Assembly: GCA_947462335.1 (NCBI GenBank)
Contig: OX381705.1
Coordinates: 39,549,770 to 39,613,769 of the forward strand
Reading direction: 5' to 3'
Origin: Harmothoe impar
Taxonomy: Eukaryota > Annelida > Polychaeta > Phyllodocida > Polynoidae
DNA length: 64,000 nt
A program made the position numbers and the translations under genes. Below, in pieces: positions 1 to 64,000 of this stretch; within the stretch, counting starts at the first letter, position 1, and each line of letters opens with the position of its first letter. Under the pieces are notes generated by a model that saw nothing but the letters and a program-made list of their open reading frames with translations, had not been told where the DNA came from and made no database searches.

Positions 1-2780
1 CGCATCATAGATTCTTCGATCAACTTCGTAAAGAACTTCGATTTCGATGGAGGAGCAACCTCTCTACACCCCTGGTGAGGGCCTCCAGTCCGACGACTTG
101 GATCTATTCCAAGATGTTGACGATGGACAGTTCGACAGTGTTCATGAGTCGGATTACGAGTCTGCCTCTGAGTCTACTGGGAGCTCAGCCGCCACTGTGC
201 TGGAGTGGGTCCCTATTCGACGGCCGAGCAGGACGCTAGGGCCATGCCGCTGCCAGCGACGGTAAATTTAGGACCTTTGCCCTGGCATAACACCCCAAGG
301 CGCGTCCCGGCGAAAGACATCGAGAACTCCATGGAAACGAATCCAGCGGGCGACCTGGAGGAAAGTGAGATGCCAGAGTTAGAAGAGGTGAGCCGAATGC
401 CCATTCATACAGTAACAGAAGCTGAGATGGAGGACGCCGTTCGAAAATCCCTAGCTCAAGAGCAGTTGATGGAGGTGTTAGAGTGCGAGCCGCCATTATA
501 TACTTCGTTACACCTCCACCCAACCCTCATGGCAATGGTGCTGGAGAAGTTAGAAGAGCATGGCTTCTATCACCACGATGGGACTTGGCTTGACTGTTAT
601 GAAGGGGCCATCTTTGGAGCCTATAAGAACAATATTTTTAGCCAGATTCTGTTACGTTTTGGTAAGGACTTTCGAGCCCTCAAACAGGCCCAACCGACTG
701 TAGAGCCAGTCCTATCGAGTGATGGTAGTAGTAAAAACGCCAAGGGAAGGAAGAAACGGCTCACTAAACATAAGAGTGACCGCAGATCCTCCCGCTCGAA
801 TACCCCTCCAGCCACTCCACCAACATCCGAGGGACCGTGCCTACCCCAGCTCAATTCGAATCCATTTCGAGTCCTCCCGAGTCGACCCCGACTCAATTCG
901 AAGCACACACCCCTGCGACTGAGACTGTTAAGACTCAATTCGAATCCCCTCCAGAGACTCCTGAATCATCTACGGTTCAATTCGAGAAGTCTCCAGATCT
1001 CCTCAAGTCAACACCCACGGATATTACCTCCACTACACCGGAACAAGCTGAGTAGGAAGCTCGCTATGCTCAGGTGTTGAAGGAATCCGACGACTTGAGG
1101 GCAGCAAATGAACAATTGAGACAAACTCTTGACGCTCTCAAGGCTGCTCCGAATGTTCCTCTCACACGAGCTCAGGCACAGAAAAATCCTAATCCAAACA
1201 AAGGACGTGCCTCAATCGACTCCTCAGCACCTAATTCGGATGTTGACCAGGGACAGTTCGAGGTACCGAAAGCCCAACGACGGAAAGTAAAGAAGGCTGA
1301 AGCCCAACAGCCCTGTGTTCCCCACCCTCTACCCCCACAGACGACTGCATCAACATGTCTCCCACTGTGAGGTTGGTAGATGTGGTTTCGAAGGGTGAAG
1401 TAACAGCTTCTCCTTCGACACCGCCAGGAACACCAGCTAAGGCTTTGGCGCAGGTCCCTGCACCTGCATCTCCACCAACGGCCCCTCTGTCCGGGCATTC
1501 GAATACCTCAAGCCCAGTGGCTCCTCCCTCGGCAGCAGCCGCAGCAGCTGCCCCAGCAGCAGGGAGTCCCCAAGATGAACCAAATTCCAGAGCAGAAGAT
1601 ATGATCTGGCGAAACGCTACTGGTGGCTTCAAAATGTCCAGGCCCGAGTGTATTGAACACTGCAAACAATCCTGGGGGACGTACTCATGCCCCAAGGAAA
1701 CGGACTTCGAGGGCCTGTCCGACGATGAGGAATGAGTCTCCAGTAATGCGACTGTCAGCACTTTTCTGTGGACCGAAAACTGGTTCAACCGTCTCTCTGA
1801 TCGTAAGCAGTTTCCTGAATCGTACTATAACCATGAGGGCCGCCCCAAGATCTGGTGGGCCATGGCAAGGTATCGACAGGGGAAAAATGAGGAATGTCCT
1901 TCGATTCGTGCATGTACTACTTCAAACATGAGAATCGGCCCATGGCGACACCACTTCGATTTATGCGACACCTGGTGGAGTGCCATATGCACCACAGGGC
2001 ACAGTATATCTGCTCTGACACGTGGAGGAGTAACCAGAAATGCCGTGGGATTCGAATACTTCGAAAAGGACACTTGATCCTTGATCCAGTGCCAAACAAA
2101 GCCGAGCCATGTTGCTGGCCCGCAAGAACGTAATGGACCTACACTCTAAGTTAATTGCTGGCCTGGACAAGGTGAAGGTCAAAAACATCACCATCGAGAC
2201 ATTACAGTTCGGGAAAGTCGAGATTGCTAGAAACTCAAAGCAGTCTGCCGTCTTTGCACGCACTGACCGGAGAGGATGTCTGGATCTGGGTAAAGTTATC
2301 TATGCAGAGATGGCTGCATGGAGAACCGCCAACCCCCTCACAGGGAAAAGCGGCGAAGCCAACAGAAATCCGGCAACCTCCGAACCCGAATGTAAGAAGG
2401 TGAAATCGGAAGCCCAATCTCCTCGAGCTCTCCCGCCAGGGAGAGGAAGAGGAGTGACGATCGAGCATCGGTCCCCACTCCAGGGGCTGCTACCCGACTA
2501 TGGTCCAGATTTCTCTGCACCAAAGGGTCGTTCCATGCTCCAAACCCTTCGTCCACTGACCCCGGGGAACCTGGCCAGTAAGTCTGAGTATCCTCCTATG
2601 GATCCTCCAGGGCCGGAATGACAAACACAGAAGGATCCCTATAAGGATCTCCCATCAGTCATCTGTGTGGAAGATGTTATTTATTGGCCCCACTCGAGAG
2701 ATGTGGAGATGATCGAGGATTCGGAGAACCATGTCCTACCTGGGAAACCGGACATGGTGGTGACTGCCACCATTAACACC
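1..2780 (+). pseudogene. Degenerate Gypsy accessory ORF3 (zinc-finger protein), N-terminal and central part
   Basis: Coding potential runs through at least three frames (pieces at 47-265, 205-1080, 1074-1370, 1355-1735, 1862-2133 and 2109-2621), so the gene is broken by several frameshifts and stops. It is recognised by homology to the intact third ORF of the Gypsy element at 31445-34741. Shared features are a W-x-NA-x3-F block followed by a Cys-rich stretch ending in SDDE (about 1600-1735), then a CPF-x2-C ... RF-x-RHL ... H-x-HH-x5-C finger (about 1900-2010), then an ART/VD-x-R block near 2260. An Ala/Pro-rich linker precedes the Cys-rich stretch in both. The DNA is unusually rich in TTCGA. 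The 5' end lies outside the window. Coding similarity stops near 2780, where a Mag-like pol begins in the same orientation. I read this junction as an inversion breakpoint. The biochemical role is unknown; zinc-dependent nucleic-acid binding is an inference. Confidence 0.7.
837..1020 (+). repeat. Short degenerate tandem repeat encoding QFES-like units
   Basis: A motif close to CAATTCGAA recurs about every 30-60 bases. In one frame it encodes repeated P/T-x-QFES/QFEK units within the degenerate ORF3. Related QFE/QFD words occur upstream near 130 and downstream near 1255, so the repeat probably expanded inside the protein rather than being an insertion. Confidence 0.5.
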
Positions 2781-2784
2781 CCCC

Positions 2785-4545
2785 ACTCCTTGGACTGAGG
2801 ATGTGTGTGGACATGAATCTGGTACAGCTTGTAATGTCCATCGATGAACAGGAAGCTGGGATACGAGAGTATGATACGAGTGATAACGACCCTGCTATCA
2901 ATGCCCTGATTTCAGAATACACTGACATTTTTTGAGGGTATAGGAGAGTTTCCTGGGGCGCATAACATCAGTTTGCAGCCAGGAGCTGAGCCAGTCATAC
3001 ATGTCCATCCGTGACAAAGTCAAGGCTGAGCTGGATCGTATGGACAGTCATGGGATAGTTACGAAGGTCACCAAACCCACAGACTGGGTTAGCTCCATGG
3101 TGGTGGTTCACAAAACAAATGGTGAATTAAGGGTATGCTTGGATCCCTGATCAAGGCAATAAAATGACCACATTACCCAGTTCCAACCCTGGATGATGTC
3201 ACTAGCAGACTGTCAGGATGCAAATATTTATCTACGCTTGATGCCCGCAGCGGTTACTGGCAGATTCATCTGGATGATGTATCATCCTGGCTGACAACGT
3301 TCAACATGCCTTTTGGTCAGTACAGGTACTGACGTATGCCTTTCGGTATCAACTGCGCCCAGGACATATTCCAGAGGCGTGTGGGTGAGACCGATGAGGG
3401 GCTGGCCAGAGTAAAAGGCATCAGTGACAATGTACTCATGGCCGGAACAACTCAGGAGGAACACTTGGAAACGCTCCGTGCAACATTCCAACGTGCTCTT
3501 GAGCACGGCCAAAGGTACAAACTGGATTAATGCCATTTCAATGTGTCACAAGTAAAATACTATGGCCACGTCATATCTGACAACGGTTTCCAGGCTGACC
3601 CCAAGAAGGTTGAGGCTATCACTCATATGGCAGCTCCCACCTCGAAGGCAGAACTCCAAACCATACTTGGGATGGTGAATTACCTTGCAAAGTTGCACCT
3701 AATCTGAGCAGCATTACTGCCCCGATGCGAGACCTGCTGAGAAAGGACATAAAGTTTATGTGGGATGCCCAGCAGGACGTAGCATTCGCCAAGATGAAAG
3801 AGATCATCACAAAGGCCCCGGTCCTGGCATTCTATGACCCCAACAAGCCACTAACACTGCAGGTAGACGCCTCTGAGAAGGCCACAGGAGTGACACTTAT
3901 GGCTGTGTCTCACGACCTTGGGTCAATGTTTTTGTCTCTGACCAGGTGCCGTCTCTAACCAGGTGCCGTCTCTGACCAGGTGCCGTCTCTGACCGGCTTA
4001 GCTTGATAAGGTCAAAATACCAACAGAAGGAGGCTAATTATAGTTATGATAATAATAATAATAATGTTTTTACAAATCCTTATATATATGACTATAATTC
4101 TTTTTAAAACACTTTTTTTCTGACACCTGGTCAGAGACGGCACCAGGTCAGAGACGGCACCTGGTCAGAGACGGCACCCAGTTAGAGACAAAAAAATTGG
4201 CCCAAGGTTGTGAGACACAGCCTTATGCAGGATGGCCAACAGATTGAATATGCATCCCGAGCATTAGATGCATCCAAGGGTAACTGGGCCCCGATTGAGC
4301 GTGAGATGCTAGCTATTGTACACTGATGCTCCCGGTTCCACCAGTACGTACATAGCAGAAAAACGACAGTGGAGTCAGACCACAAGCCTCTGGAATCAAT
4401 CCTCCGCAATCCCATATCAGCAGCACCCAAAAGGCTCCAAACAATAGAGCTCCAGAGGTACATGTATGACATTGACGTGGTGTACAAGCCGGGAAAGGAT
4501 ATCCCAGTCACAGACTGCTTGAGCAGAAACCTGGTGGTAGTGTGA
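2785..4545 (+). pseudogene. Mag/K02A2.6-like Gypsy pol fragment (RT and RNase H)
   Basis: Translations in several frames match the reverse transcriptase and RNase H of Mag-lineage Gypsy elements. The segment opens with an LGL-x-MC-x-DMNL block, the region that normally follows protease. It continues with the EGIGEFPG block, the fingers region ending in a W-V-x-SMVVV motif, LDARSGYWQIHLDD (near 3237), MPFG...AQDIFQR (3334-3380), an ISDNVL catalytic-loop remnant in place of V-x-DD (so catalytic Asp residues appear lost), and the thumb region. RNase H begins with VDASEKA (near 3863), is interrupted by a MITE at 3901-4222, and resumes to a DCLSRN ending near 4535. Stops and frameshifts occur throughout. 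Integrase is absent. The missing gag-protease half appears to be the minus-strand fragment at 22.58-23.7 kb. Confidence 0.75.
3901..4222. mobile_element. 322-bp foldback MITE with 17-bp subterminal repeats
   Basis: The element starts GGCTGTGTCTCAC and ends GTGAGACACAGCC. Its arms of about 100 bp are near-perfect inverted repeats. Each arm carries three to four tandem 17-bp units (GTCTCTGACCAGGTGCC on the left, its complement on the right). TTAT is present on both sides (3897-3900 and 4223-4226), a 4-bp target duplication. Removing the element plus one TTAT makes the RNase H reading frame of the host Gypsy fragment run through the site, which independently fixes the boundaries. It encodes no protein. 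The superfamily is undetermined. Confidence 0.85.
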
Positions 4546-4589
4546 TATTATGAAGGCTAAAATCGCTATTAATTGACCAAGAATATCAT

Positions 4590-5101
4590 TGTAGGGGTTG
4601 TGGTTGCAAATTCGATTGAATGCAACAGGTTTATTCAGTTACAATCACAGCCTCAAAAGTAACACGAAGGTTTGTTCGGTTCAATCAAATAACCAACTCG
4701 AAATGTACAGTGTTCTACCCTTTAGCTTGAAGTCAGCAAAGCTGGATGATCTGGTCCTGGGCCAGCATAGCTGGTGCAGGAGCCAGAGAGTTGGAGGGGT
4801 GTAGGTGCCCTGTGATCGAAAGGTAACGAAGGTATCGAATGTATCGAAGGGTGTGGGTCTGAGCTCGTCCTGGGACGAACTCACTGAGGTAGCCAACCTC
4901 GACCTCTTATATACCCTGAGCGCGGACCAAGCAGTGTCGACGTGGCACTCCACCAGAGCGCCGTCTGGAGTGCCCTGCCTGGCTCCGCTACCGGATAATC
5001 GAAAGGACATGGCGTAGGTGTCGCCACCTAGTGTCTGAAGGAGGCAATTCCCGCGTTGACTCCACGAACCCATGTTTACACGTATTATTCGTGCCCCTAC
5101 A
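4590..5101 (-). repeat. 512-bp LTR (3' LTR) of an older ORF3-type Gypsy
   Basis: It begins TGTAGGGG and ends CCCCTACA, an 8-bp perfect terminal inverted repeat. Read on the minus strand it has a TATA box (complement of TTATATA near 4906-4912) and an AATAAA signal (complement of TTTATT near 4630), in the same order as the intact Gypsy LTRs at 29946-30429 and 42140-42623, which share the CCCCTACA edge. The sequence immediately right of 5101 (TCACCCCCACC) reads as a polypurine tract on the minus strand, so this is a 3' LTR with the element body to the right. It shares the TCGA-rich composition of the ORF3 fragments. Confidence 0.75.
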
Positions 5102-5567
5102 TCACCCCCACCAGATTATAACAAGGGTTGACACATCTGATATAATATACAATTCAAAAATAGGCGAATAATATCAGTGTACACAAAGACATCAATTATA
5201 TTGAGTCGAAGGGTTCGAATATGTTCTATCTGAGCATGTGGAAAACCGCATGCTGATTTAGACCTGTTACACTAACCAACGTTTATAAATACAATTTATG
5301 TACATAACAGGGATCTAAGAGATCCAACAACAATAACGACAACATAGGTTCGTTAGTATCCATCTTTAATAAAGATATTAATATATATATGTTTTTCTAC
5401 TCTACTTTCCTTTACTACTGAGATCACAGCTTTTTGGTTTTGATGAGATCGAAAATAACATTTTTATTATTTTTACACTTTTGGGTAGGTAAATGCACAT
5501 TATGTGACTTTAGGACGGATTGACACAGAAGTATTGGTTCGAAAACGTTTTTATAGGCAAACCGTGC
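5102..5567 (-). other. Probable 3' untranslated part of the old ORF3-type Gypsy
   Basis: This stretch lies between the minus-oriented polypurine tract and the Harbinger target site. It has no ORF. Together with 13794-14290 it would form the spacer between ORF3 and the 3' LTR. The summed distance from the LTR to the conserved LFT-x2-L motif is about 1.3 kb, against about 1.5 kb in the intact element. Apart from AT-rich sequence and a TTCGAA word near 5214, nothing specific is visible. Confidence 0.45.
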
Positions 5568-5570
5568 CTG

Positions 5571-5780
5571 GAGGCCGTTTTTCCCCATTGGTTTTGGGGT
5601 CCGTATGTGTCATACAGGGGTCCCGGCATCCCATACGGGTAAAAAGTGTTTTTCCTCATCGGATACAGACATTTTTTACCAAAAAGCAGAATCCCGTATC
5701 CTATACGGAATCCCGTATACGCATACGGGAAAAAAGCGTTTTTCCTCATCGGATACAAGATTTTTTTTCCACATCCTGTC
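5571..5780. repeat. Left terminal inverted repeat and subterminal CCGTAT array of H1
   Basis: The terminal repeat (5571-5592) is followed by many copies of CCGTAT or its complement ATACGG and the variant CCCGTAT, in both orientations, for example around 5600, 5628, 5690, 5705 and 5722. The same hexamers crowd the right end of H1 and both ends of the second Harbinger. They are plausible binding sites for transposase or the SANT accessory protein; that function is inferred. Confidence 0.6.
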
Positions 5781-5958
5781 CATATAAGTCTCCTCAATTC
5801 CTGAGCTATCAGAGCAGCATAAATTCAAAAAAAGTGGCCTGTATGCTGCATGCGAGTACTTCAACTCCGGCATAGGTAATTCAGTACCCGCATGGGGTGT
5901 AGGTATGTTGCATGACCTTGACCTTGGCCCACTCTCTGCTTTCCCACCAAAATTCAAC

Positions 5959-7748
5959 ATGGTGTGGGGGTGGACGCAGAAGGAGAAGAGGGAATACTTT
6001 CAGAGAGTGGACCCCTTCAGCAGGTATTCCGAAAAGAAGTTCATAGCCCGGTACAGGCTTAGTAAAGATGTCTGCCGAATTCTGGTGAAGAGCTACGTCG
6101 CCACCCGCTCAAACAAGATTCTGCGTGGTAAACATGCAGTCCCACACAGCCTTAGGGTATGTATACATGTTGTACTCTTGTACCACTGCTACCACTGTTA
6201 TTCTGTATATACTGTATTTTATACCCGTCCCATATCTCAATCATATTGAGTACAGAAAGAAAGAGTTGTATAGAGTACCATGTTCATCTTCTTTTCTATA
6301 CACTTATATGAACCTATAGTGTCAGACCTGCATACCTTAATTTTATTGTACCTTAATTGGCCTATACCTTTATTTCAGTTCCTGACAGCTTTGCGTTATT
6401 TCGCCTGAAAACCAAAAAGTCACGGTGCTTTGGTTTGGTGGATGGCACCCACTTCCCCATCGGTTGCCCTAAAGGACTGGTGAAGGACGAAAACCAGTTC
6501 TTCTGCTACAAGGGGTACTACTCCATCAACGCAATGGTAAGTTGAAATTCAATCTTGTCCTAACACACATATTCTATCTTTTTTTTCCCTCTTCATAAGA
6601 AATAAAATAATTGACTTCTTATTATATTATCTGACCTTTAAGGACATCTAACTTGTCATGTATTATGGTAAAGTATTCAAAGCAACAGCACATAACGTCT
6701 TCACAATTATTTTATTTTTTATATCTTTTCTCTCTACAGATCGTGGGCGACTATGACGGGATGATCATGCATGTCAACGCAGCCAATCCGGGAACATGTA
6801 ACGACATCTATGTGATGAACGGCAGTCAGCTAAAATACCTCAGGGACCATGGTGACTTCAAAGGTTTCTACCTGCTTGGAGATTCTGGGTAGGTTTATAT
6901 TTTAACAGGCAGTATTTTAATGAATACACTCTGTTCCCCACATCTCTGTCCTTACAATATAAACTTTCAAATTTTCCACATAACATATGTCACATCGCGT
7001 TTTACCAAAAATAAACAAATGTACTTTTTCCCGTTTGCAAAGCAGGAAATGCAGCTGAAAATACTATATCACACACCTGAACGTGATGGTCTACTTAATG
7101 CTACCTTTATATTTTCAGATATGTTCTGACTGACTACATTCTAACCCCGGTCAGGGTGGAGCGTACTCAGGCGGAGGCCAACTGCAACAAGTGGCACCGT
7201 AAAACGAGGTCCCTGATTGAACGGATCATGGGACAGGTCAAGCAGAGACTAAGGTAAGTTCAAGCTCTTTGCACAATACCTTAAATACAGTAACACAACA
7301 ATGTAAACAGTAAAATGCACAAATTTGTCACAGCACCAACTTTGTATGAACTATGTTAACACAACATTTCACTTCTATACATGAGACATATGACAGTATA
7401 AATTTCCCCATATGGGTGGAGGAATGAACAGATTTGGATATAGCTCTACAAAACATATCGACTAATTTCAGATGCATGGACAGTAGTGGAGGGTATCTGA
7501 TGCACGATCCTGTGCGGGCAGCCCGGATCATAGAAACCTGCTGCTGCCTCCATAACTGTGCTAAGCTCGGTAAAGTCAAGCTGTTGAAGGACAATCCCCG
7601 GGCTAAGGACTGTTACAAGAAGAAACAGGCTGCTGCTGTCCAACCTGCAAACCTGGGACGCAAACCTAGTGTCTTGTTCACACACATGAGGAAGAGCTTC
7701 ATTCAGACCCATTTCCAGAACGACCACCTGGAGAAGAAGGATAAATAA
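5959..7748 (+). pseudogene. Harbinger transposase (DDE_4 family), H1 copy, internally deleted
   Basis: Five exons with GT-AG introns: about 5959-6156, 6379-6536, 6740-6888, 7119-7253 and 7472-7748. The protein matches the second copy at 50765-52416. Catalytic-type motifs are VDGTHFPIGCP (first D, exon 2), GDSGYVLTDY (second D, split by intron 3) and ERIMGQVKQR (E, exon 4). The KGYYSIN and PG-x-CND-x-YVMNGS blocks are also present. Between ALRYFA and the KKSRCFG block, about 50 codons present in the other copy are missing at about 6406, and the frame breaks there, so this copy should be inactive. An upstream in-frame ATG exists at 5905; I prefer 5959 because similarity to the other copy starts there. 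Intron 3 (6889-7118) has no counterpart in the other copy. The product would be a nuclear transposase. Confidence 0.75.
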
Positions 7749-8359
7749 TCCCTCCATACCCAGCTAACAAAAAATGTTATTTAATGTCAAAATAACGTTA
7801 TATAATTTGGTATAACGTTATGCCATAGTAAGGAGCCTTCGAGAAACGTTATATAACGTTATAAAACGTTATAAAATGTTCTATAACGTTTTTTGTTTCC
7901 TGGGTAAGAACTATGAACTACACCCATGTTTCGATATGTCTGTTAAATGTACATCAATATAATAAAATAACATAATACCGGTATTTTTTTTGGGTATGTA
8001 GTATTAAACCATACAATAAACAGCCGCTAGCCTTGCTACACATTCTATCAGTTTTTAGCACCAACATGGATGCAGTGACTTATCCGTATGACCACGCTAA
8101 CGTAATACTTATTTATAAAGTAAAATATATGTATACATTTCCATGCAATGTCTGATAAGTGTACACAGAAATACATGAAAATCTAGAAACATGCCAGGGA
8201 TATACGACACCTGCACACATATGGAATGATATATTTAAAAACAGCACCCTGATTCAGGTTTTCACCGTTTAAAGTTGAACTGTATAATACAACCGGAGAT
8301 GTAATTAAATATGAACACTTTAACATTGATATATCTGTACCACATGGCCATATACATGT
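7749..8359. other. Convergent 3' interval of H1
   Basis: About 610 bp between the two convergent stop codons. It contains an AACGTTATA-type cluster (7780-7890) with repeated 'AACGTTAT' words and AATAAA-like signals, for example near 8017. No ORF is supported. Confidence 0.4.
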
Positions 8360-11300
8360 TTAAGTCTTGGGTTTACTTTTGAGCCGGAGAGATCGTTTCA
8401 GCTTGGGTTTGTTAGGACTACCGGGATCATCCCCCTGGTCGCTACTGTTTGACTGCACCTCCTGCAGGTCCACTCGGTCTTGTAGTATAACACACTCCTC
8501 TCCCCCGAGCACAGAGAAATTAGGCAGGCCATCCGTTGCTGGCGGGTGCTGAAGAATAGCTGAATAAAATGAGAAACATAGCATGTTCCATCAACTATTT
8601 TAATCATATCTTTTCTACCGTGACATATATTTATGCATTACAACATGAAGTAGCAATAAATTATCTTGTTTCACAGCATTTCTCATACAGCTGGAATGTG
8701 TTACATTTTTCTGTTCTTTAGCACTGTTTTATTTTATATGTAATGGGACAAAATATATTTTAAATTACCTGCTCCATTGAGGACATATTTGAGCTGCCCA
8801 TCCACCTGGATGTATGTACCATCAGGAGAATGGACTGGGGACTTCATGCAGTAAGCTGCCTCCTCCTGACCTGGACACATCACACAAAATATAAATGAAT
8901 TTTTTTAACAAGAAAAAAAGAATTGTTTCTGGGATAAAAAAGAGAGATGTTCTGTTGCACGATAAATACTTTTTTTAAAAAGAAAGGGTTAAAATAATAT
9001 AATATAGTAACATCCCTTGATGACACTTAAAACACAGGGAGGACTAATATCTACCTTTGGGTGGTTCCTGATGTGTCAGGTAGGCAGAAGTGGTAGGCTG
9101 TTTCTCTATACTGTGACACACACCATCCTCTTATTCTGCGTGGGGCAGCTCCGACTCCTTCTGCTCTTCCCCTGGTTTTTCTTCCTCCTCCCCCGCTTTG
9201 TCCAGTTCAGCTTTATCCTGCGCCATTCCGGATGCACCAGCCACCGGGACATCCTGAACTGCTGCAAGCACAGAAATAGCGGTATTTCTATTAAAAAAAA
9301 GGTGGCGGAAGCGCGGTGGGACAGGACATTTGTTACATGGTATCAATATGATTTGAAAAATTTAAGGCACATAATTATTTTTCTTGTACATTGATTTTAT
9401 TTCACCATATGAAAGAACAATTTAGCTAAACAAATTTGATATCCCGTATGTTATTCAGAGATATAAAAATTGAGTTACCTGGGTTGGAGGCCAGAAGGGG
9501 AATTATGTTCCGCTCGATTATACATTGTTGAGACAAGGTCTCCGTGTTTTTTACCAATGTGGATATGACGCTGTCTGCTTTCTGCATCACTGCCTGCAGT
9601 TTTTGATGATTACGTCCTAAAACACTAACTAACTTAGTCATGCCCGTCAAATTCTCAGCCACTTGGACTATCCCTGTAGACAATGTAGTCTGGGCTTCTG
9701 CTACTGATCGCGTGTTGGTAGTCAGCATGTTGCTGAACGAGTCCATATTTTTCATTACAGCCAAGTTCTTTTTCAGTATGTGGTCTACTACTTTCTCATC
9801 CACTAACGCTATACCCGACATGGATTCCTCATGTTTTTCTGTGCAAGTTTTAATGCATTGTTCCAGTTTGAGTTCATATGACTCATAGCGGTCTCCCATA
9901 CGTTTTGTGGCTGTAGCGATGGCCATTTCCACCTCGGCCTGCTTCTCCAGTGCCTTTTTACTGGAGTTTGCCATGGCATGCATGTTTTGCTGTAGTGTAG
10001 TGGCCATGTGGTTAGCAAATTCTGTTAATTTAGACGTCAGGGTATTGAACGCTGAGGTTCCCTTCTTCTTTTCTTGAAAACAGGGGATTGGAATATGTCC
10101 TCATCCGGGGGTGAATGCGGGGGAGACTGTGATTTCTCTCTTCTCACGGGCTCGGGGGTAGGAAGGGGGGAGCATTGCCGTATAGGGGATAGTTTGGTGG
10201 GTGTACTAGTGGTGAATATATGAGTTTGCTCCTCTTCCTCTGTATTGTGTGGTGTTTTCTTCACAGGGGTGTGAGGTTTACTTTGTTCTGCTTTATTTTC
10301 CTTCAGCATTTCGTCCACCTGCTGCTTCGTATACATAGTCGGTCCGGGTTGGTCTATACGGGTCGCAGCTTCCTTTACTTCAGTTTTTTTCTGCAGGAGC
10401 ATTTGCTGTACCTCCTCCTCTGTGTAACTCTTAACTGTTGGTTTTTTTACGGGGGTGGGAGGTTTATCTTGTTCTGTTTTTTGGCTTTTCAGTAATTCCT
10501 GTACCTGCTGTTCCGTATAAGTGGTAGAACGGGGTTCATTTGATGAGGGTTCAGGTTTGTTCTCTTCCGGTTTGTTATCCTTAAGAAATTCCTGCACCTG
10601 CTCTTCTGTGAACATGGTCGGCCTGGGTGGCCGTATGTGGGAGGTATCCTTTTTGGGCTCACTTCTCTGCTGTAGCAGTAGTTGTTCTACCTCCTCTGCT
10701 GAGTACATGGTACGGCCCGTCTTGACAAGAGGGGTGGGAGGAGGGGTTTCTTCTTCAATGCTTTCTTTCAGGAAATGCTGTACTTCCTCCTCTGTGTACA
10801 GAGAAGTGGTGGCAGGAGCAGGTTTCTTCCTTTTTTGTATCAACTCCTTTAGAACTTGTCTTTTTTGCTGGAGTTGGTGGAACTCTGATTTCTGGGTATA
10901 ACCAGGGGTTTATGTTTAGTTGAATACAATGACACCTTTTTGACTGGAGCGTTGGGTATTTTTATCTGGTCCACGGCCAACATGGCATTAGATATGGCAG
11001 CGGTAGTGGGGCGTTGTGCTGGATTTACCATGTTGCGAGCAGCTTTCAGTTTCTGGTGTTGTGAGGAGACACGCCTCAACAGTTGAGCCCTAGTAAAACC
11101 TTCAAAAAGGACCGGGGCGCTGGACTCCTCTTCAGAGTCACTGGGTGGTGCATCCTGCACCTGCACCTCTTCTTCCTCGTCTTCCTCCCGAACTATGTCC
11201 CCCTCCTCCGTTTCTATGTAAGTCCCATCATGCTCGTACTCCCGCATGTCCTCCGGCCTTTCCTCTGTCACCGGTACTACAAAGAAAAAAAAAAGAAACA

Positions 11301-13491
11301 CTGTATACCACACACATGTGAAATGTATACACTGCCCACATATATGGGGGCAATGTGGCCTACTTCATATATATGGGACATGCCGATATAAGTAGATATT
11401 TTAGGAGAAACCTTTATGTGTGCAACATGTTATACTGTCCCTATGTACATTTTTATTTGCTAAAAAATGGACGCTGCTTACCTCCATCGATGCTGATCAG
11501 CAGCTCTCTTTCCTGTACAGCCGCCATGCTGGCACTGGGCATGGCGATGCTGGCGTAATGCTCCTTTTCCAGCCGGTCTGGGTCGTAGCAAGACCATTTC
11601 CTATCAGGCCGGCCCCCACCCTTCACATCGGGTGGCTGCATTCCGTCTATACCTGTTGTATGAAAGCAGGTATAAGACAGGTGTGGAAATAATTTTTTAA
11701 AAAAGAAGCAAGATATCACTACTGTTCCACATGTGGGGTATAATAATGTATGGTAATTATTATGTCCTGTTTCAGTATGGCTCATACTACGTAAAAAAAA
11801 GATTACATTTTTTATCTTCCTTTATCAGTATCTCAGAGGAAGGAAAGGGAATAATATTACTTACCGAGGACTACGTCGACTCCGGAGTAGTCACACGCGG
11901 CCTGCTCCAGGTCATCAAGGAAATCTTTGGCATCCCTGCGACCGGAACCGGTGGGGTATTTTGCATCAATTCTCTGTTACAACAGGGAAAGCACATGAAT
12001 TTAAAATAGGGATCACTAAGTAAAAGATAGAAAAATCCTGTTCTGTACTATATTACAGGGTGTACCAAATACTTTCTTTATTCAGGAAACAGGAAGCAGA
12101 ATATAATTTTTCCATGTTCTTGGTAAGTTCTTGGGTAGAATTTATCTTGCTTTATTTTTTTATATATGGTCTCTACAATATTTGAATCACAATGTTCATT
12201 GGTGTTACAGCATAATAAAACCCAAAAATTTTACTACGGAGGAATATACTTACTTTCCGTTTTGCCTGCTGGCAGTAGTAGCCCAGTTTGTCCTCCACCT
12301 GTAGTACTGTCCTCGGCCTCAGTCCCAGGAGGAGACATAATCTGGCAAAAAAAATTATATGCTATACTTCATTACATCCATCAGGACAGAGTTTTTTGAT
12401 GACGTAACAACAGGGAGTAATACAGTGTTGGATACTGTGTAATGTATGGCAGAGTGACATGTTTTGTTTAATCTGTACATTTTAATTTGCAACAGTATAC
12501 ACTGTGTTTGGCAGAAAGATTTATAGGATATATATTAATTTTTTTTTCTTACCTGTGAGCTCTTTCCACGCTAGCTCTTTCATGGTTGCCCCACTGGTGG
12601 CGTCTTTAAACTTGCCACGCAGGACCGGCTTCAGATGGTTGGCACCCAGTATGAGTGCCTCGAGCTCGTCAGCCCGCCAATGGGCGCCTTTTACTGTGCA
12701 AGGATTTCTGGTGGAGTCCCTGGACATACTCAGACTGAGTTCACTGGCATAACCCGGTATGATTTGTCCCACATATTGTTTTTTGGTTAATTTGGATTTG
12801 GCTCTGGATGATGGCTTCTTTGCAGTTTTGGCGGTCGAACCCCGCTTTTTGTCATCCTTGGGCAACTGTTTCTGCTTTTTATGTGGGGGGGGGGGCACTG
12901 GTGTTGCTATAGTGCTCACTGGACGGGGCTTTTCCCTTTTGGCGGACTTCTGATCTCCTCATTTCTGCCAACATTTTTTCCATGTACCCAATCCTCTGGG
13001 ACCCCCCCATGCCTGGAAAATTGCTGGGGAACAAGTGTTCCAACCCCTGGTACCCTTCCTCCACCTCATCTTCCGATTCAGCGTCGGATGCATCTGGTCG
13101 GGGTTTCTGAAAAATTGAATGTGATCCCATGATTAAAAAAGGAAAACAGGCAACGTGAGGGAGCTGGATATGCTGCCATGACACCCCCCCCCCCTCGTAT
13201 AGCTAAGGTACTTCTTTTGCCCATACAACAAGATTGAAATAAACAACAGATAGAGTGTACACCTTCTGAACAAAAATTCATGATAGCATTTGCATTGTAG
13301 TAAAGCGAAATGGTACGTTAACACTGACAAATCGGTCACCGCGGGAGCAGGCACCGGTGAAAAGAAGAGAAAATTGAATGAAAATAGCATCATACATAAC
13401 AGAACGGATCGACATAGCTTAGTATGTGTATTATTGTACCATTATGCATCATATGACATGCTGTCCTTACCTTTTTACTGGCTTTTGGCAT
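8360..13491 (-). pseudogene. Harbinger SANT/Myb-like accessory gene, H1 copy (9 exons)
   Basis: Exons (minus strand, 5' to 3'): 13491-13471 (7 codons, starting MPKASKK), 13106-12553, 12341-12254, 11973-11865, 11652-11482, 11276-9479, 9261-9055, 8870-8769 and 8559-8360, all with GT-AG borders. Exon 2 carries the SANT/Myb-like trihelix block (HWRADELEALILGANHLKP). Exons 4 and 5 encode RIDAKY...ACDY and GMQPPD...CYDP blocks, also found in the second Harbinger. Exon 6 is a large, mostly coiled-coil exon with six YTEEEVQ-type repeats. Lesions: a frameshift at the poly-G run near 12885-12895, two frameshifts in exon 6 (near 10850 and 10070) and an in-frame TAA near 9131. Such proteins normally enter the nucleus with the transposase and help it bind transposon ends. 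Exon borders are inferred by eye from splice consensus and paralogue alignment. Confidence 0.7.
10150..10810 (-). repeat. Six YTEEEVQ-type protein repeats in the H1 accessory gene
   Basis: On the minus strand the motif Y/F-T/S-x-E/Q-E/Q-V-x2-hydrophobic-L recurs six times at about 31-residue spacing. The units alternate between two linker types, one PPTPVKK-like and one R-x-PRPTM-like, which suggests duplication of a two-unit block. Each unit looks like a short amphipathic helix followed by a proline-rich linker. I see no counterpart in the second Harbinger's gene. Confidence 0.7.
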
Positions 13492-13559
13492 CGTTTTTCC
13501 TGAGTTGTTGTCGTTTTGGGTATCGTTTTGGGTATCCCCGTTTTCGTCAGTCGCTTCCC

Positions 13560-13790
13560 GCTTTCAATGTCGCATAGTCCCGTATGGGTATGAATACGGG
13601 CATACCAATGCGTGATCCCGCATTGGTAACCCGTAAGCAGCGAAAAAATTCCAATTCCGTGTACACATACGGTCGTCATACGGAGGGGGAAAAAATTAAG
13701 TTTTTCGGCTTCCCAATGCAGGTCCCGTATACGGTCCGCATTTTGTGTCCGTATTTGTTCCGTATTGGACCAATGGGGAAAAACACCCCC
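13560..13790. repeat. Right terminal inverted repeat and subterminal array of H1
   Basis: It contains repeated CCGTAT/ATACGG and CCGCATT/AATGCG words, for example near 13580, 13606, 13619, 13668, 13677, 13726 and 13760. It ends in the inverted repeat ACCAATGGGGAAAAACA (about 13769-13785), complementary to the left end, followed by CTG at 13791-13793. Confidence 0.6.
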
Positions 13791-13793
13791 CTG

Positions 13794-14290
13794 GAGAGGT
13801 AATTATATGTTCTTTTGTATGAATCAAAACACATGAAAGCAATATTCGTGTGAAAATTATTCTTAATTAACTTAGGAATGAATATGATATGTTTTACCTG
13901 AGGTAACATAATATATTTTCTTACAATTATAAAAATAGATATAGCTTTCGAAATTCAAATACCAGTTATCATTTCCAAGTAAAAATTTCTCTGGATATGA
14001 AGGCAGATATCAAACACTATTTACAGTTGGTGTTTTGAATTATGAGGGTACCATATAGGTAACAGCTCATAGTAGACAGTATATAACTTTCATTCAGAAC
14101 TTTCAAAGTGTGAGAATTTTATTCCCACTATTAGAGATAGACATTTTTATATGACAATGTTATTGAACACACACTCCACAACTGGTTACTATCTCCGAAT
14201 CATGATTTCAATCATGGACGTGTGTACCTACGAATACAATTATTTTCACAGCATCATCGAAACATACTATACACAGGCACAATCAAAACA
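13794..14290. other. Non-coding remainder of the old Gypsy 3' region
   Basis: AT-rich sequence with no supported gene. By position it continues the spacer between ORF3 and the 3' LTR of the old Gypsy, whose other half lies at 5102-5567. Confidence 0.35.
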
Positions 14291-14956
14291 ATCAAACACT
14301 TCACATATCCCGAATAATGTGCTGGATCTCTTCCACTGTTCCGTTCCACTGGGTCAGGCCTATCCCGAACACAGTTATGAACTTCACGTAGCGGCCTGCT
14401 CCTCCACAGTGGCTTCTGCTGCCTTCGGAAAGGCCCGGGTCATTTTCAGTTCTCGTATGGCCTTCCCTAGCTCCTCAGTGAGCTCAGCGACGTTGCCTGG
14501 CTCAGGTTGGTCCTCGAGTCGTTGTTGTTCGAAGATGGTGGTCAGCCCCTCAACCTCCTTGCCCTGCATGGCCATAGCATAGTCTGCGGATGCCTTTCCT
14601 ATGGATGTGGCACACTGTCGCATGGCTTTCTGCTGCTCGAGCAGCCATCGGGTGAACAGGTTCAGTATGGACCACAGCATCAGGGGCTGTTACAGGCTCG
14701 AAGTAGTCCTTTGGTATGTGGAGGGCTGGTCGGAGATTTTAACCACTTATCACTAGTTCATACAATACATCAGGGTCGACCGAGGTGGGTGCCTTCTCCT
14801 TGACTACCCTCACAATGGGTTTGAAGGGCACCGTGGCTGAGGTGGTGCTTGTCAAAGTTGCTGGAGTGGCGCCGCTGGGGCAGTCGTAGTTAGTGTGGTA
14901 GTGACAGGGTTCGAAGTGGTCACTGGGACTGGTTCCACCACAGTCTTGGTGTCAAA
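14291..14956 (-). pseudogene. Old Gypsy ORF3, C-terminal remnant (distal piece)
   Basis: Minus-strand translation gives a Thr/Val/Pro-rich stretch (FDTKTVVEPVPVTTSNPV) followed, after frameshifts, by an Ala/Glu-rich helix-forming region containing LFTRWL, and then EELGKAIRELK. The intact ORF3 at 31445-34741 has a comparable Thr/Pro/Val-rich region followed by a helical region with LFTHGL at about the same distance from its LTR. Stops and shifts show it is dead. The right edge is where the LINE begins. The gene resumes at 22456-22575. Confidence 0.5.
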
Positions 14957-15026
14957 GGCGGAGAAAAATTGTATTCTGATAGAAACTACAAGATACCAAT
15001 ACTCCTCACTGCATAGTGTACCTGAC

Positions 15027-15689
15027 ATGCACCGCATTATAGATGGTGTAGATTTGGGAGTTGGAACTCCAACCCCTGACGAGCCCCATGCTCGCAGTGA
15101 ACCTGCAAACAGGAGAAAAACAAAGAACCCCGGTGTGCAAGACGAGTCAATACACATACAGGAGACAAAAGCTGGAATTATCTATCAGGGTAAGAAGGCA
15201 CACTTCTCTAATTGGTATCACTGTCAGATTAAGTTCGTGTATGAAGGCACAGAGAGAGTCTACTCGAGTGTAGAGCAGGGATATTTTCATATCAGACTCA
15301 GTATCCTGGGAAAACTGGATGTGGCAGCCGAGATTCTCAAAATGGCCGATCCCCGAAAAATCAAGGAGCTTGGGGATAAATTAGAAAACAGGGTGCCAAC
15401 TGATCATCGATTCTGGGGTCTTGAAAGGAATCTCATGTTGGATTTGATGACAGCCAAATATGGTCAGAATGACGCAGAAAGGGATCTGTTGATCAAATCA
15501 GGGTCAATTCCATTGACAGAAGGCACAGGAAGTCGTAAATGGGGATCTGGGTGGCCTTGGGATTCCAGGAATAAAAATGAAAAGTACAACAATCCGGCCC
15601 TAGCAATGCCAGGAAAAAATCTCCATGGGAAACTTCTGGATGAGGTCAGAGGCCATTATAGGCTTATAGCACTGGCGGAACATAAATGA
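15027..15689 (+). CDS. NADAR-domain protein (3' part of a LINE ORF1)
   Basis: The frame is open from 14895, but the first part of it is antisense Gypsy sequence. LINE sequence starts near 14957 and the first Met after that is at 15027. Residues about 48-215 form a NADAR (DUF1768, YbiA-like) domain: HFSNWY near residue 60, SSVEQGYF with the conserved Glu at 83, FWGLERNLMLDLM near 130-140, AKYGQN at 143-148, a Trp-rich W-x3-W-x-WD stretch at 172-179, and GKNLHGKLLDEVR at 196-208. NADAR proteins cleave N-glycosidic bonds of riboflavin-pathway intermediates or remove ADP-ribose from guanine. In a LINE the substrate is unknown. Upstream residues (R-Y-x-YSSL-x-SVPD) align with the end of the L1-like ORF1 domain of LINE-B, so the N-terminal coiled coil and RRM were lost by truncation. 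The frame is undamaged to its stop. Confidence 0.8.
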   Translation: MHRIIDGVDLGVGTPTPDEPHARSEPANRRKTKNPGVQDESIHIQETKAGIIYQGKKAHFSNWYHCQIKFVYEGTERVYSSVEQGYFHIRLSILGKLDVAAEILKMADPRKIKELGDKLENRVPTDHRFWGLERNLMLDLMTAKYGQNDAERDLLIKSGSIPLTEGTGSRKWGSGWPWDSRNKNEKYNNPALAMPGKNLHGKLLDEVRGHYRLIALAEHK

Positions 15690-15905
15690 ATGGAAACCAA
15701 AAGGACACAAGGGAAGGATTTGAAATTTGGTAGTAACCAATATTTGGCAATTTCGGTCTTAGGAAACTTATTTACTTAATTTGAAAAAAGAAATTAAATT
15801 ACATTAAACTATTATACCAACTTCCCGTTACATAAATAATTAATTAAATAATTAATGATTCATTTCTTTTTATTATTTTTATTTTATTTTACAGCTCTGA
15901 GAATC

Positions 15906-16703
15906 ATGTCAATCTTAGTGTCTGGGGACTCCAGGGCAGTGGACCTGGCTGAAATAGTGGCGAGTGCCTTGGGACATAGTGACTACTATGAAGTAAGTGA
16001 GTGTGCCAAGAGGTCAAGAGATATCGGTAAGATACAGCATTTTACACTGCTTGAAATGCAAAATCGTCATTATGATGTGGTGATTTTCTTGGCTGGAACA
16101 TGTGACATCACTAGGAGGAAGTACATCAATGGAAGGCGTGTGATTTACTACCCACATCCTAATGAGGCAACTTGTAGAGCTGTGGTGTCTGTTCGCTTAA
16201 GTGAAATGATCAGGAAGTGTCATGACCTATTTCCAGAAACAAAATTCATCCTATGCACATTATATGGTATGGACCTAAAGGTGTTCAACCACTCTGCTGT
16301 CATAGACCCAAAACAGCCCATGTTGAACAGATCCATAAAGCTTCTGAAAGGAGACATTAAGTATATAAATAGGCTGTATGATGTGCCCACCGTCAACCTA
16401 CATACCATCTTCCATCGCAACCGGTATAACAAAAACAGAGCCGGTAGAAAAACTAGTGCTCCCAGTAGGTTCGTGTGTCAGTATGACAAAAAGCTGAGAG
16501 ATGGCTGCCACCCAAAGTCTGATTATCAGAAAATGGTGGCTACAAGGATTGCCAACGTGATTGAAAAACTACTACCCATCCCACTTGCTGTAGAATTTGA
16601 CCCAGAGAATGACAATCTGTGGGACGTTGAGATAGAAGACGATGATGAAGACCCAGAATGGGATGTAGTCACAGATCGACTGCGTCAGATTTATCTAGGA
16701 TAA
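15906..16703 (+). CDS. SGNH/GDSL-hydrolase-like protein of LINE-A
   Basis: I choose the ATG at 15906 because the sequence before it is a T-rich tract ending in TTTACAG and the paralogue also starts MS-x-x-V. The in-frame ATG at 15855 would add a hydrophobic leader encoded by that tract. Motifs fit the SGNH fold: SGDSRAVDL near the N terminus (nucleophile Ser at residue 9), VVIFLAGTCDI (block III), and DGCHP near residue 205 (block V Asp-His). The tail is strongly acidic. SGNH esterase-like domains are known in ORF1 proteins of CR1-type LINEs, where lipid or membrane association has been proposed. The ORF lies 216 bp after the NADAR stop in the same orientation, as in LINE-B. It is intact with its catalytic-type residues. 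The substrate is unknown. Confidence 0.75.
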   Translation: MSILVSGDSRAVDLAEIVASALGHSDYYEVSECAKRSRDIGKIQHFTLLEMQNRHYDVVIFLAGTCDITRRKYINGRRVIYYPHPNEATCRAVVSVRLSEMIRKCHDLFPETKFILCTLYGMDLKVFNHSAVIDPKQPMLNRSIKLLKGDIKYINRLYDVPTVNLHTIFHRNRYNKNRAGRKTSAPSRFVCQYDKKLRDGCHPKSDYQKMVATRIANVIEKLLPIPLAVEFDPENDNLWDVEIEDDDEDPEWDVVTDRLRQIYLG

Positions 16704-17457
16704 TCAATAGCGGGTGTGACAGGTTAAAATAAATTAATTTGATAGTCCTCCATCACTCTAATAACAAATCCAATAATTTATACTCATATTTATAATCATA
16801 ATATCCACTTCACGTTTTTGTTTAAATTAGGAGTTATGTAATATGGCTTTAATTTTAGATTAACTTGTATGTCTCTAATCGATGTCTTCACCTCACAGAT
16901 GCAACTGCAAAAACTGAAAAAGAAATTGTAATTCTCATTGAAATGCTTCTACTCTTTTCTCCCTCGAACCAGTTAATCATTTTAATTCCCTAGCTCATAT
17001 CACATTAAGAAAATATTGGAAGTAGGGTCACGCCTCTTAGAAGTTATAATGATTTCCAGGATGGTACTAAGAAACGAATCTTCTTTTAGAAATTAAATTG
17101 GTTTCCTAGGTGTGATCTTTTCCTTCCTTTATAATTCGAAAATTTTCCTTCGCTTTAATAATAAATCCGGATGAGTCTGTATCCGTCTTGCTAATTCTCC
17201 TGGATTTTGTTGCATTATTCTGGGTTATTACAACAAGAAGTTATAATGACTTCTTACATCTGTATCTGTAACTGCAACTGCAACTAAACAAAATTATGAG
17301 TCAGAAGCGATATAGTGTGCTGACGATCTATCCTTATACCGCCAGTATGCTGTGCATTAAATACATGTATGACCATATCTAGGTGAGAAGTTATAACGAC
17401 TTTTCATCAACAAAGCCAAGTCATCATATGTAATGTCCATGAAAGAAGTTATAATGA

Positions 17458-17606
17458 GGAAAAATATTTATAGTAATATTTTGGATCCTGTAAGATGTAA
17501 TGTCTAGGATAAGGAAATGTTTTATAAACAAAAGGGTTTCACATATGTGGCCCTGATGGGTAGTCGGCTACTAACTCTGATATTTGGATGTTTTTTGTGA
17601 GAATTG
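17458..17606 (+). repeat. Direct repeat, first copy (second at 17813-17961)
   Basis: About 150 bp, from AATATTTATAGTAATATTTT to GTGAGAATTG, are repeated about 355 bp downstream with only a few differences (GGATCC versus GAATCC, AAATG versus AAAGG, one T in a T run). This is a local tandem duplication with a 355-bp period inside the LINE gap. Confidence 0.85.
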
Positions 17607-17812
17607 TAATGTCCAAGAAAGAAGTTATAATGATTTTTTTCTGGAGCAATTATTGTTACAAATATACAATTACGCAGCCGGATGATCATTTATGTCTAAC
17701 ACAAAATCGCATTATTGAGTTCAGAATTGAACCCGTTTATTGTCAGGGATCTACATGTGAACATTCCATGTCCATAGTGGCATATAGTGATAAGAGACTA
17801 CAAAAAAAAATA

Positions 17813-17961
17813 AAAAAAATATTTATAGTAATATTTTGAATCCTGTAAGATGTAATGTCTAGGATAAGGAAAGGTTTTATAAACAAAAGGGTTTCACATA
17901 TGTGGCCCTGATGGGTAGTCGGCTACTAACTCTGATATTTGGATGTTTTTGTGAGAATTGT
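17813..17961 (+). repeat. Direct repeat, second copy
   Basis: Near-identical to 17458-17606; see that entry. The duplicated block includes the phrase TTTCACATATGTGGCCCTGA and is followed by a long T-rich run. Confidence 0.85.
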
Positions 17962-18936
17962 GTTTTTTTGTTGTTTTTTTGAATTAACATTGTTTATTTG
18001 GCACATTCTGTGTGGTGTTTAGAACGTTTGCTGCTGTTGTTGGAATAACTTCATAGCGCATAATGCGTCATTAATTATCATCTAGTATCTATCTATTTAT
18101 CTATCTATTATTGGTAATTTGTATAGGGTTTGAATTGGTATTGTGCAACTTTAATTATGACGCACTAAGGTTGTTGATGGTTTAAAGATAAATGGATTGG
18201 TGACTACTACTGTTGTTGCTGTTGAACATTGAACATTATGACATTATGACATCTAAAGTACATTCTTCTTTATCCAGAGAAAAATATAAAATAAAAACTA
18301 TTAAATCTACCTACTGTCGATTTCAATCATTGTTTATTATTATTAATGTTTATATGCTCATAAAACATACATGTAAGCCTGTCTCGTCAATATCCCATTA
18401 TCACATTATCGCATTTTTTATCTCATCTACATTATCAACTTTTATCTGTGTTGTCTACCTGTTATCTATCTGTTATCGATTATTATATCTATTACATTTT
18501 TTGTTTTAACTGGTTGATGAACTGTCATTGTCTCCCATATGCTCCCAAAGGTATCCTCACCCCCATATCTCCTCAACTCCCCTTAAGGTCTGTAATATGT
18601 TATCATTGGATAATTTATGGATATGCCTTTTGGCACTAAAATTATGGTACATCCTAGACCTGTATGCTCTATTTGTTTTAATTAAGATTGAACCGGATTA
18701 AAGGTTCTGAGATTATTTATCCCGAAGTAAAGTCCCTTATTACATTTTGATCGAGAAGAACACATAGCTAAAATCCCCCGCTTAAACCTCTTGTAGAACA
18801 TTAAGTTGTGAGATCTACAAGGGGCGGTCTGGGCTCTAGTTTGGTAAACTAGAGTTTTTTTTTCTTCTTCTTCTTTCTTCTACTTCTGTCTCCATTGTTG
18901 TTTTTCTTTCTATTGTTATTGTAACTTTGACCGGGC

Positions 18937-21877
18937 ATGACGACCACAAGAGTCAACGACTTTCTGAGGACCGGAGGGCTGAAATTAGTACATATGAACA
19001 CACGGAGCATGTTTAAAAAACGACAAGATATTTTTGATCAACTAGATGGTACGGACATTGTGACGATGAGTGAGACGTGGCTACATCCTGAATATGACGA
19101 TGACCTGATATACTGGGATGGAATGAAACTTTTTAGGCAAGACAGAGCTAACAAAAAGGGAGGAGGAATAGTTGTTTACGTAAGAAATGATCTGGATTGT
19201 GAGGTTGTTATTAGAAGGGAACTAAATGTGAATAACAAAGATCTGGAATGTTTTGTATTGGACATAACATTGAAGAATGATACGAAAATGCAAATTGTTA
19301 CTGTATATAGACAACCAAGGGGCAACTAAGATAATTTTTTCCTGTATTTGAAAAAGCTAATGAAACAGTCTCAACAGGCTGGAGTAGAGCAGTGGATATT
19401 GGGTGATATTAATATAAACACCTTAAAAGAAGGTATACCATCCAGTGTGACTCTTAGTGACTTGTGTAAATTCAGAGGTTATCATAAACTAATCCACCAG
19501 TGTACACGTCCATTTGGAAATACTGTGTCTTGTCTAGATAATATACTTACATCCTATAATGGGGATATGTCATCTGGAGTGCTCAACTTTTTGGTCAGTG
19601 ATCATTTGCCTGTATATTGTGTCAAAACTAAGCTGAAAATTGAATATTTGAAAAAATCATTGCGAATTCGCAATTATAAATACTTTGATGTTGAGCTATT
19701 CAAAGATTGGCTTAGTGAGGCAGATTGGGATGAATATTACACTTACCAAGATCCTGATGTAGCATGGATGTTCATATTAAACCACATTGTTGAGTATCTA
19801 GATGTGAATTGCCCTTGGGAAACAATTGAGGTGCTAGATAAGAGAAATAAGTGGATGACCGGAGACATTCTTGGACTTATAAGAGAGAGAGAAGATGCTG
19901 TGGATGCCTTTTTAAGGACTAGAAAGGAAAGGTTCTTGATACAAGCCAAGAAGTTGCGTTGTAGAATCAATAAAGCCATTACATACGCTAAAGCTGAATA
20001 TATAAAGAACTCATTAGAGGAAACCAAAGATGATCCTAAAAAGTTCTGGCGTATAATCAATAATGTGCTGAAACCTGAAGTTGCTGTTGAACCGCCTCTG
20101 TTAATTGGAGAGGATGGTTTTATGAAGACAAATCTGGACTCTGTACAATATCTTAATGGGTTCTTTTCTGGAATTGGAAAAAGGCTCTCTGACAACATGA
20201 CCGCAAAAGGTCACCATGAAAGAATTCTATTTACAGAACCTGTAGATAGTGTCTATCCTAAAATCAGGGTAGATAAGGGTCTGGTTGAAATCCTTTTTGG
20301 TGAGATCAATATTAATAAAACCTCAGGGATAGATGGTTTGCGATGTGATATTCTAAAGTGTGCCTTGAAATTCTTAATAAATCAACTGACATGGTTGTAT
20401 CAATTAAGCTTTGACCAGGGTATTTTCCCAACCACTTGGAAGAAGGCTCGTGTGAGCCCGATTCCTAAAGCTGGGAACCCTAGGTTAATCACCAACTGGA
20501 GACCCATATCCCTTTTGCCTGTGCCATCAAAGATAGCTGAGAAGATCATGCATATTCATTTGAGCGATGTTCTGGATAAAAAAGATTTTCTCTCTGAACA
20601 TCAATATGGTTACAGACAGGGGAGAGGGACTGGGGATGCCATCTTTATGTTTTTGAATAATCTATATGAAAATAGAGACAGGGGACATCTGACTGCTGCC
20701 TGCTATTTAGACCTGAAAAAAGCGTTTGATAGTGTACATCATGGGTATTTGATTGAAATTCTTGGCACTTTAGGTCTGCATGACTGTGTTCTGAACTGGT
20801 TAATGAGTTACCTAACTGGTAGAGAGCAGTTCACAAGAATTGGTGATTATCAGTCAACCTCGGCTAATGTAAAATTTGGTGTTCCACAAGGATCTGTTTT
20901 GGGACCCCTGTTGTTTATCTTGTATATAAATGATGTTAGTCAAGTGCTAGGCAACCGAGGTCATTATATCTATGCTGATGACTTGGTTGTCTTTCATTCA
21001 GCCAATAGGATAGATCTAGTAAAGGATAGGATGGATTCAACCTTAAGACTGCTATCAAAATGGTTTATTGACAAAAGGTTAACTGTCAATGTTGATAAGA
21101 GCAAGATAACCTGGTATGGCTCAACCCAAAAACTGCCCTTGGAAGATCAAAGGTATCAATTTCTTTCTTGATGACTTTCCTTTGGAAAATGTTAGTTGCT
21201 ATAAATATCTAGGCCTTAAAATTGATAGTTCCTTGAGTCTAGTGCCAGCAATGAGAGAATTAACTAGTAAAGTCAATCACAAGCTCTTTAGGTTTGGGAA
21301 ATTTAGGGATGTTCAAACAGAACAAGCTGCGGTCATGGTATATAAAGCGACAATAATGAGTCAGTTTGACTATGGGAGTTTCTGTTTTGAAGGTATAAAT
21401 GGCGGGCTTTTAAAGAAATTAGACCGGATGCAAAAAAGGGGTCTAAAGGTTTGTTATAAAGGAAGGCAACTTAAGGAAGAGGAAATGTACAAACTGTCAT
21501 GTATTCCAACTCTGAAAAGACGGAGACAGGAGTTATTACTAACTTATATGTATAAACTCTCTCATAATGATAAAATGCTGGATTTAAGGCCTAGGAGAGA
21601 TGGGTTACGTTCAGACAAGAAAATACGATTTAATGTGCCTAGAGCAAGGAATGCTGGGTATACAAAATCACCCTTATACAGAGGTTCTGAATTGTGGGAT
21701 AAACTGGGGGACTGGTACCAAACGAGTAAGGACAAACTGACATTTAAACAGCTCATAAAAACTCTTGTGGATCTAGACAAACAAAACAAGAATCCATCTG
21801 ACTTGGATATGGTAGAGGTTGGGCCTCCAGGAGGGGGAAGGGTGCTCCCTTTGGATGAGTGGCCCATGCTGAACTAG
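18937..21877 (+). pseudogene. Endonuclease-reverse transcriptase of LINE-A (one stop, one frameshift)
   Basis: N-terminal APE-type endonuclease: HMNTRS, MSETWL, GDININ and VSDHLPVY blocks supply the Asn, Glu, Asp-Asn and Asp-His residues. The reverse transcriptase follows: KTSGIDGL, NWRPISLL, LKKAFDSVHH, GVPQGSVLGPLLF and YADD (near 20970), then a CR1/L2-like C-terminal region with C-x(n) and LDRMQKRG motifs. The frame is continuous except for an in-frame TAA at 19327-19329 within the endonuclease and a frameshift near 21140-21165, after which the protein continues to 21877. The family is non-LTR retrotransposon, Jockey/CR1 superfamily; the exact clade was not determined. Two lesions suggest a moderately young dead copy. 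Confidence 0.85.
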
Positions 21878-22455
21878 GACACTGTTATAGTGACAGGGTC
21901 AGGTTCAGTGGGGCACACTGGTCCAAAAAACATGTAATAGCATGTAATAATTGTAATAATTATGATGTCATAATCGCCAGGGTGTGCAGTTATCCAAATC
22001 CAATTCTTGTCTCTAATCTGATCTGGTCTTTCTACTTTTTGCTCGTCCATGGTCAAATTAATCTTGTCTTATATGGATATTCTGCCCATGATATCATGTG
22101 TGATGCTTAATGCATTTTGAGACTCTACATGCTCCCACTAGGTGTGCTCTCAATCGTGTACAGACACAACCCTCCTCCCCTCTTCAAGTAAATCAATGTA
22201 TAAATACTCGGTCAAGTTAGTCAATATTGTTATATTGTTTGTATATAATGTCTGCTAATTTATTTATTATTTTGTACATATCTACTGTATTGAACCATCT
22301 TTACATCATCTATATATACTCATCTTTGTCTCATCCTGAAATGTGGAAACAATTGTCGCATTGTAAAAACGGATAAGGAATCACCATTTATTGTCATAAC
22401 ATATACCACGAATTGTAATTTTTGTGATTTGGCAATAAAAACCCTTCAAAACCTA
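21878..22455 (+). other. 3' untranslated region of LINE-A
   Basis: Non-coding and AT-rich, ending with GCAATAAAAACCC (polyadenylation-like) and a short A-rich tail at about 22445-22455. Immediately after it the minus-strand Gypsy ORF3 coding signal resumes. Confidence 0.6.
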
Positions 22456-22575
22456 AAAAAAACAAACTAGTTTTGACTTCGAAGTGACTGTGGAGGCAGA
22501 GACCTTAGGCCCAACCTTCACACTGTGACTTGTCACTTCCGAAGTGGTCCTCTTCACTACCTGAGGGGTGCTTGT
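22456..22575 (-). pseudogene. Old Gypsy ORF3, C-terminal remnant (proximal piece)
   Basis: Minus-strand translation gives a Thr/Ser/Val/Lys-rich stretch (KRTTSEVTSHSVKVGPKV) of the same character as the piece on the other side of LINE-A (14291-14956). Both contain TTCGAAGTG words. The left edge abuts the LINE tail. At the right edge, near 22575, coding changes abruptly to the Mag-like protease, the second inferred inversion breakpoint. Confidence 0.45.
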
Positions 22576-23700
22576 GCGCCGACAACATGGAACTATAAAC
22601 GCTGCCTATCACCCTTGTGTGTGCATTCTAAATCACAGACTCCCAATGTGTTTAGGAACTGCCCTCCATATCCATGAAGCGTGGTCTTACTCAACATGAG
22701 CACCTGCTGGACATGCAGTTTGTCAAACATAGATTTGGGTAGCACGTTGACCTGTGCCCCGGTGTCTACCTTAAACTTGATAGTCACGCCATGGCATTGG
22801 ATATGGACAAAAACCTGGTATGTGGTGCACGCCGCTGAGTTGACCACATCTATGAAGAAATGCCTGCCTGCATAGCTAGCACTGTCATCTGGGCCTGTGA
22901 GCAGCAGACCGCCGCAAAATGGTTGTACCTCTTGCAGTTACTCGCTCTAGAATCTCTTCCCTCTGGCAGGGCAACTCTCCATGCTGGGATGAGAGTCCTG
23001 GTTGCAGTTAGGGCACAATTCAGCTGTGCTTCTCTGCGGAGCCTGTTTACCACCACTAACATTGCCATGGCCGCCATACTTCTGCCTGTTGGGAACCGCT
23101 TTCTTCTTGGATATTCCCACGGCCTGGACTCCTGCAGCCTCTGAGCCACCCATGCACTTCAGGTGCCGTTGAGTGCTCTCCAGAGCACGAGCAATGTTCA
23201 GAGCTGCAAACAAGTCAACGTCATCTCTGCTATCCAGGTACCGTATCTTTAATTTGTCTCATCGCTGTTGGTGCCGAACACCAGTCGGTCACGTAGCATT
23301 TCATCCACAAATGCTGCTATGAAAGCACAATCCTTGACAAGGAGTCTTAATCTTATGAGGAAACTGTCAACTGACTCTGTCCGCCCCTGCACCATAGTGT
23401 AGAACTTCATGCAGTCTGGGGGTCAGTCTTGTCCTCCCCTGCTACCTCAGCGACAGCGGCTTGTCCATCTGCTGCAGGCACAGCTGCAACAGCAGGGGCA
23501 AAGTGAAAAGTGGAGAATATCTCCCTGCCCCGCTCCCGGGACCATATCAACGCGCTGGTTTTGCTCAGTCTTACAAAGAAGGCCAGAGAAAAATAGATCT
23601 GCATGATCTTCAAATTTCTTCCATGCCTCCCTCAGTACTGGGGAGTCCCAGTCCATTCTTGGCAGGTCTGCTTGTGATACAACTATTGGGTCCATGATTA
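22576..23700 (-). pseudogene. Mag/K02A2.6-like Gypsy gag and protease fragment
   Basis: The minus strand starts MDPIVVSQADLPRMDWDSP at 23695, the typical start of a Mag-type gag, and continues in broken frames. A zinc knuckle follows near 22960-23050 (CPNCNQDSHPSMESCPARG, then a second C-x3-C pattern). The protease has VDTGAQVNVLP near 22770 and LHGYGGQ. The translation reaches the FHVV block typical of the end of this protease and then stops matching at about 22575. In Mag elements this block is followed by LGL and the reverse transcriptase, which are found instead on the plus strand from 2785. Several stops and shifts make it non-functional. Confidence 0.7.
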
Positions 23701-23876
23701 TAGATCTACAGTTATATAATTACTTTGTATCAATATTACAGTGTGGGCAATGTCAATTTGATGGGTTGGAATAGCCTGTAGGGTTCACTGTCTGTGGCAC
23801 TCCTGCTACCCAAATATTGAATGTCTACTCACAGTCTGGAGAATTCATCTACCAGGGTCCTTTAAAAAGTCCACAT

Positions 23877-23888
23877 CTTCTGACACCA
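23877..23888 (-). promoter_or_regulatory. Primer-binding site of the Mag-like Gypsy
   Basis: On the minus strand this reads TGGTGTCAGAAG directly after the LTR end (TATACA), a primer site shared by many Mag-lineage and other Gypsy elements. It fixes the strand and the inner edge of the 5' LTR. Confidence 0.7.
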
Positions 23889-24240
23889 TGTATAGAATGT
23901 GATGAAGTCTGTGACTTGTAGAACATATATGTCTTTACTGTAATCACATATGATACTAATACAACATGTAGATAGATCTTATCATGCCCTCGACGTCACC
24001 CATGCGGTCCTCACACGAAGTGAGTCTAGGAAGCTCATGCAGGACCAAATGCACATGTTGTGTGGGTTGGTGAAGCGGCTGTCACTTGACAGTGGTGAGC
24101 AATTAAGGTGTCACAGGTGGTGCCACTAGTGCCAAGACAGCCGCCCGGGGACAGCCGGTGTACCATTATTTAAGTTCCGGCCTTATAAATGTTCCAGGCC
24201 TAGCTATGTCATGAATAGTCAATTGATTATTGTGAGATCA
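23889..24240 (-). repeat. 5' LTR of the Mag-like Gypsy (outer edge uncertain)
   Basis: The inner edge is fixed by TGTATAG (complement of an LTR end CTATACA) abutting the primer site. A minus-strand TATA-like TTTATAAG lies near 24182-24190. The partner LTR is not in the window, so the outer edge is a guess; 24240 is the first plausible CA. Confidence 0.4.
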
Positions 24241-27200
24241 TTGATATTATATCTGATACACAAGGAGACAACTGATATCATGTCAAAACACTTAAACCTC
24301 AGTGGCCGAGGGGTGGGATGGGTTGGGGGCCTGAGGGGGGGGGAGGCTATTAGGCCTACTTTCTGATTAAGCCCCATGGGTTGAACTTGTGGTGTCACAA
24401 ATAATTTATATTTCAATATCAAAATCTGGATTCAGGATGCCATACAGATATGAAATAAGAATCTGAAGTCAAAATATAGTTGTTAGTGATATAGAGAAAC
24501 AATTCCGTGGAGGGAAGTCTTAGCTGAGACAAAAATGTGGTTCATTGTCCTGCTTTGGACAGATAATCTGGAATTATTCCCTGAATTGATCAAATATATA
24601 AATAGGCTGCCTCATCAATGAGTTGAATGTCATGTTAAACGCAACAGTACACACGATGCCCTTTCACACTTGCAAAGCATATACACACACCCACCTAAAG
24701 CAAATTAAAGCTAGCATTTCAGTGCATGATTTTCTCGTGAATGTGGAAGAGACCATTTTTTCAGGGAAACAGCAGTAGAAAGATAACAAGATTTTTGCTT
24801 TGTGTTCGTTCCAATAGTAACTACATATGAGGAGTATTATGTCTGATTACTTCTGGATATCCATGTATAGGTGATTAGAGACTGGTTGTCTCTGAGCGGT
24901 TTGGTTTATTACCATGCAAGTCCATCAGACATCTTTATTCTATAGCTCATGATGTATAGGGGGAAGAACAAATGAAGAAATCAGTCACCAGGCCGCGCTG
25001 TAATTGTCTAATGCTATGGCTGAAAGTGAATGGGGCCCAGAGGCGACTTTATATGCTAGAAAAAATTGATTCGATTGGACGACTGCCGGGCATGGCAGTC
25101 AATTCACGGTAATTAATCTTGTCATTTAAAGCCATCCAAACGGTTTTCATTGGTATTGATATAGTACTGACAGTAGGCGTAATTGCTACCGCAACTAGGC
25201 CCCGGGCCACACTGCAGCAACACATTCATAGACACGGCGTTACCCCGGGGGGGTCACTTAGTATATTTTGTATACACATGTGTGTGGCTGGCAAGGGTAC
25301 TTTTTCTACAAAATTCCCCACAACAAGGGTCCACTTTTCAAGAAAATTTTCCATGACAAGGGTGCAATTTCATGAAAATCCCCATGACAAGAGTCTACTT
25401 TTGAAGAAAATGTCCGAGATTTCACCAACATTTTCCATTTTTCACTAAAACATCACATTTTCTTACAAAACATTTGCACCAGAGTGAATTTCTCGAGATT
25501 TTACTTAACATGGTCTATTTCATTACATTTTCCCCCAAACCTAGGAGCTTTTGGCCGAAAATGCCATAACAAGGTTAACATTTTGAGGTAAAAATCCCCA
25601 TGACAAGGGTAAGGGGTGTGGAAGGTCCAGCCGCACACCCGGGTCAAAAAATTTCAAGTGCCCCCCCGGGGGAGTTACATGTTTCGCCAACAAACTTTAG
25701 ATGAAACCCCGGGATGAAACTATACCATGTAAGAAGCTAATTGGTGCAAGTGCACGCTGCAGTCCCGGGGGAGGGGTAGATTTTGTATGCACGGGTGTGC
25801 GGCTGGCAAGGGTAGTTTTTGAGCAAAATCCGTCAGGCTTTGACGAAAATCACTCTAGCCAAGGGTGGGGATTCAGAGGGCCCCCCCCCCCCAGGTTGGA
25901 AAGTCGCCGAAATTAAGGGCCCCAGGTCACAAAGTCACTTTTCGGACCATCTATGCTAAGGTCAAATTTGTCCAAAGGTCGCCAGGTCGCTTAAAAAATA
26001 TTGTTCTACTACTAGGTCGCCAGGTCGCCTGGAAAACAGTCCAGGTCGCCAGGTCGCTTTTTGCCCTATACTAAGAGCCATAAGGGCAAGGGCTTGTCAG
26101 ACTCAGAGCTCCAGCCACACACTCATGTCAAAATAAAATTGGGAACCTCCCCCCCCCCCACCCCCTGCGGTACCAATATTCACACAGCCCCTGTTTACGC
26201 GAATGTTGCATCGTGTTTTTTTTTCTACATGCACTGAAAAGAGCTCTGGAGTCTGTAAGGTTGTCTTACATGACAACCCTAGGGTCTTCTAAGTGAACAG
26301 CATAGAATCAACTAGCTTCAACTTGTCAAATTGACAACCTGCCAGGTTACCATCCCACAAGACGACCCTAGACTTGTCAAGGTCGTCAAACTAAGATAGT
26401 TGATGCAGCCCTAGATTAGCCACAGCTGGGGGCTCATCATTGCATAATGGTGGTAGGTCTAGGGTTTCAAATGTATGAGTTTGGTCTGGTTCCAGATGAC
26501 AAGATTATTTTATCAATTTGTTTATATACATAACCACATATAGAAGTGATATTTAATACACTAGTGCCACCAAGGATTCACATAGTGTATCACCAAGTCT
26601 TTACTGAGAATAGGTTACTCTCCAGCAATGGACTGTAGGCTTGTGTGTGTATAATACCAATATGAGGTGCATGCACCTACTTGTGCCCTGCTGAAAGACA
26701 CAAAAGAGGAGTCTTCCTTCTACACATGTGCTCTATTTTTTAAATGTTGTCAAAAGTATGCATTCTTTACATTATCTTACTTTTTCCCTAGATACTTCAC
26801 ATAATCCTCCATATTAACATATATGTATTGTAATACTCAGTATTATATCAACATAGGAATTAATCAATTTGTTCCCAAGGGTACATATTTATGCTAGGTA
26901 ATGGCCACCTGCAGGGAGAATGGTGAATCACTTCTAGACAAGTTTAGGGCTGGCATATGCAAGGTAGCTCTAGATGGGTCTTCTTACTGAAGAGTTTTGT
27001 TTGCCAGCCCCTCTCCTTGTCAAATTGACAAGGCAGTGCCAGGTTTGCCGACTCTGGATTTTTTCTGTGTGGCCGGCAGGGCCCCCAGTGACAAACTGAG
27101 ATCTGTGTGTACCTCCAGCCCATCAATCACGTGTCTGACTACCGGGAGCCAACCAGAATATGCACTGACAATTCCGGGGGCTAGTCAATGCTAATATATC

Positions 27201-28547
27201 TTAGTCAAAACCACTAACTTATCAGCATTATTAAATCAAACTAAGATTTTGCTAAACTATGACTAACTTCTTACTAACCAGCTACCCACAGAAACTCCAC
27301 ACCAGGTGACAGCACAAGCAAATCATGAGATATTTATCTATATGATAAGATTGTAAGTGCACTTGTTATCATGCTTAGAGGTAACCTTTTCTAATATTGA
27401 ATATGATATGGGGTATAACTTGATGTATGTATGTATCTACTTATCTAGACTGTTTTAAAAAAAACCAGATTAAACTATTCCAATGAGGTTTTCTGAATGG
27501 GACAACTTTTTTGTGTTTTGATAAATGCATATATCAAAGACAGACTCAAGTCTCCATATGGCCACTTCTACAGGACGATAATTGTTATGTAGACAAACTG
27601 GCTTGAATGGATGGAGTTACCATTGCACAGTTAACTCATGCTGTGGTTGTTGCGTATAAACCAGGGCCATGCCACTGACTGGTAATAGAAGTACTAATCA
27701 CTAATGAATGACTACTGTAAATTCCTGTGTATAACCTGTGGGTTTAGTCTCAACATCAGACCAATGTTGCAATACATGCTGGAAATAATTTTGTAATACT
27801 AAATGAGGCTGCAGTTATGTTATCATTTTGAAAAATAATGTAGGATAACTATAATAAATGTGTCAACAGAGAGCTGTCAAATGATTGCTTTGATCCGCCA
27901 TGTGCTTCACTTCATCGGCAGCCTATGGAGAATGCATCTATTATTGCCCATAGAAAGATAATGTCCATTCTCTCCCTTTCCTCTCGTGTCATATCAATGT
28001 CGTTTGAAACCTAGCTTAATTATGTTATAGACAAAACTCGGTTTCAATGGGATCAATATGACAGTTGTAGAACACCCGAAACTGCCATTGTTTATAAGAT
28101 TAAACTACTGAGGTTCTTCTGTGTCCCGTGGACCTATGTAAGGCGCCCCTCCCGCAGACGCAACGGGCAGACGCAACATTGGTCTGATGTTGAGACTACT
28201 GTGGGTTATACTAGAACCAAACCTCTAGTGTAGGTTATACGATATTCTCAGGTCTAGGGGCGGGTAATGTAAGGGTTTTTGAAAGTATAGTACAGAACTA
28301 AAATCAAGCCCTAGGTAGAGGTTATAGGATTCTCTCAAAGTCGGGGTGTGCAAGTATACACAGGAATTTATGGTAGCCTCATAAGTTCAGGTGACCAGGG
28401 TAATGCTAACTTTAAGCTAAGGGATAGCAGCAAAACGCAAAGATAGGATAGGAGCTTTGGGCACATGTTTTTCGCTAATGATTGTACAAAAGTTAGTAAA
28501 ACCTTAGTAAAACCGACTAACATTTGAGATTCATTATTTTCAGTGTG
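24241..28547. other. Long interval without recognised genes
   Basis: Both strands show only short, unconvincing ORFs. Visible structure is limited to diverged repeats at 25250-26060, poly-C and poly-G runs (near 24336, 25880 and 26150), short inverted words such as GTTGTC...GACAAC near 26260-26340, and general AT-rich sequence. No exon with both coding signal and splice sites was recognised. Confidence 0.6.
25250..26060. repeat. Diverged direct repeats and degenerate minisatellite
   Basis: Two related blocks begin near 25250 and 25755, each with CCCGGGGG, then GTGTG-x-GGCTGGCAAGGGTA and a T run. Between them 'CATGACAAGGGT'-like words recur (near 25355, 25385 and 25600). From 25925 to 26060 the phrase AGGTCGCCAGGTCGC recurs. 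Function is unknown; this is probably an old non-coding repeat. Confidence 0.5.
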
Positions 28548-28725
28548 CTTGTAGCGACACACTCACGTGGGAGCGTCAACAAGAAAATCTGGCCAATCTT
28601 AAACTGGCCAATCATAAAAACGTAACAATCTTAAATTTAAGATTATAACATTGATTCAAGATTATCACTTTTAAGATTGGACAGATTTTCTTGTTGACGC
28701 TCCCACGTGGGTGTGTCACGACAAG
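28548..28725. mobile_element. 178-bp palindromic MITE-like element
   Basis: Arms of about 58 bp are inverted copies with a few mismatches; the core CACGTGGGAGCG followed by TCAACAAGAAAATCTG is perfect in both. The centre holds further small palindromes (ATCTTAAATTTAAGAT). It has no coding capacity. No confident target duplication was found. Confidence 0.7.
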
Positions 28726-29559
28726 AAATATGCCTCTCCAAAGCGCATGGCCGGTCCTAATGCCCGGGTCCTCATGCTGCAGCAGAGGTTAGTTTAGTCT
28801 GACCACCGTAATCTCTGCTACATCTGGTGTGGCAGTATGCAGCAGCAGGGGCAGTCAACACCACCAATCATCTCTCGTGTTTCACATGAGTAGGGCGTTG
28901 TTTGCATGTGTCAGACGTGTTTGTATTTCTACCCGTCCCATTCATCAGAGGACGAGCGCCCCTGTCGGAGGGGTTTGTCAGCTACCTGGTGACGGCTGCG
29001 CTTATCGGCCGCCATCACAATATCTCCCTGTCATAGATTCCATGAACCCACTATGGCAGCATTACAGGATCAATGTGCGTCTTATTCATCATTCATTTAT
29101 ACGCGTGAGGCAGTTGTGCGATCACCATTGAACCCTCTTTAAGTGTGGTCCATACCGAGCAGCTCTTGTACCAAGAAGGGCAGTGCGATAGACAGATTAA
29201 GACGTATAAGAAGTACACTTATGTATACAGCCCAGTTATGGTGTAAATACAATAGGGCCTGAATGCAGAAGCTAACTGTTGTCTACAATGACGCACTGCA
29301 TACATGTTACTAGCTATACCAAGGTTTGGTTAGGTTGGGGAGACCTTTGCTGTATGTGGTGTGCTACAATTAGAAGATCGGTATATGGCTTTATGTGTTG
29401 ACTAAAACGGTCAGGTAATTGGCTGATAAAAAAGTTGGTGGGCACCTCACATATATGGAGATGCTGGTATAGATATCTCTATGTTCACTTTAATGTTCCA
29501 CAGATTTAATTATTTTCTCATTGTATTTGTGCATCTATGTCTGATTGTTTTATTTTTTC
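28726..29559. other. Interval without recognised genes
   Basis: About 830 bp with no supported ORF. It may contain the degraded body of the LINE whose tail follows, but I cannot show this. Confidence 0.4.
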
Positions 29560-29675
29560 CCTTGTGTATAACATGTATTGTCAACTGTGTTTTCAAGATC
29601 CTATGGACCTTTTGTACCTCAATTGCGTTTGAAATAAAGCTTTGAATTGAATTGAATTGAATTTAGAATTGAATT
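29560..29675 (+). mobile_element. 3' end of a LINE fragment with (TTGAA)n tail
   Basis: It contains AATAAAGC followed by repeated TTGAA units at 29641-29675. LINE-B at 50.7 kb ends in a very similar microsatellite of TTGAAA units, so this looks like a short 3' fragment of a related family. The 5' limit is not visible. Confidence 0.5.
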
Positions 29676-29945
29676 GACCACTCCTGACTGAGTTTCTGAC
29701 TCTTTTTAAGCAGTAGCCTGAGTAGGTGATCACACACAATACACTATGACAAATCACCATTATGTTGTACTATAGACTTGTTTGCTACGAGGATTGCAGC
29801 TTAACCTCTCTAATGTAGTGACCACAACGTTTTAATAGCACAATGAATGATATTTCATCCCGTGTTTCATGCAGAGCATTACGGGTATGATTAGTTACTT
29901 ATTGGACGTCTGTGTTGCCATCCCTGAATATAATATATATCCCTG

Positions 29946-30429
29946 TGTGGTGGTTCGTAGTTAACTCTAGGTTAAAGAACAACGATCACGGCAGTTTCCA
30001 GGTGCGAGAATATATCTGTCTTTATTCACAAGAATAACAACTCTAGTTCCTTTACTAGGGAACGATCAGTGTAGAATTAATACACACAGGTAAATCAGGT
30101 TTCTCTATAAATAGAGGAAACGGTCAGTATACAACTCTTAGCATACAACTCTGTCCGCACGGTTGGACATGTGAAGTCTCTCGTCAGTCGGGCCTGCACT
30201 GACTGCCGTTCCAGGTAAACACACGGGTCTTATATAACACCGGCTCTTAGATCACGTGGCCAGGTGGGTGGGTCGGCCGCCCACCTGAGAGCGGCACACG
30301 GTTACCTGAAGAGGACCTGCGCCCTCTCCCGGGAACTGTGTGCACTAGCTCCAGGTGGAGAAGCCGAGTAAACAGACGTTACCCGGAAATACCGTGTATG
30401 AGATTAATATGTAATATCATGCCCCTACA
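29946..30429 (-). repeat. 3' LTR of the complete Gypsy
   Basis: Minus strand reads TGTAGGGG...CCACCACA. It contains a TATA box (complement of TTATATA at 30231-30237) and an AATAAA polyadenylation signal (complement of TTTATT at 30021-30026) placed in the right order for U3-R-U5. Confidence 0.92.
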
Positions 30430-30440
30430 CTACCCCCCCT
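30430..30440 (-). promoter_or_regulatory. Polypurine tract
   Basis: On the minus strand AGGGGGGGTAG lies directly against the 3' LTR, the plus-strand DNA priming site of reverse transcription. Confidence 0.8.
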
Positions 30441-31444
30441 AGACAAAACTAGGTGGTAACGAATATATATACGGTTTTCCTAGTTTATAGAAAACACTTT
30501 AGACCAACGACTTTACAGTTATTGTCTATACAGTAACTAGGGGCGTAAACATATTATCACGACATACTACACAAGCGAGATCATCAAACTCAATATAAAT
30601 ATGGCATTACACTGTAATAGCAACCATAATGGATGATTTAGGTATGTTTTATGACAAGTGAATATAATATCATACATACAATCGAACGGCTTGACACATT
30701 TCGATATGACTTCCTTATGAAGTTTCCTTACTCGGTTATTAAAAAAATGCGCGTGGGGTGTGTATATATTTAAGTTGAACAGAAAAGTTATTAAAAACCA
30801 GTCCTGATAAGGACTCACAACCACCAGCGTCTTACATTGATTTGTGATTTAATGAAAACATTCACACAATGGATAACAGTAACCACAGCCTTTGTTTTAA
30901 GCCGGGTAATCCGATTATATAACCGGAAATATTAATACCTCTCGCAACATACAACAGAGTCAACACATACGACAATACCTTACGGTATACTTAGCATCTA
31001 CACATAGTCTTAACGACTTCCTATAAACATTACGGGTAGCCACGTTTCCTAGCTTATCAGATCATACAATCTTCATATATAGCATATTATGAAACCCGAT
31101 TCATATGGTAAGTATGAGAACACCATATTAGAACACCTGAGGTGATATGTATCACATAATAAAAACGTTTTAATGAGTAACCTGGCAGTGCACCCGGAAA
31201 CCCTTACATTTAAATATAGCTTACTGGTGATCTAGTTGTGGACAAGGTGCACTCCGCTTCTAATAGACGAATGAGTGAGGTGCTCTCCTCTTCTTAATAC
31301 TGTTTCTTGGATAATTATCACCCGAAGGTAAGTTCATATGTACACAGCTCGCTAAGTATCCCGTCCTCGCTCCAGTAATGTTCATGACATTTATAACTAT
31401 AATCCGGGTGGCAACCATGAGTACTGTCCGTTTAACACGTAATC
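30441..31444 (-). other. 3' untranslated region between ORF3 and the polypurine tract
   Basis: About 1 kb, AT-rich, without a supported ORF. A 60-bp imperfect direct repeat around 31365-31440 and 31441-31510 (TCCAG-x-AATGTTCATGA, then a CGTAATCCT phrase) reaches into the last codons of ORF3. Confidence 0.5.
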
Positions 31445-34400
31445 CTAGCTCCAGGAATGTTCATGATATATATAAGTAGAACTGGAACCACGAGCATTGT
31501 CTGTTTGACACGTAATCCTTGGACGGGAACAGTTTATAACACAGCATAATAGTATCAGGAACACATCATGGTAACGTATCCCAAAAGTTAGTTTCAGGGA
31601 CGTTAGATTAGTAGCTTCCCGGTGGAGTCCTGATTCTCCATCGAGTCGGCTATAGTTGAGAGTTGAGTAGTTAGGTAAGTCCAGAGCTTCCACGGAAGGT
31701 TCCCCCCGCGTTGGTCCATATGCATCTAAAAAGATGCCCCTCTTTCCCTTGATAAGGGAAACCCCGTCATAACGAACGAAACCTGCTGCGGCCTCAGCAT
31801 TCTTCTGGCCTGTAGCAGCTTCCCTTGACTTTTTAGCCAAGTAGTCAGCATTGCCGGCAGCGACCAATGCTTTCTCCTCCCTATGGGCAATCTTTAGACC
31901 ATGCGTAAACAGGCCTAACATCTTGGTGTTGTATTCCACCGCTAGCTGTCGTTGGGACTCCTGGAATTCTGTAACAATTCTCTGTCCCACCTCGCAGCTC
32001 GCCTTCTCTTCCCGAGAGAAGTAGTTAACTATCGGGACGTATTTTAATTTTACGCCACCGGTAGTTTCCGTGCGGGAGGTTCCCGCGACTGGCTGGATGA
32101 TAACCGGCTCCTGGTTTACAGGAATCACGGGTTTTACATCCACTCGCGGTGCTTTCACAGCCGCTGCAGTCTTCGGGACAGTTATGCCCCGAGGAGTTAC
32201 TACTGAGATCAGTGTTTTGGGCTCAGTTTTCACGGTCAAACTCTGCATATCCCGGGTTGGGGTGGTGGGAGACCGGACGTCCCTGGGGGTTGGTTTTGCA
32301 GTTGTCCCCAGATGGTACGTCAAAGGCAGGGAAGCCTTTGTTCTGGTAGCCGGGCTTTCCTTAGGCCGGGCACCTCCACAGTCAGGTTGACTGGTGGCAC
32401 TGTCTGAACTGCTCAGACGTCTAGTACGGTACTCCATGTTGGTAGCCGCCGCCGTATGCCCACCGGAATCACGTTTCCGATCTTTCCGGTCTGTATACAG
32501 CGGGTCTGGATACTCGCGATAGTATTCGCGACCTTCCGGGGCCTGATAGTTCCCATAATAGGAATTATCGAGTTCCTCCAAAGTGGATCCGGCATGTCTC
32601 CGTTTTGGTCCGGGAGAGACCGCAGGAGACCGAGAGCGGTCTCGGGCAGACCGGCTCTTTCCCCGGGAACCACCCCGGGTTTCCGGCTGGCGGAAATTAC
32701 CGCCGCCTCTCCGAGCAGTACGGGTAGTGCATAACACCGTATACTCCTTGTCATTCATGGCGAACTTGTTGCGTCCGTCCACTCTGGCTATCCTAGCTTT
32801 GAACTTCCCATCTGCGACTTCGCAGAAAAAGGGAGTTGCCGGCCGGATTTTAGCCTTCTGATCGTCCGTTAGTGACTTGTACTGGTCACAGACGGCATCA
32901 TGTAGCGCATTCACACGATTGCGAGCTACACTGATTCCCATATTATGGCAATCCTTCATGTGGCGCATGAGCTCACCTCTACGGGGTTCTAGACACCCGT
33001 TGCACAGTTGTGACTCTCTACCTACTGTAATATCACAGTGGTACACCACACAGTGGTGCATGTGATTCTCACAGAGGTGTCGCAGGAACCGTTGCTTTGT
33101 TACAAACACGATTCTGTCGGTGCCTATCGTGTTTACACACGTGGCAAATGGGCACCAATTTCTTTCCCGTTGATTATACCAACGGGTGCTCGCAAAAAGA
33201 AGCTTTTCTTTCTGCTCCTTACTGTAGTAAGTTTCTGGCAGGATCCTGAGTTGATCTAGCCACTGCTGATAAAAAGCAGACGGAGGACGGTCCCGGGGTG
33301 TATTCCGGATCCAATCCTCATCGTCACTCTGACCTTTACAGTTGGTCGCGAGTGGACATCCAAAATTGGTAGGGCCAATTGGACACTGTTCCCACGAATT
33401 GGGAATAAACACGCGGAACTTATTATTCGCGTTCTGCCAGACTCGCCTCATCACGTCATTAGGCGGGATGGGGTCCTCCGGGTCGTTTCCTGGTTCTTCA
33501 GTGTTAGCCGGAACCTCTCCCTCCTCCGCATCCGAATGAGCCGGACTACGGAGAGGGCTGAGACGAGCTGGGTTGATTACCAGCGCAGCCGCAACGGCGG
33601 CCGCAGCACCTGCTGCGGCGGTCATATCTGCCACAAGGGCCGGGGTGGGGATGGTGACTCCCGTGGTAGAGGGTGCCGGAGTATTGGCTTCGTTAATGTC
33701 CATAGCCTCATCCGTAACCTCCTCAGCCCGTGGAATGACGGGCTGTTCCCCGGAAGGTTGTTCCGGTAATCCTTCTGCTAACACAGAATCCGGCAAGTTA
33801 GCTAACCTTGCCTTCTCGTTCCGGCGAGATTGACGTCCTCTCTCCTGGACAAACTCGTCCGACTGATTACTGTCGGCCAAGCTCGACCGGTTCGAGGCCC
33901 CCCTCTCACCTTTACTGCCGCGCCCCCTAGGTGTGGCTTTCAGCGCTTTTATTCGCGTCTTCTCTTCCGCACTGGAAGATCTGGTTCGTACTGTACGAAC
34001 CGCCTCATCAACCAAACAAGATATGGCAATATTCCGTTTGAGGTTGTGAGCATCCATGTAGGCCTCTATAGTGGCTACATCCAGGATGTACGAGACTACT
34101 CCCTGCGTACAAGCGGCAGCAATTTCGTACTCCTTCCGGGTTTTCGGTTCACGGAGTTTCCCGATACGTGCCCGGTACCTGTTGACGCCTGTCAACAACA
34201 TCCCGGCAACTCCACAATTCGGGTCTAGGGACAGAATTGGGAGTGCTGGCATTAACCGCTTTATGTCTGCGATATGTAAATCGAAGACAGCTCTTCGTAA
34301 GCAGTAGCATACGAGTAGTCCTTTTTGGAGTGCCTCCCAGTACACAAACCAGTCCGGGGGCAACTCTTCCTGCTCTTCCACTAATAGGAAGAGCAATATC

Positions 34401-34741
34401 GCCTGCCTTGTTAGCGGGTCAATCCGGCGGGGAGCTCCCTCCGCCGTGAGTCGTAGCACGTCCTCGTGCAGTTCCACTTCACGTCCATCGTAATTGGACA
34501 TGAAGCCTCCTAGTGTGGGCACTGCCGGGCGGGGTTTTTCAACGTCCTCCGGCGGTTCTCCATGGTACAACGGACCCGGGTCCTGATACTCAGCTTCACC
34601 GGTATCAGCTTGGCCGTCAGCTGGGCTGATGGCCTCAATGTCTAACCCCTCCAAGTAATTGGCGGCGACATTCGCAGGGCGTAGCGATGACTGAGAGTCA
34701 ACGTCGACGTCCATTATTCCCTCTTGTCCCAGGAAATCCAT
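31445..34741 (-). CDS. Gypsy ORF3: zinc-finger, basic and helical protein in the envelope position
   Basis: 1098 codons, intact, about 570 bp after pol. I do not recognise a named family. Visible order: acidic N terminus (1-100); a helical block with W-x3-YWEALQKGLLV near 131-143; a basic segment 255-315; an Ala-rich run near 374-388; a Cys-rich block 435-475; a C-x4-C...H-x-H-x-x-C finger (530-569); a second C-x2-C-x(11)-H-x4-H-like finger (580-599); an Arg/Gly/Ser-rich region (about 670-690); a Thr/Pro-rich linker; and a helical Glu/Ala-rich domain with LFTHGL near 930. There is no signal peptide and no envelope-like fusion or furin pattern. Only the last 50 residues hold a short hydrophobic run. 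A broken homologue sits at 1-2780 plus 14.3-22.6 kb, so the ORF is a conserved part of this Gypsy lineage. A nucleic-acid-binding or regulatory role is inferred. Confidence 0.8.
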   Translation of the reverse strand: MDFLGQEGIMDVDVDSQSSLRPANVAANYLEGLDIEAISPADGQADTGEAEYQDPGPLYHGEPPEDVEKPRPAVPTLGGFMSNYDGREVELHEDVLRLTAEGAPRRIDPLTRQAILLFLLVEEQEELPPDWFVYWEALQKGLLVCYCLRRAVFDLHIADIKRLMPALPILSLDPNCGVAGMLLTGVNRYRARIGKLREPKTRKEYEIAAACTQGVVSYILDVATIEAYMDAHNLKRNIAISCLVDEAVRTVRTRSSSAEEKTRIKALKATPRGRGSKGERGASNRSSLADSNQSDEFVQERGRQSRRNEKARLANLPDSVLAEGLPEQPSGEQPVIPRAEEVTDEAMDINEANTPAPSTTGVTIPTPALVADMTAAAGAAAAVAAALVINPARLSPLRSPAHSDAEEGEVPANTEEPGNDPEDPIPPNDVMRRVWQNANNKFRVFIPNSWEQCPIGPTNFGCPLATNCKGQSDDEDWIRNTPRDRPPSAFYQQWLDQLRILPETYYSKEQKEKLLFASTRWYNQRERNWCPFATCVNTIGTDRIVFVTKQRFLRHLCENHMHHCVVYHCDITVGRESQLCNGCLEPRRGELMRHMKDCHNMGISVARNRVNALHDAVCDQYKSLTDDQKAKIRPATPFFCEVADGKFKARIARVDGRNKFAMNDKEYTVLCTTRTARRGGGNFRQPETRGGSRGKSRSARDRSRSPAVSPGPKRRHAGSTLEELDNSYYGNYQAPEGREYYREYPDPLYTDRKDRKRDSGGHTAAATNMEYRTRRLSSSDSATSQPDCGGARPKESPATRTKASLPLTYHLGTTAKPTPRDVRSPTTPTRDMQSLTVKTEPKTLISVVTPRGITVPKTAAAVKAPRVDVKPVIPVNQEPVIIQPVAGTSRTETTGGVKLKYVPIVNYFSREEKASCEVGQRIVTEFQESQRQLAVEYNTKMLGLFTHGLKIAHREEKALVAAGNADYLAKKSREAATGQKNAEAAAGFVRYDGVSLIKGKRGIFLDAYGPTRGEPSVEALDLPNYSTLNYSRLDGESGLHREATNLTSLKLTFGIRYHDVFLILLCCVINCSRPRITCQTDNARGSSSTYIYHEHSWS

Positions 34742-34982
34742 AGATTCCTGGTCACCGAGGTCAGGTCAACCACATTCCCTCCGCTAGCGGAGTCGCCCTC
34801 CTCAAGAGGGTCCACCTGTTGGTGGTCTGTCTCGGAAGACATGTTTGTCACACTCAAGAAAAGTGTTATTGATGGATTATAGGGGGTCCACCTCCCCACT
34901 GCAAGAATGGTCGTGTCCGAGCCCTCACGTCTGCTCTGGACCTCCTCTCAACCCCAACTGGCGATTCCCGCCGAACCGCGTG

Positions 34983-35013
34983 CCTTATATAAGGCGCGCC
35001 ACCGCGCATGCGC
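34983..35013 (-). promoter_or_regulatory. Candidate internal promoter for ORF3 (TATA plus NRF1-like palindrome)
   Basis: CCTTATATAAGG at 34983-34994 is a palindromic TATA box 240 bp before the ORF3 ATG. GCGCATGCGC at 35004-35013, just upstream on the minus strand, matches the NRF1 consensus palindrome. The surrounding 100 bp are GC-rich, unlike the rest of the element. Separate transcription of ORF3 is an inference. An overlapping short ORF (34899-34714, containing MSSETDHQQ) precedes and overlaps the ORF3 start in another frame. Confidence 0.5.
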
Positions 35014-35313
35014 AACCCCGCGCGTCCCGTGACCCAGTTCCTTGGAACCAGGTCACCGCGCGTTCAATTGTAAACAGGTACCCTCATTCCACGTGTTAAT
35101 CCTTACGCTCTGTCAACTCGTCGAGAGTATCAATGAAATATATATGAATGGCATAATAAAGCACATTCACCGGATTATCCGTCCATCACCCATGGGATCC
35201 TTGACAGGGGGACTATCACGATCATTCCGACCGTACTTACTTCCACACATAACTGATTACAACATTTAAATATTTAACAAGATTACAGGACACCACACTC
35301 GTTGTGTACCGGC

Positions 35314-38300
35314 TTAGGTTATACCGTCCCTAGCTAAAAACCGGGGACTGCGTCTTATGTTTTTAGGCATAACATTAGACCTGGTTCTAGGACACGCCTT
35401 TTCTAGAGTGGATTTAGCCTTAACCACACCCTTCCGGGTCCTTTTCCCTTCAGCCAGCGAGACTCTATTAGCCGCCTTCTTCCCGGATCTTTTTGGGATG
35501 ACGGGCTTATGCACCATTAGTTTCCGGGAAACCTCTTTCCGCGGCCTTCCGCGTTTCCGGGGAGGTTCCTTCACTAATTTCCGCTGTTCACTTTCCTCTA
35601 TCAAAGTATCAACTTCCAACTCATAAGAGTCCAGGGACAAATCTCTCCCCTTCCATTCTCTTAGTCGAGCTACATTAGATTTATACATCTTCCCCTGTAA
35701 TGAACGGATCACTACAGTACTGTCACTTACTATACGGGTAACCACAAAGGGCCCATCCCAATTACTAGCAAGTTTCAGAGTCGATAACGGCTCATGTAAT
35801 CTTACTACCTGATCACCAACTTTGAATCGTCGCGGCTTAAGGCCTAGATCATAGCCGGTCTTCTGCCAGGTGGCATTCTTCTGTAGTTCAGTTCTCACCA
35901 ATTCATAAGCATATTTGAATTGATCTCTTAATGACTCCACAAACATAACATGGCAGGGGGTTTCCGGGTTCATTCCTACCACCCCAAATACCAGGTCAGC
36001 GGGCATTATCAAATCCTCCCCGAAAACTAACAGATTCGGGGAACAGGAGGTACTAGAATGGACAGTGCTATTATATGCATGACATACATAATCACACTGC
36101 TCATCCCAGTCGTCCATTTTATCATTCACCAGGGATTTTAACACCTGAATCAATGTACGATTGAATCTCTCAACCATTCCATCACTTTGTGGCCGGTAGG
36201 GATTTGTTCTCGTCTTACAAATCGCCAATCGGTGACACATTTCCTGCCAAAGATCAGATTCAAATTCCCGACCTTGGTCACTATGCATCATTAGGGGAAC
36301 CCCAAGATGCAATACCCAACCTTTAACAAAAGCTTTTGCACAGGTTGCCGCCTTGTGATCCGCTAATGGAAACACTCTCGTATACTTGGTATAATAATCA
36401 GTGACGACCATCATACAAGTATTACCCTCAGGGGTAGTTTTAAACCCACTGATTATATCTATTGCGACTCGCGCAAATCTTACTCCAAACAACTCCTGGG
36501 ACAAAGGCATTTTGCCCATCCCAGGCCCAGGTTTGTTTTTACAACAATCCGGGCAAGTAGCAATCCATCTTAATAGATCACTACTCATCCCTGGCCAGTA
36601 ATATCTCCTTTTCAGACGTTCCAGGGAACGCTTTTTTCCGAAATGTCCACTGGTCAGGTGTCCATGGCAATAATACATAACATCCCTCCGCATACCGGAA
36701 GGTATTACCACTTGCCGGACTCTCCTACCGGATGAATTAATCTTCCACCGGTAGATGATTCCGCTCTGGACCTCTAACTCTGCCCATTGAGCTATTAGCC
36801 TTCTCATTTCCCGGTTCTCCGGGGAAATCTCAGGCCGCGGGGGCCGTATCTTCCTAGGTAACAATACCAACAACCGGCTAAGGTTAGGATCCTTTTCCTG
36901 GAACTTCCAGATGGTTCCCATGGACCACTCCAGAACCCCAGTTCCCTTGATCTCAAAGGGAATCCTTGCTCCGGCTATGACAGCCTCATGCTGACCACAG
37001 TCATCACAGTTGGTGTTTTCGCACTTCCTGATAGGACGTCGGGAAAGTGCATCTGCATTTACATGCTTTACCCCAGCTCTATGCTGGATCTGACTTTGCT
37101 CCAAACCGAACTCGGAAAGGTGTGCTAGCCAACGTCCAATCATTCCTTCCGCATCTTTGAAATTCAATAACCATCTCAAAGAGGAATGATCGGTTCTTAG
37201 CGTAAAATCTGACCCCCAAAGGAAATGTTTGAACTTTTTAGTATAAACTATTACAGCCAACAATTCCCTTTTAGTGGTACAATAATTTCGCTGAGTTTTA
37301 CTCATAGTATTACTAGCAAAGGCAATGGGAACCTCCACTCCGCCTTGGACTTGACTGAGGGCGGCCCCAATACTCTCATTGCTAGCATCTGTATCCAATA
37401 CAAAATGACCATCCGGGGTGGGATACTTTAACACCGGGGTCTCCACAAACAACTTTTTTATTGCTAAGAAAGCTGTGTCCTGTTCCTTCCCCCATGGGAA
37501 CTCTTCCTTCCTATTTCCGGGAGTCCAGTGTGACAAACACTGGATCGGATAGGCTACCCGGGAATACCCCGGCAGGAAATCCCGATAATATGAGCAGAAT
37601 CCTAGGAAGGATCGCACATCTTTAGGACCCCTGGGGACCTCCCATTCAGTCACACTCCTGATCTTTTCCGGATCCGCCTTAACCCCCTCGGTGGAAATAA
37701 TCCGCCCTAGGTAGTTAATATCCTTCTTAAACAGATTGCATTTCTTTGGTTTCAATTTGAGACCGTTAGACATGATTCGGTTTAAGACTTCCTCTAAATT
37801 ACTTAAACAGCCCGCAAAGGTCTTTCCAAACACAATTACGTCATCCAAGTAAACTAGACATTTCCGCCATAATAAATCACTTAACAGTGTCTCCATCATG
37901 GCTTCAAAGGTGGCCGGCGCATTACATAACCCAAATGGCATCACCTTGTATTCAAACAAACCGATATGGCTGGAAAACGCAGTTTTCTCCATATCTTCAG
38001 GCTTCATGCCTACTTGCCAATACCCGGACTGTAAATCCAGGGTACAGAACCATTCATTCCCTCCCAGGGAATCAATCGTCTCATCTATCCTAGGAAGAGG
38101 ATAGGAGTTCTTTTTAGTCAACCCATTCAGTTTCCGGTAATCAATACAGAACCGTATGCTACCATCCTTCTTGGTTACCATACACACAGGGGAGGACCAA
38201 GGACTCATGCTGGGAACAATAACATTATCCTTCAGCATTTTCGCTATTTCTTCCTCAGCTACAATCTTCTTCTTGAGGGGTAACCTCCTATAAGGAATCT

Positions 38301-39527
38301 TAAAAGCGGGGTTATCCCCGGTTTTAATTTCATGCAATACCTTATTGGTTCTCCCCAGGGGTTCCCCTGGGGCCGCAAAAGCTTGCCTGCATCTCTTCAG
38401 CATAGCCTTTAGGGCTTCCTGATCATTCTCATCCGTTATGGACGATCCTGTTAACAACTTAGTTAACTCTTCATGCAATTCCTCTTCCCCTCCTTCTTCT
38501 AACCTCAGGTCTTGGTGGCTACCGGTGACTGCCTCCGCAAGTATCACTTTCCCAACTTCAGTGCCTTTCTCAAGATATACTGTGGAGTTTCCGGGGTTGG
38601 AAATGGGTGTCACTGTCCATCTGGAATTCCCTACTAGGGTATCCGCAGATTCCAATCCCTTCCGGGATAATACAGCCATATCCGGCTCGATTACCGCTAA
38701 TCCTCTCTGGATTAGCCTCCCTGAACTGACTAACACGTCACAGGTCATTCCCGGGGGAATCTTCACAGTCTGTGCCACACTAGCGACACTACTTATCACT
38801 CTCAACTTACAGAGTATGGTCATATCATACGGGTATTCAATTTTCAACTTCCCACTTTTCGGATTCAAAGTCGCACCGAAAAGCGCCGCAAAATCCAAAC
38901 CAAGAATACCATCATCTTCAATCTCAGCTATGGTCGGGGCCCAAACAAATTCTTTCCCGGCCACAGAGATTATCAGAAAAGTCCGTCCAAATGTCTTCAT
39001 TCTGGTACCATCGGCCGTACAGGCGTTTACCCTCATTGTGAGGTTCTCACACATATTCGGCAATAAGCTGATGAATCTCTTAGAGACCATGGAGTGGCTA
39101 GCTCCAGTATCCATAAGAAATTCCCCAGTCTTTCCTTGTACAGAACAGGAAACGTACCACCTCTTCCCATCAGTTACTGAGGGATTCCTAGTAAACCGGT
39201 GAAGGTCACTATCAGTGCCCAGGTCGAATCCACATCCTTTCAGGTGTTCCAGACAAGGATGACCCGGGGGAAGCCTGGTTCCTCCAACCTTAACCAACTC
39301 TTTGGCTATTGACTCCTCTAAACTGGCACTAGGTTTCCCATACGCGCACCCCTGGGCGCCTGTTGTACCAGTCTCCCCAGCCTCATGGTTTCCGGGATGT
39401 ACGGTCCCATCTCCCTTCTTGCTGGACGCATTCACTGCTAATGAATCTTCACCGCCAACGTCGGTGATAATCTGACATATTTCCTCAGGGGTTACCGTCC
39501 TGCCATCCTCGGTAACCCCCTCTAATT
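35314..39527 (-). CDS. pol: Gypsy pol polyprotein (PR-RT-RNase H-IN)
   Basis: The open frame begins just inside the end of gag and is reached by -1 frameshifting; the first GTG/ATG-like start (39435) is not needed. Numbering from 39435: protease DTGAS at 109; reverse transcriptase with FCIDYRKLN near 429, LDLQSGYWQ near 466 and YLDD at 529-532; RNase H from 678 with DTDAS and a TDHSSL block; integrase zinc region H926-H931-C961-C964; and catalytic D993, D1053 and E1089. A GPF block near 1170 is followed by a long basic tail with an AT-hook-like RKRGRPRKE. There is no chromodomain. All catalytic residues are present, so the enzyme set looks functional. It acts in virus-like particles and, for integrase, in the nucleus. 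Confidence 0.93.
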
Positions 39528-39531
39528 TCCC
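39488..39531 (-). promoter_or_regulatory. -1 ribosomal frameshift signal between gag and pol
   Basis: On the minus strand the heptamer GGGAAAT (39531-39525) fits X-XXY-YYZ in the gag frame. It is followed at once by the gag stop TAG. After a 5-base spacer (TAGAG) comes a perfect 10-bp stem GGGGTTACCG/CGGTAACCCC (39519-39510 with 39497-39488) closing a 12-base loop. Pol is in the -1 frame and opens a few codons upstream of the heptamer. Confidence 0.88.
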
Positions 39532-42050
39532 GAAACCTCACTTCTTAAAACAGGTTTCTCTGCTTTGCATTCAGATGCAAAGTGCCCTTTGACTTGACAC
39601 CTGTAACACTGGACAGTGTTACGATCGACCCTAGGGCGGCGCCAGGTTTGATTATCAAACACCTCGTTCATGCGTTTAATCATGGACTCCATTAAGGTAT
39701 TTAATGAGTTTCCTGACGCATTTGTTTTATCCGGAGTGGTCGTCTCCGGGGTCTGGGTTTTCTGACTGGAATCAGTCTGAGGTTCCCGAGTGTCGGGTTT
39801 CCGGGTGGTTGCAGAATAACCTTTGTTACTAGGAAGCTTCCCGGAAGCTGGGGTAGAGCTAGATTTCTGTCGACCCTTGAATTTCAGGGCGTCTACTCTC
39901 TCCTCCCCTTCAGATTCTTCCGCGGAAGAATCGTCTCCATCTAAGTAATGTTCAATTCCAGAGACGCGCTGTCCCCTATTAGCGGGTATCATACCAGCCA
40001 ACAGTATTTTCTTCTTGTCATGTTGATCAATCGCCATGCACAAATCCGCTAGGGAAGACCCAGCTTCCCAAGCTCTACCACAAACTTTAGCATGTTCAGG
40101 ATCACTCAATCCACTAATAAATCTTACAAATAGGGATTCTATGTAATATTCAGCATCCCTACTCCATTCTGGCCTAGCCTGCCGCAATAATCGCTGCAAT
40201 TCTAGCCCAAAAATTTTAGCAGATTCCTTTGGTTTCTGCGTTCTTCTCTGAAACAGAGTCCAGTGATCTACTGTCACCATTTTCCCAAAGATATAACAAG
40301 CTAATACTTCCAGCTGGTCGTATGTAGCTTCCGGCCCGTAAGTGTCCCTCCATTCTTCAACCACTATCTTACCCGGGCCGTCACTCAACCATATCACAAA
40401 AGCTCCCAAGGATTCCTCCTTGTTCCAGCAATTGTACTTACAATCATCTAAAAGTGATTGATATTCTTCCTTCCAGGGTCGTAAACCCCTGTAAGGCTTA
40501 GTCACGCGTGCAGTTCTCTTAGCGGCATAATTAGAATGCACTAATTGACCCGACATGCGTCTACTCCAAGCCAGTAAGTCTGTACCGTCTTGACCTCGGC
40601 TGGAGCAATCTAGTCCCAAATTACCTATGGCGGGGTCTCGATTATGTAATCGGTGCTCCGCCGGGGTCATTGTGACCCGCCGGTTCAAAGGAACCTTTCT
40701 CTTGGGTATATCGTCAGAAGATTTATCTGATTCCGATTCTGTACCCTCATCAAAGCGTGGGCCTTGATAACCGGACAATCCCTCAGTGTTTTTATGCACC
40801 GGGTTTGACCTTCCCTTTGTTCCCTGCTGGGACCCCTTATTCAAACTATCCCTCGGCCTATTCTCAGGGTCTTTATTGGCTCCCGAGTGTGTTTCAGTGG
40901 CCGGGGGTGGGTATGAATAAGTTGCATCTGGGCAATACCTATAATTACCCTTGCTGTCATAACCTCCCGGGTTCCCATATAGAGCCGGGTCATCTCCCGA
41001 AAAGGGGTTCAATGAGCCATAACTATGGTTCACCACTTCATCTCGAAATTTATTTTTATAATGTCGAGACACTTCCTCCTCTGGAGACATTTCCCTGTTA
41101 ACCTGACCAATACTGGCATGATTAACTGGTTCCCGTTCAAGAGAGCGCCCGGTGACATTCACTCTCCTTGAATCCTTCCCTCTGTTTTTATACACAGAGT
41201 CTTCCACATTCCTCAATCCATTATCATTAATAAATGGATCAAATTGAGGTAATGCATCCAACTTACTAGCAGTAAGAGTGCTGTCCAGAACAGTTTCCGG
41301 CCTGATAGCTGGAACCTGTTCCTCCCCCTGCTGTTCCATTGCCTTCGACAATTCAACCCGCAGGAGAGTTTTCCTGGCTTCCAGGGAACAGACAGCTTCC
41401 ACCTCAGCTTTCCGTTTCCTTTCTAACTCTTCCGTTTCTTCCAGGATTTGCATCCTGGTAGATTCGTTATCCTTGACCAACTGGTCTCTGCCCTTCTCGA
41501 GCTCCTCTGTCCCCTTCTTCAGGACATACCATTCTCTCGAGTATTGTTTCAACTCCTTCCGGTTCTCAGCAATCTTTGCTTGAATCTTTTGGAATTCATG
41601 CGATTCCTGAGCAACCTTCTTTTTCATATACCGGTTGTCTTCTATCAACCGTTCCCTCTCTTCTATCAGAGTTCCTTTTACCCTCTGATTCTCAGAGAGG
41701 ATCTCGTCCCTTTCCTTTACCAGGGATGTCAATTCCTCAGTCAATGCAGCATATTGGTCTTCCATTGACTGCTTGTCCAATCGGACATTCTCCCAGTAGA
41801 GGTCATCCTCTTCCCGAGCCAAACGCTCTTCATATTCCCTCTGGAATCTCTCATCCCCTACATAGGGTTCTACCCAGGAAAGATCCTGCACTTTCCTCTT
41901 CTTCTGCTCTGGCTTCAAGCCCTCCCCAGGGGCCATCCCTGCCACCTCCAGGCGAGTTGATTCCAACTCCCCTTCACTCAGCTCTGGGCCAGAGCCGCCC
42001 AGGCTACCACCGGTAGCCATTGTCTGTCCACTAAAGGACTGTCTGTCCAC
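39522..42050 (-). CDS. gag: Gypsy gag
   Basis: 842 codons. After a short N terminus, residues about 65-260 are a long charged coiled coil (repeated E/K/L heptads such as ELTSLVKERDEIL). A Gly/Pro/Tyr-rich and charged middle follows. A capsid-like helical region (about 500-700) contains W-x(n)-EEYQSLLDDCKYNCW and LFQRRTQKP. Near the C terminus is a zinc knuckle CYRCQVKGHFASEC (C-x2-C-x4-H-x4-C). The first ATG at 42050 lies 77 bases after the primer site; a second in-frame Met follows ten residues later. It stops at TAG 39524-39522, immediately after the slippery site. The product forms the virus-like particle and binds RNA. Confidence 0.9.
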   Translation of the reverse strand: MDRQSFSGQTMATGGSLGGSGPELSEGELESTRLEVAGMAPGEGLKPEQKKRKVQDLSWVEPYVGDERFQREYEERLAREEDDLYWENVRLDKQSMEDQYAALTEELTSLVKERDEILSENQRVKGTLIEERERLIEDNRYMKKKVAQESHEFQKIQAKIAENRKELKQYSREWYVLKKGTEELEKGRDQLVKDNESTRMQILEETEELERKRKAEVEAVCSLEARKTLLRVELSKAMEQQGEEQVPAIRPETVLDSTLTASKLDALPQFDPFINDNGLRNVEDSVYKNRGKDSRRVNVTGRSLEREPVNHASIGQVNREMSPEEEVSRHYKNKFRDEVVNHSYGSLNPFSGDDPALYGNPGGYDSKGNYRYCPDATYSYPPPATETHSGANKDPENRPRDSLNKGSQQGTKGRSNPVHKNTEGLSGYQGPRFDEGTESESDKSSDDIPKRKVPLNRRVTMTPAEHRLHNRDPAIGNLGLDCSSRGQDGTDLLAWSRRMSGQLVHSNYAAKRTARVTKPYRGLRPWKEEYQSLLDDCKYNCWNKEESLGAFVIWLSDGPGKIVVEEWRDTYGPEATYDQLEVLACYIFGKMVTVDHWTLFQRRTQKPKESAKIFGLELQRLLRQARPEWSRDAEYYIESLFVRFISGLSDPEHAKVCGRAWEAGSSLADLCMAIDQHDKKKILLAGMIPANRGQRVSGIEHYLDGDDSSAEESEGEERVDALKFKGRQKSSSTPASGKLPSNKGYSATTRKPDTREPQTDSSQKTQTPETTTPDKTNASGNSLNTLMESMIKRMNEVFDNQTWRRPRVDRNTVQCYRCQVKGHFASECKAEKPVLRSEVSGN

Positions 42051-42126
42051 TAAAGGACTTCCTGTTCAGTATAACCCGAACATATTCCCGAACAATTACC
42101 TTGTTCTGCTACCTTTACTGCTACTG

Positions 42127-42138
42127 GTCACGGCACCA
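42127..42138 (-). promoter_or_regulatory. Primer-binding site, tRNA-His type
   Basis: Minus strand reads TGGTGCCGTGAC one base after the 5' LTR. This is complementary to CCA plus the 3' acceptor end (GTCACGGCA) of animal tRNA-His. Confidence 0.8.
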
Positions 42139-42139
42139 G

Positions 42140-42623
42140 TGTGGTGGTTCGTAGTTAACTCTAGGTTAAAGAACAACAATCACGGCAGTTTCCAGGTGCG
42201 AGAATATATCTGTCTTTATTCACAAGAATAACAACTCTAGTTCCTTTACTAGGGAACGATCAGTGTAGAATTAATACACACAGGTAAATCAGGTTTCTCT
42301 ATAAATAGAGGAAACGGTCAGTATACAACTCTTAGCATACAACTCTGTCCGCACGGTTGGACATGTGAAGTCTCTCGTCAGTCGGGCCTGCACTGACTGC
42401 CGTTCCAGGTAAACACACGGGTCTTATATAACACCGGCTCTTAGATCACGTGGCCAGGTGGGTGGGTCGGCCGCCCACCTGAGAGCGGCACACGGTTACC
42501 TGAAGAGGACCTGCGCCCTCTCCCGGGAACTGTGTGCACTAGCTCCAGGTGGAGAAGCCGAGTAAACAGACGTTACCCGGAAATACCGTGTATGAGATTA
42601 ATATGTAATATCATGCCCCTACA
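42140..42623 (-). repeat. 5' LTR of the complete Gypsy
   Basis: 484 bp, identical to the 3' LTR except at 42178. The TATA box complement is at 42425-42431 and the polyadenylation signal complement at 42215-42220. Confidence 0.92.
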
Positions 42624-43090
42624 CCTGTATGAGCAAACTCTGGTGTTAGGCAGCGCCTATTTATTTTTAGTACCCTGCATGGACAGTATTAAAGTCCAAT
42701 TGTATTTTTTTACCCACTTTAAAAGATGGTGATCAATCCCTTCATGTTGATAAAAAAAAACAATCAAGAAGGACCCCCCCCCCCCTTCGACAAGGACAAT
42801 AATAATGACAAACATCATTTCTATATGACTTGAACTCCTTGCCTATTAGAAGTTGTACCAGACAAATAGGTTTTTCGTTTCCATGTGTGCACCCCTGTTT
42901 GCATTGTGACATGGGAATGACACGGACGCCATATATAGGGTAATACTGGTAATAAGGTGTCACCTGTGTTACAGTGACTTGTTGAAATATAGTTGGATAA
43001 CCAAGGCACATGGGTGGAAACCTTTTCTTTGTCCTTTGAAATTGTTTAAGAAGAAATTCTGGCTTTGGGCTGATATCACATCTGGACCTC
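42624..43090. other. Spacer between Gypsy and the second Harbinger
   Basis: About 470 bp with a poly-A run near 42750 and a poly-C run near 42775. No supported gene. Confidence 0.5.
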
Positions 43091-43093
43091 CTG

Positions 43094-43400
43094 GGAGGCA
43101 TTTCACCACATAATATGGACCCCCCGTATGACTGATACGGGGGGTCCGTATGTCATGTACGGCGGTTTTCCGTTTCACCACATAACATGCGGGAAAATGT
43201 ATTCGAATGCGGGGGGTCCGCATTCCAATGCGGCGTTTTTTTCCATTTCACCACATAATGTGGAGTAGAAAAATTCCGTATACGGTCCGTATATTTTGCT
43301 TTGAACACGGCAGGTCAGAGGGCAGGGTATATTGCACATACGGCCCTTTTTTACCACATACGGGTTTTTTTTCATACTTTTCCTGCCGTATCACACTCCG
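43094..43400. repeat. Left terminal and subterminal repeats of H2
   Basis: TTTCACCACATAA occurs three times (about 43101, 43175 and 43247). It is interleaved with inverted CCGTAT/ATACGG and CCGCATT/AATGCGG words, including local palindromes of the form GGACCCCCCGTATG...ATACGGGGGGTCC. These sites mirror the H1 termini. Confidence 0.65.
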
Positions 43401-43629
43401 CATTCATTTGACACAGGAACCGGAAGTAAACAAAAGGTATCATGACCTAGTTCCTCCTGTTGTTGTCCTACCTTTGAAGGAGATATGGAGCGTCGCGAGA
43501 GCTAGTCGCATTCACTTCGGCGCATCACTAAATTTGTAATAACTTTGTTTTATTTTGCTTTGTCGCAATACACTAAGCGACAAAGTTGTAAAACAAGTTA
43601 CTGGGCTCATTTTGATATAACTTTCAAAT

Positions 43630-45096
43630 ATGAGTTCTGGAAAGAAAATGAAGAAAGTAGGAAAAACCGAAAAAACCGTTACGCCGCAGCTTATTCAAGA
43701 AGCGGAGTCGGAGAGTATGGAGCGCGGTAGGCCTAGATCTAGGCCACAAGAAGCTCGGGGATCTTCAAAGAGGAGCAACTCTTTAGAGCAGAAGAAGATG
43801 ACAACCAATGCTGAGAGTGATTCAGCTGCAGGTAAGGGGATAAATAATACACATGAAGTAAATGGTACTGGTGGTATTATGTTTGGATCTATTAATGAAA
43901 AGGATATTGAGCAGTTGAGTAGTAAGGAGCTGTCGAGTGTGATTATAAATCAGCTAAATCAGCTCAATACTCTAGCCCAATCTCAAGTCACAAAAGATAG
44001 TCTCTCTGATCTGCTTGAAAATCTGAAAAAAGATCTATCATCAAAGATTATTCAATTGACGGGGGAAAATGATCAACTCAAGAAAGGCCAACTGAACTTG
44101 AGCGTGACAAGCAACATGCAACAGAGGAAAATTGATAACCTTGAATTAAAGCTCCAATCTCTTGAGGCTGATCGCAAGAAAAAGAACCTAGTCATTGAAG
44201 GCTTAAAGGAAGTTGAGGGGTCTGATCTAAGGGCTCAAATTGATAGATTGTTTCAGGCTATTGGAGTGTCTTTCACAACTGAAAATGTGGAAGCATGTTA
44301 CCGAATGGGTATCAAAAGGGAGCATCAGAAGAAGGCTCGTCCAGTGATGGTAAAATTGAATTCTGTTCGCCAGAAACAACAGATTTATTCAAAAATCTCA
44401 AACCTAAAGGGAAAGGTAGAGTGGAAACACACATCAATTGGGGACGATCTGTCAGTGGAAGAACTAAATGAGAAGAGAAATCTACTTGCCTTGGCCTCTT
44501 ATTGCAAGTCACAAGGTAAGGAGGCCAAAGTAGCAAACGGATCCATTACGGTTGATCACAGGAAATTTGGGTACAATCAATTGGCTTCTATGCCTGATGA
44601 AATAAACATCAAAAAAATAAAAACTGTGACAACTAAAGAGGGAACATTATTTGATAGCGAATTCAGTTACTTGTCGCCTGATTATGTTTCTGAAATCGTG
44701 CACAATGAAGAGAAGTACATCTCTGCGACAAGTTTTGTATTGTCGCAACAAGCTGAATTTAATGGAGATCAAGTTCAAGCGCTGGAGATTAGGTTGGCCA
44801 AGACTGTCGCAGAGGCTAAATCTATCGCAACTGCGATTACCAAGAACAATAAATGGGACTCTAAACAGAAGATCAAAGTCATGCAACAGGCAAATCAGCT
44901 TAAATTTGACCAGCACCAAGACCTAAAAGATCAATTGAAAAAAGTACAGGGCTCCATCTACTCTTGCAATTTTGACAGATTCTGGAGCTGTGGTATGGCG
45001 CTTTCGCAAAGAAAGTATGTCAATAAAACATCAATTACCGGGAAAAATGCTCTAGGAAGTGTTCTAGAAAGCATCCGTGATGCATTAATGAACTAA
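43630..45096 (+). CDS. LINE ORF1: coiled coil, L1-type RRM/CTD and C-terminal NADAR domain
   Basis: 488 codons. Basic, Ser-rich N terminus (1-80); coiled coil about 95-180; an L1-ORF1-like (Transposase_22) region starting KKKNLVIEGLKE (184-195) with RMG-x-K and the KARPVMVKL strand (RRM) and a C-terminal domain to about 325; then a NADAR-like domain about 338-487. NADAR marks: FSYLSPDYV at 345, KFDQHQDLK at 425, FDRFWSCGM at 448 and GKNALGSVLESIRDAL at 471. The position of the conserved Glu (SVEQ in the LINE-A copy) reads SATS at 365, so that residue is lost. ORF1 proteins coat LINE RNA as nucleic-acid chaperones. A fused NADAR fold is unusual, and its activity here is doubtful. Confidence 0.8.
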   Translation: MSSGKKMKKVGKTEKTVTPQLIQEAESESMERGRPRSRPQEARGSSKRSNSLEQKKMTTNAESDSAAGKGINNTHEVNGTGGIMFGSINEKDIEQLSSKELSSVIINQLNQLNTLAQSQVTKDSLSDLLENLKKDLSSKIIQLTGENDQLKKGQLNLSVTSNMQQRKIDNLELKLQSLEADRKKKNLVIEGLKEVEGSDLRAQIDRLFQAIGVSFTTENVEACYRMGIKREHQKKARPVMVKLNSVRQKQQIYSKISNLKGKVEWKHTSIGDDLSVEELNEKRNLLALASYCKSQGKEAKVANGSITVDHRKFGYNQLASMPDEINIKKIKTVTTKEGTLFDSEFSYLSPDYVSEIVHNEEKYISATSFVLSQQAEFNGDQVQALEIRLAKTVAEAKSIATAITKNNKWDSKQKIKVMQQANQLKFDQHQDLKDQLKKVQGSIYSCNFDRFWSCGMALSQRKYVNKTSITGKNALGSVLESIRDALMN

Positions 45097-45189
45097 TTGG
45101 ACCTAGCATATGCAATATCAATGACTATTTTTCATGATGTATCACTCGGTACGATGAGTATTATTATTATAATTAGCCATGCGGCGAGA

Positions 45190-45360
45190 GGGCGTGGCAT
45201 TTTGAAACATTCGTAACGTAAACAAAGGCGCGCGTCCCTAGTTACGTCCCACGCAACCATGCACGCCTAGAAACCAGTGACGTCACAGCGCGCCCTGTCT
45301 CCTTAGCGACAAGGACTTCCGGGAAGAGGCGCGTATGTCAACATAAGGCGACAAATCGTG
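45190..45360 (+). promoter_or_regulatory. GC-rich promoter-like block before the SGNH ORF of LINE-B
   Basis: It contains the perfect CRE palindrome TGACGTCA (45278-45285), an ETS-type ACTTCCGGGA (near 45315), several CGCG words and GACGT/CACG boxes in otherwise AT-rich DNA. It lies 60-230 bp before the SGNH ATG. An internal promoter is an inference from these motifs. Confidence 0.35.
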
Positions 45361-45418
45361 GATTTCAACTTAGAATTGTTGTTTAATCGCTTGTAATAAG
45401 CTTAAAACAGCATCAACT

Positions 45419-46057
45419 ATGTCTCTGAAAGTGAAAGTATTGACTGATGAACGGATGGGCACGCAAGGGGAGATGGATTTCTTTCTTGGCAAGCTTTTTC
45501 CGGACGGTGAAGTGAGTTATGAAGTAATAATTTTTCCACACGAAGGACTTGAGTACATTTCATCGGTCGTTGATTGTCTGATTGAGCAAGAACCGGACAC
45601 AATGTATTATATAATAGCTGGAATATACGACATACTACGTATGGGCCCGACAGGACAATTACATTTCCAACATGTATGCTTTGATGAGCTTCATGATTCT
45701 GTAGAAATGAAGATTGAAGACAGTGTAGAATATCTTAGGCAACGTCACCCAGGAACTATTATTCATTTGTCAACACTGACCGGGGTTAATGTGTCTGAAA
45801 CCTGTACCTGGCACGGACTAGGTGATGATCAAAAGATTATGGACGTAGGAATCTACACCCTTAATGATTGTATTCGATTGAAAAATCATAAGTATGGACA
45901 CCCTACCCCTAACTTGGCCTCTGTGGTCCATTACTACAATGGGGACAAATACGTCAGTAAATACAACCTACATCTCAACGATGGGCTACCAGGAACACTG
46001 CCTACTATTAAAAAGTGGGCCTCAATTCTAGCACAGCACATCAGACGTTACCTATAA
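45419..46057 (+). CDS. SGNH-hydrolase-like protein of LINE-B, catalytic residues lost
   Basis: 212 codons, intact, 322 bp after ORF1. It aligns in order with the LINE-A SGNH protein: the start MSLKVKVLTDERMG versus MSILVSGDSRAVDL; YYIIAGIYDIL versus VVIFLAGTCDI; and NDGLPGTLPTIKKW versus RDGCHPKSDYQKM. The nucleophile Ser of GDS is replaced (TDE) and the His of the D-x-x-H block is replaced by Pro/Gly. The protein therefore looks like a non-catalytic member of the fold, perhaps retained for binding. It is shorter than the LINE-A protein and lacks its acidic tail. Assignment rests on positional correspondence with LINE-A and on the fold-typical strand spacing. Confidence 0.65.
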   Translation: MSLKVKVLTDERMGTQGEMDFFLGKLFPDGEVSYEVIIFPHEGLEYISSVVDCLIEQEPDTMYYIIAGIYDILRMGPTGQLHFQHVCFDELHDSVEMKIEDSVEYLRQRHPGTIIHLSTLTGVNVSETCTWHGLGDDQKIMDVGIYTLNDCIRLKNHKYGHPTPNLASVVHYYNGDKYVSKYNLHLNDGLPGTLPTIKKWASILAQHIRRYL

Positions 46058-46854
46058 TAGGTAGGAAATATGACAGTAAATTGCTCAAAACATTAAATAA
46101 TATCCTTTCTCTGGTTCCAATATAATACATAAAGTTCTACACCAGTACTATATCATGTAGTATTAACCCCTTACTTACTGCATAAGCTGTATTCGTTTCC
46201 TCATAACTTAACAAAGACTTAATAACAACATGAAGAGCTTCCAGTACACGTAACCATAAACGTTGTTATGATGCTGATCTTATCAGGCTGATGGGTGCAG
46301 AGACAGGACGTGACGAGACGAGATGATACGTGAAGGGTCCTTTGAGAAGAGGCAGACGAAGACATTCCTTACCAGACGTGTGCAGGACAACAGTCAAGAA
46401 CTATGCAGCTTACAACATGTCAAGTCTGGCACCAAACTCCTGTTCATAATATTTTTAATTATTAATTATTAATTGATATTGCATGACTGGGATTAATCTA
46501 ATTACATAAAAATGTTCAAAATATATTCGAATTATATATTATATATGTAAATACATTCTTGTAAAATATCTTCTTTCCTTCTTTTAATGAAAATCAATGT
46601 AAATAATACTGTGAATAATTAACATTATTTATAGAAAATGTGGTAAAAGCCGATCCATATCCCTGACAGTTGACATACAGATTGGTATATGCTGAAAATC
46701 AGTATGTCAATGGTAGTTATTCTATGTCTAGTATCTAAGAATGTTCTTTGTTATTTGAGGTTTGCAGAAAAATATGTGTGCAACATGAGCTTGCTAGGTT
46801 GTAGAGATATATTTAATGGTGTATTGTATGCTAGGGTCATTCTTATAACTCAAA
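46058..46854 (+). other. Non-coding gap between SGNH-like ORF and EN-RT of LINE-B
   Basis: About 800 bp, AT-rich, with no ORF and no repeat resembling the GAAGTTATAA series of LINE-A. It corresponds in position to the 2.2-kb gap of LINE-A. Confidence 0.6.
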
Positions 46855-49740
46855 ATGATTGATACAATTGTACCTACAGTTGCTTCAGTTAATCAAGCTG
46901 AAGGTGAACATTTCATGCATTTGAATATTAGGAGTATCCGCCCAAGAGAAACTGTTGATGAGTTCAAATTGAGATTTACTGGTACTAATTTTAATTTTAT
47001 CTCAATATCAGAGAGTTGGTTGACTGACACAGACTGTGATTCTACATATTCACTAGGAGGTTATACATTGTATAGAAATGATAGAAAATGGAGGGACAAT
47101 TTTTTAAACCCTAATCCAAAAGTGGGAGGGGGTGTATGTGTTTACATAAATGACAAATATACAAGTACAATTGATGTAACACCCTGCTTGAACTTATCAA
47201 CTAGCTACCTTGAATCAAATTGTGTCCATTTTAAGGACATCAGTGGTATTTCCAATACAGTATGTACTATTTATAGACCGCCTCATGGAGATTTGGAAGA
47301 TTTCTTCACTAATATAGAATTGATAGTTTCAAACTTGTCAGCTAAGCAGAAAAAACGATTATATATTGTTGGTGATTTTAACATTGATTTATTGGACCCA
47401 ACTAAAAAGGATGAAATTACGCGTTTAATCAATATATTCATGCAGTATGGTTTATTAAACTATATTAAGAAACCTACAAGGGTTAAAGAAAAGGAAGCAT
47501 GTCTAGATTTGATTTTTACAAATAATTTTTTCCTTGATAGTGCTGATGTCATACCTTTTGATCTCAGCGATCATCACATTGTGTTTGGGAAAATTATCAG
47601 GGAATCTGTAGAAAACTCAAAGGTTAAATTTGTGGGGAGATCCATGAAAAATTTCTGTGCTGACACTTTGATCGAAACTTTCACAAACATTGATTGGGAA
47701 GATTTTTATTTAGACAAAAATCCAAATTTACTCTGGGAATTCTATGTTGAATCTTTGAGATTAATACTAGATGAAATGTGCCCTTTTAGGGAATTCAATG
47801 TAAAAACACCCAAAGAAGATTGGGTGTCTCACGCCTTGTTGGAAGAGATAGTGGAAAAGGACCGTTTCCTATCTAGGTCGTATAAAACAAAAAATGCTGT
47901 TGATAGGCAAATTGCTAATGATGCTAGAGTAAAGTTAAATGTGGATTGTCATACTGCCAGGGAGAAACATGTAAACCAAATTACTGAAGATTTCAAGAAT
48001 GACCCAATTCATTTTTGGAAGGAAATTGCAAAGTTATTACCAGCAAAAAAGGGTAAAAATAAAACAATTGAGCTCGTAGATCAGGAGGAAAATATTGTTC
48101 CAACTGAAAATACGGCCGGTTTCATTAATGATTACTTCAGTAATATTGGTTATAATTTGGCAAAAAATTTGGATTCCCCTTGGTCTTTTGACGGTGATAT
48201 TAATCAAACCACAAGTTTGGAAAATATTTTCATCACAGAAGATATGATTAAATACTACATCGATGAAATTGTTATCACTAAGTCTTCAGCAATAGAAGGT
48301 ATAAATGCTAAGATTTTGAAATTGGTTTTTCAAGTAACAAAGAAACAATTAGTTCATATATTCAACTGCTCTCTGGAGCAGGGTGAAGTACCATCTTCTT
48401 GGAAATGTGCTACAATAATCCCAATACCTAAAGGGGGTGATTCCAGTCAAGTGAATAATCTAAGACCCATATCACTACTTGCTCTACCGGGTAAAATAAT
48501 TGAAAAAGTAGTTCATGAGCAATTAATGGATTTTGTGGAAAAAAATAATTTATTAACAGACTTCCAAAATGGATACAGAAAGGGTCGTTCTACAATCACT
48601 TCTGTAGGGGTTATCACTGATGACATTTTAATTGGTAGGAATGTTGGAATGAATACAATAGCTACTTTTTTTGATCTTAAAAAAGCTTTCGACACTGTTA
48701 ATCACAAAATTTTATTACAGAAATTAGAATTAATGGGCATTAAGGGTAATTTACTAAACTGGATATCAAACTATTTAAAAGATAGAAAGCAATGCACAAG
48801 GGTAAATGGTACTTCGTCTGCTTACAATGATGTTGAATGTGGAGTTCCTCAAGGTTCAATACTTGGACCTCTCCTCTTCCTCATCTATATCAATGATGTG
48901 TATAAAATATGTAAGAATGTTAACATAAGTATATTTGCCGATGACACGGTACTCTACTGTAGTAGTCCATCTGAGGATCAATCTGTTAGAAATATGCAAA
49001 ATGGAGTTAATGAGTTTGTAAATTGGTGTAACAAAAATAAGTTGACTGTCAATGCAGAAAAAACAAAATTCATGGGTTTTGGAGCAGGGAAATGTTTCAA
49101 GGATGTGTCAATTAAAATTAATGACAAACCAATTAGTAGGGTTTACAGTTATAAGTACCTTGGCATAACCTTAGATCCAAAACTCAGTTACAATCTATTC
49201 TTGAAAAATCAAATGCGTACTATTGCATATAGAATTTATCAACTAAACAAAATTACAAGATTTCTAAGTAAAGAGAGTTTATTAAAAATTTACAAGGCAT
49301 ACATTCTACCTATATTTGATTATGGGGATATATTATTTATGTCTTCCTCAAGTGTACAATTGACAAAATTGCAAAGAATACAAAATAGGGCGATTAAAGT
49401 ATGTTTAAAAGTTAATAGTAGAACATCAACAGAATGGATTCATTGCAAGTCACAAGTCAATTACCTTTCAGATAGAAGACTAAGTCATGCATATGTTGAA
49501 GGGTACAAAAGGTCTCGTAACACAAAATACATAAGGAAAACAAATGTTAATCTCAGATGTGCAAATGCTCCATTATTGAAAAACAAATTGCCACACACGG
49601 AATCATATAAAAGGAGTTTGGAATATACCATTTCTGTACTTTGGAATGATCTACATCATTCCAAAAGAAACACCCAGGACTTAGGATCCTTCAAGTTTCT
49701 TTTGAAGAAGGAGCTGAAGGGTCTTATTCCAATAACTTAG
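46855..49740 (+). CDS. LINE endonuclease-reverse transcriptase (intact)
   Basis: 961 codons without interruption. The APE-type endonuclease has MHLNIRSI, ISESWL, VGDFNIDLL and DLSDHHIVF, carrying the Asn, Glu, Asp/Asn and Asp-His catalytic positions. The reverse transcriptase has NNLRPISLL, FDLKKAFDTVNHKIL, GVPQGSILGPLLFLIYIND and FADD (near 48942). The C-terminal part has LKIYKAYILPIFDYGD and LQRIQNRAIK, as in CR1/L2-like LINEs. It performs nicking and target-primed reverse transcription. An open frame in all three LINE-B ORFs suggests a recent, possibly active copy. Confidence 0.92.
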   Translation: MIDTIVPTVASVNQAEGEHFMHLNIRSIRPRETVDEFKLRFTGTNFNFISISESWLTDTDCDSTYSLGGYTLYRNDRKWRDNFLNPNPKVGGGVCVYINDKYTSTIDVTPCLNLSTSYLESNCVHFKDISGISNTVCTIYRPPHGDLEDFFTNIELIVSNLSAKQKKRLYIVGDFNIDLLDPTKKDEITRLINIFMQYGLLNYIKKPTRVKEKEACLDLIFTNNFFLDSADVIPFDLSDHHIVFGKIIRESVENSKVKFVGRSMKNFCADTLIETFTNIDWEDFYLDKNPNLLWEFYVESLRLILDEMCPFREFNVKTPKEDWVSHALLEEIVEKDRFLSRSYKTKNAVDRQIANDARVKLNVDCHTAREKHVNQITEDFKNDPIHFWKEIAKLLPAKKGKNKTIELVDQEENIVPTENTAGFINDYFSNIGYNLAKNLDSPWSFDGDINQTTSLENIFITEDMIKYYIDEIVITKSSAIEGINAKILKLVFQVTKKQLVHIFNCSLEQGEVPSSWKCATIIPIPKGGDSSQVNNLRPISLLALPGKIIEKVVHEQLMDFVEKNNLLTDFQNGYRKGRSTITSVGVITDDILIGRNVGMNTIATFFDLKKAFDTVNHKILLQKLELMGIKGNLLNWISNYLKDRKQCTRVNGTSSAYNDVECGVPQGSILGPLLFLIYINDVYKICKNVNISIFADDTVLYCSSPSEDQSVRNMQNGVNEFVNWCNKNKLTVNAEKTKFMGFGAGKCFKDVSIKINDKPISRVYSYKYLGITLDPKLSYNLFLKNQMRTIAYRIYQLNKITRFLSKESLLKIYKAYILPIFDYGDILFMSSSSVQLTKLQRIQNRAIKVCLKVNSRTSTEWIHCKSQVNYLSDRRLSHAYVEGYKRSRNTKYIRKTNVNLRCANAPLLKNKLPHTESYKRSLEYTISVLWNDLHHSKRNTQDLGSFKFLLKKELKGLIPIT

Positions 49741-50764
49741 ATAGTTATCTGCTTACTGTCAACTTTATTTGGTATTGTTGGTTTTTAAAATCTGGTATCG
49801 TTCATTTTATAATGCATGAGATGTTCAACAACCATTATCATATTTTCTGTGAATAATCAGGAATTGTTTAAAGTAATATATTTCATTGTGATAATGTATT
49901 TTCTTAATCTACTTATAGCTCACTAAACAAATCACTATAGTATTAATTAATTTAGTAGACCTCATTGTATTTGTCCATGTAGTGTCTTGTATACAGTTAA
50001 GCTCATAGCATATACTGATGTACTGAATCTTTTAGGTTTTTCTATATGAATTTTTTGAGGTAGTGTCTCAATTTTGTGTATAGATAATCTGATTGCATTT
50101 ATGTAACTAATGTAGTATGTCTTAATTATATTCACAAATTTTGATTTGTGTTTATAATTTATTAATAACACTTAATAATATTACTATAATATAGTCTACA
50201 CTTACTCTTTTCAAGAGAATAGATTGTAGAATTCATAAATGTAAATTTCTAATTTACATATAATGTATCTGATATTATATCTGGTACTTGTGTTAATTAG
50301 TATGGTATAAATTGTATAGATTGATAATCTCCCTGTAATTATATGGTGCTAATTTATTCATAATCTTAATGGTTTTATACATATTGGTTAACTGTATATG
50401 AAGTCATAGCCTTCATACGAAAATTGTTCTCAAAAATATTATAAAATAATATATTTAATATGTTATACTCTGATAAATTATTGTATAATGACAATTGACA
50501 TTTAAAGGTGGCGGACGAAAGCAGACTTTAGGGTCTTGATGCAGCCTTTTTGCTTAAAATTCAAAAATTGTAAAGTAATGACGTGTAAAGGGTTTAATTA
50601 CAAAGGAATATCCTGGTATAAGGAGTATGTACATACTTGTAAAATTAGTGCATGTTCCTTTTATAACTGAATGTGAAAAGAATTTAATTGTACAATTATA
50701 ATTAGTTGTGATCTTGAGCAAATAAATTTTTAAAATTGAAAATTGAAATTGAAATTGAAATTGA
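49741..50764 (+). other. 3' untranslated region of LINE-B
   Basis: About 1 kb of AT-rich sequence ending in AAATAAATTTTTAAAATTG and repeated TTGAAA units, the probable recognition tail of this LINE. Confidence 0.65.
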
Positions 50765-52416
50765 ATGGGTAGGGGGTATGTGCTGTGCGTCAAAAGGGAG
50801 TTCTATGCCAGACTGGACCCCCTCACGTTTTACACGGACACAAAGTTCATACAAAGGTATCGTCTGAGCAAGCCCGTGGTGAGGATCTTGATAAAGGAGT
50901 ACGTCGCAAGCAAAAAACGCAAAGTGCTCAGAGGGAAGCATGCCATTCCACACAGCTTGATGGTAAGTACCCCCCTGCTTCACCTGTCCCACACTACACC
51001 TGTGTTTTTCTCCTCTTGTTTATTCTAATTTCTCTCACCTTTCCTATTTACCAGAACACAACAACCTTTGAATTACTTACATAATTTATTACATGAAGTA
51101 AAGTTAGGAGTTAATTTCCCTGTTTCAATGATATTTTAACCATTTATATGTTGCAGTTCTGCATTGCTCTACGGTATTTCGCTACGGGATCCCAGTACCG
51201 TACTATAGGAGATTGCCATGGAGTGTCCGTCCCCACCGTGTGTAGAGCAGTGAAGCAAGTGAGCGATTTCTATCATCACAACCTGACAGACTACATACAT
51301 TGGCCCCACACAGACACTGAGAAAAACAACAAGGCCATGCCGTTTTATCAGAAGACGCGGAAACCCAAGTGCTTCGGTATGGTAGACGGCACGCACATCG
51401 CCATAGCTTGTCCCCAAGGAGTGACCCAAGACGAAAATCAGTACTTCTGTTATAAGGGGTATTACTCGATCAATGTCACGGTAAATAACTTTTTCTTTTG
51501 TATTTTAATGTAGGAAAATATTTTATGGTGCTGAGAATACGTGATATGTTACATCAACATATGTATAGAGTAGTAAAAACTTCATCTGTATGATATGACC
51601 AAAATATATCTGTCCACTTTATACCAAATTATGACACGGACATCCATCCATGTATATAGCTGAAATATTTTGTTTTGTTTCATCAGATTATCACAGACTT
51701 CGACGGCGTGATCATGCACGTCAACGCGTCTTCTCCTGGGAGTTGCAATGACATTTATGTCATGAATGGCTCACAAATTCGCTACCTTGGGGAGCGCGGC
51801 CAGTTCGGCGGGTACTACCTCCTGGGAGACTCCGGGTACATGTTGACGGACTATCTATTGATACCCGTCAAAGTGGAAACTACACTGCAGGACATCCGGT
51901 ACAATCGATGGCACAAGAGCACGAGGTCAAAAGTGGAGCGGGACATTGGCCAACTGAAGCAACGTCATAGGTAAGTATATCATACAGACCTGTATTATAA
52001 TAAAATATGGGTGTCACATGTTTTGTTCCTCCATCTTAAATTGAGTGCAACCTGATTTCATTTGATCCCTTTTTTTCAGATATCAGCCCAGACATGTGTT
52101 GATATATACTTATGTCTTTCTTTTTTTATTTATCAGAGTACTGGATTCCAGTGGAGGCTATTTGTTCCATCCTCCAATGCAGGCTGCACGTATCATTGAG
52201 GCATGCTGTTGCCTGCACAACTGCGCAAAGGTTGGGCGGGTCAAAATTCTGAAGGACTTCAAAATGAGGGACAGTTTCCAGAAAGTGCAGGCCAAGATTG
52301 TTCAGCCGCAGAACCAGGGGCGGCAGGCCCCACAGAAGTTCATGAACATGAGGAAAGACTTCATCAAGCAGCACTTCAACAAGAGGGCAGCTGCACTCCG
52401 CCCCATCCCTTTGTGA
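50765..52416 (+). CDS. Harbinger transposase (DDE_4 family), H2 copy
   Basis: Four exons with GT-AG introns: 50765-50962, 51157-51480, 51687-51970 and 52137-52416. Motifs: RYRLSKPVVRIL and LRGKHAIPHSL (N-terminal helix region); TIGDCHGVSVPTVCRAV (helix-turn-helix-like); MVDGTHIAIACP (first D); KGYYSIN; SSPGSCNDIYVMNGS; LLGDSGYMLTDY (second D); and ERDIGQLKQRHR (E). No stop or shift was seen, so the coding sequence is complete from Met 1. The ATG lies exactly at the LINE-B junction, so the original upstream region and perhaps a few N-terminal codons have been displaced. The intron interrupting GDSG-Y in H1 is absent here. It catalyses excision and insertion of the element in the nucleus. Confidence 0.85.
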
Positions 52417-53422
52417 ACATAACGTGTGACATGCCACCATATTTTTTGTATCCCACTGCTGTCATTATATGGTACTATAGTATGTTCTTTGAGACTGATT
52501 ATACACTGCGTACATTAACAGAATAGGAGACATTTAAAAGTAACAAATGTTTATTGTCAAAATTGAAGACAACTGTAAATAGAGCACATACCCTGTTTAA
52601 AAGGTACTTTATATCAAAATATATCTTCATACACTAGCAGTGTATCTGCACCATGTTTACTTTGCGCACCTTTCCTTTAGTATACACAGAAAGGCTGTAT
52701 GTTTTCTTGAAAGTGTACATATTTCTATACCGTATAAGCATGCATTAAACTATATGTCATGGAATGTGTCTTGGATATGTATTCTGTATTGAAACCAGTT
52801 CAACTTAATTCAACCTCTGCCACAGAGCAAGTTGGCATGTAACTGTCTTAATGTTAATTAACTTCAAGTATATTCAGCTGTCATACGATGTATGTCAAAG
52901 TATGAAACCTTTTATAAAGTTAACCTGAGAAAAGGGATAGCATCACCATATGTTTCATTCGGTTATATGATATGAAAAGAAGGAACTCTTTTTTCTATAC
53001 ACCTGTGCAGGCACGTCCGGTTTTTTATGTATCATATCACAAGTATGAGGACTGTGTTATGTCAAATATATGTCCAACATAACGTATGCTATACATGCAA
53101 AGTTAGGGGTCATACCAATACCCTGACCACATGAGGTAGAGACATGAAACACACTGTCTATTATACTGTATGGTAGCACCAACTGAAAAAAAAAAAAATC
53201 TCTGAACTAAATTCTACCTTGTCTTAACATTACTGACATGTGGGAATATTTTAAAAACAAAAAAAAAGCACAGCAAAAAACATAATAAAAGCTGAACTGC
53301 TTGAAATAAGATGTACTTTTTTGGCACCTTCCAAAGTACAGTATAATAACTTCACAAAACTTTGGTGAATGGAAAAGTCCGTATATCATATCTGCCCAAA
53401 ATAATTGGCATCAGTTCACATA
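52417..53422. other. Convergent 3' interval of H2
   Basis: About 1 kb between the transposase stop and the accessory-gene stop. It has an A run at 53187-53198 and AATAAA-like words. No supported ORF. Confidence 0.45.
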
Positions 53423-56040
53423 TTAGTTTTTGTCTTTCTTGTTTTTGCAAGAGCGTTTAGGCCTGCCGTTGGATTTTACAGCACACGGCATAAAGATCTC
53501 GGTATCGTCGGTGTCATGACCGTCAGTGAGATCTACGTTGATTACCGGTGTTTCCTCAGCTGGCCCGGCTTCACTGTCAAGGTCAGGCAGTGTGCATTGC
53601 TCCTGCTCGATAACAAACTCCTTCTTCTGTAGAACAGTGTATCTTGGAAGACCTGTGTTGCTTTCGGCCTCTCGGTTCACCGCTGAAACAGGAAAATGCA
53701 AACCATTTATTCTTCATAAATTAAATGTCATTGAAATAAAGCAGGAAGATAAGTAAAATGTATAAAAGGTTTCACAGCACTATAACAGTGAACGGAACAC
53801 ATGTATCTACCTGTAGCATATGACTAGTCATGCTCTACTATACAATAATTACACTCACCTGAACCCGGGAGAAGATACGTCAATCCATCTCCGTCCACTA
53901 GGAACGTCCCGCTGACCCGTGCTGAGCTGCTACTCTCCACGTTATACGTTGGTTCTTCCCCCTCTCCAGGTGGAATCGGATGTGTCAGCACCGCCGTTGT
54001 CTCATCTGGCTCCTCATCTGTTTCTCCACTTTTGTCATCTGAAAATGGAATAAGGTTACAAAATGATTAAAATTCATTTTATTGTAAAGCACACCGATTT
54101 GTACCGTACCATGTGTTCCTGTATCCTTCTATGTACAAAAATATACGTGTAATGCAATATTGACATTTTTCTTACCTGTTTCTTTGGTTTCTTTCCCGCC
54201 CGCATGCTCCTTTTCCAACATGTTTTTCGTGGCTGCTTCGGCCGACTTGCGAACTGGAAATATAGAAGGAATTTTTGTTTTATATCAAATAACTACATGC
54301 CATGTCCAGTTTGAACAATATATAACATAGTTCCTTTTTTTTATTCTGGGTTCATGTTATATGTCAAAGGTAACAGGAAATACTCACGATATTCAAGTGA
54401 CAGCCCAACTGCACCCACCGCCTGCCTGGCCTGCTCCTGCACTGTAAAGAGTCAAACCCATGCAAACAAATAATATATCTGTGTACTTTTTCCAACTGCA
54501 TTTCCTACATACCAAAATAAAAATAATGGTTTAATTTGTTTAACCTGACCAAATCAAATGCCACATAAATTTAAACTTCCCGTCTTCCCATACACTGATT
54601 ACATTTCTTCAATATACAACAAAATATCATTCCCACATCCTACAGGAAAACAGATTCCCATCTTGGTGTATGGTGTACATACATTTCTGTATGCTGGTTT
54701 CCACACAGCCCGGGCTGTCCTTTGTGCTGTCTCTGCTGCACGCTTCTCCAATTTCTGCATGCAGTCCTGCAGAGCTTGCGTAGACCATTCACATCGTTCA
54801 GCTGTTTGTCTAGCCCGGGTCTCTAGTTCCCGCATGCAGTCTTGCAAAGCTTGGGTTGAACGTTCAGTGGTTTCTGCAGATTTAGCCACCCGGTTCTCCA
54901 TCTCATGAACTGCGTTCTGTAAACTAGACATCATTTGGACATTAGAATTTGTGTACTCCTTTGAGGCGCCTGACATGGCACTGGATAATTTATCTAAACC
55001 CTGTACGTTCTTTATTTCCCTCTTCATTGTATGTTCTGCTAACTTGTCTTGCAGCTCCGCCATGGCATCTGTTGACTCTTGTACCTGTTCCATGCAGTCC
55101 CTGGCTTTCTCCGCCATGTTCTCCTGCGCCTCTCTGAAGAGTGAGTTCAGGTCTGCATATGTAACACGTGTTGCTTGAGCCTGTTTTATCTGCTCCTCCA
55201 GCATGCGTTGATTTTCACTTATCATGTGGCTCCAGTTTGGTGTGGGATACGGCTTACTGGAGGATGCATTGTGCACAGAGTTGTCACCAGTGAATAGATT
55301 TTTACGGGAAGCTGAGGTAGAGAGAACCTTCTCTATTCTGTCTAAACATGAAGTGTTGTGCCTTGTGCTGCCAGAGGGCATGGGAGGCCTAATTGGACTA
55401 AGCCTAGCTGTGTTGTCACTTTTGCTCTGGGTGGGACGTGTAGTAGTACCGGTATTTGCCTGAGAAGTGGGCGGCTGAGATGAAGTACTAGTTAAAACTT
55501 TCAGGGGATCTGGAGAGGGCGGTGGGGAACCTGTTTCCACGTCACTCAGATTCAACACATTGGAGAAGGATGCGGCTCTCCGCATTCTCTTTTTCGGTGG
55601 TGGGTCCAGTGGCTCATTTTTTTTTTCAGGTTCATCTTTTTTGGTCCCCTTCTTGGCTGCTTTGAGGAGAGTGTTATACCTGTTGCATATCTTAAGTACT
55701 TTTGCCCTGTTTGATTCCTTCAGTTTTTCCTAGTCTATCAACTCAGCATCACTGCCTTCTTCATCCTCTGCTTCTTCCTGCTCTGTCTCCTGCTGTAACC
55801 CTGCATCCTCTTCTTCCTGCTGGTTGTATTGGTTCATGGCTTCTTCTTGTGGAAAGGGATAATCTGAAAGCAAGCAAACACCACATGTGGTGTCTCATAC
55901 TGCCATACATGTCATGCATTGTGATCTGTCTACTCCACATGTTGTGTACTATTTTTTAAATTTAAACTATATATCAAGGGCTAAATAAATTGAATGGCAG
56001 AAAGGTAAGGAAATGAGACATGTATTAAATTTCCATTCTT

Positions 56041-56231
56041 TATGGCCTATGTTAAGGCTCGTCATTAACATGTATATATTGTTCTAGTTAGTAACCCCTA
56101 CCTGTGTGGCCGCTGCCAGCGCGGGAGGGTGCCTTGTTATGTAAGGTTAGTTCAGTATAGACTCCCCAGGTGGCAGTCCCTCTCCTCGCTACCGGACGCA
56201 GAGGGAGTATCACAGTTGGATTTTTGAATTT
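56041..56231 (+). repeat. Ngaro repeat A1
   Basis: Starts TATGGCCTATG. It is repeated at 60581-60771 with differences only near its right end (GCAGAG/GCCGAG and GTTGG/GTGGG). Confidence 0.9.
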
Positions 56232-56331
56232 GGTCGGATTGGACGCTTCCAAAAGGCTCTGCATGTGCAGGCCAGACCAACCAACTGTCATTTGAGATTT
56301 GAATTATTTCGTTTCATTTCTCATATTCAAA

Positions 56332-57450
56332 ATGTCTACAGCATGGTGCTATGGATGTCGAGGGGATCACATTCCTCCCCGTGGAAAGAATTGCAAACAG
56401 GAGACTAAGGAAGGCTTTAAGCGTATGCCTACCAGGAGAACTCCCATTGTCCATGATCCCAGGGCGACTCAGGAGGAAAGAGACGCGGCTGTCCAGAAGG
56501 AAATAGATACGAGCCTAGCTGAGGTACATCCCCGCGAGAAGTTCGCCACACATCAGGAGTACACAGACTACCTCCAGGAGCTGGACGAGGAGCAGCAGCG
56601 TCAGGACGATGTGCAAGCGCTGGAGGATCGCATTGCTGATCGAATTCGAGCCCGGTTTGAGAAGAAAAGCAAGAAAGACGAGGTACCCGACAAGCAGGAG
56701 GAACCTAACAAGCGACCGGACAAGCAACCGGACAAGCACCGGCGCTCCCGAGAGAGTTCCCTCGAGAGACACCCTCGTACCAGCACACGCATCTTTGACC
56801 CGAGGGAGTTTGAAGGTAGAGATACTTCAGCAGATAGACTTACAAAAAGCAGGCGCCGTTTTGACCTCAAGCGCTTTACCCGGGGTAGGGAACCAAAATC
56901 ATTGTCGTATGCAGAGTTGATGTATGTTTCTCTGCAGTGGGCGGTGGTTGGTATCGATGAGAACACCTTCACTGACCTAGGTGATATGAAAAGGTATTTG
57001 AACCATTTGGGTTTTTTATCCTTCAAAGCTGCTAGTGAGTTATATGATGAGCATGTATTTGCAGAATATGATTCAGAATTACGCCAAGAATGTATATATG
57101 GTAGCGACATAGAAGAGTTCTGTTTTGGAAATGACCAGCTTAACACTAGGCATTTCGGTACAGAAGGCCTGAAAAAAGTGAGAGAGGAGAGTAAACGTAG
57201 TGGTAGTAGTAGGGGCGGTACTTCTAGGGCAGGAGGCCGCTCGCAGAGTGGTGGTGGTTCTCACAACCGTTCTGCAGTTAACCCACAGGGTCTTAAGGTG
57301 GGTGAGGATGGCCATGTTATGGCATGTGACCGCTACAACAGATTGGGGTGCGATTCGAGAAATTGTGCTTTCGCACACGTCTGTAACAAATGTACTGACC
57401 CTACACATAAGGCAGCATCTTGTCCTAATGTGAGAATGTATAAAGCGTAG
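56332..57450 (+). CDS. Ngaro gag-like protein (ORF1)
   Basis: I start at the ATG 56332 (MSTAWCYGCRGDH). The N terminus has a C-x2-C-x4-H-x(n)-C cluster. A highly charged region with DKQEEPNK/DKQPDK-type repeats (about 135-155) and an Arg/Ser segment follow. A helical core has LSYAELMYVSLQWA. The C terminus has Ser/Gly-rich sequence then a CDRYN...C-x5-C-x3-H finger and a C-x2-C-x4-H-x4-C knuckle (CNKCTDPTHKAASC), the pattern typical of DIRS/Ngaro gag. It ends at TAG 57448-57450, and the next gene continues in the same frame. The role is RNA binding and particle formation. Confidence 0.85.
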   Translation: MSTAWCYGCRGDHIPPRGKNCKQETKEGFKRMPTRRTPIVHDPRATQEERDAAVQKEIDTSLAEVHPREKFATHQEYTDYLQELDEEQQRQDDVQALEDRIADRIRARFEKKSKKDEVPDKQEEPNKRPDKQPDKHRRSRESSLERHPRTSTRIFDPREFEGRDTSADRLTKSRRRFDLKRFTRGREPKSLSYAELMYVSLQWAVVGIDENTFTDLGDMKRYLNHLGFLSFKAASELYDEHVFAEYDSELRQECIYGSDIEEFCFGNDQLNTRHFGTEGLKKVREESKRSGSSRGGTSRAGGRSQSGGGSHNRSAVNPQGLKVGEDGHVMACDRYNRLGCDSRNCAFAHVCNKCTDPTHKAASCPNVRMYKA

Positions 57451-59442
57451 GTATTGTCGTCACCCATGCCCATTGCTTCTGTATGTGAAGAGGGGATTAC
57501 ACATAGTGTTGAGTGTGATACACTACCGGCCGCTGCTATTAAGGTAGACATGGGTGGGTGCTTAAGCACTGATTGCTTTGACCCACTGTTCCCATACGAG
57601 GTTAATTTACAGGTCAATAACCAGCTGGTTAAAGTATACTGTAACAGTGACGTGTGTGATATCATAAATATACATAAGATAGGTTGGCCGCAGCCAGACC
57701 AATTTGTAAAATTCCACGTGTTGGTCAGTGAGTCTATAGGTATCAGGACTGAATCATTCTATGTAACAGAAGCCTGCTTTTCTGGTTCTTGTAGTTGTAA
57801 ATATGTCTTAGACGGACTGACTGTTTCAATGAAGCCTTGTCGAGTGTTCACAGAATGCTTTATGTGGGGGGTAGTAGATGAGAACTGGTTGTACATATTA
57901 GAAGGGGCGGTATTTGGTTTCAGGGTTGTGAACCCAAATTGTCCGTGTACATATGAAAATGATAATTATGCTTCTATTTTAGAGGATCATAGAAAATCAT
58001 TTATGCATGATAAATTAAGAAAGGAGCTTTGTGAGGATAAAATAATGTTGGTAGATTCCAAGCCAAATTGTATCCATGCTCTCGGGGCGGTTGTCAAAAA
58101 GTCTGATTATATGGATGTTGGTGAAAAAATTCGCCCTATCACTGACTGCTCGCGCTCGGGCGACGAATCACCATCAGTGAATGAATTTACTGATGAGATT
58201 TCAGAACGTTTTGTATATAAAACTTTAGATGACGTATGTGATATCTTAACAGAAAATGCTTCTATGTGTTGTACAGACATAAGCGATGCCTATCGCGGCC
58301 TACATATTTATTATGGCGATAGGACATATCAAGGTCTGAGATGGGACTTTGAAGATGGTGAAGGGGTTAAGACATTGGTAGATGGGCGCCTGTGTTTTGG
58401 TTTAGCCAGCGGCCCATACATCTTCAATTCTGTATCTGATTTTATTGTCAGATGTGCTGCTCGTAGGGGGGTGAGAAATATTATAAATTATTTGGACGAC
58501 TTTTTTATGTGTTACCCTACTTTTGAGATGTGTAAAATTGCCCAGCATACTCTATTTAGGGTGATTCGTCAGTTGGGATTTTTTATTTCATATAAAAAAA
58601 TATCCCCTGTCGCAAAAAAGGTCGTGTTCTTAGGTATTCAGGTTGATAGTGTGAATATGGAACTGTCCCTACCTAATGATAAATTATGTGCGTTGTTGTG
58701 TAAACTTAGAGACGCAGAGGGCAAGTTGAAAATGACGAAGAGAGAGCTCCAGTCGCTAGCAGGTAGTCTGGCCCATGCCAGCAAGGTTGTGAGGGGGGGC
58801 CGCTGCTTCTCCCGCAGAATTTATAATCTTTGTAATTCTGTAAAGAAACAACACTATAAAATATGATTGAATGGTGAAGCCAGGGCAGACATAAAATGGT
58901 GGCTCGACTTTGCTGAAGGTTTTAATGGATCAGCGAAAATTCTTCGCCCTTTTGGCTCACATTTAGCAGTTTATAGTGATTCATCATTTGATGGGTTTGG
59001 TGCCTACCACCAATCAGATTGGCTGATTGGTAGGTGGGATGAAGGTATCAGCATACTCCCCAGAGCTGCTCGTCATCATTGGGCTCAGGCCCCTTCAGAA
59101 TTTGAAAGAAATATTAACAAGCTTGAATTTTGGCCTGTTCTTCTAGCAGCAAAAAGGTGGGGCCACCTATGGAAAGATGCTGAGATTACCTTTGTTACGG
59201 ACAATACCCAGGTGATGCATATGCTCAACACGGGCCGCAGCTCGAATGGTAAATGCATGTCCTGGATCAGAGAATTGTTTTGGTTAGCAGTTAAGGCTAA
59301 CTTTTATTTTAAATCTGTATATATTAATACAAATAATAATGTGATTTGTGACTGTTTGAGTAGGTGGGGCAAAAAAGGTGCCCGAGATAAGTTGTTGTAT
59401 TGTACATCTGAGGATTCATTATGCTGCCATTCGCTTTTGTAA
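57451..59442 (+). pseudogene. Ngaro reverse transcriptase and RNase H (one in-frame TGA)
   Basis: In frame with gag, directly after its TAG. A protease-like or linker region comes first, with no clear D-T-G. The RT has CTDISDAYRGLHI, GLASGPYIFN and NYLDDFF (near 58490), typical of DIRS/Ngaro, then ISYKKISP and VVFLGIQVD. After TGA 58864-58866 the same frame continues as RNase H with AVYSDSSFDGFGAY, INKLEFWPVLLA and VTDNTQVM, ending at TAA 59440-59442. The first ATG after the gag stop is at 57466. Except for the TGA the domains look complete, so this is either a very recent pseudogene or depends on readthrough. Confidence 0.8.
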
Positions 59443-60407
59443 TTTACAGGACCGAGGGCTAGACTGGCTGAGCGCCTGCAGTTCTTACTGGAGCATGATG
59501 TTTCAGACAGCACTAATAAGACTAGATCGTCACAAACCAAGAAATATTTGGAGTTTTGTGCGTTGTACGGGGTAGATTCAACTAACCCGGGGTCTGAAGG
59601 GATTGCTTTCTATATAGCTTATTTGTCTGTTACTCATTGCTATTCCTCAATAACTGGTTATTTGTCAGGAGTTAACTATTATCTCAAATCTCATCGTTCA
59701 ATAGAGATAAAGTATAGCGACCCCCTTGTTGCCAGGGCGATTAGAGGGGCTAAACGTGTGCTGGTGATGCCCCCACCCAGTCTATGGCTATTTTGCCAGA
59801 ACACCTTATTCTAATGTTTGAGTGTCTACCTATGTCTTTAGGTCACGAATGTTTTTGGGCCGCTGCCTTATTTGCATTTAGGACTCTATTGAGAAAATGC
59901 CATTACACTTTGTCTGATAGTACCATTACCAGGGATTGTTTCCAATTCTTTGACTGGGGGATGATGGTAACTGTATGCAAATCGAAGACGATTCAATTTA
60001 AAGAGAGAAAATTATTAATACCTGTGTGTAGGGTGGAGAATGTTGCTTTATGTGCAGTTCACTGGGTAGAGAACCATTTTTCTCATGTTAAAGGTAGGCC
60101 AACTCACCAAGCCTTCCTTATGCCTATGGGAGAGGAGCTAGAGCCTCTCACATATTCCATGTTTTCAGACATTCTTCAGTTCATTTGTGCAAAGGCAGGT
60201 ATTGTGGCCGAGAAGATATCCTCTCACGGGTTCAGGGCTGGTGGATCTACTTATCTGGCCAGGGTAGGAGTGGAGCTGGACGTGATTAAAGAGAGGGGGG
60301 ACTGGCGTTCTGATCAGGTTTTGAAGTATCTCCGCAGACCAATTGCCGACAGGGTCTCATTGGATGAACGGGTAGCCCGCATGCTGTCCCAGGTTATTTG
60401 TGATTAA
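59443..60407 (+). pseudogene. Ngaro tyrosine recombinase (one frameshift)
   Basis: It continues in the same frame after TAA 59440 with an N-terminal SAM-like region (RLAERLQFLLEHDVS, then YLEFCALYGVD). It shifts frame near 59770-59784 next to a CCCCCACCC run, and continues with the catalytic part to 60407. Tyrosine-recombinase residues are recognised as Arg in FRTLLRKCH, the H-x2-R pair in SSHGFRAGGS, Trp in ERGDWRSD and Tyr in VLKYLRRP. It would integrate the circular DNA copy. The frame break means this copy is probably dead unless supplied in trans. Confidence 0.8.
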
Positions 60408-60482
60408 TACCCTTATTGTTATTATTGTTTATTTCTTGTTTATTGTTATTTATGTGCTTTGCTGGGCTGTACGTTCCGTTTT

Positions 60483-60583
60483 GGGCAGGTTAAGCCAGCC
60501 ATACGCGTAAGCACCATTATAATATTGTGTTGCCTCCTTATTTATATAAGTATTATTATCACAGATAACGATAGAAACAATAT
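60483..60583 (+). repeat. Ngaro repeat B1
   Basis: Starts GGGCAGGTTAAGCC and ends AACAATAT, overlapping the TAT of A2. Repeated at 60841-60941 with one difference (CCTCC versus CCTAC). Confidence 0.9.
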
Positions 60584-60771
60584 GGCCTATGTTAAGGCTC
60601 GTCATTAACATGTATATATTGTTCTAGTTAGTAACCCCTACCTGTGTGGCCGCTGCCAGCGCGGGAGGGTGCCTTGTTATGTAAGGTTAGTTCAGTATAG
60701 ACTCCCCAGGTGGCAGTCCCTCTCCTCGCTACCGGACGCCGAGGGAGTATCACAGTGGGATTTTTGAATTT
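60581..60771 (+). repeat. Ngaro repeat A2
   Basis: Second copy of A1, joined directly to B1 as in all Ngaro-type termini. Confidence 0.9.
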
Positions 60772-60840
60772 ACTTGTATGTTTTGCACTTACTGGTATAT
60801 TGTCTTGTATGTTCTTTGAACTTTATCGTTATATAAAAAA

Positions 60841-60941
60841 GGGCAGGTTAAGCCAGCCATACGCGTAAGCACCATTATAATATTGTGTTGCCTACTTATT
60901 TATATAAGTATTATTATCACAGATAACGATAGAAACAATAT
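60841..60941 (+). repeat. Ngaro repeat B2
   Basis: Second copy of B1. It ends at TAT 60939-60941, followed by ACTCAC, which on the minus strand is the splice donor of accessory-gene exon 6. Confidence 0.9.
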
Positions 60942-63439
60942 ACTCACTGTTGATACCGTCTTCCAGAAGACCCCCTTCTAGTGCAGCAGTCAATGCGGTA
61001 CTAGGCATGGCTAAGTCCTCGTAGTTCTCCCGGTCCGGTCGGTTTGGGTCATAGCACAAGTTCTTGGGCCTTCCACATCCCCTTCCAGTGATGTCTGGTG
61101 GCTGCATTCCAGGTATCCCTATAAAAATAAAGCATAATAAAATGTGTGAGTAAAATTGGAATGTGGAAAATAAAATATGACATGTAACATGGAAAAAGGG
61201 ATGTGGCATATCATGTTTGTTTGACGTCATTTATTTAGAATAAGGTATCTGCAGCATTATGAGGAAAAACTGTATTACTCACCTAAAGTAACCTCCTCTC
61301 CCGCGTAGTCACATGCCCCCTGTTCCAAATCAGTCAAATTGTCTCCCTCCTCACGCTGACCACTTCCACTGCCGTATTTAGCATCAATCTGCTGCCGCTG
61401 TTGTAAAAGAAATCACATACATGAGAATTAAAATACAAACATGCCACAACAACATGTTGATACACAGCACCGATACATCACTACTGTCATGTGGGGAACA
61501 GAATGAAGTTACTTTTTAGGATATGTTGCCAAAATAGCACTACGTTATTACACAAAGGAAGAATGGAATATGATCTTACCTTTTTCTTAGCTTTTTGCAC
61601 AAAGTATCCAACCTTGTCTTGCACCTCTACCCCTCCCCCCGTTAGCGTTGACATATTCTGATGAAGATAAAATGAAACATGATTTTAATATCTAGATTTT
61701 TTCCCCCTTTCTACAGTAACAGAACAGTCAAAGTCAAATTAAATTATATTTTATTTTTACTCTTCTTGTTTTACTACATACTTTATATGCTGAGATAAAT
61801 GTGTTGATATACAATTTTATTTTATACTGGCTATGTTGTTCTAACTGTATTAAAGTTAAACTACTCACCCGTTAACTCCTCCCATGCCATTTTCCTCAAG
61901 GCAGCTCCGTCAGAAGCATGGCGGAAACGGCCTTTTAACACCGGCTTCAGATGATTTGCCCCGGTTATAAAGGAGGCCAGCTCGTCCGGCCGCCAGTGCT
62001 CGCCTTTTTTCTGGTTTTCGGAGGTGTCCATTACAGATATGGTGCTGTTGGCCCCTCCTCTGCCCCTCCCTCTCCCACGCCCACGCACACTCGTGTTGGA
62101 CAGAGAAGCATTCCCACCTCTACCTCTGCCACGTCCCCTACCCATGGTGGCCGCCAGAATTTCTTGGAAAATGTTCCCTTGGTTGGAGGAGGTGGATGCA
62201 GCACTAGATGAGGCTGATTTACCTTTACCCCGTGAGCTAGAGGATTTAACCTGCTTCCCCTTCTTCCCTTTTACACTGTCTTGCTTTTCAGGTTCATAAC
62301 TAGGGTCATATCCACTGTCGTCAGGATCCTGACGTGGAGCAGTTTTTTTGGCAGCTTTCTTCCCCGTGTTACTTTGATGCTCTGAAGAGGGGTGTTTCCC
62401 TTTCCCCCTTTTTTGGCTCAACGCGTTTCTGGCATACAGGCTTAACATGTATGCTATGGCCTGCTCCCCTCCATCCCCGTCAAACATGGAGGGGTCCAGT
62501 TCGGCCTCTTCCTCTTCTTCTTCTGGTTCTTTGTCCTGTTGGTCCCCCTCCTCTTCTTCTTCTTCCTCACGGTTGTCCCTGATGGGCTGTAAATGTAAGG
62601 ATACATGTATCAAAATATAGTGTAACAAGACTGGTCATGAAATGTCAATGTGGTACCGTTAACTTGTTTTAACCCAGACAGACAGAACATTAAAAAAAAA
62701 GACATGGCATGTACATGTATAGGGTATGTGGTATAGAAAGCAGAAACAAAACCTGCCATTAAATCAGGATCCTGTGGTTGGCCAGTTAGTTCTCTGTTTA
62801 CGGCCAGTAGAACCCATAGGTCAAGCAACCTCTTCTTCATACCTTTGAAGCCTTTATCCCCATCTTTATCCTTCCCACCTCTCGGCTTGAAAAATGAAAA
62901 ATCATTTGTTCTGTGTAAGACAATAGAAAGGACCAAAAATACCCCCCCCCCCAACCACATTTTCAGTACCGGTATACCGTAATGCTATAGCACCCCCCCC
63001 CATACCCTTCCTTTCCATTTTTACACTTGATGCATGCCATGTTTTTGTTGCATACCCCGGTCTGTTTACGTTATATTTCAGTGCAATAACACAGGGCATG
63101 TAGGATATCATGAGAGGATGGACAACAGGGAGGGAGGGAACAAGTTTGAGAACGACCGGTAGCCATTCGTGCAGGAAGCCGGGAGGCGCGGGAAAAGAAA
63201 TGCTACATTATGAATGAAAACTTCGTTGGCATTCAACAATATATATACAGCAAAATGTGCACCACACGTTCGTTCATCTTGTTGCCATTGACAGGAATAA
63301 ACTACTTACACGTTTTGGCGGCCTTCCCATGTTGTTCGAAGAGTGAGTGGACGATAACACCGGTCGGGCGAAATGTTGTGATTCTCAAATTGCATATGGC
63401 GGCTGACCTATATATGACGTCACGTGGAGTTCCCCGTGG

Positions 63440-63691
63440 GGTTTCCCCACTTTTAGTCGGGCAGCCGGACTCACGCACCACATACGGGGGTGAAGATACG
63501 GCACTCCGTATGTCAATGCGGGACATCCGCATTTAGAGTGCCGCATGTGGGTTTTTTTGATAAAAAGATACGGAGGCAACACGGCAATGGTTCAGAAACA
63601 GAAAAATATATTTTTTTTAAAAGTTCCGTATCCCTTCCGCATTGAGGTGCCGTATCTTGGTGGGTTTTTTTGAATGCGGTGAAATGGCCTC
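63440..63691. repeat. Right subterminal and terminal repeats of H2
   Basis: Repeated ATACGG/CCGTAT and CCGCATT/AATGCGG words (near 63482, 63499, 63509, 63529, 63540, 63570, 63625 and 63650). It ends in GGTGAAATGGCCTC, the inverted partner of the left end. Confidence 0.65.
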
Positions 63692-63694
63692 CTG

Positions 63695-64000
63695 GCTAGG
63701 ATAAATGTGTCTGTAAGGAATTGAAAATGCCTGCAAAGTGTCTTTCACAGAGCAGGTGTTTGTTTCCTATGCAGGGTGTCTATGGACATATCATACATTG
63801 ACATAAAATGGATATAACTTTATGATGTCTACAATCTCTCTCATAGGTATCCTAATTAACCTATCTGATTTATAATCACTACTGGGGAGGGGGGTATACT
63901 CAAAACTGGTATGAATGTCATCCCTGGAACATGCCTTGTAGATATCTCCATATCACATCTTTTTGACGTGTCTACATTTAAATGTTTTAGACATCTTTTA
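63695..64000. other. Flanking DNA right of H2
   Basis: About 300 bp with no ORF, repeat or motif that I can support. Confidence 0.5.

Follow-up and report, generated by a model that had tools for sequence, protein, structure and literature searches.

NADAR domains in LINE retrotransposons of Harmothoe impar: evidence for inheritance with the reverse transcriptase and for stepwise loss of catalytic residues in one branch

Two LINEs in a 64,000-nucleotide stretch of the Harmothoe impar genome (contig OX381705.1, positions 39,549,770 to 39,613,769; hereafter the window) carry a NADAR domain upstream of the endonuclease and reverse transcriptase (EN-RT). Our comparison of elements picked for NADAR supports the view that the domain has been inherited together with EN-RT since before these two elements, LINE-A and LINE-B, separated. 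Toward LINE-B its catalytic residues were lost stepwise, and low dN/dS values show that the domain lacking them is still under purifying selection in that branch.

That a LINE ORF1 can contain NADAR has already been mentioned briefly in the literature, contrary to the initial annotation, which knew of no established LINE with this domain. According to the accessible part of that paper, several Crassostrea gigas LINEs of the Tx1 type have the domain in ORF1 and Gypsy elements of Ectocarpus have it at the N-terminus of Pol, RNA processing being put forward as a guess (PMC12477816). The oyster elements resemble ours in being LINEs with NADAR in ORF1; those of Ectocarpus are likewise retroelements with NADAR but differ as LTR elements with the domain in Pol. 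An SGNH-like ORF, loss of catalytic residues and tree agreement go without mention in the accessible text on the oyster elements, which are assigned there to Tx1 (PMC12477816). In the one literature library searched, we found no report of an SGNH-like partner, of NADAR catalytic-residue loss under selection or of RT/NADAR tree agreement.

Architecture of the two elements

In both elements the order on the same strand is NADAR, a separate SGNH-like ORF, a gap without long ORF and EN-RT (Table 1), and to this extent the initial annotation was right, coordinates included. Its NADAR assignments also held, with profile scores of 60.4 bits for LINE-A and 76.2 bits for LINE-B against a curated PF08719 cut-off of 35.1; the LINE-A domain had no match in a PDB sequence search. 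Its description of NADAR as ending ORF1 applies to LINE-B only, since the roughly 55 residues between the first ATG of LINE-A (15027) and the NADAR match are too few for a coiled coil and an RRM. LINE-A may be 5'-truncated or differently built.

Table 1. Features of LINE-A and LINE-B, in window coordinates
Feature	Coordinates	Strand	Evidence or remark
LINE-A, approximate span	14960..22470	+	From just 5' of NADAR ORF to A-rich end at about 22430-22466, by eye; ends inferred, from one copy
LINE-A NADAR ORF, first ATG to stop	15027..15689	+	Pfam NADAR (PF08719) on ORF 14841-15686, E 3.4e-16; catalytic positions E, R, E from alignment
LINE-A SGNH-like ORF	15906..16703	+	Lipase_GDSL_2 (Pfam) E 3e-5, below curated cut-off; motifs
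LINE-A gap without long ORF	16704..18930	+	Contains direct repeat
LINE-A EN-RT, broken	18937..21877	+	RVT_1 (Pfam) E 1.2e-33 on piece 19330-21168; translations
LINE-B, probably full-length	43478..50765	+	5' boundary where copies on other chromosomes cease to match; 3' tail (AAATTG)n at 50733-50765
LINE-B 5'UTR hairpin	43531..43606	+	Fold z -4.56 (segment 43520-43610); alignment of five sequences
LINE-B ORF1: disordered N-terminus, coiled coil, RRM, CTD, NADAR	43630..45096	+	AlphaFold2 model, mean pLDDT 77.3; fold matches
RRM of LINE-B ORF1	44185..44451	+	
NADAR domain of LINE-B ORF1; catalytic positions T, Q, S	44623..45093	+	Pfam NADAR on residues 357-489 (ORF 43621-45093), E 4.7e-21
LINE-B SGNH-like ORF	45419..46057	+	No Pfam match; homologous to LINE-A-type SGNH ORFs by hhalign; motifs
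LINE-B gap without long ORF	46058..46854	+	Conserved block at about 46592-46732, upstream of EN-RT
LINE-B EN-RT, intact frame	46855..49740	+	RVT_1 5.5e-43, Exo_endo_phos_2 2.4e-7

LINE-B has EN and RT in one ORF and dispersed copies, as expected of a non-LTR retrotransposon, and all its ORFs are open. In LINE-A, EN-RT is present but broken at two places, by an in-frame stop (19327-19329) and by a shift of frame around 21110-21171; this copy cannot make an intact EN-RT. According to its structure model, LINE-B ORF1 is an L1-type ORF1p (coiled coil, RRM, CTD) to which a NADAR domain is joined, the latter matching the YbiA fold (PDB 2b3w, 8bau); a PDB sequence search with the same protein returned weak coiled-coil matches alone. 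To our knowledge, human LINE-1 ORF1p has no NADAR domain. Its coiled coil, RRM and CTD (PDB 2ykp, 2yko, 2w7a) are as in LINE-B ORF1. Among the PDB chains listed, which included no CR1 or Jockey RT, the LINE-B RT was matched best by human L1 (E 1.8e-17), ahead of R2 (2.7e-10). The RT motif GVPQGS[IV]LGPLLF was read in the EN-RTs and presumably resembles that of CR1/Jockey-type elements.

The CR1/L2-type elements with an esterase ORF1p, such as ZfL2-1, share with ours an SGNH-type domain upstream of EN-RT, but they hold coiled coil and esterase in one ORF, and the accessible text describes no RRM in any esterase-bearing ORF1p of RepBase (PMC3905857). In our elements the SGNH-like protein has an ORF of its own, and the neighbouring ORF1 of LINE-B contains an RRM, which places LINE-B outside that type.

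Querying the genome with LINE-B ORF1 produced 88 matches, drawn from the 87 scored of 3415 candidates, many of these with open frames near 500 aa. Four copies read over a longer stretch (L029-L032) repeat the three-ORF order, with identities to LINE-B of 58-63% in ORF1, 55-57% in the middle ORF and 68-75% in EN-RT pieces; among them L029 has EN-RT in one open frame, and the other three have it split. The DNA of L029/L030 and of L031/L032 is 98-99% identical on different chromosomes, pointing to recent transposition in the LINE-B family. The 5'UTR hairpin recurs at positions 225-320 of L029 (z -5.37) and of L031 (z -5.62); its upper stem, CTTTGTCG/CGACAAAG, is identical in five aligned sequences and the lower stem is paired differently in L029. 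Upstream of EN-RT, the conserved block of LINE-B holds the inverted repeat TTGACATAC/GTATGTCAA, the fold of which is not significant (z -1.2 to -1.9), and this block is possibly a signal for EN-RT translation.

Regarding LINE-A, a 136-nt direct repeat lies within its gap (17460-17595 and 17815-17950, spacing 355). Both flanks (about 14640-14960 and 22470-22600) read, by eye, as a Ser/Thr/Val-rich protein on the minus strand; possibly, LINE-A landed in a coding region in antisense orientation.

Linkage and shared inheritance of NADAR and EN-RT

Searching the 1.51-Gb host assembly with the NADAR model returned 3484 first-look candidates, of which the best 150 were scored; all 150 passed the cut-off, giving at least 150 NADAR loci. 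Linkage was read in 20 loci (L009-L028) spread over ranks 5 to 149 of these, a sample in which intact domains are favoured, since it was drawn from the top-scoring 150 of the 3484 candidates. A same-strand EN-RT lies downstream of NADAR in 20/20, a count that stands without a random-locus baseline; in L011, L012, L016, L017, L026 and L027 this EN-RT is truncated or spread over more than one frame. Chance pairing of NADAR and EN-RT is disfavoured by this linkage. NADAR can also lie inside its reading frame, as in L025, where it occupies residues 93-235 of 403. An SGNH-like ORF of at least 120 aa stands between NADAR and EN-RT in 8/20 (L012, L013, L016, L017, L018, L022, L026, L028), and none of that length was found within the 3.5 kb examined in the other 12. 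The four best NADAR matches differ from this pattern: L001 has RT fragments upstream, and L002-L004 are three NADAR ORFs within 27 kb (G000 C21:30057793-30084570) with no EN-RT in the 3.4 kb examined for each, which are probably host genes. Some animal NADAR genes in surveys may be LINE ORF1s.

Trees of RT and of NADAR were built for 25 elements that have both domains and were picked for NADAR, L017 being left out because its RT is cut short. The two trees agree on the families and on a 12/13 bipartition, with LINE-B, L029-L032, L025, L028 and L009-L013 on one side and LINE-A, L018, L027, L023, L024, L026, L014-L016 and L019-L022 on the other. The branch carrying this bipartition is supported at 88/90 in the RT tree and weakly, at 68/80, in the NADAR tree; several long branches meet there, and both trees are rooted at midpoint only. 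For these reasons we put weight on the whole pattern of pairwise distances, in which RT and NADAR correlate with r 0.95 over the 25 elements and 0.76 over 12 representatives (p 0.0001 in both permutation tests, the lower limit for 9999 shuffles). Linkage and tree agreement together bear out, for the sampled elements, the initial annotation's view of NADAR as a conserved feature of a LINE lineage and not a chance insertion, as well as its expectation of NADAR linked to EN-RT across the genome; the SGNH-like ORF, which it took as a fixed part of the arrangement, proves common without being universal.

Active sites of the NADAR domain and of the SGNH-like protein

In the NADARs studied so far, as far as the accessible texts go, the catalytic centre comprises a Glu, the Lys that follows it by seven residues and a residue on the last strand. 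At this last position the YbiA family has Glu, NADARs linked to DarT1 have Asp and those of phages have His (PMC11543638, PMC11125620). In a profile alignment to 8bau, columns of the elements fall on its catalytic Glu and Lys (E43 and K50 in P. nicotianae). The triplet reads E, K, E in 20/20 rank-sampled loci and E, R, E in LINE-A. LINE-B has T, Q, S, that is, neither the Glu and Lys nor a last-strand acid. Hence YbiA (PDB 2b3w) and the P. nicotianae NADAR (8bau) share their fold with these domains and their catalytic residues with most sampled elements, but they are free-standing enzymes, and LINE-B lacks those residues. The suggestion in the initial annotation that these LINEs carry an ADP-ribose eraser is compatible with LINE-A-like elements, where the residues are kept or conservatively changed, and is unlikely for LINE-B.

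Among 115 relatives from ENA/JGI records, the first Glu is kept in 112 and the second position is Glu or His in 15; the latter residues, together with the Arg at this position in LINE-A, count against a catalytic reading. All 54 genome domains, a set that counts overlapping loci (L005 and L009 are a single site), keep the FSN-type serine as well as both the G and the N in a GxN motif; the first Glu is absent in 18, which is not a genome frequency since L029-L056 were chosen as LINE-B relatives.

The order of loss was read on an ORF1 tree of 30 rows, the main splits of which are well supported. The triplet is E, K, E in L049-L052, E, K, N in L046 and L047, E, Q, N in L045, and A, Q, S in L040-L044 and L048. 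Further along it becomes T, Q, S in LINE-B, L029, L030 and L033-L035, T, Q, H in L036 and L037, and T, K, Y in L031, L032, L038 and L039. This series (EKE, EKN/EQN, AQS, T(Q/K)(S/H/Y)) supports a stepwise loss toward LINE-B that began with the last-strand Glu. On these residues, LINE-B NADAR is probably an inactive pseudoenzyme. Mutants of the E. coli C7 NADAR bear on this point: the single change E88A did little in vitro though it failed in cells, K95R hydrolysed in vitro without rescue in cells, and the YbiA-type Glu E173 was dispensable, D171 being needed (PMC11543638, accessible part). Because of the mild effect of E88A and the dispensable E173, inactivity of LINE-B is given as likely only; the His on the last strand of phage NADARs and the Lys kept in L031, L032, L038 and L039 also count against a loss of activity.

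Low dN/dS values in the LINE-B branch show that NADAR is still maintained there without its catalytic residues. Fifteen pairs were compared; in five of them, which include all those involving LINE-B, NADAR dS is saturated and yields no ratio. The ratio is 0.05-0.07 for L033/L034, L033/L035, L034/L035 and L029/L033, at a dS of 1.5-2.7 that is near saturation, and 0.08 for L036/L037 (dS 0.25). Nonsynonymous changes number 0 against 4, 7 and 8 synonymous ones in the recent pairs L029/L030, L031/L032 and L032/L039, and 0 against 1 and 2 in L031/L039 and L031/L038. Over 12 ORF1s, invariant columns are more frequent in RRM-CTD (97/150) than in NADAR (65/156), and amount to 41/185 in the coiled-coil part. 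The alternative of LINE-B as a dead relic is disfavoured by its open frames and by purifying selection.

The middle ORFs of the two types are kin according to hhalign, which aligned eight LINE-B-type with four LINE-A-type sequences over 199 columns (99.0%, E 2.7e-18); those of L012, L013, L017, L018 and L026, absent from that comparison, were joined to the family by multiple alignment only (15-21% identity to LINE-B). Their putative SGNH fold takes its evidence from the weak LINE-A Pfam match and the motifs. For LINE-B, a PDB profile search gave no significant match (GDSL-like 4iyj at E 0.7) and the structure model (mean pLDDT 43.5) is too weak for use; for LINE-A, a PDB sequence search gave a weak unrelated match alone. 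LINE-A keeps the Ser (GDS) and the Asp and His (DGCHP), with Cys in block III (GTCD) where Asn is expected. In LINE-B the catalytic Ser is replaced by Glu (TDER) and the His by Pro (DGLPG), unlike in an SGNH hydrolase. The full set of Ser, Asp and His is present in 5/19 SGNH-like sequences (LINE-A, L016, L022, L028, L053), at least one being absent in the other 14. L012 (3842-5406) and L013 (4000-5383) have a tandem pair of SGNH-like ORFs, both without catalytic Ser.

Possible roles of the domain

The explanation we propose, on which our own judgement is evenly divided, sees NADAR as an inherited part of ORF1p that would be an eraser acting on the element's own RNA or cDNA where the site is intact, and would serve binding or assembly in the LINE-B branch. 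As extrapolated from L1 ORF1p, the coiled coil and RRM/CTD would coat the element RNA and so bring NADAR onto the retrotransposition particle. In most sampled elements, NADAR is probably enzymatic; it would hydrolyse ADP-ribose from guanine bases of that RNA or cDNA and so reverse ADP-ribosylation imposed by the host in response. Toward LINE-B, the domain would have been kept through the stepwise loss of its residues for binding or assembly, and the separate SGNH-like ORF would provide a second accessory protein, often without catalytic residues. We hold the eraser role for intact-site elements because, in the accessible texts, guanosine-ADPr is a substrate of NADARs in both DNA and RNA (PMC11543638, PMC11833690), NADARs alone among the hydrolases tested removed ADP-ribose from guanosine in RNA (PMC11833690), and animal RNA viruses carry NADARs for which a role against host ADP-ribosylation is proposed (PMC9503650). 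NADARs also cleave riboflavin intermediates, so that the domain does not fix the substrate, and the weak deepest NADAR fork with its long branches counts against our explanation. If the intact-site domains are active, nucleic-acid ADP-ribosylation could be a eukaryotic host response to retrotransposons, to which LINEs carry the antidote, as in bacterial DarT1-NADAR pairs. The LINE-B ladder would then provide matched domains with and without catalytic residues within one lineage, from which catalysis could be separated from binding by experiment.

The retention of the domain under selection without catalytic residues in the LINE-B branch, the serine and GxN residues kept in all genome domains and the nematode trans-splicing protein SNA-3, the first of whose three NADARs lacks the conserved residues (PMC9303266, accessible part), would also suit a NADAR whose main task within ORF1p, throughout these elements, is to bind nucleic acid or ADP-ribose, its residues serving the ligand and hydrolysis being incidental. 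We find this plausible but doubtful, as binding alone need not require the E, K, E of all rank-sampled loci. A more far-reaching proposition treats NADAR and the SGNH-like protein as the two halves of one counter-defence module in an ancient LINE lineage. NADAR on the particle would remove ADP-ribose that the host has placed on guanines of element RNA or cDNA, and toward LINE-B the two active sites would have been given up jointly, leaving both proteins as binding scaffolds. Both sites are altered in 8/8 LINE-B-branch elements read for both (LINE-B, L029-L032, and L047, L045 and L043 with their SGNH-like ORFs L054, L055 and L056), and a nearer relative, L050 (NADAR E, K, E) with L053 downstream, is intact in both. 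The joint change is confined to one branch and may thus reflect one event or few, and the SGNH site is altered with NADAR intact in L012, L013, L017, L018 and L026, so that the link between the sites is not strict. We consider such a pairing unlikely; if true, it would offer a natural loss-of-function series for retrotransposon-encoded ADP-ribose erasers.

The N-glycosidase activity of bacterial and plant NADARs (PMC11543638) and the soluble ADPr targets proposed for viral ones (PMC9503650), both from the accessible texts, would allow NADAR to act on small molecules (riboflavin intermediates or soluble ADP-ribose signals) and to alter host NAD/ADPr signalling instead of the element's own nucleic acid. 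This is distinctly improbable, since LINE-B NADAR is fused to an RNA-binding-type ORF1p and is not free, and a benefit acting in trans would be shared with rival elements. Highly improbable, finally, is passenger DNA, with unrelated LINEs each having picked up a host NADAR gene on their own. NADAR ORFs without nearby EN-RT do exist (L002-L004), and other retroelements share accessory ORFs across classes (PMC5408684, accessible part), but the agreement of the RT and NADAR trees in families and bipartition, among elements picked for NADAR and with L017 left out, disfavours repeated capture, as does the purifying selection on NADAR in the LINE-B branch.

Outside LINEs, a 1154-aa JGI protein (P0121) on a 5.9-kb contig combines NADAR with PF03919, PF01331 and PF03291, which we take to be mRNA-capping families; the contig is perhaps from a large DNA virus. 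A search of viral contigs gave no relatives of the query proteins P0003, P0005 and P0001. The window holds two further elements: a Ty3-type LTR element at 29942-42435, with terminal repeats of at least 300 nt that are 99% identical and long ORFs on the minus strand, and a DIRS/Ngaro-like element at 56041-60771, where RT, RNase H and tyrosine-recombinase (Phage_integrase) ORFs lie between 191-nt direct repeats.
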